A stretch of 64,000 bases of DNA from Burkholderiales bacterium (GTDB taxonomy: Bacteria; Pseudomonadota; Gammaproteobacteria; Burkholderiales; Burkholderiaceae_C). The DNA lies in assembly GCA_017307855.1 (NCBI GenBank), contig JAFKGD010000004.1:62001-126000 (forward strand), read 5' to 3'. Under the pieces are notes generated by a model. That model did no database searches, was not told the DNA's origin, and saw nothing but the letters and a program-made list of their open reading frames with translations. Position 1 is the first letter of the stretch, and every line of letters begins with the position of its first letter. Both the position numbers and the translations under genes were made by a program. Shown here piece after piece: positions 1 through 64,000 of the stretch.

Positions 1-986
1 GCCAGGCAGACCAGCCGAAGGTCGCGTCCGCCCGAGAGGAACCCCGACTGGCCACCGATGTTGATGGCCACCATCTTGTAGAGCGAGAACACCTCGTAGT
101 ACGCCAGCGCGCGGCGGTCCACGGCCGGTCCGCCAGCCGCCTCGTAGCGCTCGATGAAAGCCTCGTGGTCAAGCAGCCCGCGCAGCCGCATGTCCGGCAG
201 CATCACCCAGGCCAGGTCTTCGTGCGGATCGCCCAGATGGGTCATCTCCCAGTCGAGCATGGCGGTGATGCGGCCGCCCACGGCCAGGAAGTTGCCCACG
301 CGGTAGTCGCCGTGCACGATGACGGGGCGCGGCAGCACGGGGGTGCGCTCGCGCAGCCAGTGGGCGGCATAGTCCATCAGCGGCTGCGGACGGCGGCTCC
401 AGCCGCGCACACGCTCCTGCCAGAAGCCGACCTGCTCCTGGCTCGCGCTGCGCGCCGGGTCTTCGCCCTGCAGCGTGGCGATGCCGTGTGCGCGCCAGTC
501 GATGCGATGCAGGTCGGCCAGCACCTGCGCGAGATGCTCGCCCACGGGGCGCAGCACGCCGGCATCGGCAATGCCGTAGTCGCGGGTGAACGGATTGAGC
601 TCCACGCCCTCGATGCGGTCCGTGACGAGGAAAGGCGCGCCCAGGATCGCCGCATCGTCGCTGTACCAGCGCAGCGATGGCACGGGCACGGCCGAGCCGG
701 CCAGGGCCTGCAGCACGCGCGACTGCGGCAGCGCCGAGTACGGCGCCATCAGCCCGGCGGGCGAGCCCACCTTGACGATGAACTGCCGCCCGTCCAGCGC
801 ATGGCCCGGCGCGCGCAGCACGAAGGCCGCCGTGATCCACGAGAGGCCGCCGGTGAAACGGCGGAACGCCTCGACGCGGGCCGGCAGGCCGAGTTCGCCC
901 GACAGATGCCGCTGCAGGCCGGCGGCGATCGATGCGTCGCTCAGGTCGGGCGCAGCCTGCGCCGGTGGTTCGAGGATGTCGGCCAT
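1..986 (-). CDS. Phosphotransferase-family (APH-like) protein, 3' end beyond the window
   Basis: An aminoglycoside-phosphotransferase/choline-kinase fold protein of the type encoded beside acyl-CoA ligases and dehydrogenases (ACAD10/11-like). About 328 residues are visible. The catalytic-loop motif HGDYRVGNF is at residues 225-233 and the metal-binding LDWE at 244-247. An N-terminal lobe with a nucleotide-binding Lys (QFIVKV, about 69-73) is present. The ATG at 986 follows the acyl-CoA ligase stop (992-994) by 5 nt, so it is the last visible gene of the downstream liv cassette and probably translationally coupled. In known relatives the domain phosphorylates hydroxyacyl compounds (4-hydroxyacyl-CoA); an antibiotic-resistance role is unlikely in this setting. 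Its exact substrate is unknown. Confidence 0.85.
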   Translation of the reverse strand, partial: MADILEPPAQAAPDLSDASIAAGLQRHLSGELGLPARVEAFRRFTGGLSWITAAFVLRAPGHALDGRQFIVKVGSPAGLMAPYSALPQSRVLQALAGSAVPVPSLRWYSDDAAILGAPFLVTDRIEGVELNPFTRDYGIADAGVLRPVGEHLAQVLADLHRIDWRAHGIATLQGEDPARSASQEQVGFWQERVRGWSRRPQPLMDYAAHWLRERTPVLPRPVIVHGDYRVGNFLAVGGRITAMLDWEMTHLGDPHEDLAWVMLPDMRLRGLLDHEAFIERYEAAGGPAVDRRALAYYEVFSLYKMVAINIGGQSGFLSGGRDLRLVCL

Positions 987-991
987 GGCGC

Positions 992-2845
992 TCACCGGTA
1001 CATCGCCTCGATCTGCTCGGCGTACTTCTTCTGCACGAAGCTGCGCTTGAGCTTCATGGTCGGCGTCAGCTCCTCGTCCTCGGCCGACAGCTGGGTTTCG
1101 AGCAGGAAGAACTTCTTGATCTGCTCCACGCGCGCGAACTTGCGGTTGACCTTGTCGATCTCTTCCTGGATGAGGGCCTGGATCTCGGGTGCGCGCGTGA
1201 GGCTGGCGTAGTTGGAGAACGGGATGTCGTTGTCCTGCGCGAACTTCTCCACGTTCTCCTGCTCGATCATCACGATGGCCGTGAGGTAGGAGCGCCGGTC
1301 GCCGATCACCACGGCGTCCGTCACGTAGGGGCTGAACTTGAGCTCGTTCTCCCATTCGCTGGGCGTGATGTTCTTGCCGCCGGCCGTGATGATGATGTCC
1401 TTCATGCGGTCGGTGATGCGGAAGTAGCCCTCGCCGTCCACCGTGCCCACGTCGCCGGTGTGCAGCCAGCCTTCGGCGTCGATGGTCTCGGCCGTTTTCT
1501 CCGGCTGGTTGAGGTAGCCCATGAACACGTTGGGGCCGCGCACCAGCAGCTCGCCGGTCGTGGCGTCCACCCGCACCTCGTTGTAGGGGCTGGTTGTGCC
1601 GATCGTGCCCAGGCGGATGCGTCCGGCGGGCATCGAGGTCGAAATGCCGCACGATTCGGTCTGGCCCCAGGCTTCGAGCATGGGGATGCCCAGCGCCAGG
1701 TACCAGCGGATCAGGTCGGGCGCGATCGGCGCGGCGCCCGTGGCCATGAAGCGGCAGCGGTGGATGCCGATGAAGCGGCGCACGTTGTTGAGCGAGGCCA
1801 GCCCCGCCAGCCAGTAGCGCAGCTTCAGGCCCGGTCCCACGGGCTGCCCGGCCAGCACCTTGTCGACCACCGCCATGCCCTGGGCGATCGACCAGCGGTA
1901 GAGCGCCTGCTGCACGGCACCCGCCTCCTTCACCGAGATGGTGACGGCGGAGTAGAACTTCTCCCACATGCGCGGCACGCCCGCGAACACGGTGGGCGCG
2001 ATCTCGCGCACGTTCTCCGGCACGGTGTCGGGGTTCTCCACGAAGTTCATGCGCGTGCCGGTGTAGATGGAGGCATACAGCCCCACCACGCGTTCGGCCA
2101 CGTGGCACAGCGGCAGGAAGCACATGCGCTCGTCGCGCTCGTCCTGCGGCAGCGTGCGGTTCTGCCCGTGCACCACGGTCACCAGGCCACGGTTGCAGTG
2201 CATGGCGCCCTTGGGCTTGCCGGTGGTGCCCGAGGTGTAGATGAGGATGGCCAGGTCTTCGGGGCCGCGCAGCTCGCGCAGGCGTTCGAATTCGCCGGGG
2301 TGGGCCGCATCGTGCGCACGGCCGCTGGCGCGCAGGTCATCCAGCGTGACCACCATCGGATCGCGGAACTCGGCCAGGCCCTTGGGATCGATCAGCACGA
2401 TGGTGTGCAGGAGCGGCAGGCGCTCGCGCACTTCGAGCGCCTTGTCCAGCTGCTCTTCGTCTTCCACCACCAGCACGGTGGTCCGCGAGTCTTCGCACAG
2501 GTAGTGCACCTGCGGCGCGGCATCGGTGGGATAGATGCCGTTGGAGACGCCCGCCGCGCCCAGCACCGCCAGGTCGAGCCAGACCCATTCGACGCGCGTG
2601 TTCGAGAGGATCGACACGCAGTCGCCCGGCTGCAGGCCGCGCGCGGCCAGGCCCATGGCCAGCTCGCGCACGATGGTTGCGACGTCGTTCCAGCTCCAGC
2701 CGCGCCACAGGCCGAAATCCTTCTGCCGCATCATCACCCGGTCGCCGCGCGCCGCGACGCCCGACCAGAAGATGCGCGAGATGGTGTCGCCCGGCACGAC
2801 GATGTCGTCGGTGGGCTTGAGGTGATCGAGGTTCCAGAGTGCCAT
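992..2845 (-). CDS. AMP-forming acyl-CoA ligase (long-chain/FadD15-like), cassette 2
   Basis: A 617-residue ANL-superfamily adenylating enzyme that would activate a carboxylic acid to its CoA thioester with ATP. The AMP-binding loop YTSGTTGKPKGAM is at residues 203-215; later come the GWLHTGD hinge motif and the C-terminal GGKNITPSEWENELK segment typical of the FadD15/long-chain group. Length is normal for the group. It lies 6 nt after livF inside the downstream liv cassette and just before the phosphotransferase, so it probably activates the acid that the transporter brings in. Chain length or ring preference cannot be read from the sequence. A second, divergent ligase is at 10066-11937. Confidence 0.92.
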   Translation of the reverse strand: MALWNLDHLKPTDDIVVPGDTISRIFWSGVAARGDRVMMRQKDFGLWRGWSWNDVATIVRELAMGLAARGLQPGDCVSILSNTRVEWVWLDLAVLGAAGVSNGIYPTDAAPQVHYLCEDSRTTVLVVEDEEQLDKALEVRERLPLLHTIVLIDPKGLAEFRDPMVVTLDDLRASGRAHDAAHPGEFERLRELRGPEDLAILIYTSGTTGKPKGAMHCNRGLVTVVHGQNRTLPQDERDERMCFLPLCHVAERVVGLYASIYTGTRMNFVENPDTVPENVREIAPTVFAGVPRMWEKFYSAVTISVKEAGAVQQALYRWSIAQGMAVVDKVLAGQPVGPGLKLRYWLAGLASLNNVRRFIGIHRCRFMATGAAPIAPDLIRWYLALGIPMLEAWGQTESCGISTSMPAGRIRLGTIGTTSPYNEVRVDATTGELLVRGPNVFMGYLNQPEKTAETIDAEGWLHTGDVGTVDGEGYFRITDRMKDIIITAGGKNITPSEWENELKFSPYVTDAVVIGDRRSYLTAIVMIEQENVEKFAQDNDIPFSNYASLTRAPEIQALIQEEIDKVNRKFARVEQIKKFFLLETQLSAEDEELTPTMKLKRSFVQKKYAEQIEAMYR

Positions 2846-2851
2846 GCTGTC

Positions 2852-3646
2852 TCACCGCCAGGTTTTCTTCTTCTTCCAGCGCCGGTCGCCCCGCGCACCG
2901 GCTTCCTTCATGCCGAGGTAGAACTCCTTGATGTCGTCCTTCTCGCGCAGGCGGTCGCAGCTGTCGTCCATGACGATGCGGCCGTTCTCCAGCACGTAGC
3001 CGTGGTCGGCCACGTTGAGCGCCATGTTGGCGTTCTGCTCCACCAGCAGGATCGTGGTGCCGCGTTCGCGGTTGATGCGCACGACGATCTCGAAGATCTC
3101 CTTGGTCAGCCGGGGCGACAGGCCCAGGCTGGGCTCGTCGAGCAGGATCATCGAGGGCCCTGCCAGGATGGCGCGCGAGATCGCCAGCATCTGCTGCTGT
3201 CCGCCCGAGAGCAGGCCGGCGTCCTGCCGCGCCCGCTCGCGCAGGATCGGGAAATAGCCGTAGACGGTCTCGATGTCGCGGGCAACGGCGTCGCGGTCAC
3301 GGCGGGTGTAGGCGCCCATCATGAGGTTGTCGTGCACCGACAGCAGCGGGAACACCTCGCGCCCCTCGGGCACGTGCACCAGCCCGCGCCGCACGATGAG
3401 GGCCGGGTCGCGCGCCGTGATGTCCTCGCCCTGGAAGGCGATGCTGCCGCGCGACGGATCGATGATTCCCGAGATGGTTTTCAGGATGGTGGACTTGCCC
3501 GCGCCGTTGGAGCCCAGCACGGTGGCGATCTGCCCCGGCAGCACCTGCAGGCTGACGCCGCGGATCGCCTTGATCGGCCCGTAGGCGCTCTCGACGTTGT
3601 TCAGTTGCAGGCTGGGCTGCGCGGCGGTCTGCATGACGGCGCTCAT
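2852..3646 (-). CDS. livF: Liv-type ABC transporter ATPase LivF, cassette 2
   Basis: A 264-residue ATP-binding subunit of a branched-chain amino acid (HAAT) type importer. Walker A GSNGAGKST is at 45-53, the signature LSGGQQQ at 146-152 and Walker B ILLDEP at 167-172. The ATG start overlaps the livG stop by 4 nt (ATGA), indicating translational coupling. It would pair with the LivG encoded immediately upstream at the inner face of the LivH/LivM permease. Liv-type transporters next to acyl-CoA ligases often carry aromatic or alicyclic acids rather than leucine, so the family name should not be taken as the substrate. The C-terminus is Lys/Trp/Arg-rich. Confidence 0.94.
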   Translation of the reverse strand: MSAVMQTAAQPSLQLNNVESAYGPIKAIRGVSLQVLPGQIATVLGSNGAGKSTILKTISGIIDPSRGSIAFQGEDITARDPALIVRRGLVHVPEGREVFPLLSVHDNLMMGAYTRRDRDAVARDIETVYGYFPILRERARQDAGLLSGGQQQMLAISRAILAGPSMILLDEPSLGLSPRLTKEIFEIVVRINRERGTTILLVEQNANMALNVADHGYVLENGRIVMDDSCDRLREKDDIKEFYLGMKEAGARGDRRWKKKKTWR

Positions 3647-4455
3647 GGCTGCACCTCCGCCGTGCGGCGCAGCGAGGCCACGTCGTCCACCGTGCCCAGA
3701 TACGCCTCGATCACGGCCGGGTCGGCCTGCACTGCGGCCGGGTCGCCCACGGCCAGCACGGCGCCCTGGTTCATGGCCAGCACGCGGTCGGACACCTTGG
3801 AGACCAGGCTAATGTCGTGCTCGACCATGAGGATGGTGATGCCCAGGTCGCGCCGGATGTCCTCGATCCAGAAGGCCATGTCGCCGGTCTCTTCCACGTT
3901 CAGGCCCGACGAAGGCTCGTCGAGCAGCAGCAGCTTGGGCTCGGTGCACAGCGCGCGGCCGAGCTCGACCACCTTGCGCACGCCATACGGCAGGCCCGCC
4001 ACCTGCGCGTCGCGGTAGTGCGCGAGTTCGAGCAGGTCGATCACCTCCTCCACCTTGCGGCGCGTCTCGCGCTCGGCCGCGCGCACCTGCGGCAGGAACA
4101 GCATCTCGCTCCAGACGCTGGTGGTGCGGCGGATGTGGCGGCCGATCAGCAGGTTCTGCAGCACGGTGGCGTGCTCGAACAGCTCGATGTTCTGGAAGGT
4201 GCGCGCGATGCCCAGCGCGGCCACGTCGTGCGGCGCCACGCGGCCCAGCGCCTGGCCGTCGAACTCGATCGAGCCGCTGGTGGGCGTGTAGATCCGGCTG
4301 ATCAGGTTGAACACCGTGGTCTTGCCGGCGCCGTTGGGGCCGATCAGCGTGAACACCTCGCCTCGCTGCACGTCGAAGCTCACGTCGTTGACGGCCAGCA
4401 CGCCGCCGAAGCGCACGCTGAGGTTGCGGGCCGAAAGAAGAGGTGAAGAACTCAT
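3643..4455 (-). CDS. livG: Liv-type ABC transporter ATPase LivG, cassette 2
   Basis: A 270-residue ATPase. Walker A GPNGAGKTT is at 39-47, the TFQNIELF segment typical of LivG near 87-94, the degenerate signature LPYGVRK at 155-161 and Walker B LLLLDEP at 175-181. It forms the second nucleotide-binding subunit with LivF (4-nt overlap downstream). It is separated from the preceding livM by 139 nt that hold a repeat element (4503-4590), unusual in an operon whose other junctions overlap or nearly touch. Confidence 0.94.
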   Translation of the reverse strand: MSSSPLLSARNLSVRFGGVLAVNDVSFDVQRGEVFTLIGPNGAGKTTVFNLISRIYTPTSGSIEFDGQALGRVAPHDVAALGIARTFQNIELFEHATVLQNLLIGRHIRRTTSVWSEMLFLPQVRAAERETRRKVEEVIDLLELAHYRDAQVAGLPYGVRKVVELGRALCTEPKLLLLDEPSSGLNVEETGDMAFWIEDIRRDLGITILMVEHDISLVSKVSDRVLAMNQGAVLAVGDPAAVQADPAVIEAYLGTVDDVASLRRTAEVQP

Positions 4456-4502
4456 GCCGGGCCTCCGCAGCTTCGTCCGCGCGGCGCGGACCTCGGCTCA
4501 GG

Positions 4503-4590
4503 ACACCCGCGGAACTGGCTTTGCCAGGCCGCAGGGTGCGCCCCCTCGAGGGGGGATTCGGCTACACGAAGTGAGCAGTAAACGGGGGTG
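4503..4590. repeat. Intergenic repeat element, copy A
   Basis: About 88 nt in the livM-livG gap that match 5710-5799 in the same orientation. Shared blocks in order: CCGCGGAAC, GGCTTTGCC, a CCCC/GGGGG hairpin (CCCCCTCGAGGGGG here), ACACGAAGTG and GGGGGTG. The spacing between blocks is conserved. It carries no plausible gene. I recall sequences of this kind recurring between genes in Comamonadaceae, but copy number cannot be checked here. Confidence 0.75.
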
Positions 4591-4594
4591 GGCT

Positions 4595-5671
4595 TCACTT
4601 CAAACGCTCCGACTTGGTATAGGACTTCTGGCGGCGGAACATGCCGCGCCGGTAGAAGGGGTAGAGCTCCAGCCAGGTGCGCAGCTTGAGCCAGCGGCCG
4701 TAGATGCCCATGGGCTCGAGCATCACGAAGGCAATCAGCACCACGCCGTACACCACGCTCTGCAGGCCGGCGGCCTGCGCCATGGCGGTGGGCAGCCAGT
4801 CCTTGCCCAGCGAGATCAGCTGCGGCATGCCGATGAGGAAGATGGCGCCGAAGAACGCACCATGGATCGAGCCGAGCCCGCCCACGACGATCATCAGCAC
4901 CAGGTCGATCGACTGCACCAGGCTGAACTGGTCGGGCGAGATGTACTGCATCTTGTGGGCGTACAGCGCGCCGCCCAGCCCCGCCAGCGCGGCCGAGATC
5001 GCGAAAGACATGAACTTGTAGCGCGCCAGCTGGATGCCCATGCTCTGCGCCGAGATCTCCGAATCGCGGATGGCGACGAAGGCCCGGCCCGTGGGCGAGC
5101 GCAGCAGGTTGAGCACCAGCAGCGTGGCCCCCACCACGCAGACCAGGCACAGGAAGTACAGGCTGCCGGTGCTGTCCAGCGGCTGGCCGAACACCGACGC
5201 GCCCACCACCGACTTGCCGGCGTTGCCGCCGGTCACGCTTTCCCAGCGCGCCAGTACTTCCTCGACGATGAAGCCGAACGACAGCGTGGCGATGGCCAGG
5301 TACATGCCCTTGACGCGCAGCGCGGGCAGACCCACCACCACGCCGACGGCGGCCGACAGCACCATCGAGCACAGCAGACTCAGCGGCAGCGGCCAGCCGC
5401 GCGCGGCCAGGTAGGCCTCGGTATAGGCGCCCACGCCCATGAAGGCCGCGTGGCCGATGGAGAACTGCCCGGTGAAGCCGGCCAGCAGCATCAGGCCGAC
5501 GGCGACGATGGCGTAGATGAAGACGAAGGTGAGCTGCGCGAGCCAGTATTCGGGCAGCGCCCACGGCGCCGCCAGCAGGCACACCATGAGCAGCGAATAC
5601 CAGAAGCGGTGGCCGCCGTGGCGGGCCAGGTCGATGTCCTGGTCGTATCGGGTCTTGAAGATGAAACGCAT
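4595..5671 (-). CDS. livM: Liv-type ABC transporter permease LivM, cassette 2
   Basis: A 358-residue inner-membrane permease with about ten hydrophobic segments and the LivM hallmarks GYTGQFSIGHAAFMGVGAY-like (here GFTGQFSIGHAAF) and FVAIRDSEISAQSMG in the cytoplasmic loop that contacts the ATPases. I chose the ATG at 5671; an in-frame TTG nine bases upstream is possible but less likely. It pairs with LivH (5810-6685). The N-terminal cytosolic tail is longer than usual, and the C-terminus is basic (WLKLRTWLELYPFYRR). It is flanked on both sides by copies of the same repeat element. Confidence 0.92.
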   Translation of the reverse strand: MRFIFKTRYDQDIDLARHGGHRFWYSLLMVCLLAAPWALPEYWLAQLTFVFIYAIVAVGLMLLAGFTGQFSIGHAAFMGVGAYTEAYLAARGWPLPLSLLCSMVLSAAVGVVVGLPALRVKGMYLAIATLSFGFIVEEVLARWESVTGGNAGKSVVGASVFGQPLDSTGSLYFLCLVCVVGATLLVLNLLRSPTGRAFVAIRDSEISAQSMGIQLARYKFMSFAISAALAGLGGALYAHKMQYISPDQFSLVQSIDLVLMIVVGGLGSIHGAFFGAIFLIGMPQLISLGKDWLPTAMAQAAGLQSVVYGVVLIAFVMLEPMGIYGRWLKLRTWLELYPFYRRGMFRRQKSYTKSERLK

Positions 5672-5709
5672 GTCAACCAACTCTGCTCATGGCGCGAATC
5701 AGGGGTGGA

Positions 5710-5799
5710 ACACCGCGGAACCGGCTTTGCCGGGCCGCTGGTGTTGTCCCCTGCAAGGGGGTTGGCGAAGCGACACGAAGTGCGCGAAGACTGGGGGTG
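5710..5799. repeat. Intergenic repeat element, copy B
   Basis: About 90 nt in the livH-livM gap, homologous to 4503-4590 and in the same orientation. It contains CACCGCGGAACCGGCTTTGC, a CCCCTGCAAGGGG hairpin and CGACACGAAGTG. The hairpin arms differ from copy A but the pairing is kept (a compensated change), which suggests that the structure matters or that these are members of a structured repeat family. Confidence 0.75.
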
Positions 5800-5809
5800 T
5801 GCGTCATGT

Positions 5810-6685
5810 CTAAACCTTCTTGCGGGCGCGTTCGCCGAACAGGCCGGTGGGCTTGACGGCCAGCATCAGCAGCACCACCGCATAGGGCATGACGTCCTTG
5901 AAACCTTCGGGCAGGTAGAAGCCCGAGAGCGACTCGACGACGCCGATGATCAGGCCGCCCACGATGGCACCCGGCAGGCTGCCGAAGCCGCCCACGATGG
6001 CGGCCGGAAAGGCCTTCAGCCCGATGAAGCCCATGTTGGCGTGCACGAAGGTGACGGGGGCCAGCAGCAGGCCCGCCACGGTGGCGACGGCGGCCGCCAG
6101 CGCCCACACCAGCCCGTTGAGCCGCTGCACCGGAATGCCCATGTAGTAGGCGGCCAGCTGGTTCTGCGACGAGGCCTGCATGGCCACGCCTACGCGGGTG
6201 AAGCGGAACAGCAGCCACAGCGCACCGCACAGCAGCGCGGTGGCGCCGATCACCACCAGCTGCTCGGCGCCCATGGTCACCGGGCCCAGCTGCACCATCA
6301 CGCCGCGGTACGGCACGCCCAGCGTGTGCGTGTCGGTGCCGATGCCCGGCACCATGGTGATGCCGCCGCGCAGCACGTAGCCCACGCCGAACGTGAGCAT
6401 CACGATGGAGAACTGCGGCTGGCCCAGCACCGGGCGGATGATGGCGCGCTCCAGCAGCAGGCCCAGCAAGGCCATCGCGACCACCGAGGCCAGCGCGGCC
6501 AGCCAGAACGGCCAGCCGAACAGGCCCATGCCGGCCAGCCCCGCGAACGCGCCGAGCATCATCAGGTCGCCCTGGGCGAAATTGACGGTCTCGGTCGCCT
6601 TGTAGATGAGGACGAAGCCCAGCGCGATCAGGCCGTACACGCAGCCCTGCGCTATCCCCGCCACGATGATCTGCAATACCAGCAA
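5810..6685 (-). CDS. livH: Liv-type ABC transporter permease LivH, cassette 2
   Basis: A 291-residue polytopic permease with the LivH signature ALGFVLIYKATETVNFAQGD near residues 21-40 and the EAA-like loop MGIPVQRLNGLVWALA. The start is a TTG at 6685, preceded by AGGAG about 9 nt upstream; no ATG lies close to the N-terminus. It is the first gene of the downstream cassette, whose own receptor gene is missing; the nearest receptor (6931-8091) ends the neighbouring cassette. A terminator at 6878-6903 separates the two, so this gene needs its own promoter in 6686-6877. Confidence 0.92.
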   Translation of the reverse strand: MLVLQIIVAGIAQGCVYGLIALGFVLIYKATETVNFAQGDLMMLGAFAGLAGMGLFGWPFWLAALASVVAMALLGLLLERAIIRPVLGQPQFSIVMLTFGVGYVLRGGITMVPGIGTDTHTLGVPYRGVMVQLGPVTMGAEQLVVIGATALLCGALWLLFRFTRVGVAMQASSQNQLAAYYMGIPVQRLNGLVWALAAAVATVAGLLLAPVTFVHANMGFIGLKAFPAAIVGGFGSLPGAIVGGLIIGVVESLSGFYLPEGFKDVMPYAVVLLMLAVKPTGLFGERARKKV

Positions 6686-6784
6686 AGCTTGTGTCTCCTG
6701 CGCTGCCCGCGTCGGCCCTGCGGTGTCGCCGGGCGCACGATGTCTGTGATGGGTGCAACCTTAAGAACCGCCCTCCCCCTCGGT

Positions 6785-6802
6785 ATCGTCGTATCCGACG
6801 AT
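6785..6802. promoter_or_regulatory. Inverted repeat upstream of liv cassette 2 (candidate operator)
   Basis: ATCGTCG-TATC-CGACGAT, perfect 7-bp arms with a 4-nt centre, lies about 100 nt upstream of the livH start at 6685 in the only non-coding gap that can hold the cassette promoter. It differs from the AGTCCGAC operators elsewhere in the window. Function is inferred from position only; no convincing -35/-10 pair was recognised. Confidence 0.35.
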
Positions 6803-6877
6803 CCATGCCGCTGGGGGGTGCAGCGGGCCTAGGGCTTTCCCTCGGCCGCGCCTGGCACCAGGGGCGAGCCAGAAGCG

Positions 6878-6903
6878 AAAAAGCCCGGCGCGCGGGCCGG
6901 GCT
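6878..6903 (-). terminator. Rho-independent terminator after livK
   Basis: Reading the minus strand, AGCCCGGC and GCCGGGCT form an 8-bp GC stem around a 6-nt loop, followed at once by TTTTT (plus-strand AAAAA at 6878-6882). It lies 28 nt beyond the livK stop and separates the two liv cassettes. Confidence 0.8.
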
Positions 6904-6930
6904 CGGGGGCGCAGCGGCGTGCCGCGCGGC

Positions 6931-8091
6931 TTACTCGACCGCCTTGTAGGTGGCGCTGGCCGGGTCGGCCTTGAAGAGCGAGAGCTTGGGCGCGGCCAGG
7001 TGGTTGGTGGCGCTGAAGCTGATGGGCGTCATCACGCCGGTGTCCAGGTTGCTCACCTTGGCCAGCTCGGCGTTGGTGCAGTCCCACGTGAGCGCCTTGC
7101 CGCAACGGCTCATGGCGTCGATCAGCGCGCGCGTCGAGGCATAGCCCGTGAAGGTGTAGCGGTTCACGCGGCCCAGCTCGTCGGCCGAGAGGTGCCTGGC
7201 CAGCTTGTCCATGAAGGGCTTGGACTGCGCCGCGTTCTCCAGGTACACGTAGTCGACCGTGTACACGGTCTCACCGGCCGAGCCCATCATCTTGGCGCTG
7301 GCGGGCACGCGCGACACGTAGGTCACGCCCACCGGGATCTTGTGGCCGATGCGCTCGAGCTCCTTGGTCATGGTGATGTTCTCGCCCAGCACGCCGCCGG
7401 CCATCAGCGCTTCGGCGCCGGCCTGCTTGACCTTGAGGATTTCGGACGAGAAGTCGGACTGGCCCTTCTTGAAGACCTGCGTCGAGACGACCTGCAGCTT
7501 CTTGGCCTTGGCGGCGCGCTCGAAGCCCTGGCGCACGTTCTCGCCGTACTCGTCGTCCTGCGAGATCACGGCCCACTTCTTGCCCGGATAGCGCTCGGCC
7601 ATGCGCGAGACCAGCTCGTCCACGGCATCGGCCATGTCGTAGCCCACCGCGAACACGTTCTTGATCGTCGGCTTGTACAGGCCTTCGTACGTGGTGATGG
7701 GCGCCATCGCCGGAATGCCCGACTGCTTGAGGATGGGCATGGCGGCCTGGGCCTGCGCCGTTCCCGAGATCGAGGTGAAGGCGAAGATCTTGTCGTTGTT
7801 GATGAGCTTGCGCACGCCCTGGATGGTGCGCGAGGGCACGTAGCCGTCGTCTTCCGACACCAGGCGCAGCCGGCGGCCGTTGATTCCCCCGGCGGCGTTG
7901 ACCTCGGCCACGGCGGCCTTGACGCCCAGGTTGTGCGCCACGCCCAGCAGGGCCGGCGGGCCGGTGAGCGGCAGGATGTCGCCGATCACGATCTCGGTGT
8001 CGGTCACGCCCTGCTGCTGGGCGGCAGCGGGACCGTAGGCGCCTGCCGCCACGAGTGCGGCGGCGGCGAGGGTGGTGAGTCTCCTGGTCAT
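6931..8091 (-). CDS. livK: Liv-type ABC transporter periplasmic receptor (LivK-like)
   Basis: A 386-residue type I periplasmic binding protein of the HAAT family. An export signal (MTRRLTTLAAAALVAAG, cleavage expected near AAA-QQQ) is followed by the family opening TEIVIGDILPLTGPPALLG. The ATG at 8091 has a GGAG box 7 nt upstream; an upstream in-frame ATG at 8127 lacks one and would bury the signal peptide. It is the last gene of the livF-livG-ligase-livH-livM-livK cassette and may also serve the receptor-less cassette downstream. Related receptors often bind aromatic acids; the ligand here is unknown. Confidence 0.92.
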   Translation of the reverse strand: MTRRLTTLAAAALVAAGAYGPAAAQQQGVTDTEIVIGDILPLTGPPALLGVAHNLGVKAAVAEVNAAGGINGRRLRLVSEDDGYVPSRTIQGVRKLINNDKIFAFTSISGTAQAQAAMPILKQSGIPAMAPITTYEGLYKPTIKNVFAVGYDMADAVDELVSRMAERYPGKKWAVISQDDEYGENVRQGFERAAKAKKLQVVSTQVFKKGQSDFSSEILKVKQAGAEALMAGGVLGENITMTKELERIGHKIPVGVTYVSRVPASAKMMGSAGETVYTVDYVYLENAAQSKPFMDKLARHLSADELGRVNRYTFTGYASTRALIDAMSRCGKALTWDCTNAELAKVSNLDTGVMTPISFSATNHLAAPKLSLFKADPASATYKAVE

Positions 8092-8148
8092 GCAAGCTCC
8101 TTTTTGCGGAATGTGGCCGGTGGCCATCGTTGGATCGGGACGTCGAAA

Positions 8149-9195
8149 TCAGTAGCGCAGCGGCCAGTGCACCCAGGTGTGGCGCAGGTCGTGCCACATG
8201 CCGCGCAGGCCGCGCGGGTCGAAGCGCAGGAAGCCGATCACGGCCAGGCCGTAGAGGATGGTCTTCACCTCGTGCGCGCGGGTGGTCATGCTGTCGGCCA
8301 GCTGGCCGCCGATGGCTGCCATGAGCGAGGCGAACACCTCGGGCATGGTGAGGATGAAGATGGTGCCGAACACGGCGCCCAGCACCGAGCCGATGCCGCC
8401 CACGATGATGATGGCCAGCGCCTCGATGCTCAGCAGGAACGGGTAGCCCTCCACCGACACGATGTTCATGTACATGCCCATCAGCGCACCCGCCACGCCG
8501 GTGAGGGCCGCGCTGATCAGGAAGGCCAGCAGCTTGTAGCGCACCAGGCTCACGCCCATGGTGCGGGCGGCGATGTCGTTGTCGCGGATCGCCACCAGCG
8601 CCCGGCCCACGTAGGAGCGGCGCAGGTTGAGCACCAGCAGCACCGCCAGCACGGCCATCGCCAGGCAGAACCAGTAGAAGGCGCGGTCGCTCGACAGGTC
8701 CAGGCCCAGCATCACCGGCCGCTCGACCATGATGCCGCTGCCCGCGCCGGTGAACTTGCCGCCCGCCAGGATGGTGGCGCTGACGATGTAGCTGAACGCC
8801 AGCGTGGTGATGGCCAGGTACAGGCCGTGCAGGCGCAGCGACGGCAGGCCCACGATGAGGCCGAACACCGCCGGCGCCACGGCCGAGAGCACCAGCGCCA
8901 GCTCGGGCGGCAGGCCCAGCCGCGTCGTGCCGATGGCGTAGGCGTAGCCGCCCAGCATCAGGAAGCCGACGTGGCCCAGCGAGATCAAGCCGGTGAAGCC
9001 GGTGAGCACCATCAGCCCGAGCGCGCCCACCAGCGTGAACAGGATCATCGTGAGGTGCGAGAGCATGAAGTTGCCCACCACCGCGGGCGCCGCCACCAGC
9101 GCCAGCAGCAGCAGCACCGTCCATGCCTTGACCGCGGGCGAATCCGTCAGGACGACGAAGTCGCGGTAGCGTTGCTTGAAGAAACCGCTGCGCAT
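8149..9195 (-). CDS. livM: Liv-type ABC transporter permease LivM, cassette 1
   Basis: A 348-residue membrane permease with GFTGLISLGHVGFLMLGGYA and the ATPase-contact loop RALVAIRDNDIAARTMG. The ATG at 9195 lies 1 nt past the livH stop (9197-9199), so the two are coupled; an in-frame ATG at 9222 would overlap livH unnecessarily. Its C-terminus is short and basic. It is only moderately similar by eye to the cassette-2 LivM, so the two cassettes look like separate transporters rather than a recent duplication. Confidence 0.92.
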   Translation of the reverse strand: MRSGFFKQRYRDFVVLTDSPAVKAWTVLLLLALVAAPAVVGNFMLSHLTMILFTLVGALGLMVLTGFTGLISLGHVGFLMLGGYAYAIGTTRLGLPPELALVLSAVAPAVFGLIVGLPSLRLHGLYLAITTLAFSYIVSATILAGGKFTGAGSGIMVERPVMLGLDLSSDRAFYWFCLAMAVLAVLLVLNLRRSYVGRALVAIRDNDIAARTMGVSLVRYKLLAFLISAALTGVAGALMGMYMNIVSVEGYPFLLSIEALAIIIVGGIGSVLGAVFGTIFILTMPEVFASLMAAIGGQLADSMTTRAHEVKTILYGLAVIGFLRFDPRGLRGMWHDLRHTWVHWPLRY

Positions 9196-9196
9196 C

Positions 9197-10069
9197 TCAG
9201 ACCCTCTCGATCCGCTTTTCACCGAACAGGCCGAACGGCCGCACCATCAGCACCACCAGGATCAGCACGAAGCCGGCAATCTCCTTGAGCGTGCTGGGCA
9301 GGTAGCCGCCCACCAGGTTTTCCAGCACGCCGATGGCCAGGCCGCTCACGCCCGAGCCCAGCACCGCGTCGAAGCCGCCCAGCACCGTGGCGGGGAAGGC
9401 CTTGAGGCCGAGCTCGAAGATGGTGGGCGCCAGCCCGTAGATCACCGCGAAGAAGGCACCGGCCAGCCCGGCCAGCGCCGACGCTGCTGCCCACGCGACG
9501 GCCTGCACGCGCGCCGTCGACACGCCCATGAGCCGCGCCGTCTTCTCGTCGGCCGCCACGGCCCGCATGGCCACGCCGAAGCGGCTCTTGCGCAGGAAGA
9601 ACCAGAACCCCGCGATGGCCAGCAGCAGCACGCCGATCACCGCGATCTGGCTGGCCCGCATGCCGATGCCGCCCACGTCCACCAGCGTGTCGGCGCCCTG
9701 CACCGCGAACTTGTGCGGCGCGGCGCCCCAGACCATGGTGACCACCGAGCGCAGCACGACGGCCAGACCCACGGTGACCAGCACCACCGACAGCACGGGC
9801 TCGCCGAGCATCGGCCGCATCACCAGCCGCTCGCACAGCAGGCCCAGCACGGCGCCCACCGCCACGGCCACCAGCACGGTGCCGATGGCATTGGTGCCCA
9901 GCGTGGTGGCCACCGACCACGAGGTGTAGGCCGTGAGCATGCCCATCTCGCCCTGGGCGAAGTTGACGATGCCGGTGGACTTGTAGATGACCGCGAAGCC
10001 CATGGCCACGAGGCCGTAGATGGCGCCGATGGCCAGGCCCGAGACGACCAGTTCGATGAAGTAGTTCAT
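9197..10069 (-). CDS. livH: Liv-type ABC transporter permease LivH, cassette 1
   Basis: A 290-residue permease with the LivH hallmark GFAVIYKSTGIVNFAQGEMG near residues 24-43. The ATG at 10069 overlaps the stop of the upstream acyl-CoA ligase by 4 nt (ATGA), so transporter and ligase are translationally coupled. It would form the channel with LivM (8149-9195). Confidence 0.93.
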   Translation of the reverse strand: MNYFIELVVSGLAIGAIYGLVAMGFAVIYKSTGIVNFAQGEMGMLTAYTSWSVATTLGTNAIGTVLVAVAVGAVLGLLCERLVMRPMLGEPVLSVVLVTVGLAVVLRSVVTMVWGAAPHKFAVQGADTLVDVGGIGMRASQIAVIGVLLLAIAGFWFFLRKSRFGVAMRAVAADEKTARLMGVSTARVQAVAWAAASALAGLAGAFFAVIYGLAPTIFELGLKAFPATVLGGFDAVLGSGVSGLAIGVLENLVGGYLPSTLKEIAGFVLILVVLMVRPFGLFGEKRIERV

Positions 10070-11937
10070 GCCGCGCTGCCGTAGATTTGTTCGAGCTCGC
10101 GCGCGAACTTCTTGTTGATGAGGCCGCGGCGCACCTTCTGCGTGGCCGTCAGCTCGCCGTCGTCGTGGTCGAGCTCCTTCTCCAGGATCACGAAGCGCCG
10201 CACGTTCTCCACGCGGGCGAAGCGGCCGTTGACCTCGTCCACCACGCCCTGCACCAGGTCGATCACCTCGGGCAGCAGCGACAGCGACTTGTAGGTGGTG
10301 TATTGCAGGTTGCGTTCGGCGGCCCAGCGGCCGACGGTGTCGAAGTCGATCTGGATCAGGCCGCCCAGGAACTTGCGGCCCTCGCCCACGACGATGGCCT
10401 CGCGCACGTAGGGGCTGTCTTTCAGCGCGTTCTCGATCTCCGAAGGCGCGATGTTCTTGCCGCCGCTGGTGATGATGATGGCCTTCTTGCGGTCGACCAC
10501 CGTGATCTCGCGCAGCCCGGCGCGCTCGTGCACTTCGACGATGTCGCCGCTGGCGAGCCAGCCGCCGTCGAGCAGCACGTCGGCGCTGCCCTTGTCGTCG
10601 AACAGATAGCCGCGGAAGACACCCGGCGAGCGCACCAGCACCTCGTGATCGTCGCCCAGCTTCCACTCGGTGCCGGGCAGCTCGGGCCCGCAGCTGCCGG
10701 CCACGTGCGGCCGGCCCGCGCGCTGCACGAAGGCCAGGCCGCCGGCCTCGGTGAGCCCGTAGCCCTGCCCCACCGGCAGGCCGATGATGTCGAAGAACCG
10801 CAGCGTCTCGGGCGAGACCGACGCACCGCCGCACATGCGCGTGTGGGTGCGGTCGAGCCCCATGTGGCGCTGCATGTTGCGAAACAGCAGCCAGTACCAG
10901 GCGAAGAACTCGGCGCGGTCGGCCGCGCTGCCCGCATCGCCGCGCGCGGCACGCCGGTCGGACAAGGCCCGGCCGCGCCGCATGCCGGCCCGATACAGCG
11001 CGCGCTGCAGGCGCCCGCTGTCCTTCATGCGGAACTCGAAATGCTGCTGCAGCTTTTCCCAGATGCGTGGCACGCCCAGGAAGAAGGTGGGCGCGATCTC
11101 GCGGATGTTGCTGGCCACGGTGTCGATGGATTCCGCGAAGTTCACCGTGCCGCCGGTGATGAGGTGCAGCACGGTCGAATAGCTGCGCTCGGCCACGTGA
11201 CACAGCGGCAGGTAGCAGACCGACTCGAACGGCTTGTCCAGCATGTCGCGCGCATGCGCATAGGCGTAGGCGCCATAGACCATGTTGCGGTGGGAGAGCA
11301 TCGCGCCCTTGGGCGGACCGGTGGTGCCCGAGGTGTAGACCAGGATGGCCACGTCGTCCGGGGTCAGGTCCTCGATCTGGGCGTCCAGGCGCACCGCGGC
11401 CTGCGGGTCGCGCGCCGCCAGCTCGCGCCCCAACTCCAGCAGGTGCTCGAAGCTGTGCGGGCGCCCCGGCTCGTAGCGGCGCAGGCCCTTCATGTCCACG
11501 CAGAAGATCTGCTCCAGATGCGGCAGGCCCTCTCCGTTGGCCATGGCATCGAGCACCTTGTCGGTCTGCTCCTGGTCGCCCGTGATCGCCACGCGCGCCT
11601 GGCAGTGGCGGGCGATGTACTGCAGCTCGGGCCACGGGTTGGTGGGATAGATGCCGACCACCTGCACGCCCAGCATCTGCGCGCCCATGTCGGCATAGAA
11701 CCAGGCCGGCACGTCCTCGCTGGCGATGATGATGCGGTCGCCGCGCGCCAGACCCAGGCTCATGAGGCCGAGCGCCGCCAGGCGCGAGCGCTCGTAGTAC
11801 TGGCCCCAGGTCGCGCCCTTCCAGACGCCGTGCTCCTTCTCGCGCAGGGCCACGCGGTCCGGGTGGGCGGCCGCGCGCTCGCGCAGCATGTGCGGCATCA
11901 CGGCCTCGCCGCGCAACAGCCGTTCGCTGTCAAACAT
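10066..11937 (-). CDS. AMP-forming acyl-CoA ligase (long-chain-type), cassette 1
   Basis: A 623-residue ANL enzyme with YTSGTTGPPKGAM at 201-213 and the C-terminal GGKNIAPSEIENALK segment. It is sandwiched between livG and livH with overlaps at both ends (8 nt with livG, 4 nt with livH), so it is made with the transporter and probably activates the imported acid. It differs clearly from the cassette-2 ligase (992-2845), suggesting that the two act on different acids or have arisen separately. The upstream promoter carries the TetR-type operator shared with the Rieske oxygenase operon, which makes this ligase the best candidate for the first step of that pathway. Confidence 0.93.
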   Translation of the reverse strand: MFDSERLLRGEAVMPHMLRERAAAHPDRVALREKEHGVWKGATWGQYYERSRLAALGLMSLGLARGDRIIIASEDVPAWFYADMGAQMLGVQVVGIYPTNPWPELQYIARHCQARVAITGDQEQTDKVLDAMANGEGLPHLEQIFCVDMKGLRRYEPGRPHSFEHLLELGRELAARDPQAAVRLDAQIEDLTPDDVAILVYTSGTTGPPKGAMLSHRNMVYGAYAYAHARDMLDKPFESVCYLPLCHVAERSYSTVLHLITGGTVNFAESIDTVASNIREIAPTFFLGVPRIWEKLQQHFEFRMKDSGRLQRALYRAGMRRGRALSDRRAARGDAGSAADRAEFFAWYWLLFRNMQRHMGLDRTHTRMCGGASVSPETLRFFDIIGLPVGQGYGLTEAGGLAFVQRAGRPHVAGSCGPELPGTEWKLGDDHEVLVRSPGVFRGYLFDDKGSADVLLDGGWLASGDIVEVHERAGLREITVVDRKKAIIITSGGKNIAPSEIENALKDSPYVREAIVVGEGRKFLGGLIQIDFDTVGRWAAERNLQYTTYKSLSLLPEVIDLVQGVVDEVNGRFARVENVRRFVILEKELDHDDGELTATQKVRRGLINKKFARELEQIYGSAA

Positions 11938-12718
11938 GGGCAGCCTCCTCTCCGAGATAGGCGGCCAGCACGCGGGGGTTGGCAGCGATCTCCTCGGGCG
12001 TGCCTTCGGCGATCAGGCAGCCGAAGTCGAGGACGTAGATCCGGTCGGACAGATCCATCACCACCTGCATGTCGTGTTCGATCATCAGCACCGACACGCC
12101 GAACTCGTCGCGGATGTCCAGCGTGAAGCGCGCGATGTCTTCCTTTTCCTCGCGGTTCATGCCGGCGACGATTTCGTCGAGCAGCAGCAGGCTGGGCTCG
12201 CAGGCCAGGGCCCGGCCCAGTTCCACGCGCTTCTGCTGGCCGTAGGCGAGCTCGGCCACGGGCTTGTCGCGCAGTTCCTCGATCTCCAGGAACTCGATGA
12301 TCTGCTCGACCTTCTCGCGCGCGGCGATCTCCTCGCGGCGCGGACGGCCCCAGAACAGCAGCGACTCCAGCACGCTGTAGCGGAAGTGGATGTGGCGGCC
12401 GATCAGCAGGTTCTCGATCACCGAGCCATGGCGGAACAGCGCGAGGTTCTGGAACGTGCGCCCGATGCCCAGGCCCGCGTAGTCGGACGAGCGCAGCGGC
12501 GCGGTGTCCCGTCCCTTGAAGAGGATCTGGCCCGACGAGGGCGGCAGCACGCCGCTCACCAGGTTGAAGGTGGTGGTCTTGCCTGCGCCGTTGGGGCCGA
12601 TGAGGCTCACGATCTGGCCCGGCATCACCTTCAGGCTCACATCGCTCACGGCCTTGACGCCGCCGAAGTTCTTCGAGATGCCGCGCACTTCGAGGATGGG
12701 GGTCGTGCCGGTGTTCAT
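11930..12718 (-). CDS. livG: Liv-type ABC transporter ATPase LivG, cassette 1
   Basis: A 262-residue ATPase: Walker A GPNGAGKTT near 41-49, LivG-type TFQNLALF near 88-95, signature region AYGQQKRVE near 158-166 and Walker B LLLLDE near 178-182. I start it at the ATG at 12718, which overlaps the livF stop by 4 nt; an in-frame GTG nine bases upstream is less likely. It overlaps the following ligase by 8 nt. Confidence 0.93.
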   Translation of the reverse strand: MNTGTTPILEVRGISKNFGGVKAVSDVSLKVMPGQIVSLIGPNGAGKTTTFNLVSGVLPPSSGQILFKGRDTAPLRSSDYAGLGIGRTFQNLALFRHGSVIENLLIGRHIHFRYSVLESLLFWGRPRREEIAAREKVEQIIEFLEIEELRDKPVAELAYGQQKRVELGRALACEPSLLLLDEIVAGMNREEKEDIARFTLDIRDEFGVSVLMIEHDMQVVMDLSDRIYVLDFGCLIAEGTPEEIAANPRVLAAYLGEEAAHV

Positions 12719-13560
12719 GACAGCCACCTCTTGCGGCGCTTGTAGTGCTTGACGTCTTTCATGCTGGTGCGCTGGGCGCTGGCGGCGCCCTGGCCGAGGT
12801 AGAACTCGCGCACGTCAGCGTTGCGGCGCAGCGCCTCCGACGTGCCGTCGAGCACCACGCGGCCGTTTTCCATGATGTAGGCGTAGTCGGCGATGGCCAG
12901 CGCCCGCGTGGCGTTCTGCTCCACCAGCAGGATGGTCAGGCCCGTGCTCGCGCGCAGCTTCTCGATGGCCGCGAAGATCTCGGCCACGATCAGCGGCGCC
13001 AGGCCGAGCGAGGGCTCGTCCAGTGCCAGCAGGCGCGGGCGGCTCATGAGCGAGCGGCCCACGGCCACCATCTGCTGCTCTCCACCCGAGAGGTAGCCGG
13101 CGATCTGGGTCCGGCGGTCGGCCAGGCGGGGAAACAGGCCGTACACGTAGTCGCGCGTCTCGGCCAGGGCGTGGCGGTCCTGCAGATGCGCGCCGACGAT
13201 GAGGTTCTCTTCTACGGTGAGCGTGCCGAACAGGCGGCGCCCTTCGGGCACCTGCACCAGGCCGCGCCCGACGATGGCCGGCGCCGAGGCCTGGCCGATC
13301 GGATTGCCGAGCCACAGGATCTGCCCCTTCTCGATCTCGCCGTCCTCGGCATCCAGCACGCCCGAGATCGCCTTGAGCACCGTGGACTTGCCCGCGCCGT
13401 TGGAGCCGAGCAGCGCGACGATCTTGCCGGCCGGCACTTCCAGCGAGACGTCGCGCACGGCCTCGATGGCGCCGCCGTAGACCACCTGCAGGTTCTGCAC
13501 GGCCAGCATCGGCCCGGATGGTGTCCCGGCCGGTGTCGGAGAGAGGGTTGCTTGGCTCAT
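12715..13560 (-). CDS. livF: Liv-type ABC transporter ATPase LivF, cassette 1
   Basis: A 281-residue ATPase: Walker A GSNGAGKST at 52-60, signature LSGGEQQ at 158-164 and Walker B LALDEP near 178-183. The C-terminus ends in a basic stretch (KHYKRRKRWLS). It is the first gene of the upstream liv/ligase operon. The ATG at 13560 has AAGGAA 5 nt upstream. The promoter about 95 nt upstream contains a palindromic operator in its spacer. Confidence 0.93.
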   Translation of the reverse strand: MSQATLSPTPAGTPSGPMLAVQNLQVVYGGAIEAVRDVSLEVPAGKIVALLGSNGAGKSTVLKAISGVLDAEDGEIEKGQILWLGNPIGQASAPAIVGRGLVQVPEGRRLFGTLTVEENLIVGAHLQDRHALAETRDYVYGLFPRLADRRTQIAGYLSGGEQQMVAVGRSLMSRPRLLALDEPSLGLAPLIVAEIFAAIEKLRASTGLTILLVEQNATRALAIADYAYIMENGRVVLDGTSEALRRNADVREFYLGQGAASAQRTSMKDVKHYKRRKRWLS

Positions 13561-13652
13561 CGTTCCTTCTTCGTTGCGACGACGCGGCTCGATCCGCCGG
13601 ATCGGTCGGCAGCCACAGACAAAGCCTGGACACCATCGCCAGGCCTTCCGTT

Positions 13653-13680
13653 TTTATAGTCCGACTCGTCGGACTGTGAA
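13653..13680 (-). promoter_or_regulatory. livF-operon promoter with TetR-type operator (site 1)
   Basis: Minus strand: -35 TTCACA (13680-13675), a 16-nt spacer and -10 TATAAA (13658-13653). The palindrome AGTCCGAC-TC-GTCGGACT (13658-13675, perfect 8-bp arms) fills the spacer, so a bound repressor would block RNA polymerase directly. The same palindrome recurs at 31764-31781 and, with two symmetric changes, at 15360-15377. Promoter and operator were identified by eye. Confidence 0.75.
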
Positions 13681-13782
13681 TGATGCGATTTTGCGGGCTT
13701 GATCCGGATCACGATTCGGTGTTTACCCGCAGGGGGGGCTTCTCGCCCCATAGTGCTTGACCGGGCCGGCCCAGGCGGGCGG

Positions 13783-13895
13783 GCCCGCGCGAAGTTTCGC
13801 GGGCTTCGTGAACTGACTCATCGCAGCTGTCTGAGCGCAGTGAGCGAAGTGGACGTAGCGAGTTCTGCGATGCGCCGGCTTTGCGAGCATCGCAG
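13783..13895. repeat. Hairpin-rich, repeat-like sequence
   Basis: GCCCGCG-CGAAGTTT-CGCGGGC (13783-13804) is followed by three alternating copies of an 8-mer: CATCGCAG (13819-13826), CTGCGATG (13865-13872) and CATCGCAG (13888-13895), which could form alternative hairpins. It resembles intergenic sequence that I recall as dispersed in Comamonadaceae genomes; copy number cannot be tested here. Confidence 0.5.
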
Positions 13896-14040
13896 CGCAG
13901 TCGGCGCAGCCGACCGCCCACTCTGAGCCCGTACCGCCCACCCGGCTGTGCCATGCGCCGGGCGCAAAGTCACCCCACGCCCCCCTGTAACGCACAAGGC
14001 CGAGGCAACCGACCGCGCAGTACCGCACCGGCGCCGCGTA

Positions 14041-15309
14041 TCAACCAACCGCAGCAGCCACCAGATCCTTCAGAGAAGCCGACTCGTCACCGAGCGCAAT
14101 CACATCGACACGTGCCGCCGCCCCGACCAGCCGTTTGGCCAGCATGAAATCCGCCGGCCGGTTGATCGCGTCGGCGGCGATCACGATGCCCTCGCGCAGG
14201 TAGAACGCCGCGAACTTGCGCGAGGCCACGTCGCCGCGCAGCACGCAGGTGTCGTGGCCCTGCGAGAGGCCCACCATCTGCAACTTGAGGTCGTACTGAT
14301 CGGACCAGAACCACGGCGCCGCGCGCGCGGGCAATGCCTTGCCGCACAGCGTGGCCGCAGCCGCGCGCGCCTGTTCCAGCGCATTGGGCACGGATTCGAG
14401 CCGCAGCCTGCGGTCGTAGAGCAGGCTGTGCTGCACCGTGCAGTCGCCGGCCGCGACGATGCAGGGATCGGACGTGACCGCGCCCGCGTCCACCACCACA
14501 CCGCCATCCACGTCCAGCCCGGCCGCGACGGCCAGCTCGACGTTGGGCAGCATCCCGATGCCGGCCACCACCAGGTCGGCATCGACGCGGCGGCCGTCCT
14601 GGCCCACCAGCGCGACGATGGCGGCGTGCGCTGCATCCGGCTGCTGTACGCGCTCGACCCGCGCCACCGAGAAGTCCGTGAGCAGCTCGACCCCCGCCGC
14701 GCGGTGGACCTCTTCGTAGAACGCCGACACCTCGGCACCCGTCACCCGCGACAGCACGCGCGGCTGCGCTTCGAGCACACTGACGCGGGCGCCGAACTTC
14801 GTGGCCGACGCCGCGAGTTCCAGCCCGACATAGCCACCGCCCACCACGACCAGGCGCGTGCCCTCGCGCAGGCCGCTGCGGATGGCGTCGGCATCGGCCA
14901 GCGTGCGCAGGTAATGCAGGTTCGACGGCGCATCGCCCGCCGCCAGCCCCTCGGTCACCAGCGGGCGCGGACGGCCGCCGGTGCATAGCGCCAACCGGGC
15001 ATAGCGTCGCGTGCGGCCATCGGCCAGGCGGACCTCGCGGACCTCGCGGTCGATGCCAACCACGCGGGCCGCAGCGTCCAGCTCGATGCCGGCCGCCGCG
15101 TATGCGGCGGCACCACGCAGTTGCAGCGCCTCGCGCGCCGCCTCTCCATGCAGGTAGGCCTTCGACAAGGGCGGCCGGTGATACGGCAGCTCGGGCTCCT
15201 CGCCCATCAGCACGATGGGACCGGCCCACCCGGCCTGCCGGGCGGCGATCGCCAGTTCGGCGCCGGCATGGCCTGCGCCCACGACCAGCAAAGTCTCATC
15301 CTGAACCAT
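14041..15309 (-). CDS. FAD-dependent ferredoxin reductase (putidaredoxin-reductase type)
   Basis: A 422-residue two-dinucleotide-binding-domain flavoprotein that passes electrons from NAD(P)H to a [2Fe-2S] ferredoxin. FAD-binding VVGAGHAGAELA is at 9-20, PYHRPPLSK near 42-50, NAD-binding GGGYVGLELA at 157-166 and the second FAD motif AAGDCTVQ near residue 280. Length is typical. No ferredoxin gene is adjacent; the likely partner is the adrenodoxin-type ferredoxin at 31863-32189, because both promoters carry the same operator. Together with the Rieske oxygenase this would make a class IIA-like three-component system. It is divergent from the TetR gene. Confidence 0.92.
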   Translation of the reverse strand: MVQDETLLVVGAGHAGAELAIAARQAGWAGPIVLMGEEPELPYHRPPLSKAYLHGEAAREALQLRGAAAYAAAGIELDAAARVVGIDREVREVRLADGRTRRYARLALCTGGRPRPLVTEGLAAGDAPSNLHYLRTLADADAIRSGLREGTRLVVVGGGYVGLELAASATKFGARVSVLEAQPRVLSRVTGAEVSAFYEEVHRAAGVELLTDFSVARVERVQQPDAAHAAIVALVGQDGRRVDADLVVAGIGMLPNVELAVAAGLDVDGGVVVDAGAVTSDPCIVAAGDCTVQHSLLYDRRLRLESVPNALEQARAAAATLCGKALPARAAPWFWSDQYDLKLQMVGLSQGHDTCVLRGDVASRKFAAFYLREGIVIAADAINRPADFMLAKRLVGAAARVDVIALGDESASLKDLVAAAVG

Positions 15310-15354
15310 GGTTGTCCCCTAATCGTGACGCCCACGAATGGCCTATAGTGGCAA

Positions 15355-15382
15355 TTCATAGTCCGTCCAGTCGGTCTAATAT
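15355..15382 (+). promoter_or_regulatory. tetR/reductase divergent promoter with operator (site 2)
   Basis: Plus strand: -35 TTCATA (15355-15360), 16-nt spacer, -10 TAATAT (15377-15382), driving the TetR gene at 15462. The operator AGTCCGTC-CA-GTCGGTCT (15360-15377) fills the spacer, with one change per arm relative to sites 1 and 3. Read on the minus strand, the same block offers TATGAA as a -10 for the reductase, so both directions would be repressed. The layout implies autoregulation. Confidence 0.65.
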
Positions 15383-15461
15383 CGATGCCGGGGCATGATA
15401 GGCCGGCGGATCGGGACTGGCAAGACAGGCCGCGCACGGCCTGCAAGAACGAGGGGATGCC

Positions 15462-16085
15462 ATGACACGGGTACGCGCAGACGATTACGACGACAAGCGC
15501 CAGTCGATCCTGGACAACGCCGCGGCGCTGTTCGCCCGCAAGGGCTTCGAGGCCGCCACCATGGTGGAAGTGGCGCAGGCCTGCGGCGCGTCGAAGTCGC
15601 ACCTTTATCACTACTTCGGACGCAAGGAAGACCTGCTGTTCGAGATCGTCCGTGCCCACATCACGGCGCAGGTTTCCGAGCTCGAAGTCGTGGTGCGCGC
15701 CGACCTGCCCGCCGAGCAGCGCTTCGAGCAATTCGTCGCGGCCTTCGTCGAGCGGGGCGCGCATTCACGCAACGAGCACCTGGTGCTGATGAACGACATC
15801 AAGTTCCTGGCCGAGCGCGAGCGGCGTGAAGTGCGCAAGCTCGAGAAGCGCATCGTCGACCTGATGGTGGGCGTGCTGCACGAGATCAACCCCGAGCTCA
15901 TGCCCGCCACGCAGCCGCGCGGCCCCTACGCCATGCTGCTGTTCGGCATGATCATCTGGACCTTCACCTGGTACGAGAAGAACGGCAGCATCACGCCGCG
16001 CGAACTGGCGGCGCGCATTTCGCAGCTGTTCGTGCACGGCTTCAAGGGTCAGACCTTCGAGCCGGCGTCGGTGCACCGGCGCTGA
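15462..16085 (+). CDS. TetR/AcrR-family transcriptional regulator (PaaR-like)
   Basis: A 207-residue TetR-family protein. The N-terminal helix-turn-helix (MVEVAQACGASKSHLYHYF, about 34-52) follows the opening RADDYDDKRQSILDNAAALF that I associate with PaaR-type regulators of phenylacetyl-CoA-like pathways. The C-terminal ligand domain is all-helical. It stands between the reductase and the large catabolic operon, and an operator with its likely recognition sequence lies in its own promoter. Inferred role: repressor of the liv/ligase, reductase and oxygenase operons, released by an acyl-CoA intermediate. It could also be an activator; the operator position in the spacer favours repression. Confidence 0.9.
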   Translation: MTRVRADDYDDKRQSILDNAAALFARKGFEAATMVEVAQACGASKSHLYHYFGRKEDLLFEIVRAHITAQVSELEVVVRADLPAEQRFEQFVAAFVERGAHSRNEHLVLMNDIKFLAERERREVRKLEKRIVDLMVGVLHEINPELMPATQPRGPYAMLLFGMIIWTFTWYEKNGSITPRELAARISQLFVHGFKGQTFEPASVHRR

Positions 16086-16109
16086 CGCGCGCGCCAGCCG
16101 CGCGAAGCA

Positions 16110-16805
16110 TCAACCGGCCCACACCACACTCTCGTCCAGCGGCGCGCGCGGTGTGCGGAAACCGTTGGCGCGGTGGTCCTCGTCCGACCAGCCGAACGAG
16201 ATGCCGCAGACGATGCGCCGGCCAGCCGCGATGTCCAGATGCTCGCGCAGCGTGGCGGGATGGGCGGCCACCGCGGCCTGCGGTATGGCCGCGATGCCCA
16301 GCGCCTGCGCGGCGAGCAGGAAGTTGGCCACGTAGGCACCGCAATCGATGGCGCCGTAAGTTCCCAGCGCCTCGTCGGAGGTGACGATCGCCAGGTGCGG
16401 TGCGCCGAACAGCCGGAAGTTCTCGGCCGACTGCCGCGCCGACGCCTCGCGGTCGCCAGCCGCGATGCCCACGGCGCCATAGAGCTGCATGGCACAGTCG
16501 CGCCGCCGCTGCCGGTAGACGCCTTGGTACTCGCGGGGCCAGTCCAGCTCGGGGCGGCCGGGCTGGTCGGCCTGCGTCTGCAAGGCGCTTCGCAGGCGCT
16601 CCAGCCGAGCGCCGCTGGCAATGTGCACCTGCCACGGCTGCGCGTTGCACCACGACGCCGTGCGCTGCGCGGCCTCGAGCACGCGCACGATCTGCCCGCG
16701 CGCCACCGGCTCCGGACGGAAGGCCCGGCAGCTGTGGCGATCGCGCAGCAAGGCGGCCAGCGTCTCGTAGGCGGACGGGGCCGGCGGCAGCCCAGCGCTG
16801 CTCAT
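16110..16805 (-). CDS. Nitroreductase-family flavoprotein
   Basis: A 231-residue FMN-dependent nitroreductase-fold protein with the N-terminal FMN-binding segment RHSCRAFRPEPV (about 24-35), the NAQPWQVHI motif (about 61-69) and the GWSDEDHRANGFRTPR C-terminal segment. The ATG at 16805 overlaps the CoA-transferase stop by 4 nt (ATGA), so it is the last gene of the catabolic operon. Family members reduce nitro groups, quinones or enoyl systems using NAD(P)H. In this setting, reduction of a conjugated or aromatic acyl intermediate is possible but unproven. A BluB-type role seems less likely from context. Confidence 0.88.
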   Translation of the reverse strand: MSSAGLPPAPSAYETLAALLRDRHSCRAFRPEPVARGQIVRVLEAAQRTASWCNAQPWQVHIASGARLERLRSALQTQADQPGRPELDWPREYQGVYRQRRRDCAMQLYGAVGIAAGDREASARQSAENFRLFGAPHLAIVTSDEALGTYGAIDCGAYVANFLLAAQALGIAAIPQAAVAAHPATLREHLDIAAGRRIVCGISFGWSDEDHRANGFRTPRAPLDESVVWAG

Positions 16806-18031
16806 GCGGGTGGGGCGGCTACCACGCCGCGCTCGACGAGGTGTCCGAATTCGTGGGACGACACACCCAGGTGGGCGCTCAGCACTTCCTCGGTGTGCTG
16901 GCCCAGCCGTGGCGCGGGTTGCACGGGCGCCGACTCGCCACGCGAGAAGGACAACGGCAGCCCGGGCGCCAGCAACCGGCCCGCCCCGCCCTGCTCCACC
17001 TCGCCGAACAGCGGATTCGCCAGCGAGCAGGCATCGTCCTCGCGCAGCAGTTGCGACACCGTCTGGTAGCGGCCCCAGCACACGCCGTGCCGGTCGAACA
17101 CCGCGCGCAGGTCGCCGAAGCTGCGGGCGCCGATGCGCTGCCCCACCAGTTGCGCCAGCGGCTCGCGCGCGAGGAAACGGTTGCCTTCCTGCCTCAGGTC
17201 GAGCTCGAGCCCGGCGCCGATGCGGGCCACCTCGTCGCCGATCTCCAGCGCGTCGCACAGCGCGCGCCACTGCTTGCCTGTGAGGCCCACCACCATCACA
17301 CGCTCGCCGTCGGCGGTGGCGAAGTCGTGCCCGAAGGCGCCGAACAGGTGGTTGCCGTGGCGCGGCCGTTCATGCCCCAGCTGCGCCTCGGCCAGAAAGC
17401 CCAGGTGGCCGATGGAAGCCAGCGCCACGTCTTCCAGCGCGAGCTTGACGTGCTGCCCCTCGCCGGTACGACGGCGGTGGCGTTCGGCGGCCAGCACGCC
17501 GGTGGCCGCCATCTGGCCGCAGATCAGGTCCCACGCCGGCAGCACGTGGTTGACGGGCTGGTCGGCCGCGTGGCCCTGGGGCCCCGTCAGGTAGGGCATG
17601 CCCACGCGCGAATTGATGGTGTAGTCCACCGCGGATCCACCGTGCCGGTCGCCCTGCACCGTGAGCTGGATCAGATCGCCGCGCCGCTCGCGCAGCGCAT
17701 CGTGGTCGAGCCAGCCGCGCGGCGGGAAGTTGGTCACGAGCACGCCGGCGTCCTCGCCCGGCGCGGTGATGAGGGCCATGGCGAGTTCGCGTCCTTCGGG
17801 CGAAGACAGGTCGAGCGCCACTGACTTCTTGCCCTTGTTGAGGCCGGTCCAGAACAGGCTGGTGCCGTCGGGTGCCACCGGCCAGCGGTGGTGGTCGAGG
17901 CCGCCCGCGAGCGTGTCGATGCGGATGACCTCGGCGCCCATCTGGGCCAGGGTCATGCCGCCCAGCGGCGCGGCCACGAAGGCGGCCGCCTCCACCACGC
18001 GCAGCCCGGAAAGCAGTCGGGTATTGGGCAT
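16802..18031 (-). CDS. Class III CoA-transferase family protein, 2-methylfumaryl-CoA isomerase (Mct)-like
   Basis: A 409-residue CaiB/BaiF-fold protein. From memory it strongly resembles mesaconyl-CoA C1-C4 CoA transferase (Mct) of Chloroflexus: FVAAPLGGMTLAQMGAEVIR (about 19-38), GLNKGKKSVALD, NFPPRGWL, VDYTIN, LAAERHRRRTGEGQ and GERVMVVGLTGKQWRAL are all in the expected order. The catalytic Asp of the class lies in PAWDLICGQ (D168). Mct moves CoA within one molecule between the C1 and C4 carboxylates of mesaconate. It directly follows the methylsuccinyl-CoA-dehydrogenase-like gene (18-nt gap), whose product would be mesaconyl-CoA. A related branched enoyl-dicarboxylate is an alternative substrate. 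Confidence 0.82.
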   Translation of the reverse strand: MPNTRLLSGLRVVEAAAFVAAPLGGMTLAQMGAEVIRIDTLAGGLDHHRWPVAPDGTSLFWTGLNKGKKSVALDLSSPEGRELAMALITAPGEDAGVLVTNFPPRGWLDHDALRERRGDLIQLTVQGDRHGGSAVDYTINSRVGMPYLTGPQGHAADQPVNHVLPAWDLICGQMAATGVLAAERHRRRTGEGQHVKLALEDVALASIGHLGFLAEAQLGHERPRHGNHLFGAFGHDFATADGERVMVVGLTGKQWRALCDALEIGDEVARIGAGLELDLRQEGNRFLAREPLAQLVGQRIGARSFGDLRAVFDRHGVCWGRYQTVSQLLREDDACSLANPLFGEVEQGGAGRLLAPGLPLSFSRGESAPVQPAPRLGQHTEEVLSAHLGVSSHEFGHLVERGVVAAPPA

Positions 18032-18049
18032 CGGAGTGCTTCCGTGGGC

Positions 18050-19789
18050 TCAGGCGGCCCGCCGCTCGGGCGTCGCCGCCGGGCTTGCGGCCAGCGCCGC
18101 GTCGAGCAGGCTGCGCGCGATCACCTTGAGCGCCAGCGTTTCCTCGGCCCCCTCGAAGATCGACAGCACGCGCGCATCGACGAAGTAGCGACTGACCGGG
18201 GTTTCTTCTGCATAGCCCATGCCGCCGTGGATCTGCAGCGCCTCGCGCGTCACCCATTCGGCCGAGCGGCAGGCCAGCAGCTTGACCAGGCTGGCTTCCA
18301 TGCGCCCGCCGCCGGCGTCCAGCGTGTCGGCCACGGCGTAGGCCAGGCGCTGGCAGGCCGCGTGGCGCGCGGCCATGCGCGCGAGCTTGGCCAGGGTCAG
18401 CGGATAGTCGGCCAGCGGCTGGCCGAACACCTTGCGGTCCTGCGCGTAGCGCAGCGCCGCGCGCAGGGCCGCGCGCATCACGCCCGAGGCGCGCCCGGCC
18501 GTCTGCATGCGCCCGCCCATCATGCCGGCCATGGTGAAGTAGAAGCCGCGGCCCAGGCCGGCGCGCTCGCCGATCACGTGGCTGTCGGGCACGAAGAAAT
18601 TCTCGAAGGCCAGGTCGAACGAGTGCATGCCGCGATAGCCGATGGTAGGGATCGCCCGGCCGGTGAGCCGGCCGCCGCCCGCGCCGCCCAGCGCGCCGGC
18701 GGGCTGCACGAAGTCGAAGGCATGGCCGTCGTCCGACGGCTTCTCCACCAGCAGCAGGCTGAGGCCGCGATGGCCCGCCGTGCGGTCCGGATCGGTGCGC
18801 GCCACCACCATCAGCAGGCCGGCCTTGCCCGCGAACGTGCACCAGGTCTTGGCACCGTCGAGGCGCCATCCTCCGTCCACGCGCGTGGCACGCAGCGCCA
18901 GGCTGGCCACGTCCGACCCATGGTCGGGCTCGGTGATCGCGATGGCGCACAGCGGATCGCCGGCGGCCAGCCGCGGCAGCCAGTGGGCCTTCTGGCTTTC
19001 GGTTCCGCCCGCCATGAGGGCACGGCTGAGGATTTCGGGCCGCGTGATCAGGCTGCCCGCGCCGGCCAGCGACGCTTCGGAGAGCGCCTCGGTCACCAGC
19101 ACCATCTGCAGCGTGTCGTCGCGCCCGTCGGGGCCGATGCCGCCGAAGCGCTCGGGAATCGACAGGCCGAACACGCCCATCTCGCGCAGCGGCTGCAGCA
19201 GGCTTTCGGGGATGGTGAGGTCGTGCCGGTGCAGCGCCTCGGCCTGCGGCGCCACCACCTCGGCGGCGAAGCGGCGGAAGGCGTTCTGCACCATGGCGTG
19301 CTGGTCGTCCAGCACCACGCCGCCCACCTCGCCGTCGGCGGCCAGCAACTGGCGGCCGGCTTCGCTGAGCGCGTCGCCGCCCGCGGCCGCGCGGCGCAGA
19401 GCCGCCCAGGCCGCATCGGCCGAGATGGCCGACAGCGGCGCGAGATCGAGGCCGAACTCGAGGTACAGCGCCTCCAGCCGGCTCAGCGTGGCCGTCACGG
19501 CATCGACGGCGAACAGCAGCGCGAGGCGCACCTCGAGCTCGCCGCTCGCCGGGCCGAGCGCGCCGCTCCAGTTGCGCGCGGCCAGCAGGTCGGCGCGCGC
19601 CCAGGCGATCTCGTAGGCGGCCACCTGGTGGCGGTCGAACTTCGCCGCGTCGACGGCGCCGCCTTCTCCCGCGCAGGCGCGGGCCAGCGCATCGCAGGCC
19701 TGGCCGAACAGCGGCTCGAGCCGGTCGAGCAATGCCACGCAGGCCGCCCGGTCGGGGGGCGATGCGATGGAAGAAACGGCGGCGTTCAT
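18050..19789 (-). CDS. Acyl-CoA dehydrogenase with long N-terminal domain, (2S)-methylsuccinyl-CoA dehydrogenase (Mcd)-like
   Basis: A 579-residue FAD acyl-CoA dehydrogenase. About 165 extra N-terminal residues, predicted helical, precede the usual catalytic core; this layout matches Mcd of the ethylmalonyl-CoA pathway. Core marks: REMGVFGLSIPERFGGIG, AITEPDHGSDVASL, the IGYRGM segment (Mcd has LGYRGM) and the catalytic Glu in IFEGAEET (about E546). Mcd oxidises methylsuccinyl-CoA to mesaconyl-CoA, and the next gene is Mct-like, so the pair makes biochemical sense. Whether it acts on methylsuccinyl-CoA or a larger alpha-branched acyl-CoA is open. It has no ethylmalonyl-CoA pathway neighbours (no Ecm or Ccr). 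Confidence 0.85.
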   Translation of the reverse strand: MNAAVSSIASPPDRAACVALLDRLEPLFGQACDALARACAGEGGAVDAAKFDRHQVAAYEIAWARADLLAARNWSGALGPASGELEVRLALLFAVDAVTATLSRLEALYLEFGLDLAPLSAISADAAWAALRRAAAGGDALSEAGRQLLAADGEVGGVVLDDQHAMVQNAFRRFAAEVVAPQAEALHRHDLTIPESLLQPLREMGVFGLSIPERFGGIGPDGRDDTLQMVLVTEALSEASLAGAGSLITRPEILSRALMAGGTESQKAHWLPRLAAGDPLCAIAITEPDHGSDVASLALRATRVDGGWRLDGAKTWCTFAGKAGLLMVVARTDPDRTAGHRGLSLLLVEKPSDDGHAFDFVQPAGALGGAGGGRLTGRAIPTIGYRGMHSFDLAFENFFVPDSHVIGERAGLGRGFYFTMAGMMGGRMQTAGRASGVMRAALRAALRYAQDRKVFGQPLADYPLTLAKLARMAARHAACQRLAYAVADTLDAGGGRMEASLVKLLACRSAEWVTREALQIHGGMGYAEETPVSRYFVDARVLSIFEGAEETLALKVIARSLLDAALAASPAATPERRAA

Positions 19790-19819
19790 TCGGTCATCTC
19801 CTAGTCGTTGTTCTGTCGC

Positions 19820-21145
19820 TCAGGCCGGCACGGCCGCGCCCGAGAGTTCGGCCAGCGCCAGCGCCGACACGGTTCGCGCAGTATCGGCACAGGCCTGCGT
19901 TCCGCCGTCACCATAGTCTTTCACCGCATCGCCCACGTGCCACACATTGGGCAGCGGCGTGGTCTGCGGCTGGTCGAAACCCGCGCACGAGCGCTGGGCG
20001 GGCCAGTCGCCGCGCATCACGCGGATCGACAGCATCTTCGCACCTTCGAAGCCGGGGAACTCGTCGCGCAGATCCTGCAGGGCCGCCTCGGTCTCGCCCT
20101 TCTCGTCGAAATCGCCGATGGCCGGGCGCGGCACGGCGTAGGCCACGTACTGATGCCAGCCGGCCGGTGCCAGTTCGGGGCAGGTCGCCGTCAGCTCGCC
20201 GATGTTGCACAGGTTGCGCGTGCGGCCGAAGGTGAGCAGGCCCGGGGCGTCGTACAGGCGCTCGCGCGTGGCGAAGTTGATGACGATGTTGGCGGCCGGC
20301 TTCGAGGTTTCCTGCATCGCCCGCACGTAGTCGGCGCCGAAGGCCTCGGCGCCGGGCAGGCGCACGGTGGCGCGCGGGCCCATGTTGCTGATCACCGTGC
20401 GTGCGTTCACGCGCAGGGGCTGGCCGTCTTTCACCAGATCGACACCCACCGCGCGGCCGCCCTCGGTGCGCAGCGCGGTCACGGGCGATTCGAGCCAGAC
20501 CTCGCCGCCATGGCGGCGGATGCCGTCCGTGAGGTCGTTCCACAGCCCCACCGTGCCGCGCGGGCAGAAGCCGAAGCGCTTGAACGCGCCCTTGACGGCG
20601 AAGTACGTGAGGAACGCGCGCGCCGGCAGCTCGTCGCTGTTGGCGGCGAAGATGGCCGCGCACAGGTTGCGGAAGATGGCGTGCACCGTCTCGTTCTTCG
20701 TGTACTGCGACAGCCACTCGGCCGTCGTGAGCTTCGCCTCGGGCAGGTCGCCGGCACGCGCGTCGGCGAACTTGGCGCCGATCTTGGCCGCCTGCTTGGT
20801 GAAGCCGCCCAGCAGCATGCCCCAGCCGCCCTTGGCCACGTTGATGATCTTGCCGTCGATGCGGAACACGGTGGCCGGATTGGGCTCGCGCACGTCCACC
20901 GGCACGCCGACCAGCGAGAAGGTTTCCTCGAAGGTGGAGCCCAGCTCGATCGCGATGGCGCCGATGTTGACGGTGAAACCGTCGATCTGCTCGCTGGAGG
21001 CGCGCCCGCCGACGCGGGCCAGGCTCTCCGCCACGAGCACCTTCTTGCCCGCGGCCAACAGGCGCGCGGCGGCTGACAGGCCGCCTGCGCCAGCGCCGAT
21101 GATGATGGCGTCGTAGGTGACGGGATGGATGGCGGGGGTCGTCAT
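19820..21145 (-). CDS. FAD-dependent oxidoreductase, CrtI/phytoene-desaturase-like
   Basis: A 441-residue flavoprotein of the amine oxidase/CrtI superfamily. The Rossmann motif IIIGAGAGGLSAAARLLAAG (about 14-33) is followed by a VGGRASSEQIDGFTVNIGA region and a C-terminal FAD-contacting VWHVGDAVKDYGDGGTQACA. No membrane segment is evident. No carotenoid genes are nearby; it sits between the hydroxyacyl-CoA dehydrogenase and the Mcd-like gene (gaps 60 and 30 nt) in a CoA-thioester operon. It probably desaturates or isomerises a ring- or chain-modified intermediate. A carotenoid role is unlikely; the substrate is unknown. Confidence 0.85.
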   Translation of the reverse strand: MTTPAIHPVTYDAIIIGAGAGGLSAAARLLAAGKKVLVAESLARVGGRASSEQIDGFTVNIGAIAIELGSTFEETFSLVGVPVDVREPNPATVFRIDGKIINVAKGGWGMLLGGFTKQAAKIGAKFADARAGDLPEAKLTTAEWLSQYTKNETVHAIFRNLCAAIFAANSDELPARAFLTYFAVKGAFKRFGFCPRGTVGLWNDLTDGIRRHGGEVWLESPVTALRTEGGRAVGVDLVKDGQPLRVNARTVISNMGPRATVRLPGAEAFGADYVRAMQETSKPAANIVINFATRERLYDAPGLLTFGRTRNLCNIGELTATCPELAPAGWHQYVAYAVPRPAIGDFDEKGETEAALQDLRDEFPGFEGAKMLSIRVMRGDWPAQRSCAGFDQPQTTPLPNVWHVGDAVKDYGDGGTQACADTARTVSALALAELSGAAVPA

Positions 21146-21205
21146 GTCGTATGTCTCCTTGGAACTCGGAAGTGAATGAATGAAGGGTTCGTGCCGTGCC
21201 GGCGC

Positions 21206-22723
21206 TCAGCCGCGCGCGGCCTCGGGCGTGAGCAGCGGCAGGCCGAGCGCCACGCGGCGCTCCAGCCACGGGCTGGGGCGGTAGCGCGGATCGCCCGTCA
21301 GTTCCAGCATGCCGCGCAGGATGGCCAGCACGCGCTCACCGCCGATGGCGTCGCCCCAGGCGAGCGGCCCGCGCGGATAGCCCAGGCCCAGGCGCACGGC
21401 GTCTTCGATGTCGTCCACCGAGGCGATGCCGCGCTGGGCGATCTGCGCCGCGATGTTGACCACCGTGGCCAGCACGCGCTGCACGATGAAGCCCGGGCTG
21501 TCGCTGATCACGGTGACGCCGGTGCCGTCGCTGGCCAGCAGCGCCTGCGCGGCATCGCGCGCGGCCGGCGCCGTGGCCACGGTGAGCATGAGCGTGCGAT
21601 GCCGCGCCAGCCCGGGCAGCGGATCGACCGCCACGGTCCGCGTGGCATCCAGGCCCAGCCGGGCCGCCTCGTGGCTGGCATCGGTGCCCCAGGGTTGGAC
21701 GATGCACAGGTCGGCCTGCGCTGCGGCGGTTGCGTGGGTCGCGCCCGCCGAGCCGACCAGCGCGAGCAGCGCGCCATGGTCGGTGGCGGCGGGATCGATC
21801 CAGACGGCGAGCGACGCCGGCAGTGCGGGCACGGCCAGGGCCGCCGCCTTCACCGGCTCGCCGCCGCTGTACTCGTACCAGCCCCGGCCGCTCTTGCGGC
21901 CGAACAGCCCGGCGGCCACGCGCGGCGCCACCAGCGACGACGGTCGGAAGCGCGGCTCGTGATGGAACTGTTCGTAGATCGAGGTCATCACCTTGCCCGA
22001 GACGTCGAGACCCGTCAGATCGAGCAGCTCGAACGGCCCCATGCGGAACCCGGCCGCCTCGCGCAGCACGCGATCCACGCCAGCGACATCGGTCACCTGC
22101 TCTTCCAGCAGCCGCAGGCCTTCGGTGTAGAGCCCGCGCCCCGCGTGGTTGACGAGGAAGCCCGGCTGGTCGGCCGTGACGACGGCGCGGTGTCCGGTGG
22201 CGGCCACCAGCGCGCGCAGGCGCTCGACCACCTGCGGCTCGGTGCGCACGGCGGCGATCACCTCCACCACCCGCATCAGCGGCACGGGATTGAAGAAGTG
22301 CAGGCCCGCCACACGGCCCGGGTGCGCGCAGGCGGCGGCGAGCTCGGCCACCACCAGCGACGAGGTGTTGCTGGCCAGGATGGCATGAGGCGCCACCACG
22401 GCTTCGAGCTGCCGGAACAGCGCGCGCTTGGCCTCCAGGTCTTCGATCACGGCTTCGACCACCACGTCGCACGCGGCCAGATCCTGCAACTGGCCGACGG
22501 CCTCGATGCGCCCGCGGATGATGTCGAATTCGGCCGCCGTGATGCGGCCCTTCTCGACACCGCGGCCGATCATGCCGTTGGCAAATTCGACCGCGCGCGC
22601 CGCCGCGCCCTCGAAACTGTCGAAGCACAGCACGCGATGGCCGGCCTGGGCGAACAGCTGCACGATGCCGCGCCCCATGGTGCCGGCGCCCACGACGCCT
22701 AGCGTGACGATGTTGTCTTGCAT
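21206..22723 (-). CDS. 3-hydroxyacyl-CoA dehydrogenase (PaaH/PaaC-like, two C-terminal domains)
   Basis: A 505-residue NAD-dependent beta-oxidation enzyme. The Rossmann motif GVVGAGTMGRGIVQLFAQAG (about 9-28) and LHFFNPVPLMRVVEVI mark the NAD domain. Two 3HCDH C-terminal domains follow (the second from about residue 400), as in the PaaH family and unlike the ~285-residue single-domain enzymes. It would oxidise the 3-hydroxyacyl-CoA made by the adjacent enoyl-CoA hydratase (27-nt gap) before thiolytic cleavage. The expected products are a 3-ketoacyl-CoA and NADH. Confidence 0.92.
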   Translation of the reverse strand: MQDNIVTLGVVGAGTMGRGIVQLFAQAGHRVLCFDSFEGAAARAVEFANGMIGRGVEKGRITAAEFDIIRGRIEAVGQLQDLAACDVVVEAVIEDLEAKRALFRQLEAVVAPHAILASNTSSLVVAELAAACAHPGRVAGLHFFNPVPLMRVVEVIAAVRTEPQVVERLRALVAATGHRAVVTADQPGFLVNHAGRGLYTEGLRLLEEQVTDVAGVDRVLREAAGFRMGPFELLDLTGLDVSGKVMTSIYEQFHHEPRFRPSSLVAPRVAAGLFGRKSGRGWYEYSGGEPVKAAALAVPALPASLAVWIDPAATDHGALLALVGSAGATHATAAAQADLCIVQPWGTDASHEAARLGLDATRTVAVDPLPGLARHRTLMLTVATAPAARDAAQALLASDGTGVTVISDSPGFIVQRVLATVVNIAAQIAQRGIASVDDIEDAVRLGLGYPRGPLAWGDAIGGERVLAILRGMLELTGDPRYRPSPWLERRVALGLPLLTPEAARG

Positions 22724-22750
22724 GTGTCAGTCAGGTGGTTGGGACGACGC

Positions 22751-23563
22751 TCACTCGCCCTTGAACTCGGGACGCCGCTTGTCGAGGAAGGCACGCATGC
22801 CCTCGGTCTTGTCGGCGGTGTCGAACAGCAGCAGGAATTCGCGGTTTTCCAGCGCCAGCGCGGCATCGAGCGGCAGATCGGGCCCCTGGCGCAGCACGGC
22901 CCGCGTGGCGCGCACGGCCTTGGGCGGCATGCGCGCGGCCTTGAGCGCCAACGCCTGCGCGCGTGCCAGCGCCTGGCCTTCGGGCGCCAGTTCGGCCACC
23001 AGGCCGAGCTGGAAGGCGCGCTCGGCCGTGAGCTGTTCACCCGTGAGCAGCAGCATCGCCGCCACCGGCCGCCCGACGGCACGCAGCAGCCGCTGGGTAC
23101 CGCCCGCGCCCGGCATGATGCCGACGGCCAGCTCGGGCTGGCCGAAGCGCGCCGACGGATCGGCCACGATGAAGTCGCACATCATCGCGAGCTCGCAACC
23201 CGCGCCGAGCGCGAAGCCACTCACAGCCGCGATCACCGGCTTGCCGCAGCGCGCCACCGGTGTCCAGTACTGGCCCAGGTCGATGTCGGCGACCTGCTGG
23301 GCGCCCTTGTCCACCAGCAGGTTCAGGTCGGCGCCGGCGGCGAACACCGTGTCGCCGCCGGTGATGACGATCGCGCGCACGGCGGCGTCGGCGTCGAGCC
23401 GGGCCACGGCCTGGGCGATGGCCGCGCGCATGGCGAGGTCGAGCGCATTGCGTTTGGCCGGACGGTCGAGCGTGACGGTGGCCACGGGCCCATTGCATTC
23501 GACGCGAACCAGTGTCTGCGCCGCATGTGCGTCAGGCACGGCGGATGTCGCTTCGGCAGTCAT
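22751..23563 (-). CDS. Enoyl-CoA hydratase with both catalytic glutamates
   Basis: A 270-residue crotonase-fold enzyme. The oxyanion-hole segments are GADL and GFALGAGCELAMMCD, and both hydratase glutamates are present (E124 in GCELA, E144 in GQPELAVG). Of the three crotonases in this operon it is the only one with the standard hydratase pair, so it is the best candidate for the hydration step. It overlaps the next crotonase stop by 4 nt (ATGA). Confidence 0.93.
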   Translation of the reverse strand: MTAEATSAVPDAHAAQTLVRVECNGPVATVTLDRPAKRNALDLAMRAAIAQAVARLDADAAVRAIVITGGDTVFAAGADLNLLVDKGAQQVADIDLGQYWTPVARCGKPVIAAVSGFALGAGCELAMMCDFIVADPSARFGQPELAVGIMPGAGGTQRLLRAVGRPVAAMLLLTGEQLTAERAFQLGLVAELAPEGQALARAQALALKAARMPPKAVRATRAVLRQGPDLPLDAALALENREFLLLFDTADKTEGMRAFLDKRRPEFKGE

Positions 23564-24423
23564 GCGTCGGCTCCTGGCATGCGGATGAAGTCGGCCGGCC
23601 GCTTGTCGCGGAAGGCGGCGTATCCCTCGCGGAACTCGCGCGAGGTGAGGCCCTGGGCCTGATCGTCGGCCTCGCGCGCCAGTTCGTCGTCCAGCGACGC
23701 CGACGGCTCATTGAGCCGCCGCTTCATGCGGCCGAACGCGCCCTGCGGCAGCAGCGCCAGCTGGCCCGCATGCGCGACGGCGTGCGCCATCACCTCGGCA
23801 TCGGGCACCAGCGCGTCGGCCAGCCCGATGCGCAGTGCCTCGTCGCCCGGCACCGGCGCACCCGCCGTGAGGATGCGGCGCGCCGTGCCGATGCCCACGC
23901 GGCGCGGCAGCGTGAGCAGCTGGCCCCAGTCAGGCACGAGGCCGAGCTTGAGGAACGGAAACAGGATGCGCGTGCCCGGCCCGACGACGATGTGGTCGCC
24001 CAGCAGCGCCAGGCCCACGGCCGCGCCGGCGCCGAAGCCCTCGACCGCGCTCACCACCGGGATGGGCAGCGCCGCGACGCGGCGGCACAGGCCCGCGATG
24101 TGGACCATGCGCGCCCGCGCGCCGGCTTCGTCCAGTCCCACCATCGATGGCACGTCGCCGCCGGCGGAGAAGGTGCCGGCAGAGCCGCCGAACACCAGGG
24201 CACGAACGGAGCCGTCGCCGGCCAGCGCGTCGATCGCCTCCACCAGCGCCTGGCGTACGTCATGGTCGATGGCGTTGCGCTTGTCGGGCCGGTTGATCAG
24301 AAGCCGCGCCACGTGAGGCGCGGGCCGGTCGAGCAGCACCACGGGATCGCCCATGCCTGCCGGGTTACCTTCGCGCTGCGCGCTGCGGTGCTGAGCACCT
24401 TGGGGCGGCCCGGCGGTGCTCAT
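23560..24423 (-). CDS. Crotonase-family protein lacking hydratase glutamates (isomerase-like)
   Basis: 287 residues from the ATG at 24423, which overlaps the thiolase stop by 4 nt. The crotonase fold itself begins at an internal Met (residue 24, base 24354) preceded by GAAGG about 11 nt upstream. The first 23 residues (proline-, glutamine- and arginine-rich) do not look like crotonase, so 24354 may be the true start. Both hydratase Glu positions are replaced (Gly in GAGAAVGLA, Phe in LFPFLKLG) and an Asp follows in GLVPDWG, as in PaaG-type enoyl-CoA isomerases. Inferred role: double-bond isomerisation. Confidence 0.85.
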   Translation of the reverse strand: MSTAGPPQGAQHRSAQREGNPAGMGDPVVLLDRPAPHVARLLINRPDKRNAIDHDVRQALVEAIDALAGDGSVRALVFGGSAGTFSAGGDVPSMVGLDEAGARARMVHIAGLCRRVAALPIPVVSAVEGFGAGAAVGLALLGDHIVVGPGTRILFPFLKLGLVPDWGQLLTLPRRVGIGTARRILTAGAPVPGDEALRIGLADALVPDAEVMAHAVAHAGQLALLPQGAFGRMKRRLNEPSASLDDELAREADDQAQGLTSREFREGYAAFRDKRPADFIRMPGADA

Positions 24424-25622
24424 GCCCCCTCGCGGCCGACGATGGATACCGAGCACACGTTCTGCGACGGCTGGCCGCCCAGGTTGTGCGTGAGTCCGAT
24501 GGTCGGGTTGGCCAGCTGGCGCGGCCCTGCCCTTCCCTGCAATTGCAGGTACATCTCGTAGAGCATGCGAATGCCGCTCGCGCCGATGGGATGGCCGAAG
24601 CACTTGAGGCCGCCGTCGATCTGGCAGGGGTTGCGGCCTTCGGCGTCGAAGGCGCCATCGAGCACGTCGCGCACGGCGCCGCCCACTTCCGACAGGCCCA
24701 GGTCTTCCATCGTCACCAGCTCGGTGATGGAGAAGCAGTCGTGCACCTCGGTCATGCTGACCTGGCGGCGCGGATCGGTGATACCGGCCTCGGCATACGC
24801 CTTCCTGGCGGCGATGCGCGCGGTGTGCACGTAGCTGCCGTCCCATTCGTTCGAGTGCATCTCCCAGCCGTTGGACACCGACACCTGCAGCGCCTTGAAG
24901 GTGACCAGGTCGCGCTTGCCCAGGCCGCGTGCGATGTCGGGCGTGGTGACGATGACCGCAGCCGCACCGTCGGAGACGCCGGCGCAGTCGAACAGGCCCA
25001 GCGGCTCCGCGATGATGGGCGCCTTGAGCACGGTCTCCATGCTCACGGCCTTCTGGAAGTGGGCCTTGGGGTTCCTGGCGCCGTTGGCGTGGCTCTTGAC
25101 CGAGACATGCGCGATCGCGCGCTTGAGCAGGTCGGCATCGACGCCATGGCGCGCGCGGTAGGCGCTGGCCAGCTGGGCGAAGTTGGCCGGGGCCACCGCG
25201 TTGGGATACCACTGGGGGATGTAGGTGCCGACGGCCGACACGGGCAGGCCGCCGTAGCCGGTGTCCTTGAGCTTCTCGACGCCCAGCGCGATGGCGATGT
25301 CGCAGGCGCCAGAGGCCACGCCGTACACGGCCGCGCGGATGGCCTCGGAGCCGCCGGCGCAGAAGTTCTCCACGCGGGTGACGCCGATGTTGGGCAGGCG
25401 CAGCGCGATGCCCATGGGCGTGCCGCCGCGGCCCACGCCCACGTCGTCCATGTGGGTGGAGAACCAGGCGGCGTCGAGCTGCGACGGCTCGATGCCCGCG
25501 TCCTGCATGGCCTCGGTGTAGGCCTCGACCATGAGGTCCTCGGGGCTCGCGTCCCAGCGCTCGCCGAACTTGCTGCAGCCCATCCCGAGGATGGCGACCT
25601 TGTCCTTGATGCCCGTTGCCAT
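24420..25622 (-). CDS. SCP2-type thiolase / acetyl-CoA acyltransferase
   Basis: A 400-residue thiolase of the nonspecific lipid-transfer (SCP-x) branch. The nucleophilic Cys is C88 in VENFCAGGSEAIR. HDCFS (about residue 296) and GHPIGASG (about 345) carry the other active-site residues. This branch typically works with a DUF35 OB-fold partner; here a DUF35 domain is the C-terminal part of the protein encoded immediately upstream (25629-27149, 6-nt gap). Expected reaction: thiolytic or retro-aldol cleavage of a side-chain acyl-CoA. IpfD of ibuprofen degradation and the BbsB thiolase are functional analogues. Confidence 0.9.
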   Translation of the reverse strand: MATGIKDKVAILGMGCSKFGERWDASPEDLMVEAYTEAMQDAGIEPSQLDAAWFSTHMDDVGVGRGGTPMGIALRLPNIGVTRVENFCAGGSEAIRAAVYGVASGACDIAIALGVEKLKDTGYGGLPVSAVGTYIPQWYPNAVAPANFAQLASAYRARHGVDADLLKRAIAHVSVKSHANGARNPKAHFQKAVSMETVLKAPIIAEPLGLFDCAGVSDGAAAVIVTTPDIARGLGKRDLVTFKALQVSVSNGWEMHSNEWDGSYVHTARIAARKAYAEAGITDPRRQVSMTEVHDCFSITELVTMEDLGLSEVGGAVRDVLDGAFDAEGRNPCQIDGGLKCFGHPIGASGIRMLYEMYLQLQGRAGPRQLANPTIGLTHNLGGQPSQNVCSVSIVGREGA

Positions 25623-25628
25623 GATCGT

Positions 25629-27149
25629 TCAGCCTTTCCGCGCCGCGTCGGCGCCTGCCGCGGCCGGGCGCACCGGCACGGCCTTCCAGAAGTAGCGCGT
25701 GAAGCCGCGCGTCTCGTCGATGTCCTTGATGCGCAGCACCATCTCGACCTCGGTGCCGCTGTCGATCTCGCCCTCGCCCACGTCGGTGAACTCCATCAGG
25801 ATGCGGCCGCCGCCTTCGAAGTCCACCTGGCCATAGCGGTGCGGCGGCGAGCGGTGGAACGAGAGGTACTCGGCCGACCAGCTGAGCACGCGCGCGCGCC
25901 GCTCGGCCAGCTTGTGCGGGCGCTGCGTGTCGAGCTGCGCGCCGGCCGGGTCGTACGACAGCCGCGACGGCGGGAAATGGACGCTGCCCGTGACTTCGCA
26001 GCGGCCGGCCACCAGGCCCAGCAACGCGCGGCGATGGCGCCAGGCGGTGGAGAGCGCGGTCTTGCGGTCCTGCTCGCCCCGCATGCCGCGTTCGAGTTGC
26101 AGTTGTCCCTTGAACGCCAGGAAGCGGGTGTACGAGGTCTCCTCGACGCCGCGCGCCACCCATTCGGCCACGCCGCGCGCCGGGCGGAAAGCCGTGATGG
26201 CGTCGGTCGCTCGCAGCACGATCGCCTGCGCGCCGCTGCCGAACTGCGCCAGCAGGATCAGCTGGCCCGGTTGCGCGCGTTCGAGCACGTGGGCCAGCAG
26301 CAGCATCCCGTGCGCCGTGCCGGTGTCGCCCACGCTCGAGGCAAGGTTGTCGGCCACGGCCTCGGCGCGCACGCCGCAGGCCTTGGCCAGTTGCTGGTCC
26401 ATCTTCTGGAAGGTGGTGGGGAAGATGAAGTGATCGATGGCGGCCGCGTCGACGCCGGCTTGCGCCAGCGCCTCGGCCACGGCGCGTGGCACCAGGCGGG
26501 CAATGCCTTCGTCGCGCACCCAGCGCTCTTCCCAGTGGTAGTCGATGTCCTCGCCGGCACCGCGGAAGTGGTCGACGAAGTCGGCCTGCACCGTGCCCGT
26601 GCCCAGGTGCTCTGCCAGCACGCCGGCGCCCTGTCCCACGCGCAGCGCGGCGGCGCCGTCGCCGTAGTCGAGTTCCTGCGAGCTGGCTGCGCGGGTCTTG
26701 CGGCTGTCGGCCGCCAGAACCAGCGTGTCGCCTGCACCGCCGCGCACCTGCGCCAGCGCCTGCAGCAAGGCCGCCAGGCCCGCGCGCGTGGAGCCTGTCA
26801 CGTCCAGCGCCTGCACGCCTTCTTCGAGCGTCAGCGCCTCGGCCACCACGCCGGCATTGGAGCGGTCGGCGAACGGCAGCGTGCCCGACGCCAGCAACAG
26901 CCCGCGCACGGCGCTGCGGTCATCGGCCGGGCCCAGGCAGTCGCGCGCGGCCGCCACGGCCAGCGTGATGCTGTCTTCGTCCCAGTTGTTGAACGAACGC
27001 GTGCCGCGCGCACCCTTGGCCGCCCCCGGTGCATACCAGGCATTGGCCTGCGCCGCGGCCTGCCGGGACAGGCGCAGGCGCGGCACGTAGCCGCCATACC
27101 CCGTGATGCCGGTGATCCCGGTGAGGCCGGTGATGTCCTTGGAAGTCAT
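25629..27149 (-). CDS. HMG-CoA synthase-like protein fused to a DUF35 OB-fold domain
   Basis: A 506-residue two-domain protein. Residues about 14-370 form a thiolase/HMG-CoA-synthase-like domain that opens with GYGGYVPRLRLSR. The position of the catalytic Cys in archaeal-type HMGS (ACKAGT) reads STRAGL (S120-T121), so the nucleophile is missing; a His remains at DHFIFPTTFQKM (H240). Residues about 380-495 form a DUF35 domain whose zinc-ribbon cysteines are reduced to one (C384). The N-terminus has a short GLTGITGITG repeat coded by repeated ATCACCGG-like units. ATG at 27149 overlaps the upstream gene's stop by 4 nt. It probably scaffolds or completes the adjacent thiolase; a separate aldol/retro-aldol activity is possible. 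Confidence 0.82.
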   Translation of the reverse strand: MTSKDITGLTGITGITGYGGYVPRLRLSRQAAAQANAWYAPGAAKGARGTRSFNNWDEDSITLAVAAARDCLGPADDRSAVRGLLLASGTLPFADRSNAGVVAEALTLEEGVQALDVTGSTRAGLAALLQALAQVRGGAGDTLVLAADSRKTRAASSQELDYGDGAAALRVGQGAGVLAEHLGTGTVQADFVDHFRGAGEDIDYHWEERWVRDEGIARLVPRAVAEALAQAGVDAAAIDHFIFPTTFQKMDQQLAKACGVRAEAVADNLASSVGDTGTAHGMLLLAHVLERAQPGQLILLAQFGSGAQAIVLRATDAITAFRPARGVAEWVARGVEETSYTRFLAFKGQLQLERGMRGEQDRKTALSTAWRHRRALLGLVAGRCEVTGSVHFPPSRLSYDPAGAQLDTQRPHKLAERRARVLSWSAEYLSFHRSPPHRYGQVDFEGGGRILMEFTDVGEGEIDSGTEVEMVLRIKDIDETRGFTRYFWKAVPVRPAAAGADAARKG

Positions 27150-28114
27150 GTCGGATGTCTCGTTGCGGATGAAGAAGAAGCGGCAGCGGGTGCAAACAGG
27201 CGCTCGCGCACGAAATCTCCGATGGCACGGCGCGCCGCGCGGGCCTGTGCGAGTTCGGGGAATTGCTGGAAGACGTGGATCATTCCGTCGGCCACCTGCA
27301 GCCGGGCATCGACGCCGGCGGCCTGCGCACGGCGCGCGAAATCGGTGGCGTCGCTCAGCACGGTCTCGCGGTCGCCCACCTGCAGCAACAGGGGCGGCAG
27401 GCCGGCCAGATCGGCGAACAGCGGCGAGACACCGGGCGATCGCGCGTCGGCGCCCTCGCCCAGGTAGTTGCGCGCCATCGCCTGGATCATGGGCCGCTGG
27501 TGGATGGGATCGCTGGCGGCCCGCGTCTCGTAGCTCTCGCCCGATGCGCTCATGTCGGTCCACGGCGACAGCAGCACGGCCCCGGCCGGCAGCGGCCTGC
27601 CGGCATCGCGCAGGCGCAGCAGCGCGCCGAGCACCAGGTTGCCGCCGGCCGAGTCGCCCGCCATCACGAGCCGCTGCGGATCGTGGCCCTGCGACAGCAG
27701 CCATTCCCAGGCCGCCAGCGCGTCGTCGTGCGCGGCCGGCCAGCGATGCCCGGGCGCCAGGCGGTAGTCCACGCCCAGCACGCGGCAGCCGCAGGCGGCC
27801 GACAGGCCCGCCATCAGTTCACGGTGCGAGTACGCCGAGCCGACCTGGAAGCCGCCGCCGTGCAGGTACAGCATCACGCGCGTGGCGTCGGCCCCGGGCG
27901 CCACCACCCAGTCGCCCAGGAGGTCGCCGACGGCGACGGGCTCGACCTGCGCATCGACCGCATCGGCGCCGAAGAGCTGGTCCCAGTCCGCGCGCATCTG
28001 CACCACGGGCGTGTCACGGCGCCACCGGCGGTAGACGCCGAGCACGCGCGCGATGACCGCTTCGACGGCCGCGGGGTCGTCGCGTTCGGCCAGGGCTTGA
28101 TCCGGGCGAGTCAT
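27146..28114 (-). CDS. Alpha/beta hydrolase (HSL/acetyl-esterase family)
   Basis: A 322-residue serine hydrolase of the hormone-sensitive-lipase family: oxyanion motif HGGGFQVGSA, nucleophile elbow GDSAGG and C-terminal catalytic His in DGMIHVFQ. The ATG at 28114 overlaps the SDR stop by 4 nt; an in-frame GTG at 28123 is less likely. No export signal, so it acts in the cytoplasm. In this operon it could hydrolyse an ester, a lactone or an acyl-CoA intermediate, for example after Baeyer-Villiger-like or retro-aldol chemistry. The substrate is not evident. Confidence 0.9.
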   Translation of the reverse strand: MTRPDQALAERDDPAAVEAVIARVLGVYRRWRRDTPVVQMRADWDQLFGADAVDAQVEPVAVGDLLGDWVVAPGADATRVMLYLHGGGFQVGSAYSHRELMAGLSAACGCRVLGVDYRLAPGHRWPAAHDDALAAWEWLLSQGHDPQRLVMAGDSAGGNLVLGALLRLRDAGRPLPAGAVLLSPWTDMSASGESYETRAASDPIHQRPMIQAMARNYLGEGADARSPGVSPLFADLAGLPPLLLQVGDRETVLSDATDFARRAQAAGVDARLQVADGMIHVFQQFPELAQARAARRAIGDFVRERLFAPAAASSSSATRHPT

Positions 28115-28926
28115 GCGCCACACCCCATGCCGCCAGAAACGCCCAGCACTTCGCCGGTGACATAGCCGGCCTCGTCCGACACCAGGAAAGCGACCGCTGC
28201 GGCCACCTCGTCGGGCGTGCCCAGGCGGCCAGCCAGCGTGGCGCCGGTCATGGCGCCCAGGAGGCGCTCGCCCCCCTGCTCCACCGCCTGCCGCAGCAGC
28301 GGCGTGTCGATGGGCCCCGGCGCCACCACGTTGGCCGTGATGCCCTTGCGGCCGTTCTCCCGGGCGATGGACCGCGTGAAGGCGATCACCCCGCCCTTGG
28401 CCGCCGCGTAGACGGCCGCGCCGCTGGAGCCCAGCCGGCCGGCTTCGGAGGCGATGTTGACGATGCGGCCCTGGCCCCGCGCCTGCATGGCGGGCAGCGC
28501 GGCATGGGTGGTGGCCAACACGCCTTCGAGATTGATGCCCAGCAGGCGACGCCAGTCGGCCTCTGTGGTCTGCGTGAACCAGGCATGCTGGTCGACGCCG
28601 GCGTTGTTGACGAGGATGTCGTGCGGCCCGGTGTCCAGCACCGCATGGCGCGCCGCGGCCAGATCGCTCACGTCGAGCGCGATGGCCGTGACGCGGGCCG
28701 AGGGCGCTGCGGCGGTCAGTTCACCGGCGAGCGCCTGCGCGCCGCCGAGGTCGAGGTCGGCGATCACCACGTCGGCACCGGCCGCGGCCAGGCGGCGCAC
28801 GATGGCGGCACCGATGCCTTTCGCACCGCCCGTGACGAAGGCCCGGCGGCCGGCCAGCGGCCGCGCGCCACCGGCGGCGGAAGAGGATGAGGACGTTTGC
28901 GCGTTCATGGAGGACACCGCGTGCAT
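28111..28926 (-). CDS. SDR-family dehydrogenase (BadH/hydroxyacyl-CoA dehydrogenase-like)
   Basis: 271 residues from the ATG at 28926, 2 nt past the preceding stop; a second ATG at 28908 would give 265 residues and neither has a strong ribosome site. Classical SDR marks: TGGAKGIGAA for NAD(P), NNAG, and a Ser with YAAAK as catalytic residues. The sequence recalls 2-hydroxycyclohexanecarboxyl-CoA dehydrogenase (BadH) and related ring-alcohol dehydrogenases. A dihydrodiol or ring-hydroxyl dehydrogenase acting after the Rieske oxygenase is the natural inference. The Ser-rich N-terminal tail (SSSSS) is probably disordered. Confidence 0.87.
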   Translation of the reverse strand: MHAVSSMNAQTSSSSSAAGGARPLAGRRAFVTGGAKGIGAAIVRRLAAAGADVVIADLDLGGAQALAGELTAAAPSARVTAIALDVSDLAAARHAVLDTGPHDILVNNAGVDQHAWFTQTTEADWRRLLGINLEGVLATTHAALPAMQARGQGRIVNIASEAGRLGSSGAAVYAAAKGGVIAFTRSIARENGRKGITANVVAPGPIDTPLLRQAVEQGGERLLGAMTGATLAGRLGTPDEVAAAVAFLVSDEAGYVTGEVLGVSGGMGCGA

Positions 28927-28928
28927 GC

Positions 28929-29762
28929 CTATCGGCCCGTGAAGCGCGGTGCGCGCTTCTCGATCACGGCGGCCAGGCCTTCGAGCGCATCCTGCATGCC
29001 GGCCAGTTGCGCCTGGGTGCGGTTCTCTTCCGGCATGACGGCTTCGGCGCCCTGCCCCAGGCCGTTCCACAGCAGGCGCTTGGTGGCGGCGAGCGCGGCC
29101 GGTGCGCCGGCCGCGAGCTGCCGGGCCACCTCCATCGCGCGCGGCTCCAGCTCGGCATCGGGCACCACGCGCGTCACCAGACCGATGCGAAGCGCTTCGG
29201 CGGCATCGATCACCGGGTTGAACAGCAGGATCTCCATGGCGCGGCGAAATCCCACCAGGTGCGTGAGCGTGACCGACACGCCTGCATCGGGCACCATGGC
29301 CACGCGCGTGGCGCCAGCCAGGAACTTGCTCGACTCGCCCGCGATCACCACGTCGGACGAACACACCAGCCCCATGCCGCCGCCGCCCGCTGCGAAGCCC
29401 TGCACCGCCGTGACCACGGGCGCGTTCAGCCGCATCAGCAGCGACACCACCAGTTGCAGGTATGACGTGGCGGGGCGGATGTAATCGGGCAACTGCTCGC
29501 CGCGCGACAGAAAGGTGTGCACGTCGCCGCCCGCGCAGAAGTTGCGGCCTTCGCCAGTGAGCAGCACCACGCGCAGGCGGCCGTCCCCGTGCAGCAGCAT
29601 CAGCGCCTCGTGCAGCGCACGCAGCAGATCCATGTCGAGGCCGTTGGCCGCGTCGGGACGGTTGAGCCGCACGTGGGCCACGCCGTCGGCGTGCAGGTCC
29701 ACGCGCACGGGGCCATCGGCCACCAGGGGTTGGGGGGCTGTCGTCGCCTTGTCTGCGCTCAT
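28929..29762 (-). CDS. Crotonase-family protein, PaaG-like isomerase residues
   Basis: A 277-residue crotonase. Oxyanion-hole segments CAGGDVHTF and GFAAGGGGMGLVCSSD are present. The hydratase glutamates are absent, and an Asp occurs in AMVPDAGVS at the position used by PaaG-type and Delta3-Delta2 isomerases. It lies 80 nt after the oxygenase beta subunit, the largest gap in this part of the operon, and 2 nt before the SDR. Expected role: shifting a double bond, or ring rearrangement of a dihydrodiol-type acyl-CoA. Confidence 0.88.
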   Translation of the reverse strand: MSADKATTAPQPLVADGPVRVDLHADGVAHVRLNRPDAANGLDMDLLRALHEALMLLHGDGRLRVVLLTGEGRNFCAGGDVHTFLSRGEQLPDYIRPATSYLQLVVSLLMRLNAPVVTAVQGFAAGGGGMGLVCSSDVVIAGESSKFLAGATRVAMVPDAGVSVTLTHLVGFRRAMEILLFNPVIDAAEALRIGLVTRVVPDAELEPRAMEVARQLAAGAPAALAATKRLLWNGLGQGAEAVMPEENRTQAQLAGMQDALEGLAAVIEKRAPRFTGR

Positions 29763-29842
29763 CGTCTGTCTCCGGCGCCTCGGGGGGCGCATGTTGTCCA
29801 TCGGGCCATGGCGCGGGAACCGCGCGCGGGATCCGGTTGCGC

Positions 29843-30376
29843 TCAGATCAGGAACGCCATCGAGAACAGGGCCTTCGCGTTGTTGGTGAGGACCACGGTC
29901 TTGGCGGCCATGCGCAGCCCGCCCGACGCGTCGCGGCGCAGCCGGTACTCGTTGCGCGAGCCCCAGAGGGTGTCCTCGCGCGCATGCGCCTCGAACACCA
30001 GCGCGTTGCAGGTCACGGTGATCTCGTCGCCCTCGCGGCGCAGGATCTCGACGTTGGACACCACGCGCCGCAGCGGCGAGCGCGGCGTCTGGCTGTAGCG
30101 CTTGCCGGTGTGGAACTGGCGCACGCGCAGCGCGATGCGCGAGCGGTTGTCGTAGATGATCGACATCTGCTGCTCGGGATCGATGTCCTCGCCGTTGGCG
30201 GGAATCCAGTAGACGCCGTCGTCGGTCCACAGGGATTCCCAGGCGTCGTATTCGTGGTTGTCCTGCAGGCGCGCCTCGCGGTAGATGAATTGCGAGATCT
30301 CGTGGTGCAGCAGCAGATCGTCGAGCGACGGCGGCGCCGCCGTCGCGATGGCGGGCGCGGGGGTCACGGTTTCCAT
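29843..30376 (-). CDS. Rieske oxygenase small (beta) subunit
   Basis: A 177-residue beta subunit of an aromatic-ring-hydroxylating oxygenase (NTF2-like fold). It has the family layout: helix opening LLLHHEISQFIYREARLQD, DDGVYWIPANGED and a C-terminal VVLTNN.KALF strand. Start choice: ATG at 30376; an in-frame GTG at 30385 overlaps the alpha-subunit stop by 4 nt (GTGA) and is closer to a GGAGG box, so it is a real alternative that adds only three residues. It would form an alpha3beta3 hexamer with the alpha subunit. Confidence 0.93.
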   Translation of the reverse strand: METVTPAPAIATAAPPSLDDLLLHHEISQFIYREARLQDNHEYDAWESLWTDDGVYWIPANGEDIDPEQQMSIIYDNRSRIALRVRQFHTGKRYSQTPRSPLRRVVSNVEILRREGDEITVTCNALVFEAHAREDTLWGSRNEYRLRRDASGGLRMAAKTVVLTNNAKALFSMAFLI

Positions 30377-30381
30377 GGTGC

Positions 30382-31674
30382 TCACGCGGCCTCCATCAGC
30401 GAACGGTAGTGGCGCCAGATGCCGCGCGTGGGCGTCTCGTCGGTGGCGTCGCCGATCAGGTAGCCGTTCTCGTCGGTGCGCTCGCGGTGCTTGCCGCGGC
30501 CGAGGTAGAGCCATTCGGGGCTCTTCGCCTGCACGCCGAGCTGGGTGCGTTCGTACATCTCGGCGTCGTCGGCCAGCAGGAAGCCGGCCGGCCCGACCGA
30601 GCCCATGGTCTGCTGGCGCATGCGGCGGTTGAGGTCGGGCGCGCCCTTGAACTGCAGCGCGGTGACGTGCTGCACCGTCTCGTTCACCGACAGCGGCTGG
30701 ATCACGAAGATCTGGATCTCCGCGATGAACAGGTTCGGGTAGATCATGATGTGCGGCGTGCCTTCGATCATGATCTCGCGCGCTTTCTGCTCGCCGTAAG
30801 AAGCCTTCATGCGGCTCACGTAATCAGGCAGACGGTCGGCCGTGGTGCCGAACCAGGACAGCGGCACGTCGCGCTTGCGGAACTCGGGCCGCAGGTCGTT
30901 CTCGGAATGGCCTTTGCCGAAGTAGCGCGACACGGCGGTCGAATCGCTGCTGTAGAGCGTGCCGATGCCGCTTTGCGCCACTTCGAAGATGGAGGCGTGC
31001 ACGAACGAGGGGTGGTAGCCGTCCGTCTCGTTCTCGACGAGGAACTTCCAGTTGGACTTGACCTTGTGCTTGAGGAAGCCGGCCGTGACTTCGACCTCGC
31101 CCTCGGGCGACGTGCGGCACAGCGCGTCGATGGCCTCGCAGGCCGCGCCCAGGTGCTCTTCGAGCGAGGGGCCTTCGGCCGCCATGCTGCCGAACACGAA
31201 GCCGCGGTACGAAGCCACGCGCGCCACCTTGCCCAGGCCGAGGGTCGACCTGTCGACGCCTTCGTAGCCCGAGGGGAAGGGATAGCCGCGCAGCGCGCCG
31301 TCGTTGGCGAACGTCCAGCCGTGGTACGGGCAGGTGAAGGACCTCGCCGAGCCCTTGTCGGTCATGCACACGCGGTTGCCGCGATGCGGGCAACGGTTGT
31401 GCAGCAGGTGCACCTGGCCTTCCTTGTCGCGCGTCATGATCACCGGCTCGGGGCCGATGGACTTCATCACGTAGTCGTTGGGTTTGGGGATCTCGCTCTC
31501 GTGGCCCACGTACACCCATGTGCGGAACCAGATCTGGCGCAGCTCTTCCTGGAAGATGTCGGGATCGGTGTAGAGAGAGCCGTGCACCTGGTGATCGCGC
31601 ACGAGCTCGCTCCAGGGGATCGGCCGGGACGATGCCGGCGCGGTGGCGGCGTGTCCGGGGGCGCATGTGTGCAT
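30382..31674 (-). CDS. Rieske non-heme iron oxygenase large (alpha) subunit
   Basis: 430 residues from the ATG at 31674, which has GGAGG 8 nt upstream (a GTG at 31689 is rejected). The Rieske centre ligands are C95-H97 (NRCPHRG) and C115-H118 (CPYHGW). The catalytic-iron site is D218...H221-H226 (ETDGYHPSFVH), with the Asp bridging neighbouring subunits. With the beta subunit this is a benzoate/anthranilate/terephthalate-type oxygenase. It heads a 15-gene operon of CoA-thioester enzymes, so its substrate may be a CoA ester, as in ibuprofen degradation. Electrons should come from the divergent ferredoxin at 31863 and the reductase at 14041-15309. Confidence 0.94.
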   Translation of the reverse strand: MHTCAPGHAATAPASSRPIPWSELVRDHQVHGSLYTDPDIFQEELRQIWFRTWVYVGHESEIPKPNDYVMKSIGPEPVIMTRDKEGQVHLLHNRCPHRGNRVCMTDKGSARSFTCPYHGWTFANDGALRGYPFPSGYEGVDRSTLGLGKVARVASYRGFVFGSMAAEGPSLEEHLGAACEAIDALCRTSPEGEVEVTAGFLKHKVKSNWKFLVENETDGYHPSFVHASIFEVAQSGIGTLYSSDSTAVSRYFGKGHSENDLRPEFRKRDVPLSWFGTTADRLPDYVSRMKASYGEQKAREIMIEGTPHIMIYPNLFIAEIQIFVIQPLSVNETVQHVTALQFKGAPDLNRRMRQQTMGSVGPAGFLLADDAEMYERTQLGVQAKSPEWLYLGRGKHRERTDENGYLIGDATDETPTRGIWRHYRSLMEAA

Positions 31675-31758
31675 GCCTGTCACCTCCACGAAATCGGTTG
31701 TGTGTTGTCGGGTTTGTTCCGGGGCGCCTCGCTCTTGCGCAGCGCCTTTCGTGCATCA

Positions 31759-31788
31759 ATAATAGTCCGACTGGTCGGACTATGTCAA
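31759..31788 (-). promoter_or_regulatory. Oxygenase-operon promoter with TetR-type operator (site 3)
   Basis: Minus strand: -35 TTGACA (31788-31783), 18-nt spacer, -10 TATTAT (31764-31759). The palindrome ATAGTCCGAC-TG-GTCGGACTAT (31762-31783, perfect 10-bp arms) covers the spacer; it is the longest of the four sites. The gap also serves the divergent ferredoxin gene, for which I see no strong promoter of its own. Confidence 0.8.
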
Positions 31789-31862
31789 ACCCCGGAACAA
31801 CCCCAATCGGCCGGCCTCACCGGCCGCCACAGCCCCTCGCCATTCCTTCGAGAGCCGCCCCC

Positions 31863-32189
31863 ATGCCCCAGTACAAAGTGACATTCATCGAACACGACGG
31901 CACCCGCCACGACGTGATGGCGCCGCAAGACCGCAACCTGATGCAGGTGGCCGTCGACAACGCGGTGCCCGGCATCCTGGGCGACTGCGGAGGCTCGTGC
32001 AGTTGCGCGACCTGCCATGCCTATGTGGACGCATCGTGGGCCGACCGCCTGCCGAAGATCTCGGAGACGGAAGCCTTCATGCTCGAAGGGGTGCCCGAGC
32101 CCCGCGAGACCAGCCGCCTGTGTTGCCAGATCCGCATGCGTGCGGAACTGGAAGGGCTCGAGCTGCAGTTGCCGCTCGAGCAGGTGTGA
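31863..32189 (+). CDS. [2Fe-2S] ferredoxin, adrenodoxin/putidaredoxin type
   Basis: A 108-residue ferredoxin. Cluster ligands follow the C-x5-C-x2-C...C pattern (CGGSCSCATC, then C in SRLCCQ); an additional Cys sits inside the loop. It is divergent from the oxygenase alpha subunit and shares its operator region. It should carry single electrons from the FAD reductase (14041-15309) to the Rieske oxygenase. It is followed by a convergent thioesterase gene with a 19-nt gap. Confidence 0.93.
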   Translation: MPQYKVTFIEHDGTRHDVMAPQDRNLMQVAVDNAVPGILGDCGGSCSCATCHAYVDASWADRLPKISETEAFMLEGVPEPRETSRLCCQIRMRAELEGLELQLPLEQV

Positions 32190-32208
32190 AGCAAGCGCTC
32201 CGGGGCGC

Positions 32209-33174
32209 TCAGGCCTGCGCCGGCCCGTCGTCCGGGATCGGCACCATCAGGCATTCCTGTGTGACGGTGGCCACGGCCTGGCCTGCCGCGTCGTGGACAT
32301 GCGCGATGGACAGCCCGCGCCCCCCGCCCGCGAACGGGCTGTGCGTGTCGAAGTAAAGCCACTCGTCCGCACGGAACGGCCGGTGCAGCCAGATGGCGTG
32401 ATTGAGACTGGCGACGTACAGGCGCTCGCCCCGCTCCAGATCGCGCATGTGCGGCGCCAGGCTGCAGAAATTGATCCACCAGTCCGACAGGTAGGCGAAC
32501 GCGGCGGCATGCACGCACGCGTCGTCGGCCAGCCGCTGCCGGGCCCGGAGCCAGAAGCGCAGGCGCGGCTCGGCCGTGCGGGGATCGACCTGGCGTTCGG
32601 GCTCCGGCAGCACGAACACCACCGACGGCTTGACCGCGATCGAGTAGCCGCCCAGGCGCCGCATGCTGCGCGCCCAGTCGGGCGAGAGCGTGGGCGGCTC
32701 CTCGTCGCCGACGCCGTGCGCTGGCGCGACGGGCACCTCGCCCGGGCCGCAGCCACTCCATGGGCGCTGGTGCGCGGGCGAGTCCAGTTCGACGGCGAAA
32801 CTCACCTGGGCATCCAGCACCAGGCGGCCACCGGCCTGGGCGCCGCGAACGTGGCGCGAGGAAAAGCGCCGGCCGTCCTGCAGCCGCGTGACGTCGAGCG
32901 CGATCGGCTGCGCCGGATCGGCGCCTTGCAGGAACATGAACTGCATGGCCGAGGGCCGGCGGTCCGCCTGCACATCCATGCAGGCCGCCATCAGGGCCTG
33001 GCCCAGCGACTGGCCACCGTAGGAGCGCAGGTTGAGGTTGGCATCGGCGTGGCGCGTGCGGTACATGCCGGGGGCCAGCGTGTCCAGCCGCAGCAGCGCC
33101 TGCAGGTCGTGCCCGTCCCACGGCTGCACCTGCAGGCTGCCGGGCACCGGCGCCACGGGGGTGTTCACGGGCAT
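32209..33174 (-). CDS. tesB: Acyl-CoA thioesterase II (TesB-like)
   Basis: A 321-residue double-hotdog thioesterase with the TesB features YGGQSLGQALMAA in the N-terminal half, LNHAIWLHRPFRADEWLYFD in the C-terminal half and a final TVTQECLMVP strand that carries the Gln of the catalytic triad. It lies 28 nt downstream of the quinone reductase and probably shares its promoter. It could release CoA from dead-end thioesters of the pathway encoded alongside. Substrate unknown. Confidence 0.9.
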   Translation of the reverse strand: MPVNTPVAPVPGSLQVQPWDGHDLQALLRLDTLAPGMYRTRHADANLNLRSYGGQSLGQALMAACMDVQADRRPSAMQFMFLQGADPAQPIALDVTRLQDGRRFSSRHVRGAQAGGRLVLDAQVSFAVELDSPAHQRPWSGCGPGEVPVAPAHGVGDEEPPTLSPDWARSMRRLGGYSIAVKPSVVFVLPEPERQVDPRTAEPRLRFWLRARQRLADDACVHAAAFAYLSDWWINFCSLAPHMRDLERGERLYVASLNHAIWLHRPFRADEWLYFDTHSPFAGGGRGLSIAHVHDAAGQAVATVTQECLMVPIPDDGPAQA

Positions 33175-33202
33175 CGCGGCCTCGCGCGGCGGCTCTGCCG
33201 CA

Positions 33203-33949
33203 TCAGCCGGCCACGGGCCGGCGATGGCCCACGGTCTTCGGCTCGACTTCGGGACGCAGCCGCCAGTCGCGGCCGAAGTCCGCCAGCGGATGGAAGAACA
33301 TCGGCGTGTCCTGCTCGATGCCGGCCAGGCGGGCGGCGTATTCGTCGAGGTACTGGTGGCGCCGGGCCTCGTCGGTGTAGTGGATGGACCAGGCCATGAA
33401 CGGCCTGAGCACCTCGAACCCCGCATAGGCCAGCGTGCCGCTGTTGAGGTGCCACAGGTTCACGTCCAGGCCACCGAGAAGGCCGTCCTCGGCCACCATC
33501 TCGGGATAACAGCCCGTGGTCACGGTGAGCATGGCCCGCCGGCCCTTGAGTCCGCCGGTGTCCATGCGCCGGCCCTGCCCGTACACCGCACCATTGACGA
33601 AGACGCGGTCGATCCAGCCCTTGAGCATGGCCGGCACCGAGAACCACCACAGCGGGAACTGCAGGATGAGGAAGTCGCACCACAGCAGCTTGTCGATCTC
33701 GGCCTGGATGTCGGGGGCGAAGGCGTCGCGCTGCCACGCATGCTTTTGCTCCCGGTCGTACTGCAACAGATCGGGAAAGCGCCGCTCGGTGAAGTCGTCG
33801 GCCGTGGCAACCGGATTGAAGTTCATCGCATGCAGGTCCGACACGCGCACCGCGTGGCCGTGGGCCTGCAGCGCGTCGACCGAGCGCTTCAGCAGCGCGG
33901 AGCCGAAAGATTTCGGCTCGTGGTGGGCGAAAACGATCAGCACGTTCAT
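33203..33949 (-). CDS. NAD(P)H:quinone oxidoreductase, flavodoxin-like fold (NQO family)
   Basis: A 248-residue protein of the DT-diaphorase/MdaB-like group: IVFAHHEPKSFGSAL at the start (FMN/FAD phosphate loop), PLWWFSVPAMLKGWIDRVF (about 98-116) and GCYPEM. The ATG at 33949 has AGGAGG upstream. Two-electron reduction of quinones formed from catechol-type intermediates would protect the cell. Its promoter region has a weaker relative of the TetR-type operator (33986-34001). It heads a two-gene unit with tesB. Confidence 0.92.
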   Translation of the reverse strand: MNVLIVFAHHEPKSFGSALLKRSVDALQAHGHAVRVSDLHAMNFNPVATADDFTERRFPDLLQYDREQKHAWQRDAFAPDIQAEIDKLLWCDFLILQFPLWWFSVPAMLKGWIDRVFVNGAVYGQGRRMDTGGLKGRRAMLTVTTGCYPEMVAEDGLLGGLDVNLWHLNSGTLAYAGFEVLRPFMAWSIHYTDEARRHQYLDEYAARLAGIEQDTPMFFHPLADFGRDWRLRPEVEPKTVGHRRPVAG

Positions 33950-33985
33950 GTCTTCCTCCTCGACAGTCTCGAAGGGGAATATATT

Positions 33986-34001
33986 AACCGTCCTGTCGGT
34001 T
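33986..34001. promoter_or_regulatory. Weak TetR-type operator relative (site 4)
   Basis: AACCGTCCTGTCGGTT contains the same CCG(A/T)C-NN-GTCGG core as sites 1-3, but the flanks differ (AA/TT instead of AGT/ACT). It lies 36 nt upstream of the quinone reductase start, directly upstream of a minus-strand TAATAT (33986-33981), which could be its -10. It may be a low-affinity site for the same regulator or belong to another TetR-family protein. Confidence 0.45.
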
Positions 34002-34067
34002 TATTTATAGACTGCGCTGCTTTCCACCGCTGTGTTCGAGGCGCGCCGGCTTAACTCGGCGCCTGGC

Positions 34068-34250
34068 CTAATCGGCCATGGGCTGTCCTCGCGTGGGCGT
34101 GACGGGTTCCGGGTGCCGAGGCGGCGACCCGTCGGGCGTGCGGTTGTCAGCCGTCTTGCCGGTGGCGCCATCGGCCACACCGCGCGTGTCGGGCGACGGG
34201 CGCTCGTCCTTGCGGGGCTTGCCGTCGGGGGATTCGATCTGGTTGGTCAT
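34068..34250 (-). CDS. Small hydrophilic, probably disordered protein
   Basis: A 60-residue protein rich in Pro, Asp, Arg, Lys and Gly with almost no hydrophobic residues; no domain recognised. A strong AAGGAG box lies 6-7 nt before the ATG at 34250, supporting real translation. It is divergent from the molybdopterin oxidoreductase gene (159-nt gap). Composition resembles small stress-induced hydrophilins. Function unknown. Confidence 0.6.
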   Translation of the reverse strand: MTNQIESPDGKPRKDERPSPDTRGVADGATGKTADNRTPDGSPPRHPEPVTPTRGQPMAD

Positions 34251-34409
34251 GCTGCGCTCCTTGACAAGCCCATCTGACGCCCAATGGCTCGGGCGGCACG
34301 TAGGACAAGAGGGGTATTGCAGTCGCATCACCGCCGACGGGGCCGATGCGCTCACACACGTTACCGATGGAGACGGCCCACGCGCGGCTGCTGCGGTTGC
34401 AATGTCACG

Positions 34410-36734
34410 ATGGCCAAAGAACACCACGATGACACGCGCTTCACCATCGAGCCTTACGAAGGACCGGCCGGGGGCTGGGGATCGGTCCGCTCGCTGGGCA
34501 CCCATCTGCTGCGCCAGGAGTCGCCCGGCGCGCTGGTGCCGCTGGCACGGCAGAACAAACCGGGCGGATTCGCCTGCGTGAGCTGCGCCTGGGCCAAGCC
34601 CGCACGCTCGCATCTGGCCGAGTTCTGCGAAAACGGTGCCAAGGCCACGTTTTCCGAGCTGACGTCGGACCGCGTGGACGACGCGTTCTTCGCCAAGCAC
34701 ACGCTGACCGAACTGCGGCGCTGGGACGACCACCATCTGGAGATCCAGGGCCGCCTCACGCGACCGATGCGCTACGACGCGGCCAGCGACTGCTATGTGC
34801 CCGCCACCTGGGATGAGGCGTTCACCGCCATCGGATCCGAGTTGCGCGCACTGCGGGCCACGCCCGATGCGACCGTGTTCTACGCTTCCGGCCGCGCGTC
34901 GCTGGAGACGTCGTACATGTATGCGCTGATGGCCCGCCTCTACGGCACCAACAACCTGCCCGACAGCTCCAACATGTGCCACGAGACGACGTCGGTCGCG
35001 CTCCAGGACAGCATCGGCGTGCCTGTGGGCACCGTGTCGCTCACCGATTTCGAGGACACCGATTGCCTGCTTTTCCTGGGACAGAACGTGGGCAGCAACA
35101 GCCCGCGCATGCTGCATCCCCTGCAGGCGGCACGCGAGCGTGGCGTGCCTGTCATCGTCTTCAATCCGCTGCGCGAGCGTGGGCTGGAGCGCTTTGCGAA
35201 TCCGCAGCGGCCGGGGCAGATGCTGACGGCCGACGAGACCTCCATCGCCACGCAGTACCACCAGGTCCGCGCAGGCGGTGACGTGGCCGCGCTCATGGGC
35301 CTGTGCAAGGCCTTGATCGATGCCGATGACGATGCACGCGCCGCAGGCCGGCCGCGCGTGCTCGACACCGACTTCATTGATCTGCACACACACGGCTTCG
35401 AGGCGTTTGCCGCCCATGTGCGCGCCACGGCCTGGGCCGACATCGAAGCCGGCAGCGGGCTCCCGCGGACCGCCCTGGAGACGGCGGCTGAGGTCTATGC
35501 GCGATCCGACCGCGTGATCGGCGTCTACGGCATGGGCCTGACGCAGCACAAGCGCGGCATCGACAACGTGCACATGCTGGTCAATCTGTTGCTGCTGCGC
35601 GGCAACATCGGCCGGCCGGGTGCCGGCGTGTGCCCGGTGCGTGGCCATTCCAATGTGCAGGGGCAGCGCACCGTGGGCATCGCCGAGAAGCCCGAGCTGG
35701 TGCCGCTGGACCGGCTGGCTGCCCAGTACGGTTTCGAGCCGCCGCGCCACCAGGGCCTCACGACCGTGGATGCCTGCCGCGGCGTGCTCGACGGGTCGGT
35801 CAAGGCCTTCATCGGCCTGGGCGGCAACTTCGTGCGCGCCGTGCCCGAGACCGCCGCCATCGAAGCCGCGTGGCCGCGCCTGCAGCTGACCGTGCAGGTG
35901 GCCACCAAGCTCAACCGCAGCCACCTGTTCTGCGGACGATCGGCGTGGCTGCTGCCGTGCCTGGGCCGCATCGAAGTGGATCGCCAGGCCAGCGGTCCGC
36001 AGGTGGTGACGGTGGAAGACAGCACCAGCCATTTCCACGCGTCGCGCGGCCAGCATGCGCCGGCGTCGGAGCATCTGCTGTCTGAGCCGGCCATCGTGGC
36101 AGGCATCGCGCGTGCGGCCCTCGACCCTGTTCCCGCAGTGGACTGGCAAGCCTGGGTGGATGACTACTCGCGCGTGCGCGACGCGATTGAGGAAACCTAT
36201 CCCGACATCTTCCGCGACTTCAATCGCCGGATGGACACGCCCGGCGGCTTTCCCAAGCCCCTCGCCGCACGCGAGCGCATCTGGAAAACCGACGTGGGCC
36301 GCGCCGTCTTCCACCTGCCGCAAGGACTGGATGCCGCGTTTCCCGGAGACGGTGGCGCGGACGTGTTGAGGCTGATCACCCTGCGCAGCAACGACCAGTT
36401 CAACACCACCGTGTACGGCTACGACGACCGGTTCCGGGGCGTGAATGGCACGCGTCATGTGCTTTTCATCCACCGGGACGACATGCAGGCGCTCGGCCTT
36501 GTGGAGGGGGAACGTGTGGCGCTGGAGAGCGCGGCGGGCGACGGCGTCCAGCGCCGGCTCGATGGCCTGCGGGTGACGGCCTACGACATTCCGCGTGGTT
36601 GCGTAGGAGGCTACTACCCCGAGTGCAACGTGCTGATGCCCTTGTGGCAACACGATGACGAGAGCAAGGTGCCGGCCGCCAAGGCCGTGCCCGTGCGCGT
36701 CGTACGGTCGACGGCGCCGTCCATGCCCGGTTGA
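34410..36734 (+). CDS. Molybdopterin oxidoreductase, FdhF/YdeP-like
   Basis: A 774-residue molybdopterin-dependent oxidoreductase of the YdeP/formate-dehydrogenase-alpha-like family. An N-terminal FeS motif (C56-V-S-C59 with C73) is followed by the Mo-bis-MGD domains: GRASLETSYMYALMARLYGT, GVCPVRGHSNVQGQRTVG and a C-terminal dinucleotide-binding domain with GVNGTRHVLF. No Tat signal, so cytoplasmic. Family proteins have been linked to acid resistance or to formate-like oxidation, but the reaction is not settled. The start has no strong ribosome site; ATG at 34410 is favoured because family similarity begins soon after. No accessory fdh genes are adjacent. Confidence 0.88.
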   Translation: MAKEHHDDTRFTIEPYEGPAGGWGSVRSLGTHLLRQESPGALVPLARQNKPGGFACVSCAWAKPARSHLAEFCENGAKATFSELTSDRVDDAFFAKHTLTELRRWDDHHLEIQGRLTRPMRYDAASDCYVPATWDEAFTAIGSELRALRATPDATVFYASGRASLETSYMYALMARLYGTNNLPDSSNMCHETTSVALQDSIGVPVGTVSLTDFEDTDCLLFLGQNVGSNSPRMLHPLQAARERGVPVIVFNPLRERGLERFANPQRPGQMLTADETSIATQYHQVRAGGDVAALMGLCKALIDADDDARAAGRPRVLDTDFIDLHTHGFEAFAAHVRATAWADIEAGSGLPRTALETAAEVYARSDRVIGVYGMGLTQHKRGIDNVHMLVNLLLLRGNIGRPGAGVCPVRGHSNVQGQRTVGIAEKPELVPLDRLAAQYGFEPPRHQGLTTVDACRGVLDGSVKAFIGLGGNFVRAVPETAAIEAAWPRLQLTVQVATKLNRSHLFCGRSAWLLPCLGRIEVDRQASGPQVVTVEDSTSHFHASRGQHAPASEHLLSEPAIVAGIARAALDPVPAVDWQAWVDDYSRVRDAIEETYPDIFRDFNRRMDTPGGFPKPLAARERIWKTDVGRAVFHLPQGLDAAFPGDGGADVLRLITLRSNDQFNTTVYGYDDRFRGVNGTRHVLFIHRDDMQALGLVEGERVALESAAGDGVQRRLDGLRVTAYDIPRGCVGGYYPECNVLMPLWQHDDESKVPAAKAVPVRVVRSTAPSMPG

Positions 36735-36751
36735 GGCGGGCGGCATGAGAA

Positions 36752-36780
36752 ACCCGCCATGGCATGCCGCCATCGCGGGT
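36752..36780. terminator. Convergent-gene hairpin (probable bidirectional terminator)
   Basis: ACCCGCCATGGC and GCCATCGCGGGT pair over 12 bp with one mismatch around ATGCC, in the gap between the convergent molybdoenzyme and hemerythrin genes. There is no T-run, so the assignment rests on position and stem strength. Confidence 0.45.
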
Positions 36781-36823
36781 CGGAGTCATCGGGGCCGGGG
36801 CCGGATGATGGGCCGGGGGCGGA

Positions 36824-37315
36824 TCAGGCCACCGCGCCGTAGTGCTCCTGCAGTTCACCCTTGCGTGCTTCGAGTTCCTGCATCATCGCTTCGAGATCCA
36901 GCTTGCGCGCAGCGCGAGCCTTGGGGAAGATTTCGTTGCGCTCTTCCTTGACGTGATGGTCGATGTACTCGCCCAGCACCTTCACCTTGGCATCGAACTC
37001 TTCGTCGAGCGTGCCGGCATCGAGTCCGGCCTCGATCTGCGCGATGAGGTCCTTGGCACTGGCGTGCTCCACCTCCGCTTCGGCCAGCAGGTCGGTTTCG
37101 CGGATGACGGCGCGCAGTTGCGGATAGAAGATTTCCTCCTCGATCTGCGCGTGGATGGTCAGTTCCATGCAGATCTCGCGCGCGAGTTCGGCCTTCTTGG
37201 CAACCGATGTCTTGGCGCGGGAGCCGGCGAGTTCGTCGTAGGCATTGAACAGTTTCTTGACGGCGCGGTGGTCGGCGTCGAGCAGCGCGCAGGCGTCCTT
37301 GGGCTGTGTGGGCAT
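36824..37315 (-). CDS. Hemerythrin HHE-domain protein
   Basis: A 163-residue four-helix-bundle protein with the diiron ligand pattern: DHRAVKKLF, HAQIEEEIFYP, EHASAKDL and HHVKEERNEIFP supply the His and Glu ligands. The start is ATG 37315 (AAGG upstream); longer in-frame reading back to 37432 adds no family sequence. Soluble, cytoplasmic. Proteins of this type respond to or protect from oxygen, NO or redox stress. It sits among other stress-type genes. Confidence 0.9.
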   Translation of the reverse strand: MPTQPKDACALLDADHRAVKKLFNAYDELAGSRAKTSVAKKAELAREICMELTIHAQIEEEIFYPQLRAVIRETDLLAEAEVEHASAKDLIAQIEAGLDAGTLDEEFDAKVKVLGEYIDHHVKEERNEIFPKARAARKLDLEAMMQELEARKGELQEHYGAVA

Positions 37316-37404
37316 CCTTGTTCTCCATCGTGGTTGATCGAAGCTCCAGTGTGGAAGTACCACCCAACGGAGCTTGTAGGAAGACCCCACCCGCGAGGTC
37401 GGAA

Positions 37405-37428
37405 ACACACGGCGATACACACGGCGAT
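37405..37428. repeat. 12-bp tandem repeat, two copies
   Basis: ACACACGGCGAT occurs twice in a row in the 281-nt gap between the hemerythrin gene and the divergent SDR gene. The gap also has AAGCTCC/GGAGCTT (37341-37347, 37369-37375), which could pair across 21 nt. No promoter was recognised with confidence; the rest of the gap is featureless to me. Confidence 0.6.
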
Positions 37429-37596
37429 ACAAACAAACGGCATCAGCGGCGCGGGCTGCAGGGCGGCGTCACGAGGGTTGCGAAGGTGTCGTCCTACGGC
37501 GCCATCGATACTGGCGCTTCAGACTGGAGCGCCCGCGTGCCGCGCACCTGCGTCACGCAGGCAACGTCACTCATGCATCACTTCAGAGGAATCGCC

Positions 37597-38586
37597 ATGC
37601 CCTCCGCAACCCCAGACCGCCAGAAGAAGCTGCAAGCCAGCCAGGACCGCGCTGACCGGCACACCGCCGGCAAAGCCGGTGGCGGCGAAGCCGGCGCCAA
37701 GGGTCGGCGCACGCCCGACCCGGGACATCCCGAGCCGGTACCGCCCTTGCCCGCGCAGCATCTGCGCAAACCCGGCAACGAAGCCGACATGGCGCTGGCG
37801 CCGCGCTACGACGCGCCGGGCTATCTGGGCAGCGGAAAGCTCAAGGATTTTGCGGCCCTGGTGACGGGCGGCGACTCGGGCATCGGCCGTGCCGTCGCCG
37901 TGCTGTTCGCGCGGGAGGGGGCCGACGTGGCCATCGCCTATCTGGACGAACACGAAGATGCCCAGGCAACGCGGGAACTGGTCGAAAAGGAAGGCCGCCG
38001 CTGCATCCTGATTCCAGGCGACGTGCGCGAGCCCCGCTTCTGCGAAAAGGCGGTGAGCCAGACGCTGGAAGAATTCGGCCGCCTGGACGTGCTGGTGAAC
38101 AACGCCGCCTTCCAGCTGCATGCCGAATCGATCACCGACATCACGGACGCGCGGCTGGACGAGACGCTGCGCACCAATGTCTATGGCTACTTCCAGATGG
38201 CGCGCGCTGCAGTGCCGCATCTACAGCGCGGGGCGAGCATCATCAACACCGGTTCGGTCACGGGCCTGCGCGGTAGCGCCAAACTGCTGGATTACTCGAC
38301 GACCAAGGGTGCCATCCATGCGTTCACCAAGGCGCTGGCCGCCAATCTTCTCGAAAAGGGCATACGCGTGAATGCCGTCGCGCCCGGGCCGGTGTGGACG
38401 CCGCTCAATCCCGCCGATCGGCCGGCCGAGGAAGTGAGCGACTTCGGCGCCCAGACGGACATGGGCCGGCCGGCCCAGCCGGAAGAACTGGCGCCGGCCT
38501 ATGTGTTCCTGGCGGCGCCCGTCTGCTCCAGCTACATCAGCGGCATCGTGCTTCCGGTGACGGGATCCGTGGGCGACGGCGCCTGA
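37597..38586 (+). CDS. SDR-family oxidoreductase (YghA/GSP39-like)
   Basis: A 329-residue short-chain dehydrogenase. A hydrophilic N-terminal tail of about 75 residues precedes the Rossmann core with TGGDSGIGRAVAVLFA, NNAA and the active-site YSTTK. This long-tailed form matches the YghA/general-stress-protein-39 subgroup. ATG 37597 has AGAGGA 6 nt upstream; an in-frame ATG at 37573 lacks one. It converges on the small basic protein gene (8-nt gap). Likely aldehyde or ketone reductase in stress response; substrate unknown. Confidence 0.9.
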   Translation: MPSATPDRQKKLQASQDRADRHTAGKAGGGEAGAKGRRTPDPGHPEPVPPLPAQHLRKPGNEADMALAPRYDAPGYLGSGKLKDFAALVTGGDSGIGRAVAVLFAREGADVAIAYLDEHEDAQATRELVEKEGRRCILIPGDVREPRFCEKAVSQTLEEFGRLDVLVNNAAFQLHAESITDITDARLDETLRTNVYGYFQMARAAVPHLQRGASIINTGSVTGLRGSAKLLDYSTTKGAIHAFTKALAANLLEKGIRVNAVAPGPVWTPLNPADRPAEEVSDFGAQTDMGRPAQPEELAPAYVFLAAPVCSSYISGIVLPVTGSVGDGA

Positions 38587-38593
38587 CGACGTC

Positions 38594-38905
38594 TCAGTGC
38601 TTCGCAGCGGCGTTGCGCTTGCGGGTGGCGGCGGCCTTCCTGGCGGAGGCCGACCGCGCCGCCGCAGGCCGCGATGCGGTGGCTGCGCCGCCGGCATGTC
38701 CTCCCTTGCGGGAAGGCGCGTGGGAAACGGGCGTGCCGCGGCCCGCGCCACTCTTCTTGCCACCGCCGGTTTCCTTGTTCACCGTGGCCCATGCGCGCCG
38801 CCGGGCCTCATCTTGAGACAGCCCGCGGTCTTCGTAGCCTTCTTCGATATGCCGGGCCTGGCGTTGCTGCTTGTCCGTGTAAGACGACTTGTCACCTCTG
38901 GGCAT
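38594..38905 (-). CDS. Small basic protein, KGG-like N-terminus with H1-like tail
   Basis: A 103-residue protein. The first half (YTDKQQRQARHIEEGYEDRG, ARRRAWATVNKETGGGKKSG) matches small proteins usually annotated as plasmid-stabilisation-like, though no partition function is established. The second half is Ala/Lys/Arg/Ser-rich like histone H1-type tails and probably binds nucleic acid. AGGAG lies 6 nt upstream of the ATG. It is followed upstream by 230 nt without a gene (38906-39135) apart from the start region of the next gene. Confidence 0.8.
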   Translation of the reverse strand: MPRGDKSSYTDKQQRQARHIEEGYEDRGLSQDEARRRAWATVNKETGGGKKSGAGRGTPVSHAPSRKGGHAGGAATASRPAAARSASARKAAATRKRNAAAKH

Positions 38906-39135
38906 GGAATCTCCTGTTGAAAGCGGGCCAGCCAGGGTGGCCAGCGTGCACTTCCACCCTATTCCTTCTGTCAGGTCCTGCAGTCGGCGTGCTGACCTCG
39001 GCGTCGTGGGAAGCGTCCTTCACTCGCCAAATGTCAGGGCTACCCGCTGCCGCGGTTGCAGGCTTTGCGGTGCGTGCACAGGCCGGAGCACGGGGCACAA
39101 TGCGATCGCATGCCACCGGCGCGAGACACGGTGAG

Positions 39136-39573
39136 ATGCTCGTTTTGCAGATGCCCGATTCGACCTCCCCTGAAATGCCCCCCGAGCCGGGGGCGCGCCC
39201 GCTGGCGCTGCCGTTGCGCATCGCGCTCATGGTGCTGGCAGGGGCCTCGCTGGCGCTGGGCCTCATCGGCGTGATCGTTCCAGGGCTGCCCACGACTGTC
39301 TTCATCCTGATCGCCGCCTGGGCCGCTGCGCACAGTTCGCCGCGCCTGCACGCCTGGCTGCTGCGCCACCGGCTGTTCGGCCCGATGATCGTGAACTGGC
39401 GCAACGGTGGCACCGTGAGCCGGCGCGCCAAATGGAGCGCCACGCTGGCAATGGCCGCATGTATCGCGATCCTGTTCCTCACGGCATCGCGCGAATGGAT
39501 CGCCGAGGGCGTCAGTGTTTTCATGCTGCTGATCCTCTGGTGGCTGTGGCGTCGGCCCGAACCCGCGTCCTGA
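39136..39573 (+). CDS. DUF454/YbaN-family small membrane protein
   Basis: A 145-residue inner-membrane protein with three or four hydrophobic segments and the family motif GVIVPGLPTTVFILIAAW, then SPRLHAWLLRHRLFGPMI. The start is uncertain: ATG 39136 (weak GAG) or ATG 39100 inside the palindrome ATGCGATCGCAT (39100-39111). Function of the family is unknown. It ends at the bidirectional terminator shared with the receptor gene. Confidence 0.85.
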   Translation: MLVLQMPDSTSPEMPPEPGARPLALPLRIALMVLAGASLALGLIGVIVPGLPTTVFILIAAWAAAHSSPRLHAWLLRHRLFGPMIVNWRNGGTVSRRAKWSATLAMAACIAILFLTASREWIAEGVSVFMLLILWWLWRRPEPAS

Positions 39574-39598
39574 TGTCGGGCAAGCTGCTGCACCAAAG

Positions 39599-39624
39599 GA
39601 AAAGGGCCCCAGTGGGGCCCTTTC
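39599..39624. terminator. Bidirectional terminator
   Basis: AAAGGGCCCC-AGT-GGGGCCCTTT forms a 10-bp perfect stem with A and T runs at the ends, between the convergent YbaN-like gene and the Liv-type receptor gene. It can act in both directions. Confidence 0.9.
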
Positions 39625-39652
39625 GCCGTTCTGGCCGCAGGCCAGAAGCCGA

Positions 39653-40846
39653 TCAGCGCACGACGGCGATCTGCTCGCGCTTGCCACCCTTGTAGGTGTA
39701 GAGCGTCAGCGCGCCGTTCTTGATGTCGCCCTTCTCGTCGAAGGCGATGTTGCCGGTCACGCCCTTGTATTCGATCTTGGCGAGTTCGGGCAGGTAGACG
39801 GCGGGGTCTGCCGACTTGGCCTTCTCCATGGCGGCCGCCATCACGTTCACGGCGTCATAGACATAAGGAGCGTAGATCTGCACGTCGACACCGGTCTTGG
39901 TCTTGAAATCGGCCTTGAACTTGTCGAGGCCCGCCTTCAGGTCGCCGTCGACACCACCGGCTTCGGCGCACACCACCTGGTCGTCTGCGACGGTTTCGCC
40001 CGACAGCTTGACCAGTTCGCTGGTGCAGATGCCATCGCCGCCCATGAACTTGACGTTCAGGCCCAACTGCTTGGCCTGCTTGATCATCGGGCCGGCCACG
40101 GCATCCATGCCGCCGTAGAACAGCACATCCGGCTTCTGGCCCTTGAGCTTGGTGAGGATGGCGTTGAAGTCGGTGGACTTGTCGGTGGTGAACTCGTGAC
40201 CCTTGATGGTGCCGCCGGCGGCCTTCACCGCCTTGGAGAATTCCTCGGCAACGCCCTGGCCGTAAGCCGTGCGGTCGTCGATCACGACGATGGACTGGCC
40301 CTTGAGCGTTTCCACGGCGTACTTGCCGAGCGTGCCGCCCAGCTGGCCGTCGTTGGCCACCACACGGAATGCGGTCTTGTAGCCCTGCTGCGTGTACTTG
40401 GGGTTGGTCGCGGAAGGCGAGATCTGCGGAATGCCGGCGTCGCTGTAAATCTTGGACGCCGGGATCGTCGTACCCGAATTCAGGTGGCCGATCACGCCGT
40501 TGACCTTGCTGTCGACCAGCTTCTGGGCCGCGGCGGCACCCTGCTTGGGATCGGCGCCGTCATCTTCGGCCAGCAGTTCGAACTTCGCGACCTTGTCGCC
40601 GATCTTGACGTTCTTGGCGTTGAGCTCGTCGATCGCCATCTTGGCGCCGAGCTCGTTGTCCTTGCCCAGGTGGGCGATGGCGCCGCTGGTGGGTGCCACG
40701 TGACCGATTTTCACCGCGATGGTCTCGGCAGCCGGCGCCGCGGGCGCTGCTGCCGCAGGCGCGGCTGCGGGGGGTGCTTCTTCCTTCTTGCCGCATGCGG
40801 CAACCACCAGCGCAGCCATAGCGACCGCAGTCCACTTCATCTTCAT
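39653..40846 (-). CDS. Branched-chain amino acid-type ABC receptor lipoprotein (LivJ-like)
   Basis: A 397-residue HAAT-family binding protein. A lipoprotein signal ends in the lipobox LVVAAC (C18), followed by an Ala/Pro linker and IGHVAPTSGAIAHLGKDNELG. GGAGG precedes the ATG at 40846. It is monocistronic and has no transporter genes beside it, so it may use permeases encoded elsewhere or serve the receptor-less cassette in this window; it looks closer to classical amino-acid receptors than the LivK-like protein at 6931-8091. The upstream 232 nt (40847-41078) contain its leader; no clear promoter was identified. Confidence 0.92.
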   Translation of the reverse strand: MKMKWTAVAMAALVVAACGKKEEAPPAAAPAAAAPAAPAAETIAVKIGHVAPTSGAIAHLGKDNELGAKMAIDELNAKNVKIGDKVAKFELLAEDDGADPKQGAAAAQKLVDSKVNGVIGHLNSGTTIPASKIYSDAGIPQISPSATNPKYTQQGYKTAFRVVANDGQLGGTLGKYAVETLKGQSIVVIDDRTAYGQGVAEEFSKAVKAAGGTIKGHEFTTDKSTDFNAILTKLKGQKPDVLFYGGMDAVAGPMIKQAKQLGLNVKFMGGDGICTSELVKLSGETVADDQVVCAEAGGVDGDLKAGLDKFKADFKTKTGVDVQIYAPYVYDAVNVMAAAMEKAKSADPAVYLPELAKIEYKGVTGNIAFDEKGDIKNGALTLYTYKGGKREQIAVVR

Positions 40847-41078
40847 AAAAGCCTCCGAACGGAAAACCATTGATGTGACCGGCTCGTGATGCCGGATGCA
40901 TTTTGGGTCCACGCAGACAGTGCCCGAACCAGTCCTGACGCGGCCTGCAAGGTGCGCAGCATGCTAGCACGGGCGCCGTGGAGGCGGACTGTTTTTGCGG
41001 CCGGGCGAACTCCGTGCGGCCTGGCCACAACAATCGTGACGAATGTCAGTGCGCAGCGTATCCGTGCGTCTTCAGGGC

Positions 41079-41429
41079 TCAGGCGTCGCGGCGGGCGGCC
41101 AGTTCGGCCTCCACCGCTTCGGCCACGAGGCCGGAGACGACGTCTTCCACCGTCTCCGCCAGATGCTGCGTCATGGCCAGACTGTGTTGCCTGGCGACGG
41201 CGGCGATGGTGTCGGCCAGCACCGGCTCGAGCGATTGCGCGACGCGCTCGAGCACGCGGCGCGCGAGCTCTTCCTGGCTGATGGCGGGCAGGGCCGATTC
41301 AGCGCGTGACTCCGCCGGGGGCGCAGGCTCCGGGTCCGCGGCGGGCAGTTGCACGCGCGGCACCTCGGCCACCACCTCCGTCAGCGTGGGCACGAAGCGC
41401 GGTGGAATGCGCGGCCCGTCGGCGCTCAT
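41079..41429 (-). CDS. Conserved hypothetical protein in the holC operon
   Basis: A 116-residue protein: a Pro/Ala-rich N-terminal half followed by an amphipathic helical C-terminal half (ARRVLERVAQSLEPVLADTI...). No enzyme motif. ATG at 41429 overlaps the holC stop by 4 nt, so it is translated with the polymerase subunit. A small protein in this position is usual in the group, but I know no function for it. Confidence 0.75.
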   Translation of the reverse strand: MSADGPRIPPRFVPTLTEVVAEVPRVQLPAADPEPAPPAESRAESALPAISQEELARRVLERVAQSLEPVLADTIAAVARQHSLAMTQHLAETVEDVVSGLVAEAVEAELAARRDA

Positions 41430-41860
41430 GCGGCCTCCCGCGGCTTCAGGTCGTGGCGCACGATGGCATAGCCGCGATCGGCGTAGTGCTTCCAGCGGCG
41501 GCGCGCCAGGCCGCGGTCATCTTCATCGTGGGTAACGACTTCGATCAGGCGCTCGAAACGCCCGAACTCCTCCGGCACGGCATCGCCGAGATTCAGCAAG
41601 ACCTGCGCATGCGGCGCCTGCGCCGGCTGGCTCGCCAGCACGACGGGTGTCCGGGCGAGCAATTCGGCGCTGGCGCCGGCGCGGCAATGCGGCACGAATT
41701 CCAGTGCGCCGAAGGTCCACAGCATCTGGTCGAGCTGCCCGAGCTGCTCGGCTGACCCGGTCACGACCACGCGCGCGCCGCTGCCCGTCGCCTTGCGCAG
41801 CAGTCGGCACGCATACGACAGCTTCTCGTCTGCATTGAAGTGGAATGCGATCTCGGTCAT
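41426..41860 (-). CDS. holC: DNA polymerase III subunit chi
   Basis: A 144-residue protein with the HolC opening TEIAFHFN, the KLSYACRLLRKA helix, RVVVTG and the C-terminal RRRWKHYADRGYAI. It links the clamp loader to SSB. I start it at ATG 41860, where family similarity begins, rather than the in-frame ATG at 41917. It lies 28 nt downstream of pepA, the usual order in beta-proteobacteria. Confidence 0.9.
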   Translation of the reverse strand: MTEIAFHFNADEKLSYACRLLRKATGSGARVVVTGSAEQLGQLDQMLWTFGALEFVPHCRAGASAELLARTPVVLASQPAQAPHAQVLLNLGDAVPEEFGRFERLIEVVTHDEDDRGLARRRWKHYADRGYAIVRHDLKPREAA

Positions 41861-41888
41861 GCCAGCAAGCGACTGCAGCCCCTCAGTT

Positions 41889-43376
41889 TCAAGCGCGCTG
41901 GCGCACGCGAACGGCACGCACGGCCGGCTGCGATACGCCCACCTGCGCGAGCAGGTATTCGAGCAGCAGGCCCACGGGCCGACCGGTCGAGCCCTTGGCG
42001 GCGCCGCCCTTCCAGGCCGTTCCAGCGATATCCAGATGGGCCCAGGTCAGGCTGCCGGTGAAACGCTGCAGGAACTTGGCAGCGGTCACGGCGCCCGCCG
42101 CACGGCCGGCCACGTTGGCCACGTCGGCGAAATTGCTCTTCAGGCCCTCCGCGTACTCGTCGTCCAGCGGCATGCGCCAGCATGGGTCGAGCGCAACCTC
42201 GCCGGCCGCCTGCAATGCCGTGGCCAGGGCGTCGTTGGACGAAAACAGACCACTGCGCACGCCGCCCAGCGCGATCACGCAGGCGCCGGTGAGCGTGGCG
42301 ATGTCGATCACGGCCGCGGGCTTGAACCGCTCGGCATAGCTGAGCGCGTCGCAGAGGATCAGGCGCCCTTCGGCGTCGGTGTTGAGCACCTCGATGGTCT
42401 GGCCGCTCATGCTGGTGACCACGTCGCCCGGCTTGAGCGAGCGGCCATCGGGCATGTTCTCGCACGCCGGGATGAGGCCGATCACGTTCACGGCCGGCCG
42501 GATCTCGGACAGCGCCTTGAACACGCCGAGCACGCTGGCCGCACCGCACATGTCGAACTTCATCTCGTCCATTTCGGCCGCCGGCTTGATGGAGATGCCG
42601 CCGGTATCGAACGTGATGCCCTTGCCCACCAGCACGACGGGGGCTGCGGCCTTGGGTGCGCCCTGGTACTTGAGCACGATGAACCGCAGCGGTTCCTCGG
42701 AGCCTCTGGCCACGGCCATGAACGAGCCCATGCCGAGTTTGGCCACCTCGCGCGGGCCCAGCACTTCGCACTGCACGCCACTGCCGCGGCGCGCAAGGGA
42801 TTGCGCGGCGTCGGCCAGCAACGTGGGGGTGGCGTGGTTCGCCGGCCGGTTGCCCCATTCCTTGGCGAGTTCGACGCCGGCCACGGTGCCGCGCGCCTGG
42901 TCGAAGAACTGCTGCTGCGTCGCCGCGTCGGGCACACCGATCGTCACGCGCTCCAGCTTGCGGCCATCAGCCTTGCCCCGCGTGGTGGTGTAGACGTAGC
43001 TGGCGTCGGCTGCGGCCAGCACCGCGGCGCGCACGGCGCCAGCCGCGGGCGCGGCCGGGAACAGCACGGTGATCTTGCGCGCGGGGCTTCCCTTGAGCGA
43101 GCCGACCGCCGCAGCCACGGCCTGGCGCACCGATTTCGCCGAGCCGTCGCCAATGCCGGCCGCCAGCACGCGCGTGGCACCGAAGCCGGCCGGGCGATAG
43201 GCCGCCAGCAGCTTGCCGGCGCGCGGCTCGAAGTCCTGCGCCTTGACCGCATCGGACACCCAGCGCGAGAGCGCGTCGCGCCCGGGCTTGGACTCCAGCT
43301 GCACCAGCACGATGAGTGCATCGGTGCGCGAGGGGGCCGCATCGGCGGCCGAGAGGGTCTTGAGTTCGAAGTCCAT
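41889..43376 (-). CDS. pepA: Leucyl aminopeptidase PepA
   Basis: A 495-residue cytosolic M17 aminopeptidase. The C-terminal catalytic domain carries VGKGITFDTGGISIKPA, the dizinc-site KFDMCGAASVLG region and the signature NTDAEGRLILCDAL. The start at ATG 43376 fits the family N-terminus (MDFELKTL) and leaves only 25 nt to the divergent lptF start. It cleaves N-terminal residues from peptides; homologues also bind DNA. Confidence 0.95.
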   Translation of the reverse strand: MDFELKTLSAADAAPSRTDALIVLVQLESKPGRDALSRWVSDAVKAQDFEPRAGKLLAAYRPAGFGATRVLAAGIGDGSAKSVRQAVAAAVGSLKGSPARKITVLFPAAPAAGAVRAAVLAAADASYVYTTTRGKADGRKLERVTIGVPDAATQQQFFDQARGTVAGVELAKEWGNRPANHATPTLLADAAQSLARRGSGVQCEVLGPREVAKLGMGSFMAVARGSEEPLRFIVLKYQGAPKAAAPVVLVGKGITFDTGGISIKPAAEMDEMKFDMCGAASVLGVFKALSEIRPAVNVIGLIPACENMPDGRSLKPGDVVTSMSGQTIEVLNTDAEGRLILCDALSYAERFKPAAVIDIATLTGACVIALGGVRSGLFSSNDALATALQAAGEVALDPCWRMPLDDEYAEGLKSNFADVANVAGRAAGAVTAAKFLQRFTGSLTWAHLDIAGTAWKGGAAKGSTGRPVGLLLEYLLAQVGVSQPAVRAVRVRQRA

Positions 43377-43401
43377 AATCGCAGCTTTTCCTTCTCCGTC
43401 G

Positions 43402-44496
43402 ATGTTATTCCATTCCTCCGTACGCAAGGAGCTGGCCCGCACCTTCGGTGCGACGCTGGTGGTGCTGGTCACCATCGTCATGACGATGGTGCTGATCCGT
43501 ACGCTGGGCCAGGCCTCGCGCGGCTCCGTAGGACCGTCCGATGTGATGCTGGTGATGGGCTATACCGTGCTGGGTTACCTGCCCACCGTACTGTCGTTGA
43601 GCCTCTTCGTCGCCAGCGTCGGCACGCTCTCGCGCATGTACCGCGACAGCGAAGTGGTGATCTGGTTCGCTGCGGGGCGCGGCCTGGCAGGCTTTCTCTC
43701 GCCGTTGTTCCGCTTCTCATGGCCGATCCTGCTGGTGATCGCAGCGCTCGCGCTGGGCGCGTGGCCCTGGGCCAACCAGCAGACGCGCGAGATGCGCGAC
43801 CGCTATGAGCGGCGTGGCGACCTCGACCGCATCGCCCCCGGGCAGTTCCAGCAATCATCCAGCGGCTCGCGCGTGTTCTTCATCGACAGGGACGTGACCG
43901 ACGGGAACACGGGGAGCAACGTCTTCATTTCCGCCAACGAGCACGGGCGCCAGTCGGTCACGTCAGCCCGCTCGGGACGGGTGGACACGATCGATGAGCA
44001 GCGTTTCCTGCTGTTGCAGAGCGGCCAGCGGCTGGAGACCCGGGACGACGATCCCACGCTGCGCGTGAGCGAGTTCGAGGAATACGGCGTGCGCGTCGGC
44101 AGCGCCGCGGCTGCGCTGCAGGAAGGCTCGCCGGTGCGCGCGCGTTCGACAGCGCAATTGCTGCGCGAGCCGACTCCCCAGCACCTGGGCGAGCTGGCCT
44201 GGCGTCTCGGTCTGGCGCTGGCGGCGTTCAACTTCGTGGTGCTGGCCATCGCCGTCTCGAGCGTGAATCCGAGGGCCGGCCGCAGCGGCAACCTGGTGTT
44301 CGCGCTGTTCGCGTTCGTCGTGTACTTCAACCTGCTCAACATGGGCCAGAGCTGGATCGCCGCCGGACGCGTCGGCTTCCTGCCGTTCGTGGCAGGACTG
44401 CATGGCGGCGTGCTGTTGATGTCGCTGGCCTGGCTGTTCAAACGGCACAACAACTGGTCGCTGCTCGACGTACTGCGCCGCAGGAGCGCCGCATGA
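43402..44496 (+). CDS. lptF: LPS export ABC transporter permease LptF
   Basis: A 364-residue inner-membrane protein: three N-terminal and three C-terminal membrane segments around a periplasmic beta-jellyroll region. Marks include LARTFGATLVVLVTIVMTMV, SRMYRDSEVVIWFAAG and a C-terminal PRAGRSGNLVFA. It forms the LptB2FG extractor with LptG. Overlaps lptG by 4 nt. Confidence 0.95.
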   Translation: MLFHSSVRKELARTFGATLVVLVTIVMTMVLIRTLGQASRGSVGPSDVMLVMGYTVLGYLPTVLSLSLFVASVGTLSRMYRDSEVVIWFAAGRGLAGFLSPLFRFSWPILLVIAALALGAWPWANQQTREMRDRYERRGDLDRIAPGQFQQSSSGSRVFFIDRDVTDGNTGSNVFISANEHGRQSVTSARSGRVDTIDEQRFLLLQSGQRLETRDDDPTLRVSEFEEYGVRVGSAAAALQEGSPVRARSTAQLLREPTPQHLGELAWRLGLALAAFNFVVLAIAVSSVNPRAGRSGNLVFALFAFVVYFNLLNMGQSWIAAGRVGFLPFVAGLHGGVLLMSLAWLFKRHNNWSLLDVLRRRSAA

Positions 44497-45599
44497 GGAC
44501 GATCCGCCGTCTGATCTTCGGCGAGGTGCTGACGGCCATCGGCTTCGTCACGCTCGGCTTTCTCTCCCTGTTCTTCTTTTTCGACCTCGTGGACGAATTG
44601 CCGGCCATCGGGCAGTCCGGCGAGGAGGGCTACCAGCTCACGCACGCACTGGCTTATGTCGCGCTGCTGATCCCCAATCACCTGTACGAACTGCTGCCCA
44701 TCGCCGTGCTGATCGGCACCATCTTCGTGATGGCCCGCTTTGCCCAGAGCTCCGAATACACCATCCTGCGCACCAGCGGCCTGGGCCCCTGGCGTGCGCT
44801 GCGCACGTTGCTGGTGCTGGGGCTGTCATTCGTCGTGCTGACGTTCGCCGTGGGCGACTATCTGGCGCCCGCCGCCGACCGGATGGCGCAACTGGTGAAG
44901 GCACGCTACCAGGGGAATCTCACGCTCAGTCAGACCGGCGCCTGGCTCAAGGAAAAGCAGCAGCATGGCTCCTTCGCCGCCAATGTCGGCGCGCTGCGCG
45001 CCGATGGCGGCCTCCAGGACGTGCGCATCTTCGAATTCGACAACCGGGGTTTCCTGCGATCCACCACGCATGCACCGCAGGCGGTGTACGGGCCGGATGG
45101 CGCATGGATGCTCTCTGATGCCGAACGAACCGAGTTCAGCACCCGTGGCGAAGGCCCGGCGAACGTGGAGCGCCTGCATCTGCCCACCTACCGCTGGCCG
45201 ACCGAGATCACGGCAGAGATGATTTCTGTGGCGCTACTCAAGCCCGACCGAATGCGCACCCTCGACCTGTTCCAGTACATCCGCCATCTGGATGCCAACA
45301 ACCAGTCGGCCCAGCGCTACGAGATCGAGTTCTGGCGCAAGGTCTTTTATCCGCTCTCGTGCCTGGTGATGGTGGTGCTCGCCCTGCCCTTCGCCTATCT
45401 GCATTTCCGCTCGGGCGGCCTCACGGCCTACGTGTTCGCGGGCGTGATGATCGGCATCAGCTTCTTCCTGCTCAACAACGTGTTCGGCTACATCGGCAAC
45501 CTGCGCAACTGGTGGCCGTGGCTCACAGCGGCGGCGCCGGGAATGATCTATTCGCTGGTGTCGCTCGGCGCCTTCGGATGGCTGGTGTTGAGGCGCTAG
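44493..45599 (+). CDS. lptG: LPS export ABC transporter permease LptG
   Basis: A 368-residue partner of LptF with the same 3+3 membrane layout: RRLIFGEVLTAIGFVTLGFL at the start, FAQSSEYTILRTSGLGPWR as the coupling-helix region and FRSGGLTAYVFAGVMIGI late in the protein. The ATG overlaps the lptF stop (ATGA). Required for moving LPS to the outer membrane. Confidence 0.95.
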   Translation: MRTIRRLIFGEVLTAIGFVTLGFLSLFFFFDLVDELPAIGQSGEEGYQLTHALAYVALLIPNHLYELLPIAVLIGTIFVMARFAQSSEYTILRTSGLGPWRALRTLLVLGLSFVVLTFAVGDYLAPAADRMAQLVKARYQGNLTLSQTGAWLKEKQQHGSFAANVGALRADGGLQDVRIFEFDNRGFLRSTTHAPQAVYGPDGAWMLSDAERTEFSTRGEGPANVERLHLPTYRWPTEITAEMISVALLKPDRMRTLDLFQYIRHLDANNQSAQRYEIEFWRKVFYPLSCLVMVVLALPFAYLHFRSGGLTAYVFAGVMIGISFFLLNNVFGYIGNLRNWWPWLTAAAPGMIYSLVSLGAFGWLVLRR

Positions 45600-45603
45600 C
45601 CAC

Positions 45604-45981
45604 ATGACCGCATCCACCGCCCGGGCAGACGGGCTGATCCTCTTCGGGCATGGTTCGCGCGACGCAGGCTGGCACGCGCCCATGCAGGCCGTCGCCCGCC
45701 GCGTTGCCGAGCTCGAACCCGGGCTGCAGGTGATCTGCGCCTATCTGGAGCTCACGTCACCCGACCTGCCCACCGCGGCCGCGACCCTGGCTGCGGGCGG
45801 CGTGCGTACGATTCGCGTGCTGCCGCTCTTCCTGGGAATGGGCCGCCATGCGCGCGAGGACCTGCCCGGGCTGGTGGAATCTGTGCGCAGCCAGTGGCCG
45901 GACATACGCTTTGACCTTCGGCCGGCGGTGGGCACAGACCGACGGGTGACAGACCTTCTGGCGGCTCTGGCCCTCGAGTGA
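45604..45981 (+). CDS. CbiX-type sirohydrochlorin chelatase, short form
   Basis: A 125-residue single-domain chelatase of the CbiX(S)/SirB type. HGSRD near the start and MGRHAREDLP carry the metal-binding His residues. It inserts Fe or Co into sirohydrochlorin for siroheme or cobalamin. It starts 4 nt after lptG; the CysB-like regulator downstream suggests a siroheme/sulfur assimilation role. Confidence 0.9.
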   Translation: MTASTARADGLILFGHGSRDAGWHAPMQAVARRVAELEPGLQVICAYLELTSPDLPTAAATLAAGGVRTIRVLPLFLGMGRHAREDLPGLVESVRSQWPDIRFDLRPAVGTDRRVTDLLAALALE

Positions 45982-46052
45982 AGACCCCCCGGCCCGCCGC
46001 GGCCCTTAGATTTGTGCTGCATAATGATCAAGTTCATTAGCTTCAAATCAAT

Positions 46053-46994
46053 ATGAATCTCCATCAGTTCCGGTTCGTGCAGGAGGCCGTACGGCGCAAC
46101 CTCAACCTGACGGAGGCCGCCAAGGCGCTGCACACCTCGCAACCCGGGGTGTCCAAGGCGATCATCGAACTGGAAGAAGAGCTGGGCGTCGAGATCTTCG
46201 CGCGTCATGGCAAGCGCCTCAAACGCGTGACCGAGCCCGGCGAGCACGTGCTCAAAAGCATCGAACTCATCATGCGCGAGGTGGGCAACCTCAAGCGCAT
46301 CGGCGAGCAGTTCAGCGCCCAGGACAGCGGCACCCTCTCCATCGCCACCACTCACACGCAGGCGCGCTACGTCCTGCCCGTGCCCGTCGCGCAGTTGCGC
46401 GAGGCCTATCCCAAGGTCAACGTGAGCCTGCACCAGGGCTCGCCCGATCAGGTTGCGCGCATGGTGATCGACGAAGTGGCCGAGATCGGCATCGCCACCG
46501 AGTCCCTGGCCGACTACTCCGAGCTGGTCACTCTGCCCTGCTACGAATGGCAGCACGCCCTGGTGGTACCTCGCGACCATCCGCTCGCGCAATCCGAGCG
46601 GCTCACGCTCGAAGACCTCGCGGCCGAGCCGATCATCACGTACCACCCCTCCTTCACAGGCCGCACGCGCATCGACCAGGCCTTCGCCGCCAAGAAGCTG
46701 TCACCGCGCATCGCGCTCGAGGCCATCGACTCGGACGTGATCAAGACCTACGTGCGGCTCGGCCTGGGCCTGGGCATCGTGGCCGAGATGGCCGTACGCG
46801 ATGAAACCAACAGCGATCTCGTCGTACGCCCGCTGGGCCACCTCATCGGCACCAATGTGGCGCGCGTGGCTTTCAAGAAAGGCGCCTACCTGCGCAATTT
46901 CGTGTTCCGCTTCGCCGAACTGCTGAGCGACCGGCTCGACCGCAACCTCATTGGCAAAGCGCTTTCCGGCCACGCGTCGGACTACGACCTATGA
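46053..46994 (+). CDS. CysB-family LysR-type regulator
   Basis: A 313-residue LysR protein of the CysB/Cbl branch: MNLHQFRFVQEAVRRNLNLT, HTSQPGVSKAIIELEEELG (helix-turn-helix about 30-48) and GDSDVIKTYVRLGLGLGI-like (here IDSDVIKTYVRLGLGLGIV) near the co-inducer site. It controls sulfur assimilation in relatives, with O-acetylserine or sulfate as signals. Whether it is CysB or Cbl cannot be decided here. Overlaps the following aminotransferase by 4 nt. Confidence 0.92.
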   Translation: MNLHQFRFVQEAVRRNLNLTEAAKALHTSQPGVSKAIIELEEELGVEIFARHGKRLKRVTEPGEHVLKSIELIMREVGNLKRIGEQFSAQDSGTLSIATTHTQARYVLPVPVAQLREAYPKVNVSLHQGSPDQVARMVIDEVAEIGIATESLADYSELVTLPCYEWQHALVVPRDHPLAQSERLTLEDLAAEPIITYHPSFTGRTRIDQAFAAKKLSPRIALEAIDSDVIKTYVRLGLGLGIVAEMAVRDETNSDLVVRPLGHLIGTNVARVAFKKGAYLRNFVFRFAELLSDRLDRNLIGKALSGHASDYDL

Positions 46995-48175
46995 ATGCAT
47001 CCACGGCCGCGGCACGCACGCCGCCACTGCAGACCAAGTTCCCCACCATCGGCACCACCATCTTCACGGTGATGTCGCAGCTCGCCGCCGAGACAGGTGC
47101 GGTCAACCTGGGCCAGGGCTTCCCCGATTTCGACTGCGACCCGAAGCTGGTGGCCGCCGTGGCCGAGGCCATGGCCCGCGGCCTGAACCAGTACCCACCC
47201 ATGACGGGGGCCGCGCCGCTGCGCGAGGCCATCGCCGCCAAGATCGAAGCGCTCTACGGACGCCGCTACGACGCCGCCGCCGAAATCACTGTCACGGCCG
47301 GCGCCACCCAGGCCATCATCACAGCCATCCTGTCAGTGGTGCGGCCCGGCGACGAAGTCATCGTGCTCGACCCGTGCTACGACAGCTATGTGCCCAACAT
47401 TGAGCTGGCCGGAGGCCGCGCCGTGCGGGTGCCGCTCGTGCCCGGCACCTTCCGGCCCGACTTCGACCGCATCGCCGCGGCCATCGGCCCGAAGACGCGC
47501 GCCCTCGTCGTCAACACGCCGCACAACCCCAGCGGCACGGTCTGGATCGCAGACGAGATGCGAAGGCTCGAAGAGCTGCTGGCGCCCACCGACGTCCTGC
47601 TCATCAGCGACGAGGTCTACGAGCACATGGTGTTCGATGGCCAGGCGCACCAGAGCGCGGCGCGCTTTCCCGGCCTGGCGGCGCGCGCCTTCATCGTGTC
47701 GAGCTTCGGCAAGACTTACCACGTCACGGGGTGGAAGGTGGGCTTCGTTGCCGCCCCGTCCGCGCTGTCGGCCGAATTCCGCAAGGTCCACCAGTTCAAC
47801 GTGTTCACCGTGAACACGCCCGTGCAGCACGGGCTGGCGCACTACATGGCCGATCCGGCGCCCTACCTGGAACTGCCGGCCTTCTACCAGCGCAAGCGCG
47901 ACCTGTTCCGCGCGGGGCTGGCCGGCACGCGCCTGCGCCTGTTGCCGGGCGAAGGCACGTACTTCCAGTGCGTGGACATCTCGGGCCTGGCCGTGCCCGA
48001 GGCCCGACTGCCCGAGGCCGATTTCTGCCAGTGGCTCACGCGCGAGATCGGCGTCGCGGCCATCCCGTTGTCGGCCTTCTATGGCGACGGCTTCGACCAG
48101 CGCGTGGTCCGCTTCTGCTTCGCCAAGAAGGACGACACGCTGCGCGCCGCGCTGGAGCGCCTGGCACGGCTTTGA
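46991..48175 (+). CDS. PLP-dependent aminotransferase (methionine/YbdL-like)
   Basis: A 394-residue class I/II aminotransferase. The PLP Lys lies in SSFGKTYHVTGWKVGF (about residue 240); NTPHNPSGTVW, ISDEVYEHMVFDG and the final RVVRFCFAKKDDTL Arg segment are family marks of the kynurenine/methionine aminotransferase group. Coupling to a CysB-type regulator fits methionine or sulfur amino acid metabolism; kynurenine aminotransferase activity is an alternative. Confidence 0.92.
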   Translation: MNASTAAARTPPLQTKFPTIGTTIFTVMSQLAAETGAVNLGQGFPDFDCDPKLVAAVAEAMARGLNQYPPMTGAAPLREAIAAKIEALYGRRYDAAAEITVTAGATQAIITAILSVVRPGDEVIVLDPCYDSYVPNIELAGGRAVRVPLVPGTFRPDFDRIAAAIGPKTRALVVNTPHNPSGTVWIADEMRRLEELLAPTDVLLISDEVYEHMVFDGQAHQSAARFPGLAARAFIVSSFGKTYHVTGWKVGFVAAPSALSAEFRKVHQFNVFTVNTPVQHGLAHYMADPAPYLELPAFYQRKRDLFRAGLAGTRLRLLPGEGTYFQCVDISGLAVPEARLPEADFCQWLTREIGVAAIPLSAFYGDGFDQRVVRFCFAKKDDTLRAALERLARL

Positions 48176-48293
48176 GCGCACGCGCATCGGGACCGATGTA
48201 AGACTGGCCCCACAGTGGTTCACGTCTTCCGCCGTCTCGCAGCAGACGCCGTATCGGGAACCATTGGCACATCACAACCCGAGGAGTGCATCA

Positions 48294-48452
48294 ATGTCGA
48301 TCTCGTTCATTCTCATCATCATCCTGCTGCTGATCCTGATCGGTGCGCTGCCGACCTGGGGCCACAGCCGCAACTGGGGCTACGGCCCGAGCGGCGGCAT
48401 CGGCCTCGTGCTGGTGGTGCTGCTGATCCTGGCTCTCATGGGTCGGATCTGA
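48294..48452 (+). CDS. DUF3309-family small membrane protein
   Basis: A 52-residue protein with two hydrophobic segments (SFILIIILLLILIGALP and GLVLVVLLILALMG) joined by the conserved WGHSRNWGYGPSGG loop. GAGGAG lies 8 nt upstream of the ATG at 48294. The function of the family is unknown. It is monocistronic and ends before a strong terminator. Confidence 0.88.
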   Translation: MSISFILIIILLLILIGALPTWGHSRNWGYGPSGGIGLVLVVLLILALMGRI

Positions 48453-48476
48453 CGCGGCGGCCCTGGCGGCCGCATG

Positions 48477-48506
48477 AAAACGGGGCGCCTTCGGGCGCCC
48501 CGTTTT
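48477..48506. terminator. Bidirectional terminator with UUCG loop
   Basis: AAAACGGGGCGCC-TTCG-GGCGCCCCGTTTT (in two halves): 9-bp GC stem extended by A:T pairs, between the convergent DUF3309 gene and hrpA. Confidence 0.95.
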
Positions 48507-48528
48507 CATTGGGTGGCCGGCTCCCGGC

Positions 48529-51500
48529 TCAGCGGTGGATCAGCGCCCAGGCCTTGTCCAGCCGCTTGATGCTCACAGGCTGCGGCGTGCGCAGTTCCTG
48601 CGCGAACAGGCTCACGCGCAGCTCCTCCAGCAGCCAGCGGAACTCGTTCATGCGTTCGTCGACGGCGCCCTTGCGCTCGGCCACCAGGCGCCAGTAGCGC
48701 TGCTCCTGCGGGCGCAGCTCGGCCAGCCGGGTGGCATCACGTGCGGCATCGGAGCGCAGCTTGTCCAGCCGCAGCACGATGGCCTTGAGATAGCGCGGCA
48801 GGTGCTGCAGTTGCGCCCACGGCGTATCGGCCAGAAAACGCTTGCCGATAAGCCTGACCAGCTGCTGCTGCGCATCGGCCGTCGCGTCGGGGTGACCACG
48901 CGTGTCCTTGATCTTGCGCACCGCCGCCGCGTATTCCAACAGCACGGTGCCCGCGAGCCGCGCCACCTCGTTGGCGATCAGCGTGAGCCGGCCCCGGCCT
49001 TCTTCCACGCGACGCTTGAACGACGCCTCGTCGGTGGGCAGCGGGTCGAGCAGGAACGCCCGGTCCAGCGCCACGTCGATGATCTGGCCGCGCAGTTCCT
49101 CGCTGGTGCCCAGCGGCATGAAGGCCACCGCCATCTTCTGCAGCTCGGGGATGTTCTTCTCCAGGTACTTGAGCGCGTCGCGGATCTGCAGCGCGAACAG
49201 GCGGCGCAGGCCGGCGCGGTGCTTCGCCGCCGCGACCTCGGGCTCGTCGAACACCTCCTGCACGACCGCATCGCCCTCGTCCACCAGGGCGGGAAAACCC
49301 ACCAGCGTCTGGCCGCCCTTGCGGATCTCCATCAGCTCGGGCCACTCGCCGAAGGTCCAGGTGGTGGAGCGCTGCGGCGCCTGCACGGCCGCAGCGGGCG
49401 GCGGCGCCGGTGCGCGTTGACGCTGGCCGGGCTGCGGCGCCACGGCCGGGGACGGCGCGCTGGCGGTCGTGTGGCCCGGCGTCGGCGCTGCGGCCACCTT
49501 CATCCCGGCCAGCGCCTGGAAGGCACCGCGCGCCTGCGCGCCGAGCTCGGCCTTGAGCGCGCCGACGTTGCGCCCCGTGCCCAGCTGGCGCCCATGCTCG
49601 TCCACCACGCGCAGATTCATGAACAGGTGCGGGCTCAGCATGTCGAGCTTGAAGTCGTTGCGCTTCACGTCGAGGCTGGTGGCGTCGCGCACACGCTTGA
49701 GAAGCGCATCGGTGAGCGCGCCCCGGCCGAAGACCTCCGGCTCGCCGAGTTCGGTCGCCAGCCGCGCGGCCGATTCGGGCAACGGCACGAAGCGCGAACG
49801 GGGCTTCTGCGGCAGGCTTTTCAGCAGCGCGTGAATCTTGTCCTTCAGCATGCCCGGCACCAGCCACTCGCAGCGCTCTTCGCTCACCTGGTTGAGCACG
49901 AACAGCGGCACGGTGGCCGTGACGCCGTCACGCGCGTCGCCGGGTTCGTGCAGGTAGGTGGCAGCACAGTCCACGCCACCCAGGCGCAAGGTGCGCGGAA
50001 ACGCATCTGTGGTGATACCCGCCGCCTCATGGCGCATCAGTTCGTCGCGTGTGAGCTGCAGCAGCTTCGGCTGGCGCACGCTCTCGGCACGGAACCAGGT
50101 TTCGAACAGGTGGCCGTTGAACACGTCGGGCGGCACGAACTTGTCGTAGAAGGCGTAGATCAGCTCATCGTCCACCAGCACGTCCTGCCGGCGCGACTTG
50201 TGCTCGATCTCCTCCACCTGCCGGATCAGGCGACGGTTGGCGGCCAGGAACGGCAGCTTCGTGTCCCAATCGCCGGCCACCAGCGCCTCGCGGATGAACA
50301 CCTCGCGCGCTCCCTGCGGATCGATGCGCCCGAAGCCCACCCGGCGCCCGCTGTACACCACCAGGCCATACAGCGTGGCACGCTCCAGCGCCACCACCTC
50401 GGCCGACTTCTTCTCCCAGTGCGGGTCGAGCAACTGCTTCTTCAGCAAGTGGCCCCCGATCTGCTCGATCCACTGCGGCTCGATGCCCGCGATGCCGCGG
50501 CCGAAGAGGCGCGTGGTTTCCACCAGCTCGGCCACCACGATCCAGCGGCCCGGCTTCTTCGAAAGGTGCGCGCCCGGATGGCGATGGAACTTGATGCCGC
50601 GCGCGCCCAGGTAGACCTCTTCGTCATCGACCTTGCAGCCGACGTTGCCCAGCAGGCCCGAGAGCATCGACAGGTGCAGCTGCTCATAGCTGGCCGGCGT
50701 GCCGCCGACTCGCCACTTGTGCTCGGCGACCACCGACGCCAGCTGCGAATGGATGTCGCGCCACTCGCGCACGCGGCGCACGTTGACGAAGTTCTGCCGC
50801 AGCAGCGATTCGTACTGGCGATTGGAGAGCTTGTGCGTCTCACCGTGTCCGCCGCGCGCTTCGTGGATCCACTTCCACAACTTGAGGTAGCCGCTGAACT
50901 CGCTCCTCTCGTCGTCGAACTTCTTGTGGGCCGCGTCGGCCTGCTGCTGGGCGTCCATCGGCCGGTCGCGCACATCCTGCACCGACAGCGCTGAAGCGAT
51001 GACCAGCACTTCTTCCAGGGCGTTGCGCTGGCGCGCCTCGAGGATCATGCGGCCCACGCGCGGATCGAGCGGCAGGCGCGCGAGCTCCGCGCCCAGCGGC
51101 GTGAGCTCGTTGGCGTCGTCCACCGCGCCCAGTTCGCCCAGCAGTTGGTAGCCGTCGGCGATGGCGCGGCCCGAGGGCGCCTCGATGAAGGGGAAGTCTT
51201 CCACCGCACCCAGGTGCAGCGACTTCATGCGCAGGATGACGCCCGCCAGCGACGAGCGCAGGATTTCGGGATCAGTGAAGCGCGGCCGGCTGGCGAAATC
51301 CTTCTCGTCGTACAGGCGGATGCAGATGCCGTCGGCCACACGGCCGCAACGGCCGGCGCGCTGGTTGGCGGCCGCCTGGCTGACGGGCTCCACCAGCAAC
51401 TGCTCCACCTTGCTGCGGAAGCTGTAGCGTTTGACGCGCGCCGTTCCGGCGTCGATCACGTAACGGATGCCGGGCACGGTGAGCGAGGTTTCGGCCACGT

Positions 51501-52398
51501 TGGTGGCCAGCACGATGCGGCGCCCGCTGTGGCCTTCGAACACACGCTCCTGCTCGGCCTGGGAGAGGCGCGAGAACAGCGGCAGCACCTCGGCGTTACG
51601 CGTGACGGCACTGTGCGAGAGGTGTTTGCGCAAATGGTCAGCGGCCTCGCGGATCTCGCGCTCGCCGGGCAGGAAGACCAGGATGTCGCCCTGAGCGTTG
51701 CCGCCCCACAGTTCGTCCGCCGCGGCTGCGATGGCGTCGTTCAGGTCGTACTCGCGGCTTTCCTCGAACGGACGCCAGCGCTGCTCCACCGGGAACATGC
51801 GGCCTGACACCATCAGGACAGGTGCCGGTCCCCTGGCAGAGGAGAAGTGCTGCGCGAACCGGTCCGCATCGATCGTTGCCGAGGTCACGATGACCTTGAG
51901 GTCGGGCCGGCGCGGCAGGATCTGGCGGATGTAGCCCAGCAGGAAGTCGATGTTGAGGCTGCGCTCGTGCGCCTCGTCGATGATCAGCGTGTCGTAGGCC
52001 GACAGCAACGGATCGGTCTGCGTCTCGGCCAGCAGGATGCCGTCGGTCATGAGCTTGACCGAGGCGTCGCGCGAAAGGCGGTCCTGGAAGCGCACCTTGT
52101 AGCCGACCACCTCGCCCAGCGGCGTCCTGAGTTCCTCGGCAATGCGCTTGGCCACCGAGCTGGCGGCGATGCGTCGCGGCTGCGTGTGGCCGATCAGGTG
52201 GCCGCGCTGGCCGGGGTGGTTGAGCCTGCCCCGGCCCATCGCCAGCGCGATCTTGGGCAACTGCGTGGTCTTGCCCGAGCCGGTCTCGCCACAGACGATG
52301 ATGACCTGGTGCGCGGCCAGGGCGGCCATGATCTCGTCGCGCCGGCCGGAAACGGGCAGCGACTCGGGAAACTCGATCTTCAGTAGCGGGGCAGTCAA
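48529..52398 (-). CDS. hrpA: ATP-dependent RNA helicase HrpA
   Basis: A 1289-residue DEAH-box helicase, normal family length. Walker A GETGSGKTTQ starts at residue 37 and DEAH is at 141-144; ATSATID and QRAGRCGR (motif VI) follow, then HA2, OB and the long DUF3418 C-terminal domain. An Ala/Pro-rich linker (around residue 980) is embedded in the C-terminal part. The start is a TTG at 52398, since the frame closes at a stop shortly upstream without an ATG. In relatives it rescues stalled ribosomes. It is divergent from argA. Confidence 0.95.
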   Translation of the reverse strand: MTAPLLKIEFPESLPVSGRRDEIMAALAAHQVIIVCGETGSGKTTQLPKIALAMGRGRLNHPGQRGHLIGHTQPRRIAASSVAKRIAEELRTPLGEVVGYKVRFQDRLSRDASVKLMTDGILLAETQTDPLLSAYDTLIIDEAHERSLNIDFLLGYIRQILPRRPDLKVIVTSATIDADRFAQHFSSARGPAPVLMVSGRMFPVEQRWRPFEESREYDLNDAIAAAADELWGGNAQGDILVFLPGEREIREAADHLRKHLSHSAVTRNAEVLPLFSRLSQAEQERVFEGHSGRRIVLATNVAETSLTVPGIRYVIDAGTARVKRYSFRSKVEQLLVEPVSQAAANQRAGRCGRVADGICIRLYDEKDFASRPRFTDPEILRSSLAGVILRMKSLHLGAVEDFPFIEAPSGRAIADGYQLLGELGAVDDANELTPLGAELARLPLDPRVGRMILEARQRNALEEVLVIASALSVQDVRDRPMDAQQQADAAHKKFDDERSEFSGYLKLWKWIHEARGGHGETHKLSNRQYESLLRQNFVNVRRVREWRDIHSQLASVVAEHKWRVGGTPASYEQLHLSMLSGLLGNVGCKVDDEEVYLGARGIKFHRHPGAHLSKKPGRWIVVAELVETTRLFGRGIAGIEPQWIEQIGGHLLKKQLLDPHWEKKSAEVVALERATLYGLVVYSGRRVGFGRIDPQGAREVFIREALVAGDWDTKLPFLAANRRLIRQVEEIEHKSRRQDVLVDDELIYAFYDKFVPPDVFNGHLFETWFRAESVRQPKLLQLTRDELMRHEAAGITTDAFPRTLRLGGVDCAATYLHEPGDARDGVTATVPLFVLNQVSEERCEWLVPGMLKDKIHALLKSLPQKPRSRFVPLPESAARLATELGEPEVFGRGALTDALLKRVRDATSLDVKRNDFKLDMLSPHLFMNLRVVDEHGRQLGTGRNVGALKAELGAQARGAFQALAGMKVAAAPTPGHTTASAPSPAVAPQPGQRQRAPAPPPAAAVQAPQRSTTWTFGEWPELMEIRKGGQTLVGFPALVDEGDAVVQEVFDEPEVAAAKHRAGLRRLFALQIRDALKYLEKNIPELQKMAVAFMPLGTSEELRGQIIDVALDRAFLLDPLPTDEASFKRRVEEGRGRLTLIANEVARLAGTVLLEYAAAVRKIKDTRGHPDATADAQQQLVRLIGKRFLADTPWAQLQHLPRYLKAIVLRLDKLRSDAARDATRLAELRPQEQRYWRLVAERKGAVDERMNEFRWLLEELRVSLFAQELRTPQPVSIKRLDKAWALIHR

Positions 52399-52489
52399 AT
52401 CGCGAACTTCGTAGAGAATCGCGGATTATCCCAGCCCCAACCCCGCCGCGCAGGGGCCGGGGCACCCGCCGCCGACCTCCCGAGAGCCC

Positions 52490-53839
52490 ATGTCCGCCGT
52501 CTTCAATTTCACCTTCGTCCCCTGGTTCCGTTCGGTCGCGCCCTACATCCACATGCACCGCGGCAAGACCTTCGTGGTCGGCATCGCGGGAGAGGCCATC
52601 GCGGCCGGCAAGCTGCAGGTGCTGGCGCAGGATCTGGCGCTGATCCAGAGCATGGGCGTCAAGCTGGTGCTGGTGCACGGCTTCCGCCCCCAGGTGAACG
52701 AGCAGTTGCGCGCCAAGGGCCATGCGGCGAAGTATTCGCACGGCATCCGCATCACCGACGAAGTGGCGCTCGATTGCGCCCAGGAGGCAGCGGGCCAGCT
52801 GCGCTACGAGATCGAGGCCGCCTTCAGCCAGGGCCTGCCCAACACGCCGATGGCCGGCTCCAAGGTGCGCGTGATCTCGGGCAACTTCATCACGGCGCGG
52901 CCCGTGGGCATCATGGACGGCGTGGATTTCCAGCACTCGGGCCTGGTGCGCAAGGTGGACGTGGGCGGCATCACGCGTTCGCTCGACATGGGGGCGATGG
53001 TGCTGCTCTCGCCGTTCGGCTTCTCGCCCACGGGCGAGGCGTTCAACCTCACGATGGAAGAGGTCGCCACCAGCGTGGCGATCGCGCTGCAGGCCGACAA
53101 GCTGGTGTTCCTGACCGAGATCCCGGGCATCCGCACGCGGCCCGACCAGCCCGAGGGCGAGGACAACCCCATCGACACCGAGCTGCCGCTGGCCGCCGCC
53201 GAGCGCCTGCTGGCCACGCTGGCACCGGCCCAGACGCCGACCGACGCCACGTTCTACCTGCAGCACTGCGTGAAGGCCTGCAAGGGCGGCGTCGAGCGCA
53301 GCCACATCCTGCCGTTCGCCGTCGACGGCTCGATGCTGCTCGAGATCTACGTGCACGATGGCATCGGCACCATGGTGATCGACGAGAAGCTCGAGGAACT
53401 GCGCGAAGCCACGGCTGACGACGTGGGCGGCATCCTGCAGCTGATCGAGCCGTTCGAGCGGGACGGCACGCTGGTCAAGCGCAGCCGCACCGAGATCGAG
53501 CGCGACATCGACCTCTACACCATCGTCGAGCACGACGGCGTGATCTTCGCCTGCGCGGCGCTCTACCCCTTCCCCGAGGCGAAGACGGCCGAGATGGCCG
53601 CCCTCACCGTCTCGCCGCAGAGCCAGGGCCAGGGCGACGGCGAAAAGATCCTCAAGCGCATCGAGCAGCGCGCGCGCGACATGGGCCTGGACAGCCTCTT
53701 CGTGCTGACCACGCGCACCATGCACTGGTTCATCAAACGCGGCTTCGTGCAGGTCGACCCCGACTGGCTGCCCGAGGCGCGCAAGCGCAAGTACAACTGG
53801 GACCGCAAGAGCCAGGTGCTGGTCAAGCGGTTGTCGTGA
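52490..53839 (+). CDS. argA: Amino-acid N-acetyltransferase (N-acetylglutamate synthase)
   Basis: A 449-residue classic ArgA: an amino-acid-kinase-like domain (about 1-300; [32 protein letters not shown]) that binds arginine, then a GNAT domain ([20 protein letters not shown] as the acetyl-CoA loop). First step of arginine synthesis from glutamate. Divergent from hrpA over 91 nt. Confidence 0.96.
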
Positions 53840-53864
53840 AACGCCGCGCCACGCGCATCCCGCG

Positions 53865-54182
53865 ATGAAGACCGTTGCGCTCTACGCCGTCACGGCGCTG
53901 GCCGAGATCCTCGGCTGCTACTTCGTCTGGCTCTGGCTGGTGCGCGGGAAACCGCTGTGGCTGCTGCTGCCCGCAGCGGCCTGCCTGGCGGCCTTCGCCT
54001 GGCTGCTCACGCTGCACGAAGCCGCCGCCGGCCGCGTCTATGCGGCCTACGGCGGCGTCTACATCGCCATGGCACTGGCTTGGCTGTGGGCCGTGGACGG
54101 CGTGCGTCCCACGGCGTGGGACGTGGCTGGCGTGACCGTGAGCCTGGCCGGCATGGCGCTGATCGCTTTCCAGCCGCGCTGA
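53865..54182 (+). CDS. YnfA/UPF0060-family membrane protein
   Basis: A 105-residue four-segment membrane protein with the family marks [15 protein letters not shown] and [16 protein letters not shown]. Possibly a small multidrug-resistance-like transporter; function in this species unknown. It follows argA by 25 nt. Confidence 0.92.
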
Positions 54183-54192
54183 TCCGCGTGCC

Positions 54193-55812
54193 TCACCAGC
54201 CCGCCGCGTGGCCGTCTCGGCGCGGATCGCTGGCGGCGAGATAGCCGCCCGTCGCGTCGTCATCCATGCGCCAGATGAACTGGCCTGCGCCGAAATCCTG
54301 ATACGGATCGTCGATGGTGGTGATTCGGTGGCCCAGTTGCTGGAGCCCCGCGACCGTGGCCGGAGCCATCGCCGCTTCGACGTTGATGTCGAGCCCCTGG
54401 TTGAAGCGCCAGCGCGGTGCGTCGCAGGCAGCCTGCGGGTTCTGCGCGTGGTCGAGCATGCGCACCAGGGTCTGCATGTGGCCCTGCGGCTGCATGTTGC
54501 CGCCCATGACCCCGAAGCTCATCACCGGCCGGCCGTCCTTCGTGAGAAACGCCGGGATGATGGTGTGGAACGGGCGCGCGCCGGGCCGCACGCAGTTTGG
54601 GCTCGCCGCATCGAGGCTGAAGCCGTGGCCGCGATTTTGCAGGCTGATGCCGAAGGTCGGCTCCACGCACCCCGAGCCGAAGCCCATGTAGTTGCTCTGG
54701 ATGAAGCTGACCATCATCCCGCCCGCATCGGCCGCCGTCAGGTAGACGGTGCCGCCGCGCACCAGATTGCCGGCGCCGAAGACCTGCGCGCGCTGGCGAT
54801 CGATCAGCCTGGCGCGCGCCGCGAGGTAATCGCCATCGAGCATTTGGCGCGCGTCGACGTGCATGGACGCCGGATCGGCCACGTGCCGATAGACGTCGGC
54901 GAAGGCGAGCTTCATGGCCTCGATCTGGATGTGCTGGTGCTCTGCCGAGTCGACGGCCATCGACGCCAGGTCGAAATGCTCCAGCATGCCCAGCGCCATC
55001 TGCGCGGCGATGCCCTGCCCGTTGGGCGGGATCTCGTGCAGCGTGTGGCCCCGGTAGCCCTGGGCCAGCGGCTCGACCCATTCGGGACGGTAGGCGGCCA
55101 GGTCGGCTTCGGTCATCGCGCCGCCGTGCTCGCGCGAGAACGCGGCCAATGCCTGGGCGATTTCGCCACGGTAGAAATCTTCACCGCGGCTCGCGGCGAT
55201 GGCGCGCAGCGCGCGCGCCGCCGCCGGGAAAACATAACGCTCACCCACTTCGGGCGCACGGCCGCGCGGCATGAAAGCCGTGGCGAAGCCGGGCTGCGAC
55301 GCCAGCTCGCCGGCACCGGCGCGCCACTTCTGCTGCACCACCGGGGGCACACGGTAGCCGCGCTCGGCCAACTCGATCGCCGGCTGCATCAGCTCGGGAA
55401 ACGGAAGGCGGCCGAAGCGCGCATGCAAGGCCTGCCAGGCGGCGACGGCGCCGGGCACCGTCACGGAATCGATGCCGCGTTTGGGGGGCGTGGTCGCGTC
55501 CGGCCCATGGCGGCGCCGGAAGTACTCCGGCGTCCAGGCTTGCGGCGCAGGCCCGGATGCATTGAGACCATGCAACTGCTGGCCGTCCCACAGGATGCAG
55601 AAAGCATCGCTGCCCAGGCCGTTGCTCACGGGCTCGGCGATGGTCAGGGCCGCAGCGGCCGCAATGGCGGCGTCCACCGCATTGCCGCCCAGCTGCAGCA
55701 TCCTCACGCCGGCCTGCGCCGCGATGGGGTGGGAGGTGGCGACGACGTTGTCGAAAAAGCCCGGCAGGCGCGCGCTCGGGTACGGTGCGGCGTAGTCGAA
55801 TCGCAGGCTCAT
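54193..55812 (-). CDS. Gamma-glutamyltransferase-family Ntn hydrolase
   Basis: A 539-residue GGT-family precursor that self-cleaves to two subunits. The catalytic Thr should be T355 in GGTVYLTAAD, aligned with the TTHYSVVD region of E. coli GGT without gaps up to the Asp. The flanking residues differ (VY for TH), as in the YwrD-like branch. GFGSGCVEPTFG and GVMGGNMQPQGH are further marks. No export signal, unlike periplasmic GGT. It overlaps the upstream amidohydrolase by 4 nt. It hydrolyses or transfers gamma-glutamyl (or related acyl) groups; the donor is unknown. Confidence 0.88.
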   Translation of the reverse strand: MSLRFDYAAPYPSARLPGFFDNVVATSHPIAAQAGVRMLQLGGNAVDAAIAAAAALTIAEPVSNGLGSDAFCILWDGQQLHGLNASGPAPQAWTPEYFRRRHGPDATTPPKRGIDSVTVPGAVAAWQALHARFGRLPFPELMQPAIELAERGYRVPPVVQQKWRAGAGELASQPGFATAFMPRGRAPEVGERYVFPAAARALRAIAASRGEDFYRGEIAQALAAFSREHGGAMTEADLAAYRPEWVEPLAQGYRGHTLHEIPPNGQGIAAQMALGMLEHFDLASMAVDSAEHQHIQIEAMKLAFADVYRHVADPASMHVDARQMLDGDYLAARARLIDRQRAQVFGAGNLVRGGTVYLTAADAGGMMVSFIQSNYMGFGSGCVEPTFGISLQNRGHGFSLDAASPNCVRPGARPFHTIIPAFLTKDGRPVMSFGVMGGNMQPQGHMQTLVRMLDHAQNPQAACDAPRWRFNQGLDINVEAAMAPATVAGLQQLGHRITTIDDPYQDFGAGQFIWRMDDDATGGYLAASDPRRDGHAAGW

Positions 55813-57002
55813 GCGGGCAGCTCCGATTCGGGGCCGCCGACGACGCGGCCGTCCTTGATCACCAGGCGGTGGTTGCGGCGGTCGGCCACGCGCTCGATGT
55901 CCGAGAGCGGATCGCCGCTGACGATGAGCAGGTCGGCGATTTGGCCTTCTTTCAATGTGCCGCGATCGGGCAGGCGCAGAAGATCGGCCGCCACCGAGGT
56001 CGCGCCGGCCAGCGCATCGCGCGGCGACATGCCGCAGGCGACCATGTAGCGCAACTCCTGCGCGTTCTCGCCGTGCGGGTTGCACAGCGTGCCGGTGTCG
56101 GCGCCCATGGCGATGCGCCCGCCCGCGCGGTAGTACATGCCGACGGATTCGCGGTGCCGCTGGGCCACGCGCTGCGCTTTCGCCAGCGAGACGGGCGAGA
56201 CCGCGTCGGGATTGAGCAGCACGTGCTCGATGGCCGCGAGCGTGGGCACCAGGAAGATGCCGCGCTCCAGCATCAGGCGCACCGTCTCGTCGGTCATGAA
56301 CATGCCGTGTTCGATGGAGGTGACGCCCGCGCGCGCCGCGTTCAGGATGCCCTGCGTGCCGATGGCATGCGCGGCCGTCGGCTTGCGGAAGCGCCGCGCC
56401 TCGTTGACGCCGGCCGTCAGCTCTTCCTCGGTGTACTGCGCATCCTCGATGTCGGTGCCCGGATGCAGCACGGCGCCGGTGGCCATGAGCTTGATGCAAT
56501 CGCAACCCATGTAGATCTGTTCGCGCACGGCCTTGACCACTTCGTCGGGCCCGTCGGCGACGCGCGCGATCTTCCACTTCGTGCCGCCGGTCATGCAGAT
56601 GACCTTGCCCGACACCTTGATGTGCGGGCCGAGGAAACGCCCGCTGTTGCAGGCGTCGCGCACGGCGAACTCGACATGATCGACGCCCCCGCAGTCGCGC
56701 AGCGCGGTCACGCCGCCACGCAGCGAGGCCTGGGCGTTCTCCAGCGCCTGCAGCGTGAGCGCGGCGTGGCCACTGCCCTGCCCGGTCACGGCTTTGCCGT
56801 CACCCGACATGGTCAGGTGCACGTGGCAGTCGATCAGGCCCGGCAGCAGCGTGTCGCCGCGCAGGTCGAAGCGCGGGCCGGCATGGCCCTCGAATTGCGC
56901 GGCCGGGGCGATCGCGCGCACCCGGCCTTCCTCGACCAGCAGCGCATGCCCCGGGGGAAGGGCATCGCGGCCGTCGAAGAGCTTTCCATTCAGATACAGC
57001 AT
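55809..57002 (-). CDS. Metal-dependent amidohydrolase (imidazolonepropionase/prolidase-like)
   Basis: A 397-residue TIM-barrel amidohydrolase. Metal ligands: HVH in GLIDCHVHLTM, the Lys in CDCIKLMATGAV (probably carboxylated), His in TAAHAIG and SIEHGMF, and Asp in AMGADTGTL, the binuclear-site set of the Xaa-Pro/aryldialkyl-type group. No signal. It lies 29 nt after the Bug receptor and overlaps the GGT gene. It probably hydrolyses an amide or peptide carried in by or processed with its neighbours. Confidence 0.9.
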   Translation of the reverse strand: MLYLNGKLFDGRDALPPGHALLVEEGRVRAIAPAAQFEGHAGPRFDLRGDTLLPGLIDCHVHLTMSGDGKAVTGQGSGHAALTLQALENAQASLRGGVTALRDCGGVDHVEFAVRDACNSGRFLGPHIKVSGKVICMTGGTKWKIARVADGPDEVVKAVREQIYMGCDCIKLMATGAVLHPGTDIEDAQYTEEELTAGVNEARRFRKPTAAHAIGTQGILNAARAGVTSIEHGMFMTDETVRLMLERGIFLVPTLAAIEHVLLNPDAVSPVSLAKAQRVAQRHRESVGMYYRAGGRIAMGADTGTLCNPHGENAQELRYMVACGMSPRDALAGATSVAADLLRLPDRGTLKEGQIADLLIVSGDPLSDIERVADRRNHRLVIKDGRVVGGPESELPA

Positions 57003-57031
57003 CGTGTCTCTTGTGTCTCGTCGTTCTGTCG

Positions 57032-57994
57032 TCACTCGGCCTTGATGCCGGCCTCTTTGACCACCTTGGCCCACTTCTCGAATTCGCTGCGCACGTACAC
57101 GGCGGCTTCCTGCGGCGTGCCGGGCATGACTTCCACACCCAGGCTCTTCCACTTCTCCTGTGCGTCGGGCGCGGCCAGGGCTTCGTTGATCACCTTGTTG
57201 AGCTTCTGCACGACGTCGGGCGGCGTGCTGGCGCGCGTCATCACCGTGTACCAGGCCTCGAAGTCATAGCCCGGCACGCCGGCTTCGGCGATGGTGGGCA
57301 GATTCCAGCCTTCGGCGCGCTTCGCGCCCGTGACGCCCAGCCCGATGAGTTGGCCCGACTCGACGTAGGTCTTGACCACCAGCGGACTGACGAACGCGAT
57401 CGGAATGCGGCCGGCCATCAGGTCGGGCATGAAGGCGCTGGTGCCCTTGTAGGGAATGTGCTGTAGCTTGGTCCCCGTCATCACCTTGAACAGCTCGGCC
57501 GCGAGGTGCGGCGAGGTGCCCGGCCCACCCGAGGCGAAGTCCACGCCGTCGCCGCGGCCCTTGATGTAGGCGATGAGCTCGCGCACGTTCTTCACGCCCA
57601 GCGACGGATGCGCCACCAGCACGAGCGGGCCCTTGGCCACGATGGACACCGGCACGAGGTCGTCGATCTTGTAGGAAAGCGTGTTGCCGAAGATCGACGG
57701 GTTCACGGCATACGTCATGCCGTGCAGGATGAGGTTGTAGCCATCGGCCGGCTGGCGCACGATGGAGGTGGTGGCCAGGTTGCCGCCGGCGCCCGGGATG
57801 TTCTCGATCACCACCGACTGGCCCAGCAGCGCGCCCAGGCGCGGCTGCAAGGTGCGGGCCATGATGTCGTTGGGACCGCCGGGTGTCACCGGGATCACCA
57901 TCCGGATCGGCTTGGTGGGAAAGTCGGCCGCGGCCGACAGGCCTGCCACGGCGGCGAAGGACAGGCCCAGCAGGGCCCGGAGAATGAATTTCAT
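57032..57994 (-). CDS. Bug-type tripartite tricarboxylate transporter receptor
   Basis: A 320-residue periplasmic receptor with a signal peptide (MKFILRALLGLSFAAVAG, cleavage near AAA-DFP) and the Bug opening FPTKPIRMVIPVTPGGPNDIMAR. GGAG lies upstream of the ATG at 57994. No TctA/TctB membrane components are adjacent, as is common for Bug receptors in beta-proteobacteria. Its ligand may be the acid or amide processed by the neighbouring hydrolases. A 169-nt gap to the upstream MBL gene (57995-58163) holds no gene that I can support. Confidence 0.92.
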   Translation of the reverse strand: MKFILRALLGLSFAAVAGLSAAADFPTKPIRMVIPVTPGGPNDIMARTLQPRLGALLGQSVVIENIPGAGGNLATTSIVRQPADGYNLILHGMTYAVNPSIFGNTLSYKIDDLVPVSIVAKGPLVLVAHPSLGVKNVRELIAYIKGRGDGVDFASGGPGTSPHLAAELFKVMTGTKLQHIPYKGTSAFMPDLMAGRIPIAFVSPLVVKTYVESGQLIGLGVTGAKRAEGWNLPTIAEAGVPGYDFEAWYTVMTRASTPPDVVQKLNKVINEALAAPDAQEKWKSLGVEVMPGTPQEAAVYVRSEFEKWAKVVKEAGIKAE

Positions 57995-58163
57995 GAGACG
58001 CTCCGATAGTCGATGGAAGGTGAGGCCCGCGCCGGCCCCAGCCGCTGCGCAGGCATGCACTGCTTGCTTGTCGTCCTCCGCCCAGTCCCGGGCATCGTCT
58101 TCTTCTTGGAACTTGCCGCGCGGCGCGAGGGACGCCGTGCGACGCAATGCAAATCCGGCCGCG

Positions 58164-59105
58164 TCAGGCGGGCACGGCTGAAACCTGGTTCTGGACGGAC
58201 TGCACGCGGCCGTCGCCATCGACGGTCACCGTGTCGAAGTGGCGCGGCACGATGACGTGGGCCGTGGGCGAGACGGCATGCACTTCGGCCACGAAGGTTT
58301 CTGCCTGCGCCAGCGCCTCGTCCTGCGAGGCGCCATAGGGCGCGGTCTGGACATCCCAATGGGTGGCGATCACCAGCGGCGGCTGGCCCAGGCGGCGCAG
58401 CAGGCGGCCGGTGTAGTCGTGCACGTGCAGGCGCGCGCGCGCAGCCGGCACCAGGGCGATGGTGGCGGTGATATCGAACAGCTCGCGCTCGATGTAGTTC
58501 ATCGAGCCGAACACCACGATGCGGTGGCGACCCCAACGGATCAGGTAACCCAGCGTGCCGCCTTCGCAGTAATCGAACATGCGCAGCGGCCGCTCGACGT
58601 CGCGCGGCACCAGGCCCGACTCGAAATAGCGCTTGGCCGCCAGCGGCGAGTGCAGGCTTGGCAGCACGCGCAACGAGAGTTCGTCGAACTGGTAGTCCTC
58701 GCCGCCCTTGACGGTGATCAGCTGCTGCTCGTCCACACCGCCCGCACGCGCCACGTTCATCGTGCTTTCGGTGCCGATCACCAGCGCACCGGTCTTGCGC
58801 GCGATGTGCGGCATGTCCATGCAGTGGTTGAAGTGCGAATGCGAGATCAGGATGTAGTCGGCCGCATCAACGTGTCGGTCGACCAGCGCCGTGTCGGACG
58901 TGAGCCGGTCGGTGGGTGTGTAGATCGGCCGCTCGTCACCCGGCGTGATCGGCGCGTCGGCCGTACCGAACGTCTTGCCCGCATAGCGCACGCGCGAGAA
59001 GTACGGATCGACCAGCAACGTGGTGCGCCCATCGGTGATGCGCCAGCCGGCTGCACCGAAATGGGTCATTTGCAGCTCGGGGCCGGCGGCGGGCGCTGTG
59101 GACAT
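58164..59105 (-). CDS. MBL-fold hydrolase with an altered metal motif
   Basis: A 313-residue metallo-beta-lactamase-fold protein of the UlaG/RomA-like type. The usual HxHxDH motif reads H89-S-H91-F-N93-H94, so the metal-ligand Asp is Asn. LLVDPYFS, GTLGYLIRWG and VIATHWDVQ fit the fold. ATG 59105 is taken as start; an earlier in-frame ATG at 59168 would run into the LysR control region. Divergent from the LysR gene and probably its target. Confidence 0.85.
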   Translation of the reverse strand: MSTAPAAGPELQMTHFGAAGWRITDGRTTLLVDPYFSRVRYAGKTFGTADAPITPGDERPIYTPTDRLTSDTALVDRHVDAADYILISHSHFNHCMDMPHIARKTGALVIGTESTMNVARAGGVDEQQLITVKGGEDYQFDELSLRVLPSLHSPLAAKRYFESGLVPRDVERPLRMFDYCEGGTLGYLIRWGRHRIVVFGSMNYIERELFDITATIALVPAARARLHVHDYTGRLLRRLGQPPLVIATHWDVQTAPYGASQDEALAQAETFVAEVHAVSPTAHVIVPRHFDTVTVDGDGRVQSVQNQVSAVPA

Positions 59106-59215
59106 TGGGGGGTGTGACTTTCCTGTGACGGGCCGCGCCATTCTGGAGATGCACGTGTGATACTTCAAATACCGTTTTGCTATTTATTGATAGCCAGAAA
59201 ATATCAGCGACCGCC
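59106..59215. promoter_or_regulatory. LysR/MBL divergent control region
   Basis: 110 nt between the divergent MBL and LysR genes, with an AT-rich core (about 59160-59205) unlike the surroundings. It includes CTATTTATTGATAG (59180-59193), imperfectly symmetric (CTAT...ATAG), a plausible LysR box. No exact promoter called. Confidence 0.5.
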
Positions 59216-60118
59216 ATGATCGAACTGCGCCAGCTCGAACAATTCGTCGCCGTGGCGGAGGAACTCAACTTCCGCCGGGCCGCGCTGCGGCTGCACATGT
59301 CGCAACCGCCGTTGTCCAATGCCATCAAGCGGCTGGAGGACTCGCTGGGCAAGTCGCTCTTCGACCGGGGGCGCCGCCACGTCCGGCTGACGGCGGTAGG
59401 CGAGCTGTTCCTGCGCGAATCGCGCCGCACGCTCGGCCAGGCAGCGCACGCCGTGCATCTGGCGCGCCATGCATCCGATGCCAAGAGCGGCAGCATCCGC
59501 CTTTCGTTCGTGGCCAGCGCGGCGCTGGGCCCGCTGCCCGAACTGGTGCGCCGGTTCCGCTCCGGGCATCCGGGCGTCGAGGTGCTGCTCGACAGCGACA
59601 CCACGGGCGGCCAACTCGAATCGCTGCGGCGCGGCGGCACCGACGTGGCACTGATCGTGGCGCCCCTGCAGGATGCCCGGGGCCTCGCGGTACACCCCCT
59701 GCGTGACGAGAACATCCTCATCGCCCTGCCCGCCGGCCATGCACTGGCGGCACGGCGTTCCATCCAGCTCGGCCAGGTGGCACGCGAGCGCTTCGTCTCG
59801 TTTCCGTTCGCGGCGGGGCCGGGGTTCGAGAGCGTCTTCCTGGCCGCCTGCCAGCGCGCGGGCTTCGTGCCCGACATCGTGCAGGAGGTGTCTCAGATGC
59901 TCACGAAGATCACGCTGGTGGCGTGCAATGTCGGCGTGGCGCTGGTGCCGGCCTCATTCGCGGCCGTGGCCATGCCCGGTGTGGCGTACGTGGCCCTGCA
60001 CGAGGGTCGCAAGCCCCTGCGTTACACGCTGGCCTTCGCCACGCAGGCGCGGCACGACAACCCGCTGGTCGACGCTTTCATCGCCGAGGCACGCTCGGCC
60101 CTCGGCGGCTCGGACTGA
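59216..60118 (+). CDS. LysR-family transcriptional regulator
   Basis: A 300-residue LysR protein: ELRQLEQFVAVAEELNFRRA, then the helix-turn-helix HMSQPPLSNAIKRLEDSLG (about 27-45), and an effector domain (FVASAALGPLPELVRRFRS). ATG 59216 matches the family start; the ATG at 59177 is within the control region. It is between the MBL-Bug-amidohydrolase-GGT unit (divergent) and the D-aminoacylase-MFS unit (convergent) and probably controls one or both. Confidence 0.93.
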   Translation: MIELRQLEQFVAVAEELNFRRAALRLHMSQPPLSNAIKRLEDSLGKSLFDRGRRHVRLTAVGELFLRESRRTLGQAAHAVHLARHASDAKSGSIRLSFVASAALGPLPELVRRFRSGHPGVEVLLDSDTTGGQLESLRRGGTDVALIVAPLQDARGLAVHPLRDENILIALPAGHALAARRSIQLGQVARERFVSFPFAAGPGFESVFLAACQRAGFVPDIVQEVSQMLTKITLVACNVGVALVPASFAAVAMPGVAYVALHEGRKPLRYTLAFATQARHDNPLVDAFIAEARSALGGSD

Positions 60119-60121
60119 GCT

Positions 60122-61750
60122 TCAGGCGACGCGTCCGTGGGCGTCGCGCCGGAGCACACGGCCGGGCGTGGCGCCCGTGTGCGCCGCACCTTCCACCACC
60201 GGCACGCCATTGACCAGAACCGTGGTGCGCGGCCCGCTGGGGTATTGGTGCGGATCGGCGTAGGTGGCGCGGTCGTCGAAGTCGTCCGGGTCGAACAGCA
60301 CCAGATCGGCGCGCCAGCCCGCGCGCAGCAGGCCGCGGTCGGCCAGGCGCAACGCAGCGGCCGTGGCGCCGGTCATCTTGTGCACGGCCTGTTCGATAGG
60401 GATGAGCCGCCGCTCGCGCACATAGCGGCTCAAGATGCGCGGGAAGGTGCCATAGAAGCGCGGATGTGGCATGCCCTGCCCTGTCACGCCGTGGTGCGCG
60501 ACGCAGTTGCCGTCGGATCCCACCAGTGTCCACGGCGTGCGCACCAGGGTGTCGATGTCGTCTTCGGAGATTGAAGTCACCAGCACCCGCGTGGCACCCT
60601 GGTCGCGCAGCAGGTATTCGCAGGCCGCGTCGAGCGGATCCAGATCCCATTCGCTCGCGATGTCGGCGATGGTGCGGGTGGCGTACTGCGGCAGGTGCGG
60701 GCTGATCGACACGCGAACGCAATCCCACGACGGGATGCGGCCCCAGTTGTTGAGGCCGTCGCGCTCGATGTCGGCGCGGATGCGCGCGCGCGTCGCGGCC
60801 TCGGGCAGCCGCGCCAGCATGGCCTGCACGCCGCCATCCTGCACCCATTGCGGCATCAGGTTCTTGAGCGGGTTGCTGCCAGCCGTGTACGGATAGGCGT
60901 CGCAGTCGATCGACAGGCCGCGCGCCTTGGCCGCTGCCAGCATCTCCAGCGCGGTCTTCGCCCGGCCCCAGTTGTCCAGGCCCGAGCACTTGAAGTGCAC
61001 CACCTGCACGTGCACACGGCATTGCGCCGCGATGTCGATGGCTTCCTGCAGCGCGTCGAGCACGCCGGCCGATTCGTCGCGCAGGTGCGTGAAGTAGGCC
61101 GCGCCGTAGGGCTCGAGCACGCGGCACAGCGCGAGCATCTCGTCGGCCTGCGCATACGAGCCCGGCGAAGTGAACAGGCCCGACGACAGGCCAAGCGCGC
61201 CGGCTTCCAGTCCTTCGCGCAGCAGGCGGCACATGCGGTCGAGCTCCACGGCTGTGGGCGCACGCCGCTCCATGCCCATCACCATCAGGCGCAGCGTGTT
61301 GTGGCCCACCAGCATGCCGGCATTGACCGAGGTGGCGGGGAAGGTGTCGAGGTACTCCGGGAAACCCATCTCGCGGAACGGCAGCCACGGCGCGCTGGGC
61401 GAGAGGTAGTCGGCCAGCAACTGCGTCTTGCCCGGCAGCACCGGCGCGACCGAGAAGCCGCAGTGGCCGATGATCTCCGTGGTCACGCCCTGCCGGACCT
61501 TGCTGTCGGCGGTGGGGTTGATGGGCAGCACGAAATCCGAATGGGTCTTGATGTCGATGAAGCCCGGCGCCACCACCAGGCCGCGCGCATCGATGCGGCG
61601 CAGGCCGCTCTGGCGCGCCGCCTCGGGCGGCACGTGGCCCACGGCCGCGATGCGGCCGCGCTCGACCAGCAGATCGCCAGGCGCGCCGGGTGCACCGCTG
61701 CCGTCCAGCAGCAGGCCGTCGTGGATCAGGAAGGTAGTGGCATCTGTCAT
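60122..61750 (-). CDS. N-acyl-D-amino-acid deacylase-like amidohydrolase
   Basis: A 542-residue amidohydrolase of the D-aminoacylase type. The first metal motif, usually HTH, is K68-T-H70 (FIDIKTHSDF). The conserved Cys (C97 in GHCGFS) is present, as are later His and Asp ligands (FTHLRDE, QVVHFKCSG, SDG). Loss of the first His points to a single-metal or altered site. No signal peptide. It follows the MFS transporter gene by 19 nt and converges on the LysR gene. It probably deacylates an N-acyl (D-)amino acid or a dipeptide-like amide. Confidence 0.88.
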   Translation of the reverse strand: MTDATTFLIHDGLLLDGSGAPGAPGDLLVERGRIAAVGHVPPEAARQSGLRRIDARGLVVAPGFIDIKTHSDFVLPINPTADSKVRQGVTTEIIGHCGFSVAPVLPGKTQLLADYLSPSAPWLPFREMGFPEYLDTFPATSVNAGMLVGHNTLRLMVMGMERRAPTAVELDRMCRLLREGLEAGALGLSSGLFTSPGSYAQADEMLALCRVLEPYGAAYFTHLRDESAGVLDALQEAIDIAAQCRVHVQVVHFKCSGLDNWGRAKTALEMLAAAKARGLSIDCDAYPYTAGSNPLKNLMPQWVQDGGVQAMLARLPEAATRARIRADIERDGLNNWGRIPSWDCVRVSISPHLPQYATRTIADIASEWDLDPLDAACEYLLRDQGATRVLVTSISEDDIDTLVRTPWTLVGSDGNCVAHHGVTGQGMPHPRFYGTFPRILSRYVRERRLIPIEQAVHKMTGATAAALRLADRGLLRAGWRADLVLFDPDDFDDRATYADPHQYPSGPRTTVLVNGVPVVEGAAHTGATPGRVLRRDAHGRVA

Positions 61751-61769
61751 TCGCAGGACTCGCAGTGGA

Positions 61770-63002
61770 TCAGCGCGTCGTGGTCCGGCGCGTGGCTCGG
61801 AACATCAGCATTTGCGCGACGAGGCCCACGGCCGTCCAGCCCAGCATCGTCAGCGCCAGATTGGTCGCGCCCTGCCCGTGCGGCATGAGCCCGACCGAGA
61901 AGCCGCCCAGCGCGCCCGTGAGCTGTTGCATCAGGCCGGCTACGGCGGCGGCCGAGCCCGCCAGCGCCGGCAGCGTTCCCACGGTGCCGGCCAGCACGGG
62001 CGGCACCAGCAGGCCATGGCCGATGCCCAGGAACAGCAGCGGCAACGACAGGGCCAGCGGCGATTGCACGCCGGCCACGGCCAGCCCCAGCACGAGCCCC
62101 AGGCCGGTGAACGACAGCACTTGTCCCATGCGCATGAGTGACCGGTCGCCATGGCGTCTGATCAGGCGCGTGGTCAGCAGGTTGCCGGCGATGTAGGACA
62201 CCGGAATGGTCATGATGTACAGGCCGATGCGCTCGGGCGTGACGTCGTAGCGCGCCAGCACCAGCGGCGCTCCGCCCAGGAAGGCGTAGAAGGTGGCGGT
62301 GGTCGATCCCAGCATGGCCACGTACATCATGAAGACGGGATGGCGCAGCAGGCGAAGGTAGCCCGACAACAGTGCGCCCCAGCCCGCGGACCCACTCTGC
62401 GCGGCGCCCGCCGCTACCGCTTCGCGCGCAGGCAGACCGCGCCAGGCCGCTGCGAAAAGCAAGGCCGCCAGCAGCGCGACGAGCACGAAGCCGGCCTGCC
62501 AGCCCAGTCGCACGTGCAACTGGCCGCCAACCAGCATGGCCACGGGCGGGCACACCCCCATCGTCATGCCCACGAAAGCCATCATGCGCGTGCGCCCCGG
62601 TCCGGCGAACAGGTCCTGCACCATCGCGCGGCCCACAACCATGCCCGCGGCACCGCCCGCGCCCTGCACCACGCGGCCCAGCACCAGCATCCAGAGCTCG
62701 TCCGCCAGAGCGCACAGCAGCGAGCCGGCCACGCACAGCAACAGCCCCGCCAGCAACACCGGCTTGCGGCCGATGCGGTCGGACAGCGGGCCATGCACAA
62801 GCTGGAAGCCACCGTAGGCGGCGATGAATGCACCGAAGGTGAGCTGCACCTGCGCCTGGCTGGCGCCGAAGGTGGCAGGCCAGTCCTGCATCGAGGGCAG
62901 GCACATGGTCATGGCCAGCAGGCCGAGCGCCATCTGCGCGACGAGGTTGATCGTGAGCCAGCCCATGCGGGACGGCGCTGGAGGGGGGGTACTGCGCGGC
63001 AT
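61770..63002 (-). CDS. MFS transporter, Bcr/CflA-like
   Basis: A 410-residue major facilitator with twelve hydrophobic segments. Motif A is HGPLSDRIGRKPVLLAG (about 71-87) and motif C-like GRVVQGAGGAAGMVVGRAMV follows. It is of the drug/H+ antiporter (Bcr/CflA) type. Sharing an operon with the D-aminoacylase suggests that it exports or imports the associated acyl-amino compound. Substrate unknown. Confidence 0.9.
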   Translation of the reverse strand: MPRSTPPPAPSRMGWLTINLVAQMALGLLAMTMCLPSMQDWPATFGASQAQVQLTFGAFIAAYGGFQLVHGPLSDRIGRKPVLLAGLLLCVAGSLLCALADELWMLVLGRVVQGAGGAAGMVVGRAMVQDLFAGPGRTRMMAFVGMTMGVCPPVAMLVGGQLHVRLGWQAGFVLVALLAALLFAAAWRGLPAREAVAAGAAQSGSAGWGALLSGYLRLLRHPVFMMYVAMLGSTTATFYAFLGGAPLVLARYDVTPERIGLYIMTIPVSYIAGNLLTTRLIRRHGDRSLMRMGQVLSFTGLGLVLGLAVAGVQSPLALSLPLLFLGIGHGLLVPPVLAGTVGTLPALAGSAAAVAGLMQQLTGALGGFSVGLMPHGQGATNLALTMLGWTAVGLVAQMLMFRATRRTTTR

Positions 63003-63062
63003 CGGAAGCGGCTATTCTCGCCGCTTGCGAACGATGCCTCCGCCCAACCGCGGCACGAGCCC

Positions 63063-63536
<474 letters not shown>

Positions 63537-63542
63537 GGCCGC

Positions 63543-64000
63543 TCAGGCCGCGCGGGCCTGGCTGCCGTCCAGCATCGCCACCAGCGCCGTCATCGCCGGC
63601 CCGATCGGCCGCTCGATCTTGAGCGCGTACAGCGCGTCGGCCCGCGTGCGCCCCACGTTGAGGGCCGCCAGCGGCAATCCAGCGTCAGACGCGGCCTGTG
63701 CGAACCTAAAGCCCGAATACACCATGAGCGACGAACCGACGACCAGCATCGCGTCCGACGCCGCCAGCGCCGCGCGCGCGGCATCGACACGTTCGCGCGG
63801 CACGTTCTCTCCGAAAAACACCACGTCGGGCTTGAACAGCCCACCGCAGTGCGGGCAGGCCGGCACGTCGAAGCTGGAGAAGTCGAGCCCTTCGAGGTCG
63901 GCGTCGCCATCCGGCGCGGCCCGTGCATCCAGGGCTGCCCAGGCCGGATTGCGGCGCAGCAGTTCGGCCTGCAGCGCGGCACGCGGCGAGCGCGCCTCGC
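63543..64000 (-). CDS. Sir2-family NAD-dependent protein deacylase, 5' end beyond the window
   Basis: The C-terminal 152 residues of a sirtuin. The zinc-ribbon second half CPHCGG, then the NAD-binding VFFGENVPRERV and LVVGSSLMVYSGFRFA motifs of the bacterial class are visible. The N-terminal GAGxS and catalytic His lie outside the window. Removes acyl groups from lysines with NAD. Confidence 0.9.
   Translation of the reverse strand, partial: EARSPRAALQAELLRRNPAWAALDARAAPDGDADLEGLDFSSFDVPACPHCGGLFKPDVVFFGENVPRERVDAARAALAASDAMLVVGSSLMVYSGFRFAQAASDAGLPLAALNVGRTRADALYALKIERPIGPAMTALVAMLDGSQARAA

Follow-up and report, generated by a model that had tools for sequence, protein, structure and literature searches.

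A predicted TetR-controlled regulon for degrading a methyl-branched ring acid through methylsuccinyl-CoA in a Burkholderiales bacterium

A 64,000-nucleotide stretch of a Burkholderiales genome (the window, meaning the whole stretch analysed) carries a catabolic operon that we read as part of a TetR-controlled regulon, in which an imported, CoA-activated, methyl-branched ring acid would be degraded by way of methylsuccinyl-CoA to acetyl-CoA and pyruvate. We give this reading a probability of roughly 0.58. Central to it is a gene pair of the Mcd and Mct types, which points to methylsuccinyl-CoA as an intermediate and, consequently, to a methyl-branched substrate.

Gene content, operator and conservation

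Between positions 16110 and 31674, 14 minus-strand genes run in the same direction, all as intact frames without stops (Table 1). They encode Rieske alpha and beta subunits, three crotonases, an SDR, an HSL-type esterase, an SCP2-type thiolase, a DUF35 domain, a two-domain 3-hydroxyacyl-CoA dehydrogenase, a CrtI-like flavoenzyme and a nitroreductase, together with an N-extended acyl-CoA dehydrogenase (Mcd type) and a class III CoA transferase (Mct type). These families, the key residues, the gene order and the operator are facts of the DNA itself. The initial annotation had counted 15 genes, a number reached only with the divergent ferredoxin or the TetR gene included; every family it named is present as an open frame without stops and with family matches in profile searches. 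Its view of the locus as an undescribed operon for oxygenation and CoA-thioester degradation also stands, judged by titles and abstracts: none among the literature matches listed describes this operon.

Table 1. Positions of genes and predicted operators in the window
Feature	Position	Strand	Matches and remarks
Importer genes (branched-chain-amino-acid-type ABC) and CoA ligase	6931..13560	-	PF00005, PF00501, PF02653, PF13458
AMP-dependent CoA ligase	10066..11937	-	best model FadD11 329 bits, cut-off 950
Operator, 1 mismatch	13657..13676		~100 bp upstream of transporter/ligase operon
Ferredoxin reductase for Rieske enzyme	14041..15309	-	PF07992, PF14759
Operator, 1 mismatch	15359..15378		between reductase and TetR gene
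TetR-family regulator	15462..16085	+	PF00440, PF17932; 61% in SRS16
nfr, nitroreductase-family FMN enzyme, accessory	16110..16805	-	PF00881 98 bits
mct, class III CoA transferase (Mct type)	16802..18031	-	7xkg 495 bits, 8apq 484 bits
mcd, predicted methylsuccinyl-CoA dehydrogenase, 579 aa, N-extended acyl-CoA dehydrogenase	18050..19789	-	8ciw 742 bits
crtI, CrtI/amine-oxidase-like flavoprotein	19820..21145	-	PF01593 83 bits; best solved 3ka7 111 bits
had, two-domain 3-hydroxyacyl-CoA dehydrogenase, PaaH-like	21206..22723	-	PRK08268 632 bits, cut-off 508
ech3, enoyl-CoA hydratase, PaaF-like, both Glu motifs	22751..23563	-	PRK08138 311 bits, cut-off 355
ech2, crotonase, PaaG-like (VPDWG)	23560..24423	-	PF00378 142 bits; best solved 3hrx 117 bits
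thl, SCP2/ACAT-type thiolase	24420..25622	-	PRK06157 682 bits, cut-off 403
hmgs, HMG-CoA-synthase-like domain fused to DUF35, 506 aa	25629..27149	-	PhlA 9skh 91.5 bits
est, alpha/beta hydrolase, hormone-sensitive-lipase family	27146..28114	-	PF07859 213 bits
sdr, short-chain dehydrogenase	28111..28926	-	TIGR03206 238 bits, below cut-off 431
ech1, crotonase, PaaG-like	28929..29762	-	PF00378; best solved 3hrx 150 bits
rieB, Rieske oxygenase beta subunit	29843..30376	-	PF00866 86 bits
rieA, Rieske oxygenase alpha subunit, 430 aa	30382..31674	-	PF00355 66 bits, PF00848 52 bits
Operator, perfect palindrome TAGTCCGACTGGTCGGACTA	31763..31782		in rieA promoter spacer (TTGACA-18-TATTAT)
[2Fe-2S] ferredoxin, divergent from rieA	31887..32189	+	PF00111 on longer frame

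The predicted operator ties the operon to the TetR gene, the ferredoxin, the ferredoxin reductase and the importer/CoA-ligase operon. With up to two mismatches allowed, the pattern has three occurrences in the 5-Mb genome, each of them at this locus; the backward control pattern has nine, so that the regulon argument rests on position and not on number. The importer and ligase genes probably form one transcript (an ORF in this region, 9219-9920, has no Pfam match), and the operator copy ahead of them supports the earlier placement of a CoA ligase elsewhere in the regulon. In the relative L130, which has no exact operator match, a CoA ligase is located inside the operon.

A gene-neighbourhood search, as proposed in the initial annotation, found the genes of the five-gene core (ech1-sdr-est-hmgs-thl) in unchanged order in 16 further fetched loci and in L130; given this, the operon is more than a chance grouping. 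Among the 16 core loci, rieA and rieB with reductase and ferredoxin are conserved in 13, mcd and mct occur together in 13, and a Meh-like gene (mesaconyl-C4-CoA hydratase type, FAS1_DH) occurs in 10. A CitE/RipC-like lyase gene is found in eight and adjoins mcd in three of them; for five of the eight, identity is no more than 29-34% and the gene sits away from the operon. Two core-bearing loci (L021, L028) lack mcd and mct, and the Rhodococcus relative L116 has no clear C5 module. The nfr gene has a counterpart in L116 (53% identity) and no match in the 86 fetched loci or in L130.

The rieA product is closest among solved chains to 9o71 (220 bits) and 7yls (218 bits), and its identity is 82% to Variovorax SRS16, 62% to Rhodococcus opacus PD630 and 40% to pIBU218. 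Its predicted partners have relatives in SRS16 as well: the ferredoxin reductase is 59% identical to a gene sitting between mct and tetR, and the ferredoxin (35 bits against the ISC-type model, below cut-off) has a 73% identical counterpart.

The Mcd-Mct pair and the thiolase assembly

The mcd product matches 8ciw, a (2S)-methylsuccinyl-CoA dehydrogenase, over its full length (residues 19-568), the next match being 6es9 at 294 bits, and activity on (2S)-methylsuccinyl-C1-CoA is strongly predicted. For mct, the two top solved matches are 7xkg, which we take to be an Mct, and 8apq, a 2-methylfumaryl-CoA isomerase; the next scores 101 bits. The PAWD motif, whose Asp is presumably catalytic, is kept in the alignment with these structures. 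Against TIGR04253 the mct product scores 499 bits, below the cut-off of 725 (the SRS16 copy reaches 530), so that it may act on a homologous, larger substrate. Mct would work like 2-methylfumaryl-CoA isomerase, and membership of the TIGR04253 equivalog is not claimed. These structure matches support the Mcd/Mct-like pair already named in the initial annotation, which drew no consequence from it as to methylsuccinyl-CoA or a methyl branch. Contig C6 of the same genome holds a Meh-like gene (51%, C6:538969) and a RipC-like lyase gene (35%, C6:542242), with no operator near either.

The thl and hmgs genes are neighbours both in the window and in all 16 core loci. The thiolase retains the Claisen-thiolase residues C88, H294 (HDCF) and H344 (GHPIG). 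The hmgs protein consists of an HMG-CoA-synthase-like N-terminal part and a C-terminal DUF35 domain, the latter borderline in Pfam (PF01796, 27.0 bits against a cut-off of 27.1) and supported by similarity to the DUF35 chain of 6esq (24.6 bits). Its solved matches are, in order, PhlA 9skh (91.5 bits), 5m3k (89.3 bits) and 6esq_I (69.7 bits). The nucleophilic Cys of HMG-CoA synthase is missing from its position in all 34 aligned hmgs homologs, and we therefore reject hmgs as an active HMG-CoA synthase.

The arrangement resembles PhlACB and the archaeal ACAT/HMGS/DUF35 complex, with a thiolase beside HMGS-like and DUF35 parts and with PhlA and 6esq as nearest solved relatives; a three-part scaffold of this type is described in the available part of PMC12329534. 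In contrast to those complexes, the HMGS-like and DUF35 parts form a single polypeptide here, the synthase Cys is missing and the use would be degradative. Among the loci scanned, the cysteine-less HMGS-like/DUF35/thiolase assembly is widespread in marine and soil Proteobacteria, and among the literature matches listed none assigns it a role. If our reading is correct, it has a degradative one.

Proposed route and alternative readings

We infer each reaction of the route from homology and gene context. The ring acid would be taken up by the ABC importer and ligated to CoA, and then, with fair confidence, dioxygenated by the Rieske enzyme with its own reductase and ferredoxin. The SDR, the CrtI-like and FMN flavoenzymes, the PaaG-like crotonases and the hydrolase might rearrange the ring and open it with no need for a ring-cleavage dioxygenase, a weakly held step in which we assign these enzymes no order. 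In ech1 the Asp of VPDAG aligns with the VPD Asp of 3hrx and the classical hydratase Glu pair is absent; the nearest NCBIfam model of the SDR is BadH (2-hydroxycyclohexanecarboxyl-CoA dehydrogenase), and the hydrolase scores 277 bits against NF058651 (cut-off 430). We are fairly confident that the PaaF/PaaH-like enzymes Ech3 (265 bits against the PaaF model, cut-off 371) and Had (398 bits against PaaH, cut-off 669) would yield 4-methyl-3-oxoadipyl-CoA.

Thl would, with moderate confidence, cleave this intermediate to acetyl-CoA and methylsuccinyl-C1-CoA, with the HMGS-like-DUF35 fusion, itself catalytically dead, as its scaffold. Precedent for this step is the 4-methyl-3-oxoadipyl-CoA thiolase MmlC, which yields methylsuccinyl-CoA and acetyl-CoA; the available part of PMC6449761 does not state what then becomes of methylsuccinyl-CoA. 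Conversion to mesaconyl-C1-CoA by Mcd and the shift of CoA to C4 by Mct are both strongly predicted. Since Mct has a purpose only when CoA is first attached to C1, the methyl group would sit at C4 of the 3-oxoadipyl chain. Finally, the predicted mesaconyl-C4-CoA hydratase and citramalyl-CoA lyase encoded on contig C6 would, with moderate confidence, release acetyl-CoA and pyruvate. Our best single guess at the substrate, in which we have hardly any confidence, is a para-methyl aryl or alicyclic alkanoate of the p-tolyl or p-menthane type. The arylalkanoates and the alicyclic or terpenoid acids proposed in the initial annotation are all candidates.

The nature of the ring may be read differently. 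Two Bradyrhizobium loci (L024, L026) keep the core and lack the Rieske genes, in place of which they carry ligase or CoA transferase and acyl-CoA dehydrogenase genes, so that the substrate class may vary. Together with BadH as the nearest SDR model and the HSL-type hydrolase, this favours a methyl-branched cyclohexane or cyclohexene (alicyclic or terpenoid) acid, with the same methylsuccinyl-CoA ending and a peripheral Rieske module that some hosts swap for an acyl-CoA dehydrogenase. We consider this unlikely, as rieA, rieB, reductase and ferredoxin share the same operator and are conserved in 13 of the 16 loci, and alpha/beta Rieske enzymes usually target aromatic rings. Less probable still is that Mcd and Mct act on a larger 2-substituted succinyl-CoA (aryl- or alkylsuccinate), the CoA move readying it for beta-oxidation by Ech, Had and Thl as in anaerobic naphthalene or indoleacetate pathways. 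The score of Mct under its model cut-off would allow this, and a larger ring diacid is known to undergo intramolecular CoA transfer and then acyl-CoA dehydrogenation (available part of PMC11659651); against it, the 742-bit match of Mcd is to a methylsuccinyl-CoA dehydrogenase, and the Meh- and lyase-like genes of relatives complete a C5 route.

The initial annotation saw in the locus the logic of the ibuprofen (ipf) pathway: ipso dioxygenation of a 2-arylpropionyl-CoA and retro-aldol side-chain removal by the thiolase-like protein with DUF35, followed by catechol meta-cleavage elsewhere. Both systems do have a CoA ligase, Rieske alpha and beta subunits (about 40% identical to the pIBU218 pair), an SCP2-type or thiolase-like protein and DUF35. 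The comparison does not hold beyond this likeness, and we regard such a route as very improbable. Operon-type Rieske homologs are 62-88% identical against 40% for the pIBU218 genes, and the operon's alpha and beta subunits do not qualify as IpfAB orthologs; IpfD, 29% identical to Thl over 213 aa, lacks the counterparts of C88, H294 and H344 in the alignment; and hmgs has no match on the pIBU218 ipf locus at E 1e-8. The ipf route forms a catechol and requires an extradiol dioxygenase (available part of PMC9195938), and bphC is annotated beside ipfA on pIBU218, whereas no ring-cleavage dioxygenase is among the 14 operon genes. The genome-wide dioxygenase search covered PF00903, a family that is not specific (20 matches, none on this contig; intradiol and other extradiol families lie outside it). 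The crotonases, Had, Mcd and Mct would also stay unexplained. The plain ipf pathway is thus rejected, the two systems not being orthologous as a whole.

Relation to known systems

The proposed methylsuccinyl-CoA route shares parts with several pathways. Like phenylacetate degradation (paa), it has PaaG-, PaaF- and PaaH-like enzymes, a thiolase and an oxoadipyl-CoA stage; unlike paa, the operon contains neither the PaaABCDE oxygenase nor PaaZ. A regular phenylacetate oxygenase gene (PaaA, 528 bits) lies elsewhere in the genome, so the operon is not simply that route. The modified ortho-cleavage of methylcatechols (mml) has in common the predicted 4-methyl-3-oxoadipyl-CoA and its cleavage to methylsuccinyl-CoA and acetyl-CoA, as far as the source describes it. 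There an intradiol dioxygenase opens the ring to a lactone, whereas the operon would use a Rieske enzyme and CoA-thioester chemistry and has an explicit module for methylsuccinyl-CoA disposal attached.

That module draws on the same families (mct, and the meh and lyase genes of relatives) as the ending of the 3-hydroxypropionate bi-cycle (Mct, Meh, citramalyl-CoA lyase) plus Mcd. In contrast to the bi-cycle, it ends a degradation operon here, and the genome has no crotonyl-CoA carboxylase/reductase above the cut-off (82.5 bits at best, against 378.6), on which ground Mcd as a member of the ethylmalonyl-CoA pathway was rejected. The methylsuccinate/itaconate cluster of Cupriavidus and Pseudomonas (Ict, Ich, Ccl, Mcd-C4, Msi) likewise passes through mesaconyl-C4-CoA and citramalyl-CoA, ending in pyruvate and acetyl-CoA (available part of PMC12290011). 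Its dehydrogenase acts on the C4 ester and needs no Mct, whereas the operon pairs a C1-type dehydrogenase with Mct.

Rings with methyl branches are frequent in plant terpenoids, lignin and pollutants. If true, our reading supplies the missing end for methylsuccinyl-CoA from methyl-substituted rings, and mcd-mct beside a ring-attack module would be a marker for finding such pathways. Tentatively, and at somewhat below even odds, the operon may represent a second kind of aerobic CoA-dependent aromatic/alicyclic pathway, combining Rieske dearomatisation, ring opening by crotonases and flavoenzymes, thiolysis by a PhlACB-like complex and a borrowed 3-hydroxypropionate-bi-cycle module (Mcd, Mct, Meh and citramalyl-CoA lyase) that also travels alone.

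Free-standing forms of this module were found in several places. In the relative L134, meh-ccl-mcd-mct stand as four adjacent genes, alone; the neighbours of the free-standing cassettes L132-L134 were uninformative. On pAKD34 the mcd-mct pair stands without the operon's oxygenase, and a Paraburkholderia plasmid carries it together with a hydratase and a lyase gene. A thiolase-like gene of Paraburkholderia D15 (L107) lacks the thiolase residues and was rejected as a thiolase; D15 would support the mcd-mct-hydratase-lyase grouping only. As suggestive observations only, D15 carries an intradiol dioxygenase and a maleylacetate reductase gene about 10-15 kb off, and the pAKD34 pair lies near rdpA.

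Operon layout and distribution

The operon consists of 14 open, closely packed minus-strand genes. Family searches give the transcription order rieA and rieB (Rieske alpha and beta), ech1, sdr, est, hmgs, thl, ech2, ech3, had, crtI, mcd, mct, nfr, and resolve the hmgs product into an HMGS-like part fused to DUF35. We find the operon to be real, conserved and undescribed in the literature searched; the end of its pathway can be assigned fairly confidently, unlike its start. G+C reaches 71.8–72.9% in three 4-kb bins (16001 to 28000), against 66.4–70.4% in the 13 remaining window bins, which is compatible with acquisition from elsewhere without proving it.

Positions of the operon and its associated genes in the window
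Feature	Position	Strand	Location	Basis
Operon (rieA to nfr)	31674 to 16110	minus		family searches
[2Fe-2S] ferredoxin	start 31887		divergent from operon	family search
TetR gene	15462–16085	plus	beyond operon 3' end	
Ferredoxin reductase	14041–15309	minus	beyond operon 3' end	

A TesB-type thioesterase and a Flavodoxin_2 oxidoreductase adjoin the ferredoxin (32209–33949). In locus L019, members of both families likewise border the operon, and a TesB-like gene lies near it in L018, L023, L025 and L029.

Searching plasmids by tblastn with hmgs yielded the Variovorax sp. SRS16 plasmid, which carries the whole operon minus nfr, plus ferredoxin, reductase and TetR, at 59–88% identity to the window. 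A contig scan of genomes confirmed at least 525 relatives; among the best 80 loci kept, 15 (L018–L032) contain the core ech1-sdr-est-hmgs-thl, making 16 with SRS16. Hosts include Caenimonas, Hydrogenophaga, Variovorax WS11 (plasmid), Pseudacidovorax, Sterolibacterium (MAG), Bradyrhizobium, Spongiibacter, Zhongshania, Erythrobacter and Labilithrix (MAG), and positional genes are 52–90% identical to those of the window. Within these 16 loci, rieA/rieB occur in 13 (absent from L024 and L026, with L028 cut at ech1), crtI in 12, and mcd with mct in 13 (absent from L021 and L028, with L031 ending shortly past had). Most other loci among the best 80 of at least 525 hold hmgs and thl with the rest of the operon missing.

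In a genome of the same family (locus L130 of G414), operon, reductase and TetR are all present, at 68–91% identity. Distribution is patchy: with the own genome counted, mcd occurs in 6 of 150 sampled genomes of the family, and at the level of the order 3 of 300 genomes contain hmgs. A Rhodococcus opacus plasmid (L116) encodes homologs of rieA (62%), rieB, ech1 (58%), hmgs (34%), thl (47%), crtI (49%) and nfr (53%), together with a reductase and ligases. The nitroreductase gene nfr had zero matches among the 86 fetched loci searched; its presence beside operon homologs on this plasmid argues that it is no stray gene. A Sulfitobacter plasmid combines rieA, rieB, ech1, sdr and est with Meh-like, CoA-transferase-like and lyase-like genes.

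Mcd, Mct and the proposed end of the pathway

Together, Mcd and Mct point to methylsuccinyl-CoA as a probable intermediate. Mcd scores 742 bits over its whole length against a solved (2S)-methylsuccinyl-CoA dehydrogenase (next chain, 294). Mct scores 484 bits against 8apq, a 2-methylfumaryl-CoA isomerase, and 495 against 7xkg (next, 101); its 499 bits fall below the curated model cut-off of 725, and we therefore limit the prediction to Mct-like working. Such an enzyme would be required solely where the dehydrogenase product is the C1 ester, CoA having been left beside the methyl-bearing carbon by thiolysis, which would place the methyl at C4 of 3-oxoadipyl-CoA. Thiolysis of this kind is known from the mml pathway (PMC6449761). 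No crotonyl-CoA carboxylase/reductase scored above cut-off in the genome. A further count took 16 loci whose Rieske alpha is 60% identical or more (13 core loci plus L116, L117 and L118, the three taken from nine further plasmid records at that threshold): 12 of them carry an Mct-like gene at no less than 49%, and in another two a Meh-like gene is present.

The window holds neither a Meh-like hydratase nor a CitE/RipC-like lyase gene. Of the 16 relatives, 10 have a FAS1_DH (mesaconyl-C4-CoA-hydratase-like) gene after had, and eight a CitE/RipC-like lyase gene, which adjoins mcd in L019, L030 and L032 and lies outside the operon, at 29–34% identity, in the other five. Elsewhere in the own genome, a cluster (L105; G000:C6:538933-543075) comprises LysR, a Meh-like hydratase, an acyl-CoA dehydrogenase, a CaiB-type CoA transferase and a RipC-like lyase (RipC score 158 bits against a cut-off of 375), and is probably an itaconate/mesaconate/methylsuccinate operon. 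In L134 (G332:C9, 13851-18522), meh-ccl-mcd-mct are four neighbouring genes with the oxygenase operon absent, a putative free-standing cassette for methylsuccinyl-CoA disposal. The mcd-mct pair, also found on plasmids without the oxygenase, seems mobile. On the conjugative IncP plasmid pAKD34 (L106; JN106175.1, 18146-28364), it shares an arm with rdpA and is bracketed on both sides by ISPps1 transposase genes.

Putative thiolase assembly and possible alternative substrates

The initial annotation saw the logic of the ibuprofen (ipf) pathway in this operon, a reading we reject. The Rieske subunits are only about 40% identical to those of the ibuprofen plasmid pIBU218, hmgs has no match there at E 1e-8, and the ibuprofen pathway employs an extradiol dioxygenase (PMC9195938). 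In addition, IpfD lacks the Claisen-thiolase residues, whereas the window thl has C88, H294 and H344. These are kept in six aligned HMGS-linked homologs and are missing, in the same alignment, from a protein of D15 (Paraburkholderia) and one R. erythropolis protein. In Bradyrhizobium the core persists, and an acyl-CoA dehydrogenase and a CoA transferase take the place of the Rieske genes, making an alicyclic substrate a possible alternative.

The solved proteins closest to the hmgs product are PhlA and, from the ACAT/HMGS/DUF35 complex, the archaeal HMGS. Across 34 rows hand-picked from the fetched loci, the synthase cysteine position holds Cys in none and the DED motif is invariant, so we read hmgs as a putative scaffold that resembles PhlA. 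The HMGS-like/DUF35 fusion and the same thiolase, with the operon remainder missing, also occur in L033-L097 (Caulobacter, Parvibaculum, the PS1/OCS116 clade and others), spanning many marine and soil Alphaproteobacteria.

Operator and candidate regulon

A perfect palindrome lies in the rieA-ferredoxin gap; its sequence is TAGTCCGACTGGTCGGACTA, and on the rieA strand it occupies the 18-base TTGACA/TATTAT spacer and overlaps TATTAT; the rieA promoter may thus be repressible through this putative operator. The pattern has five window matches at up to three mismatches (0.19 expected), three of them with 0 or 1 mismatch, and at up to two mismatches the whole genome matches at those three places only. 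As a backward-read control pattern matches nine genome places, match number alone is no evidence; what points to a regulon is that all three matches lie in gene-start regions of one locus. The exact pattern stands in the rieA-ferredoxin gap of eight relatives; none was found in L130.

The third site lies upstream of an ABC importer/CoA ligase operon, and uptake and CoA activation therefore probably belong to the regulon. Relatives connect the operon to CoA ligases independently: a CoA ligase gene is inside the L130 operon, and ligases 50% identical to one another adjoin the operon in SRS16 and L116. The window ligase differs in type, sharing 25% identity with the L130 enzyme. Window 3-9222, where the operator pattern has no match, contains more ABC transporter genes and a homolog of APH-type kinases that is 38% identical to its counterpart in Bradyrhizobium L024. 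It also encodes a second AMP-dependent ligase (992-2845), which shares 38% identity with the first. The intergenic stretch 13800-13930 is rich in GCGCAG/GCGAAG-like repeated motifs and is perhaps a dispersed repeat.
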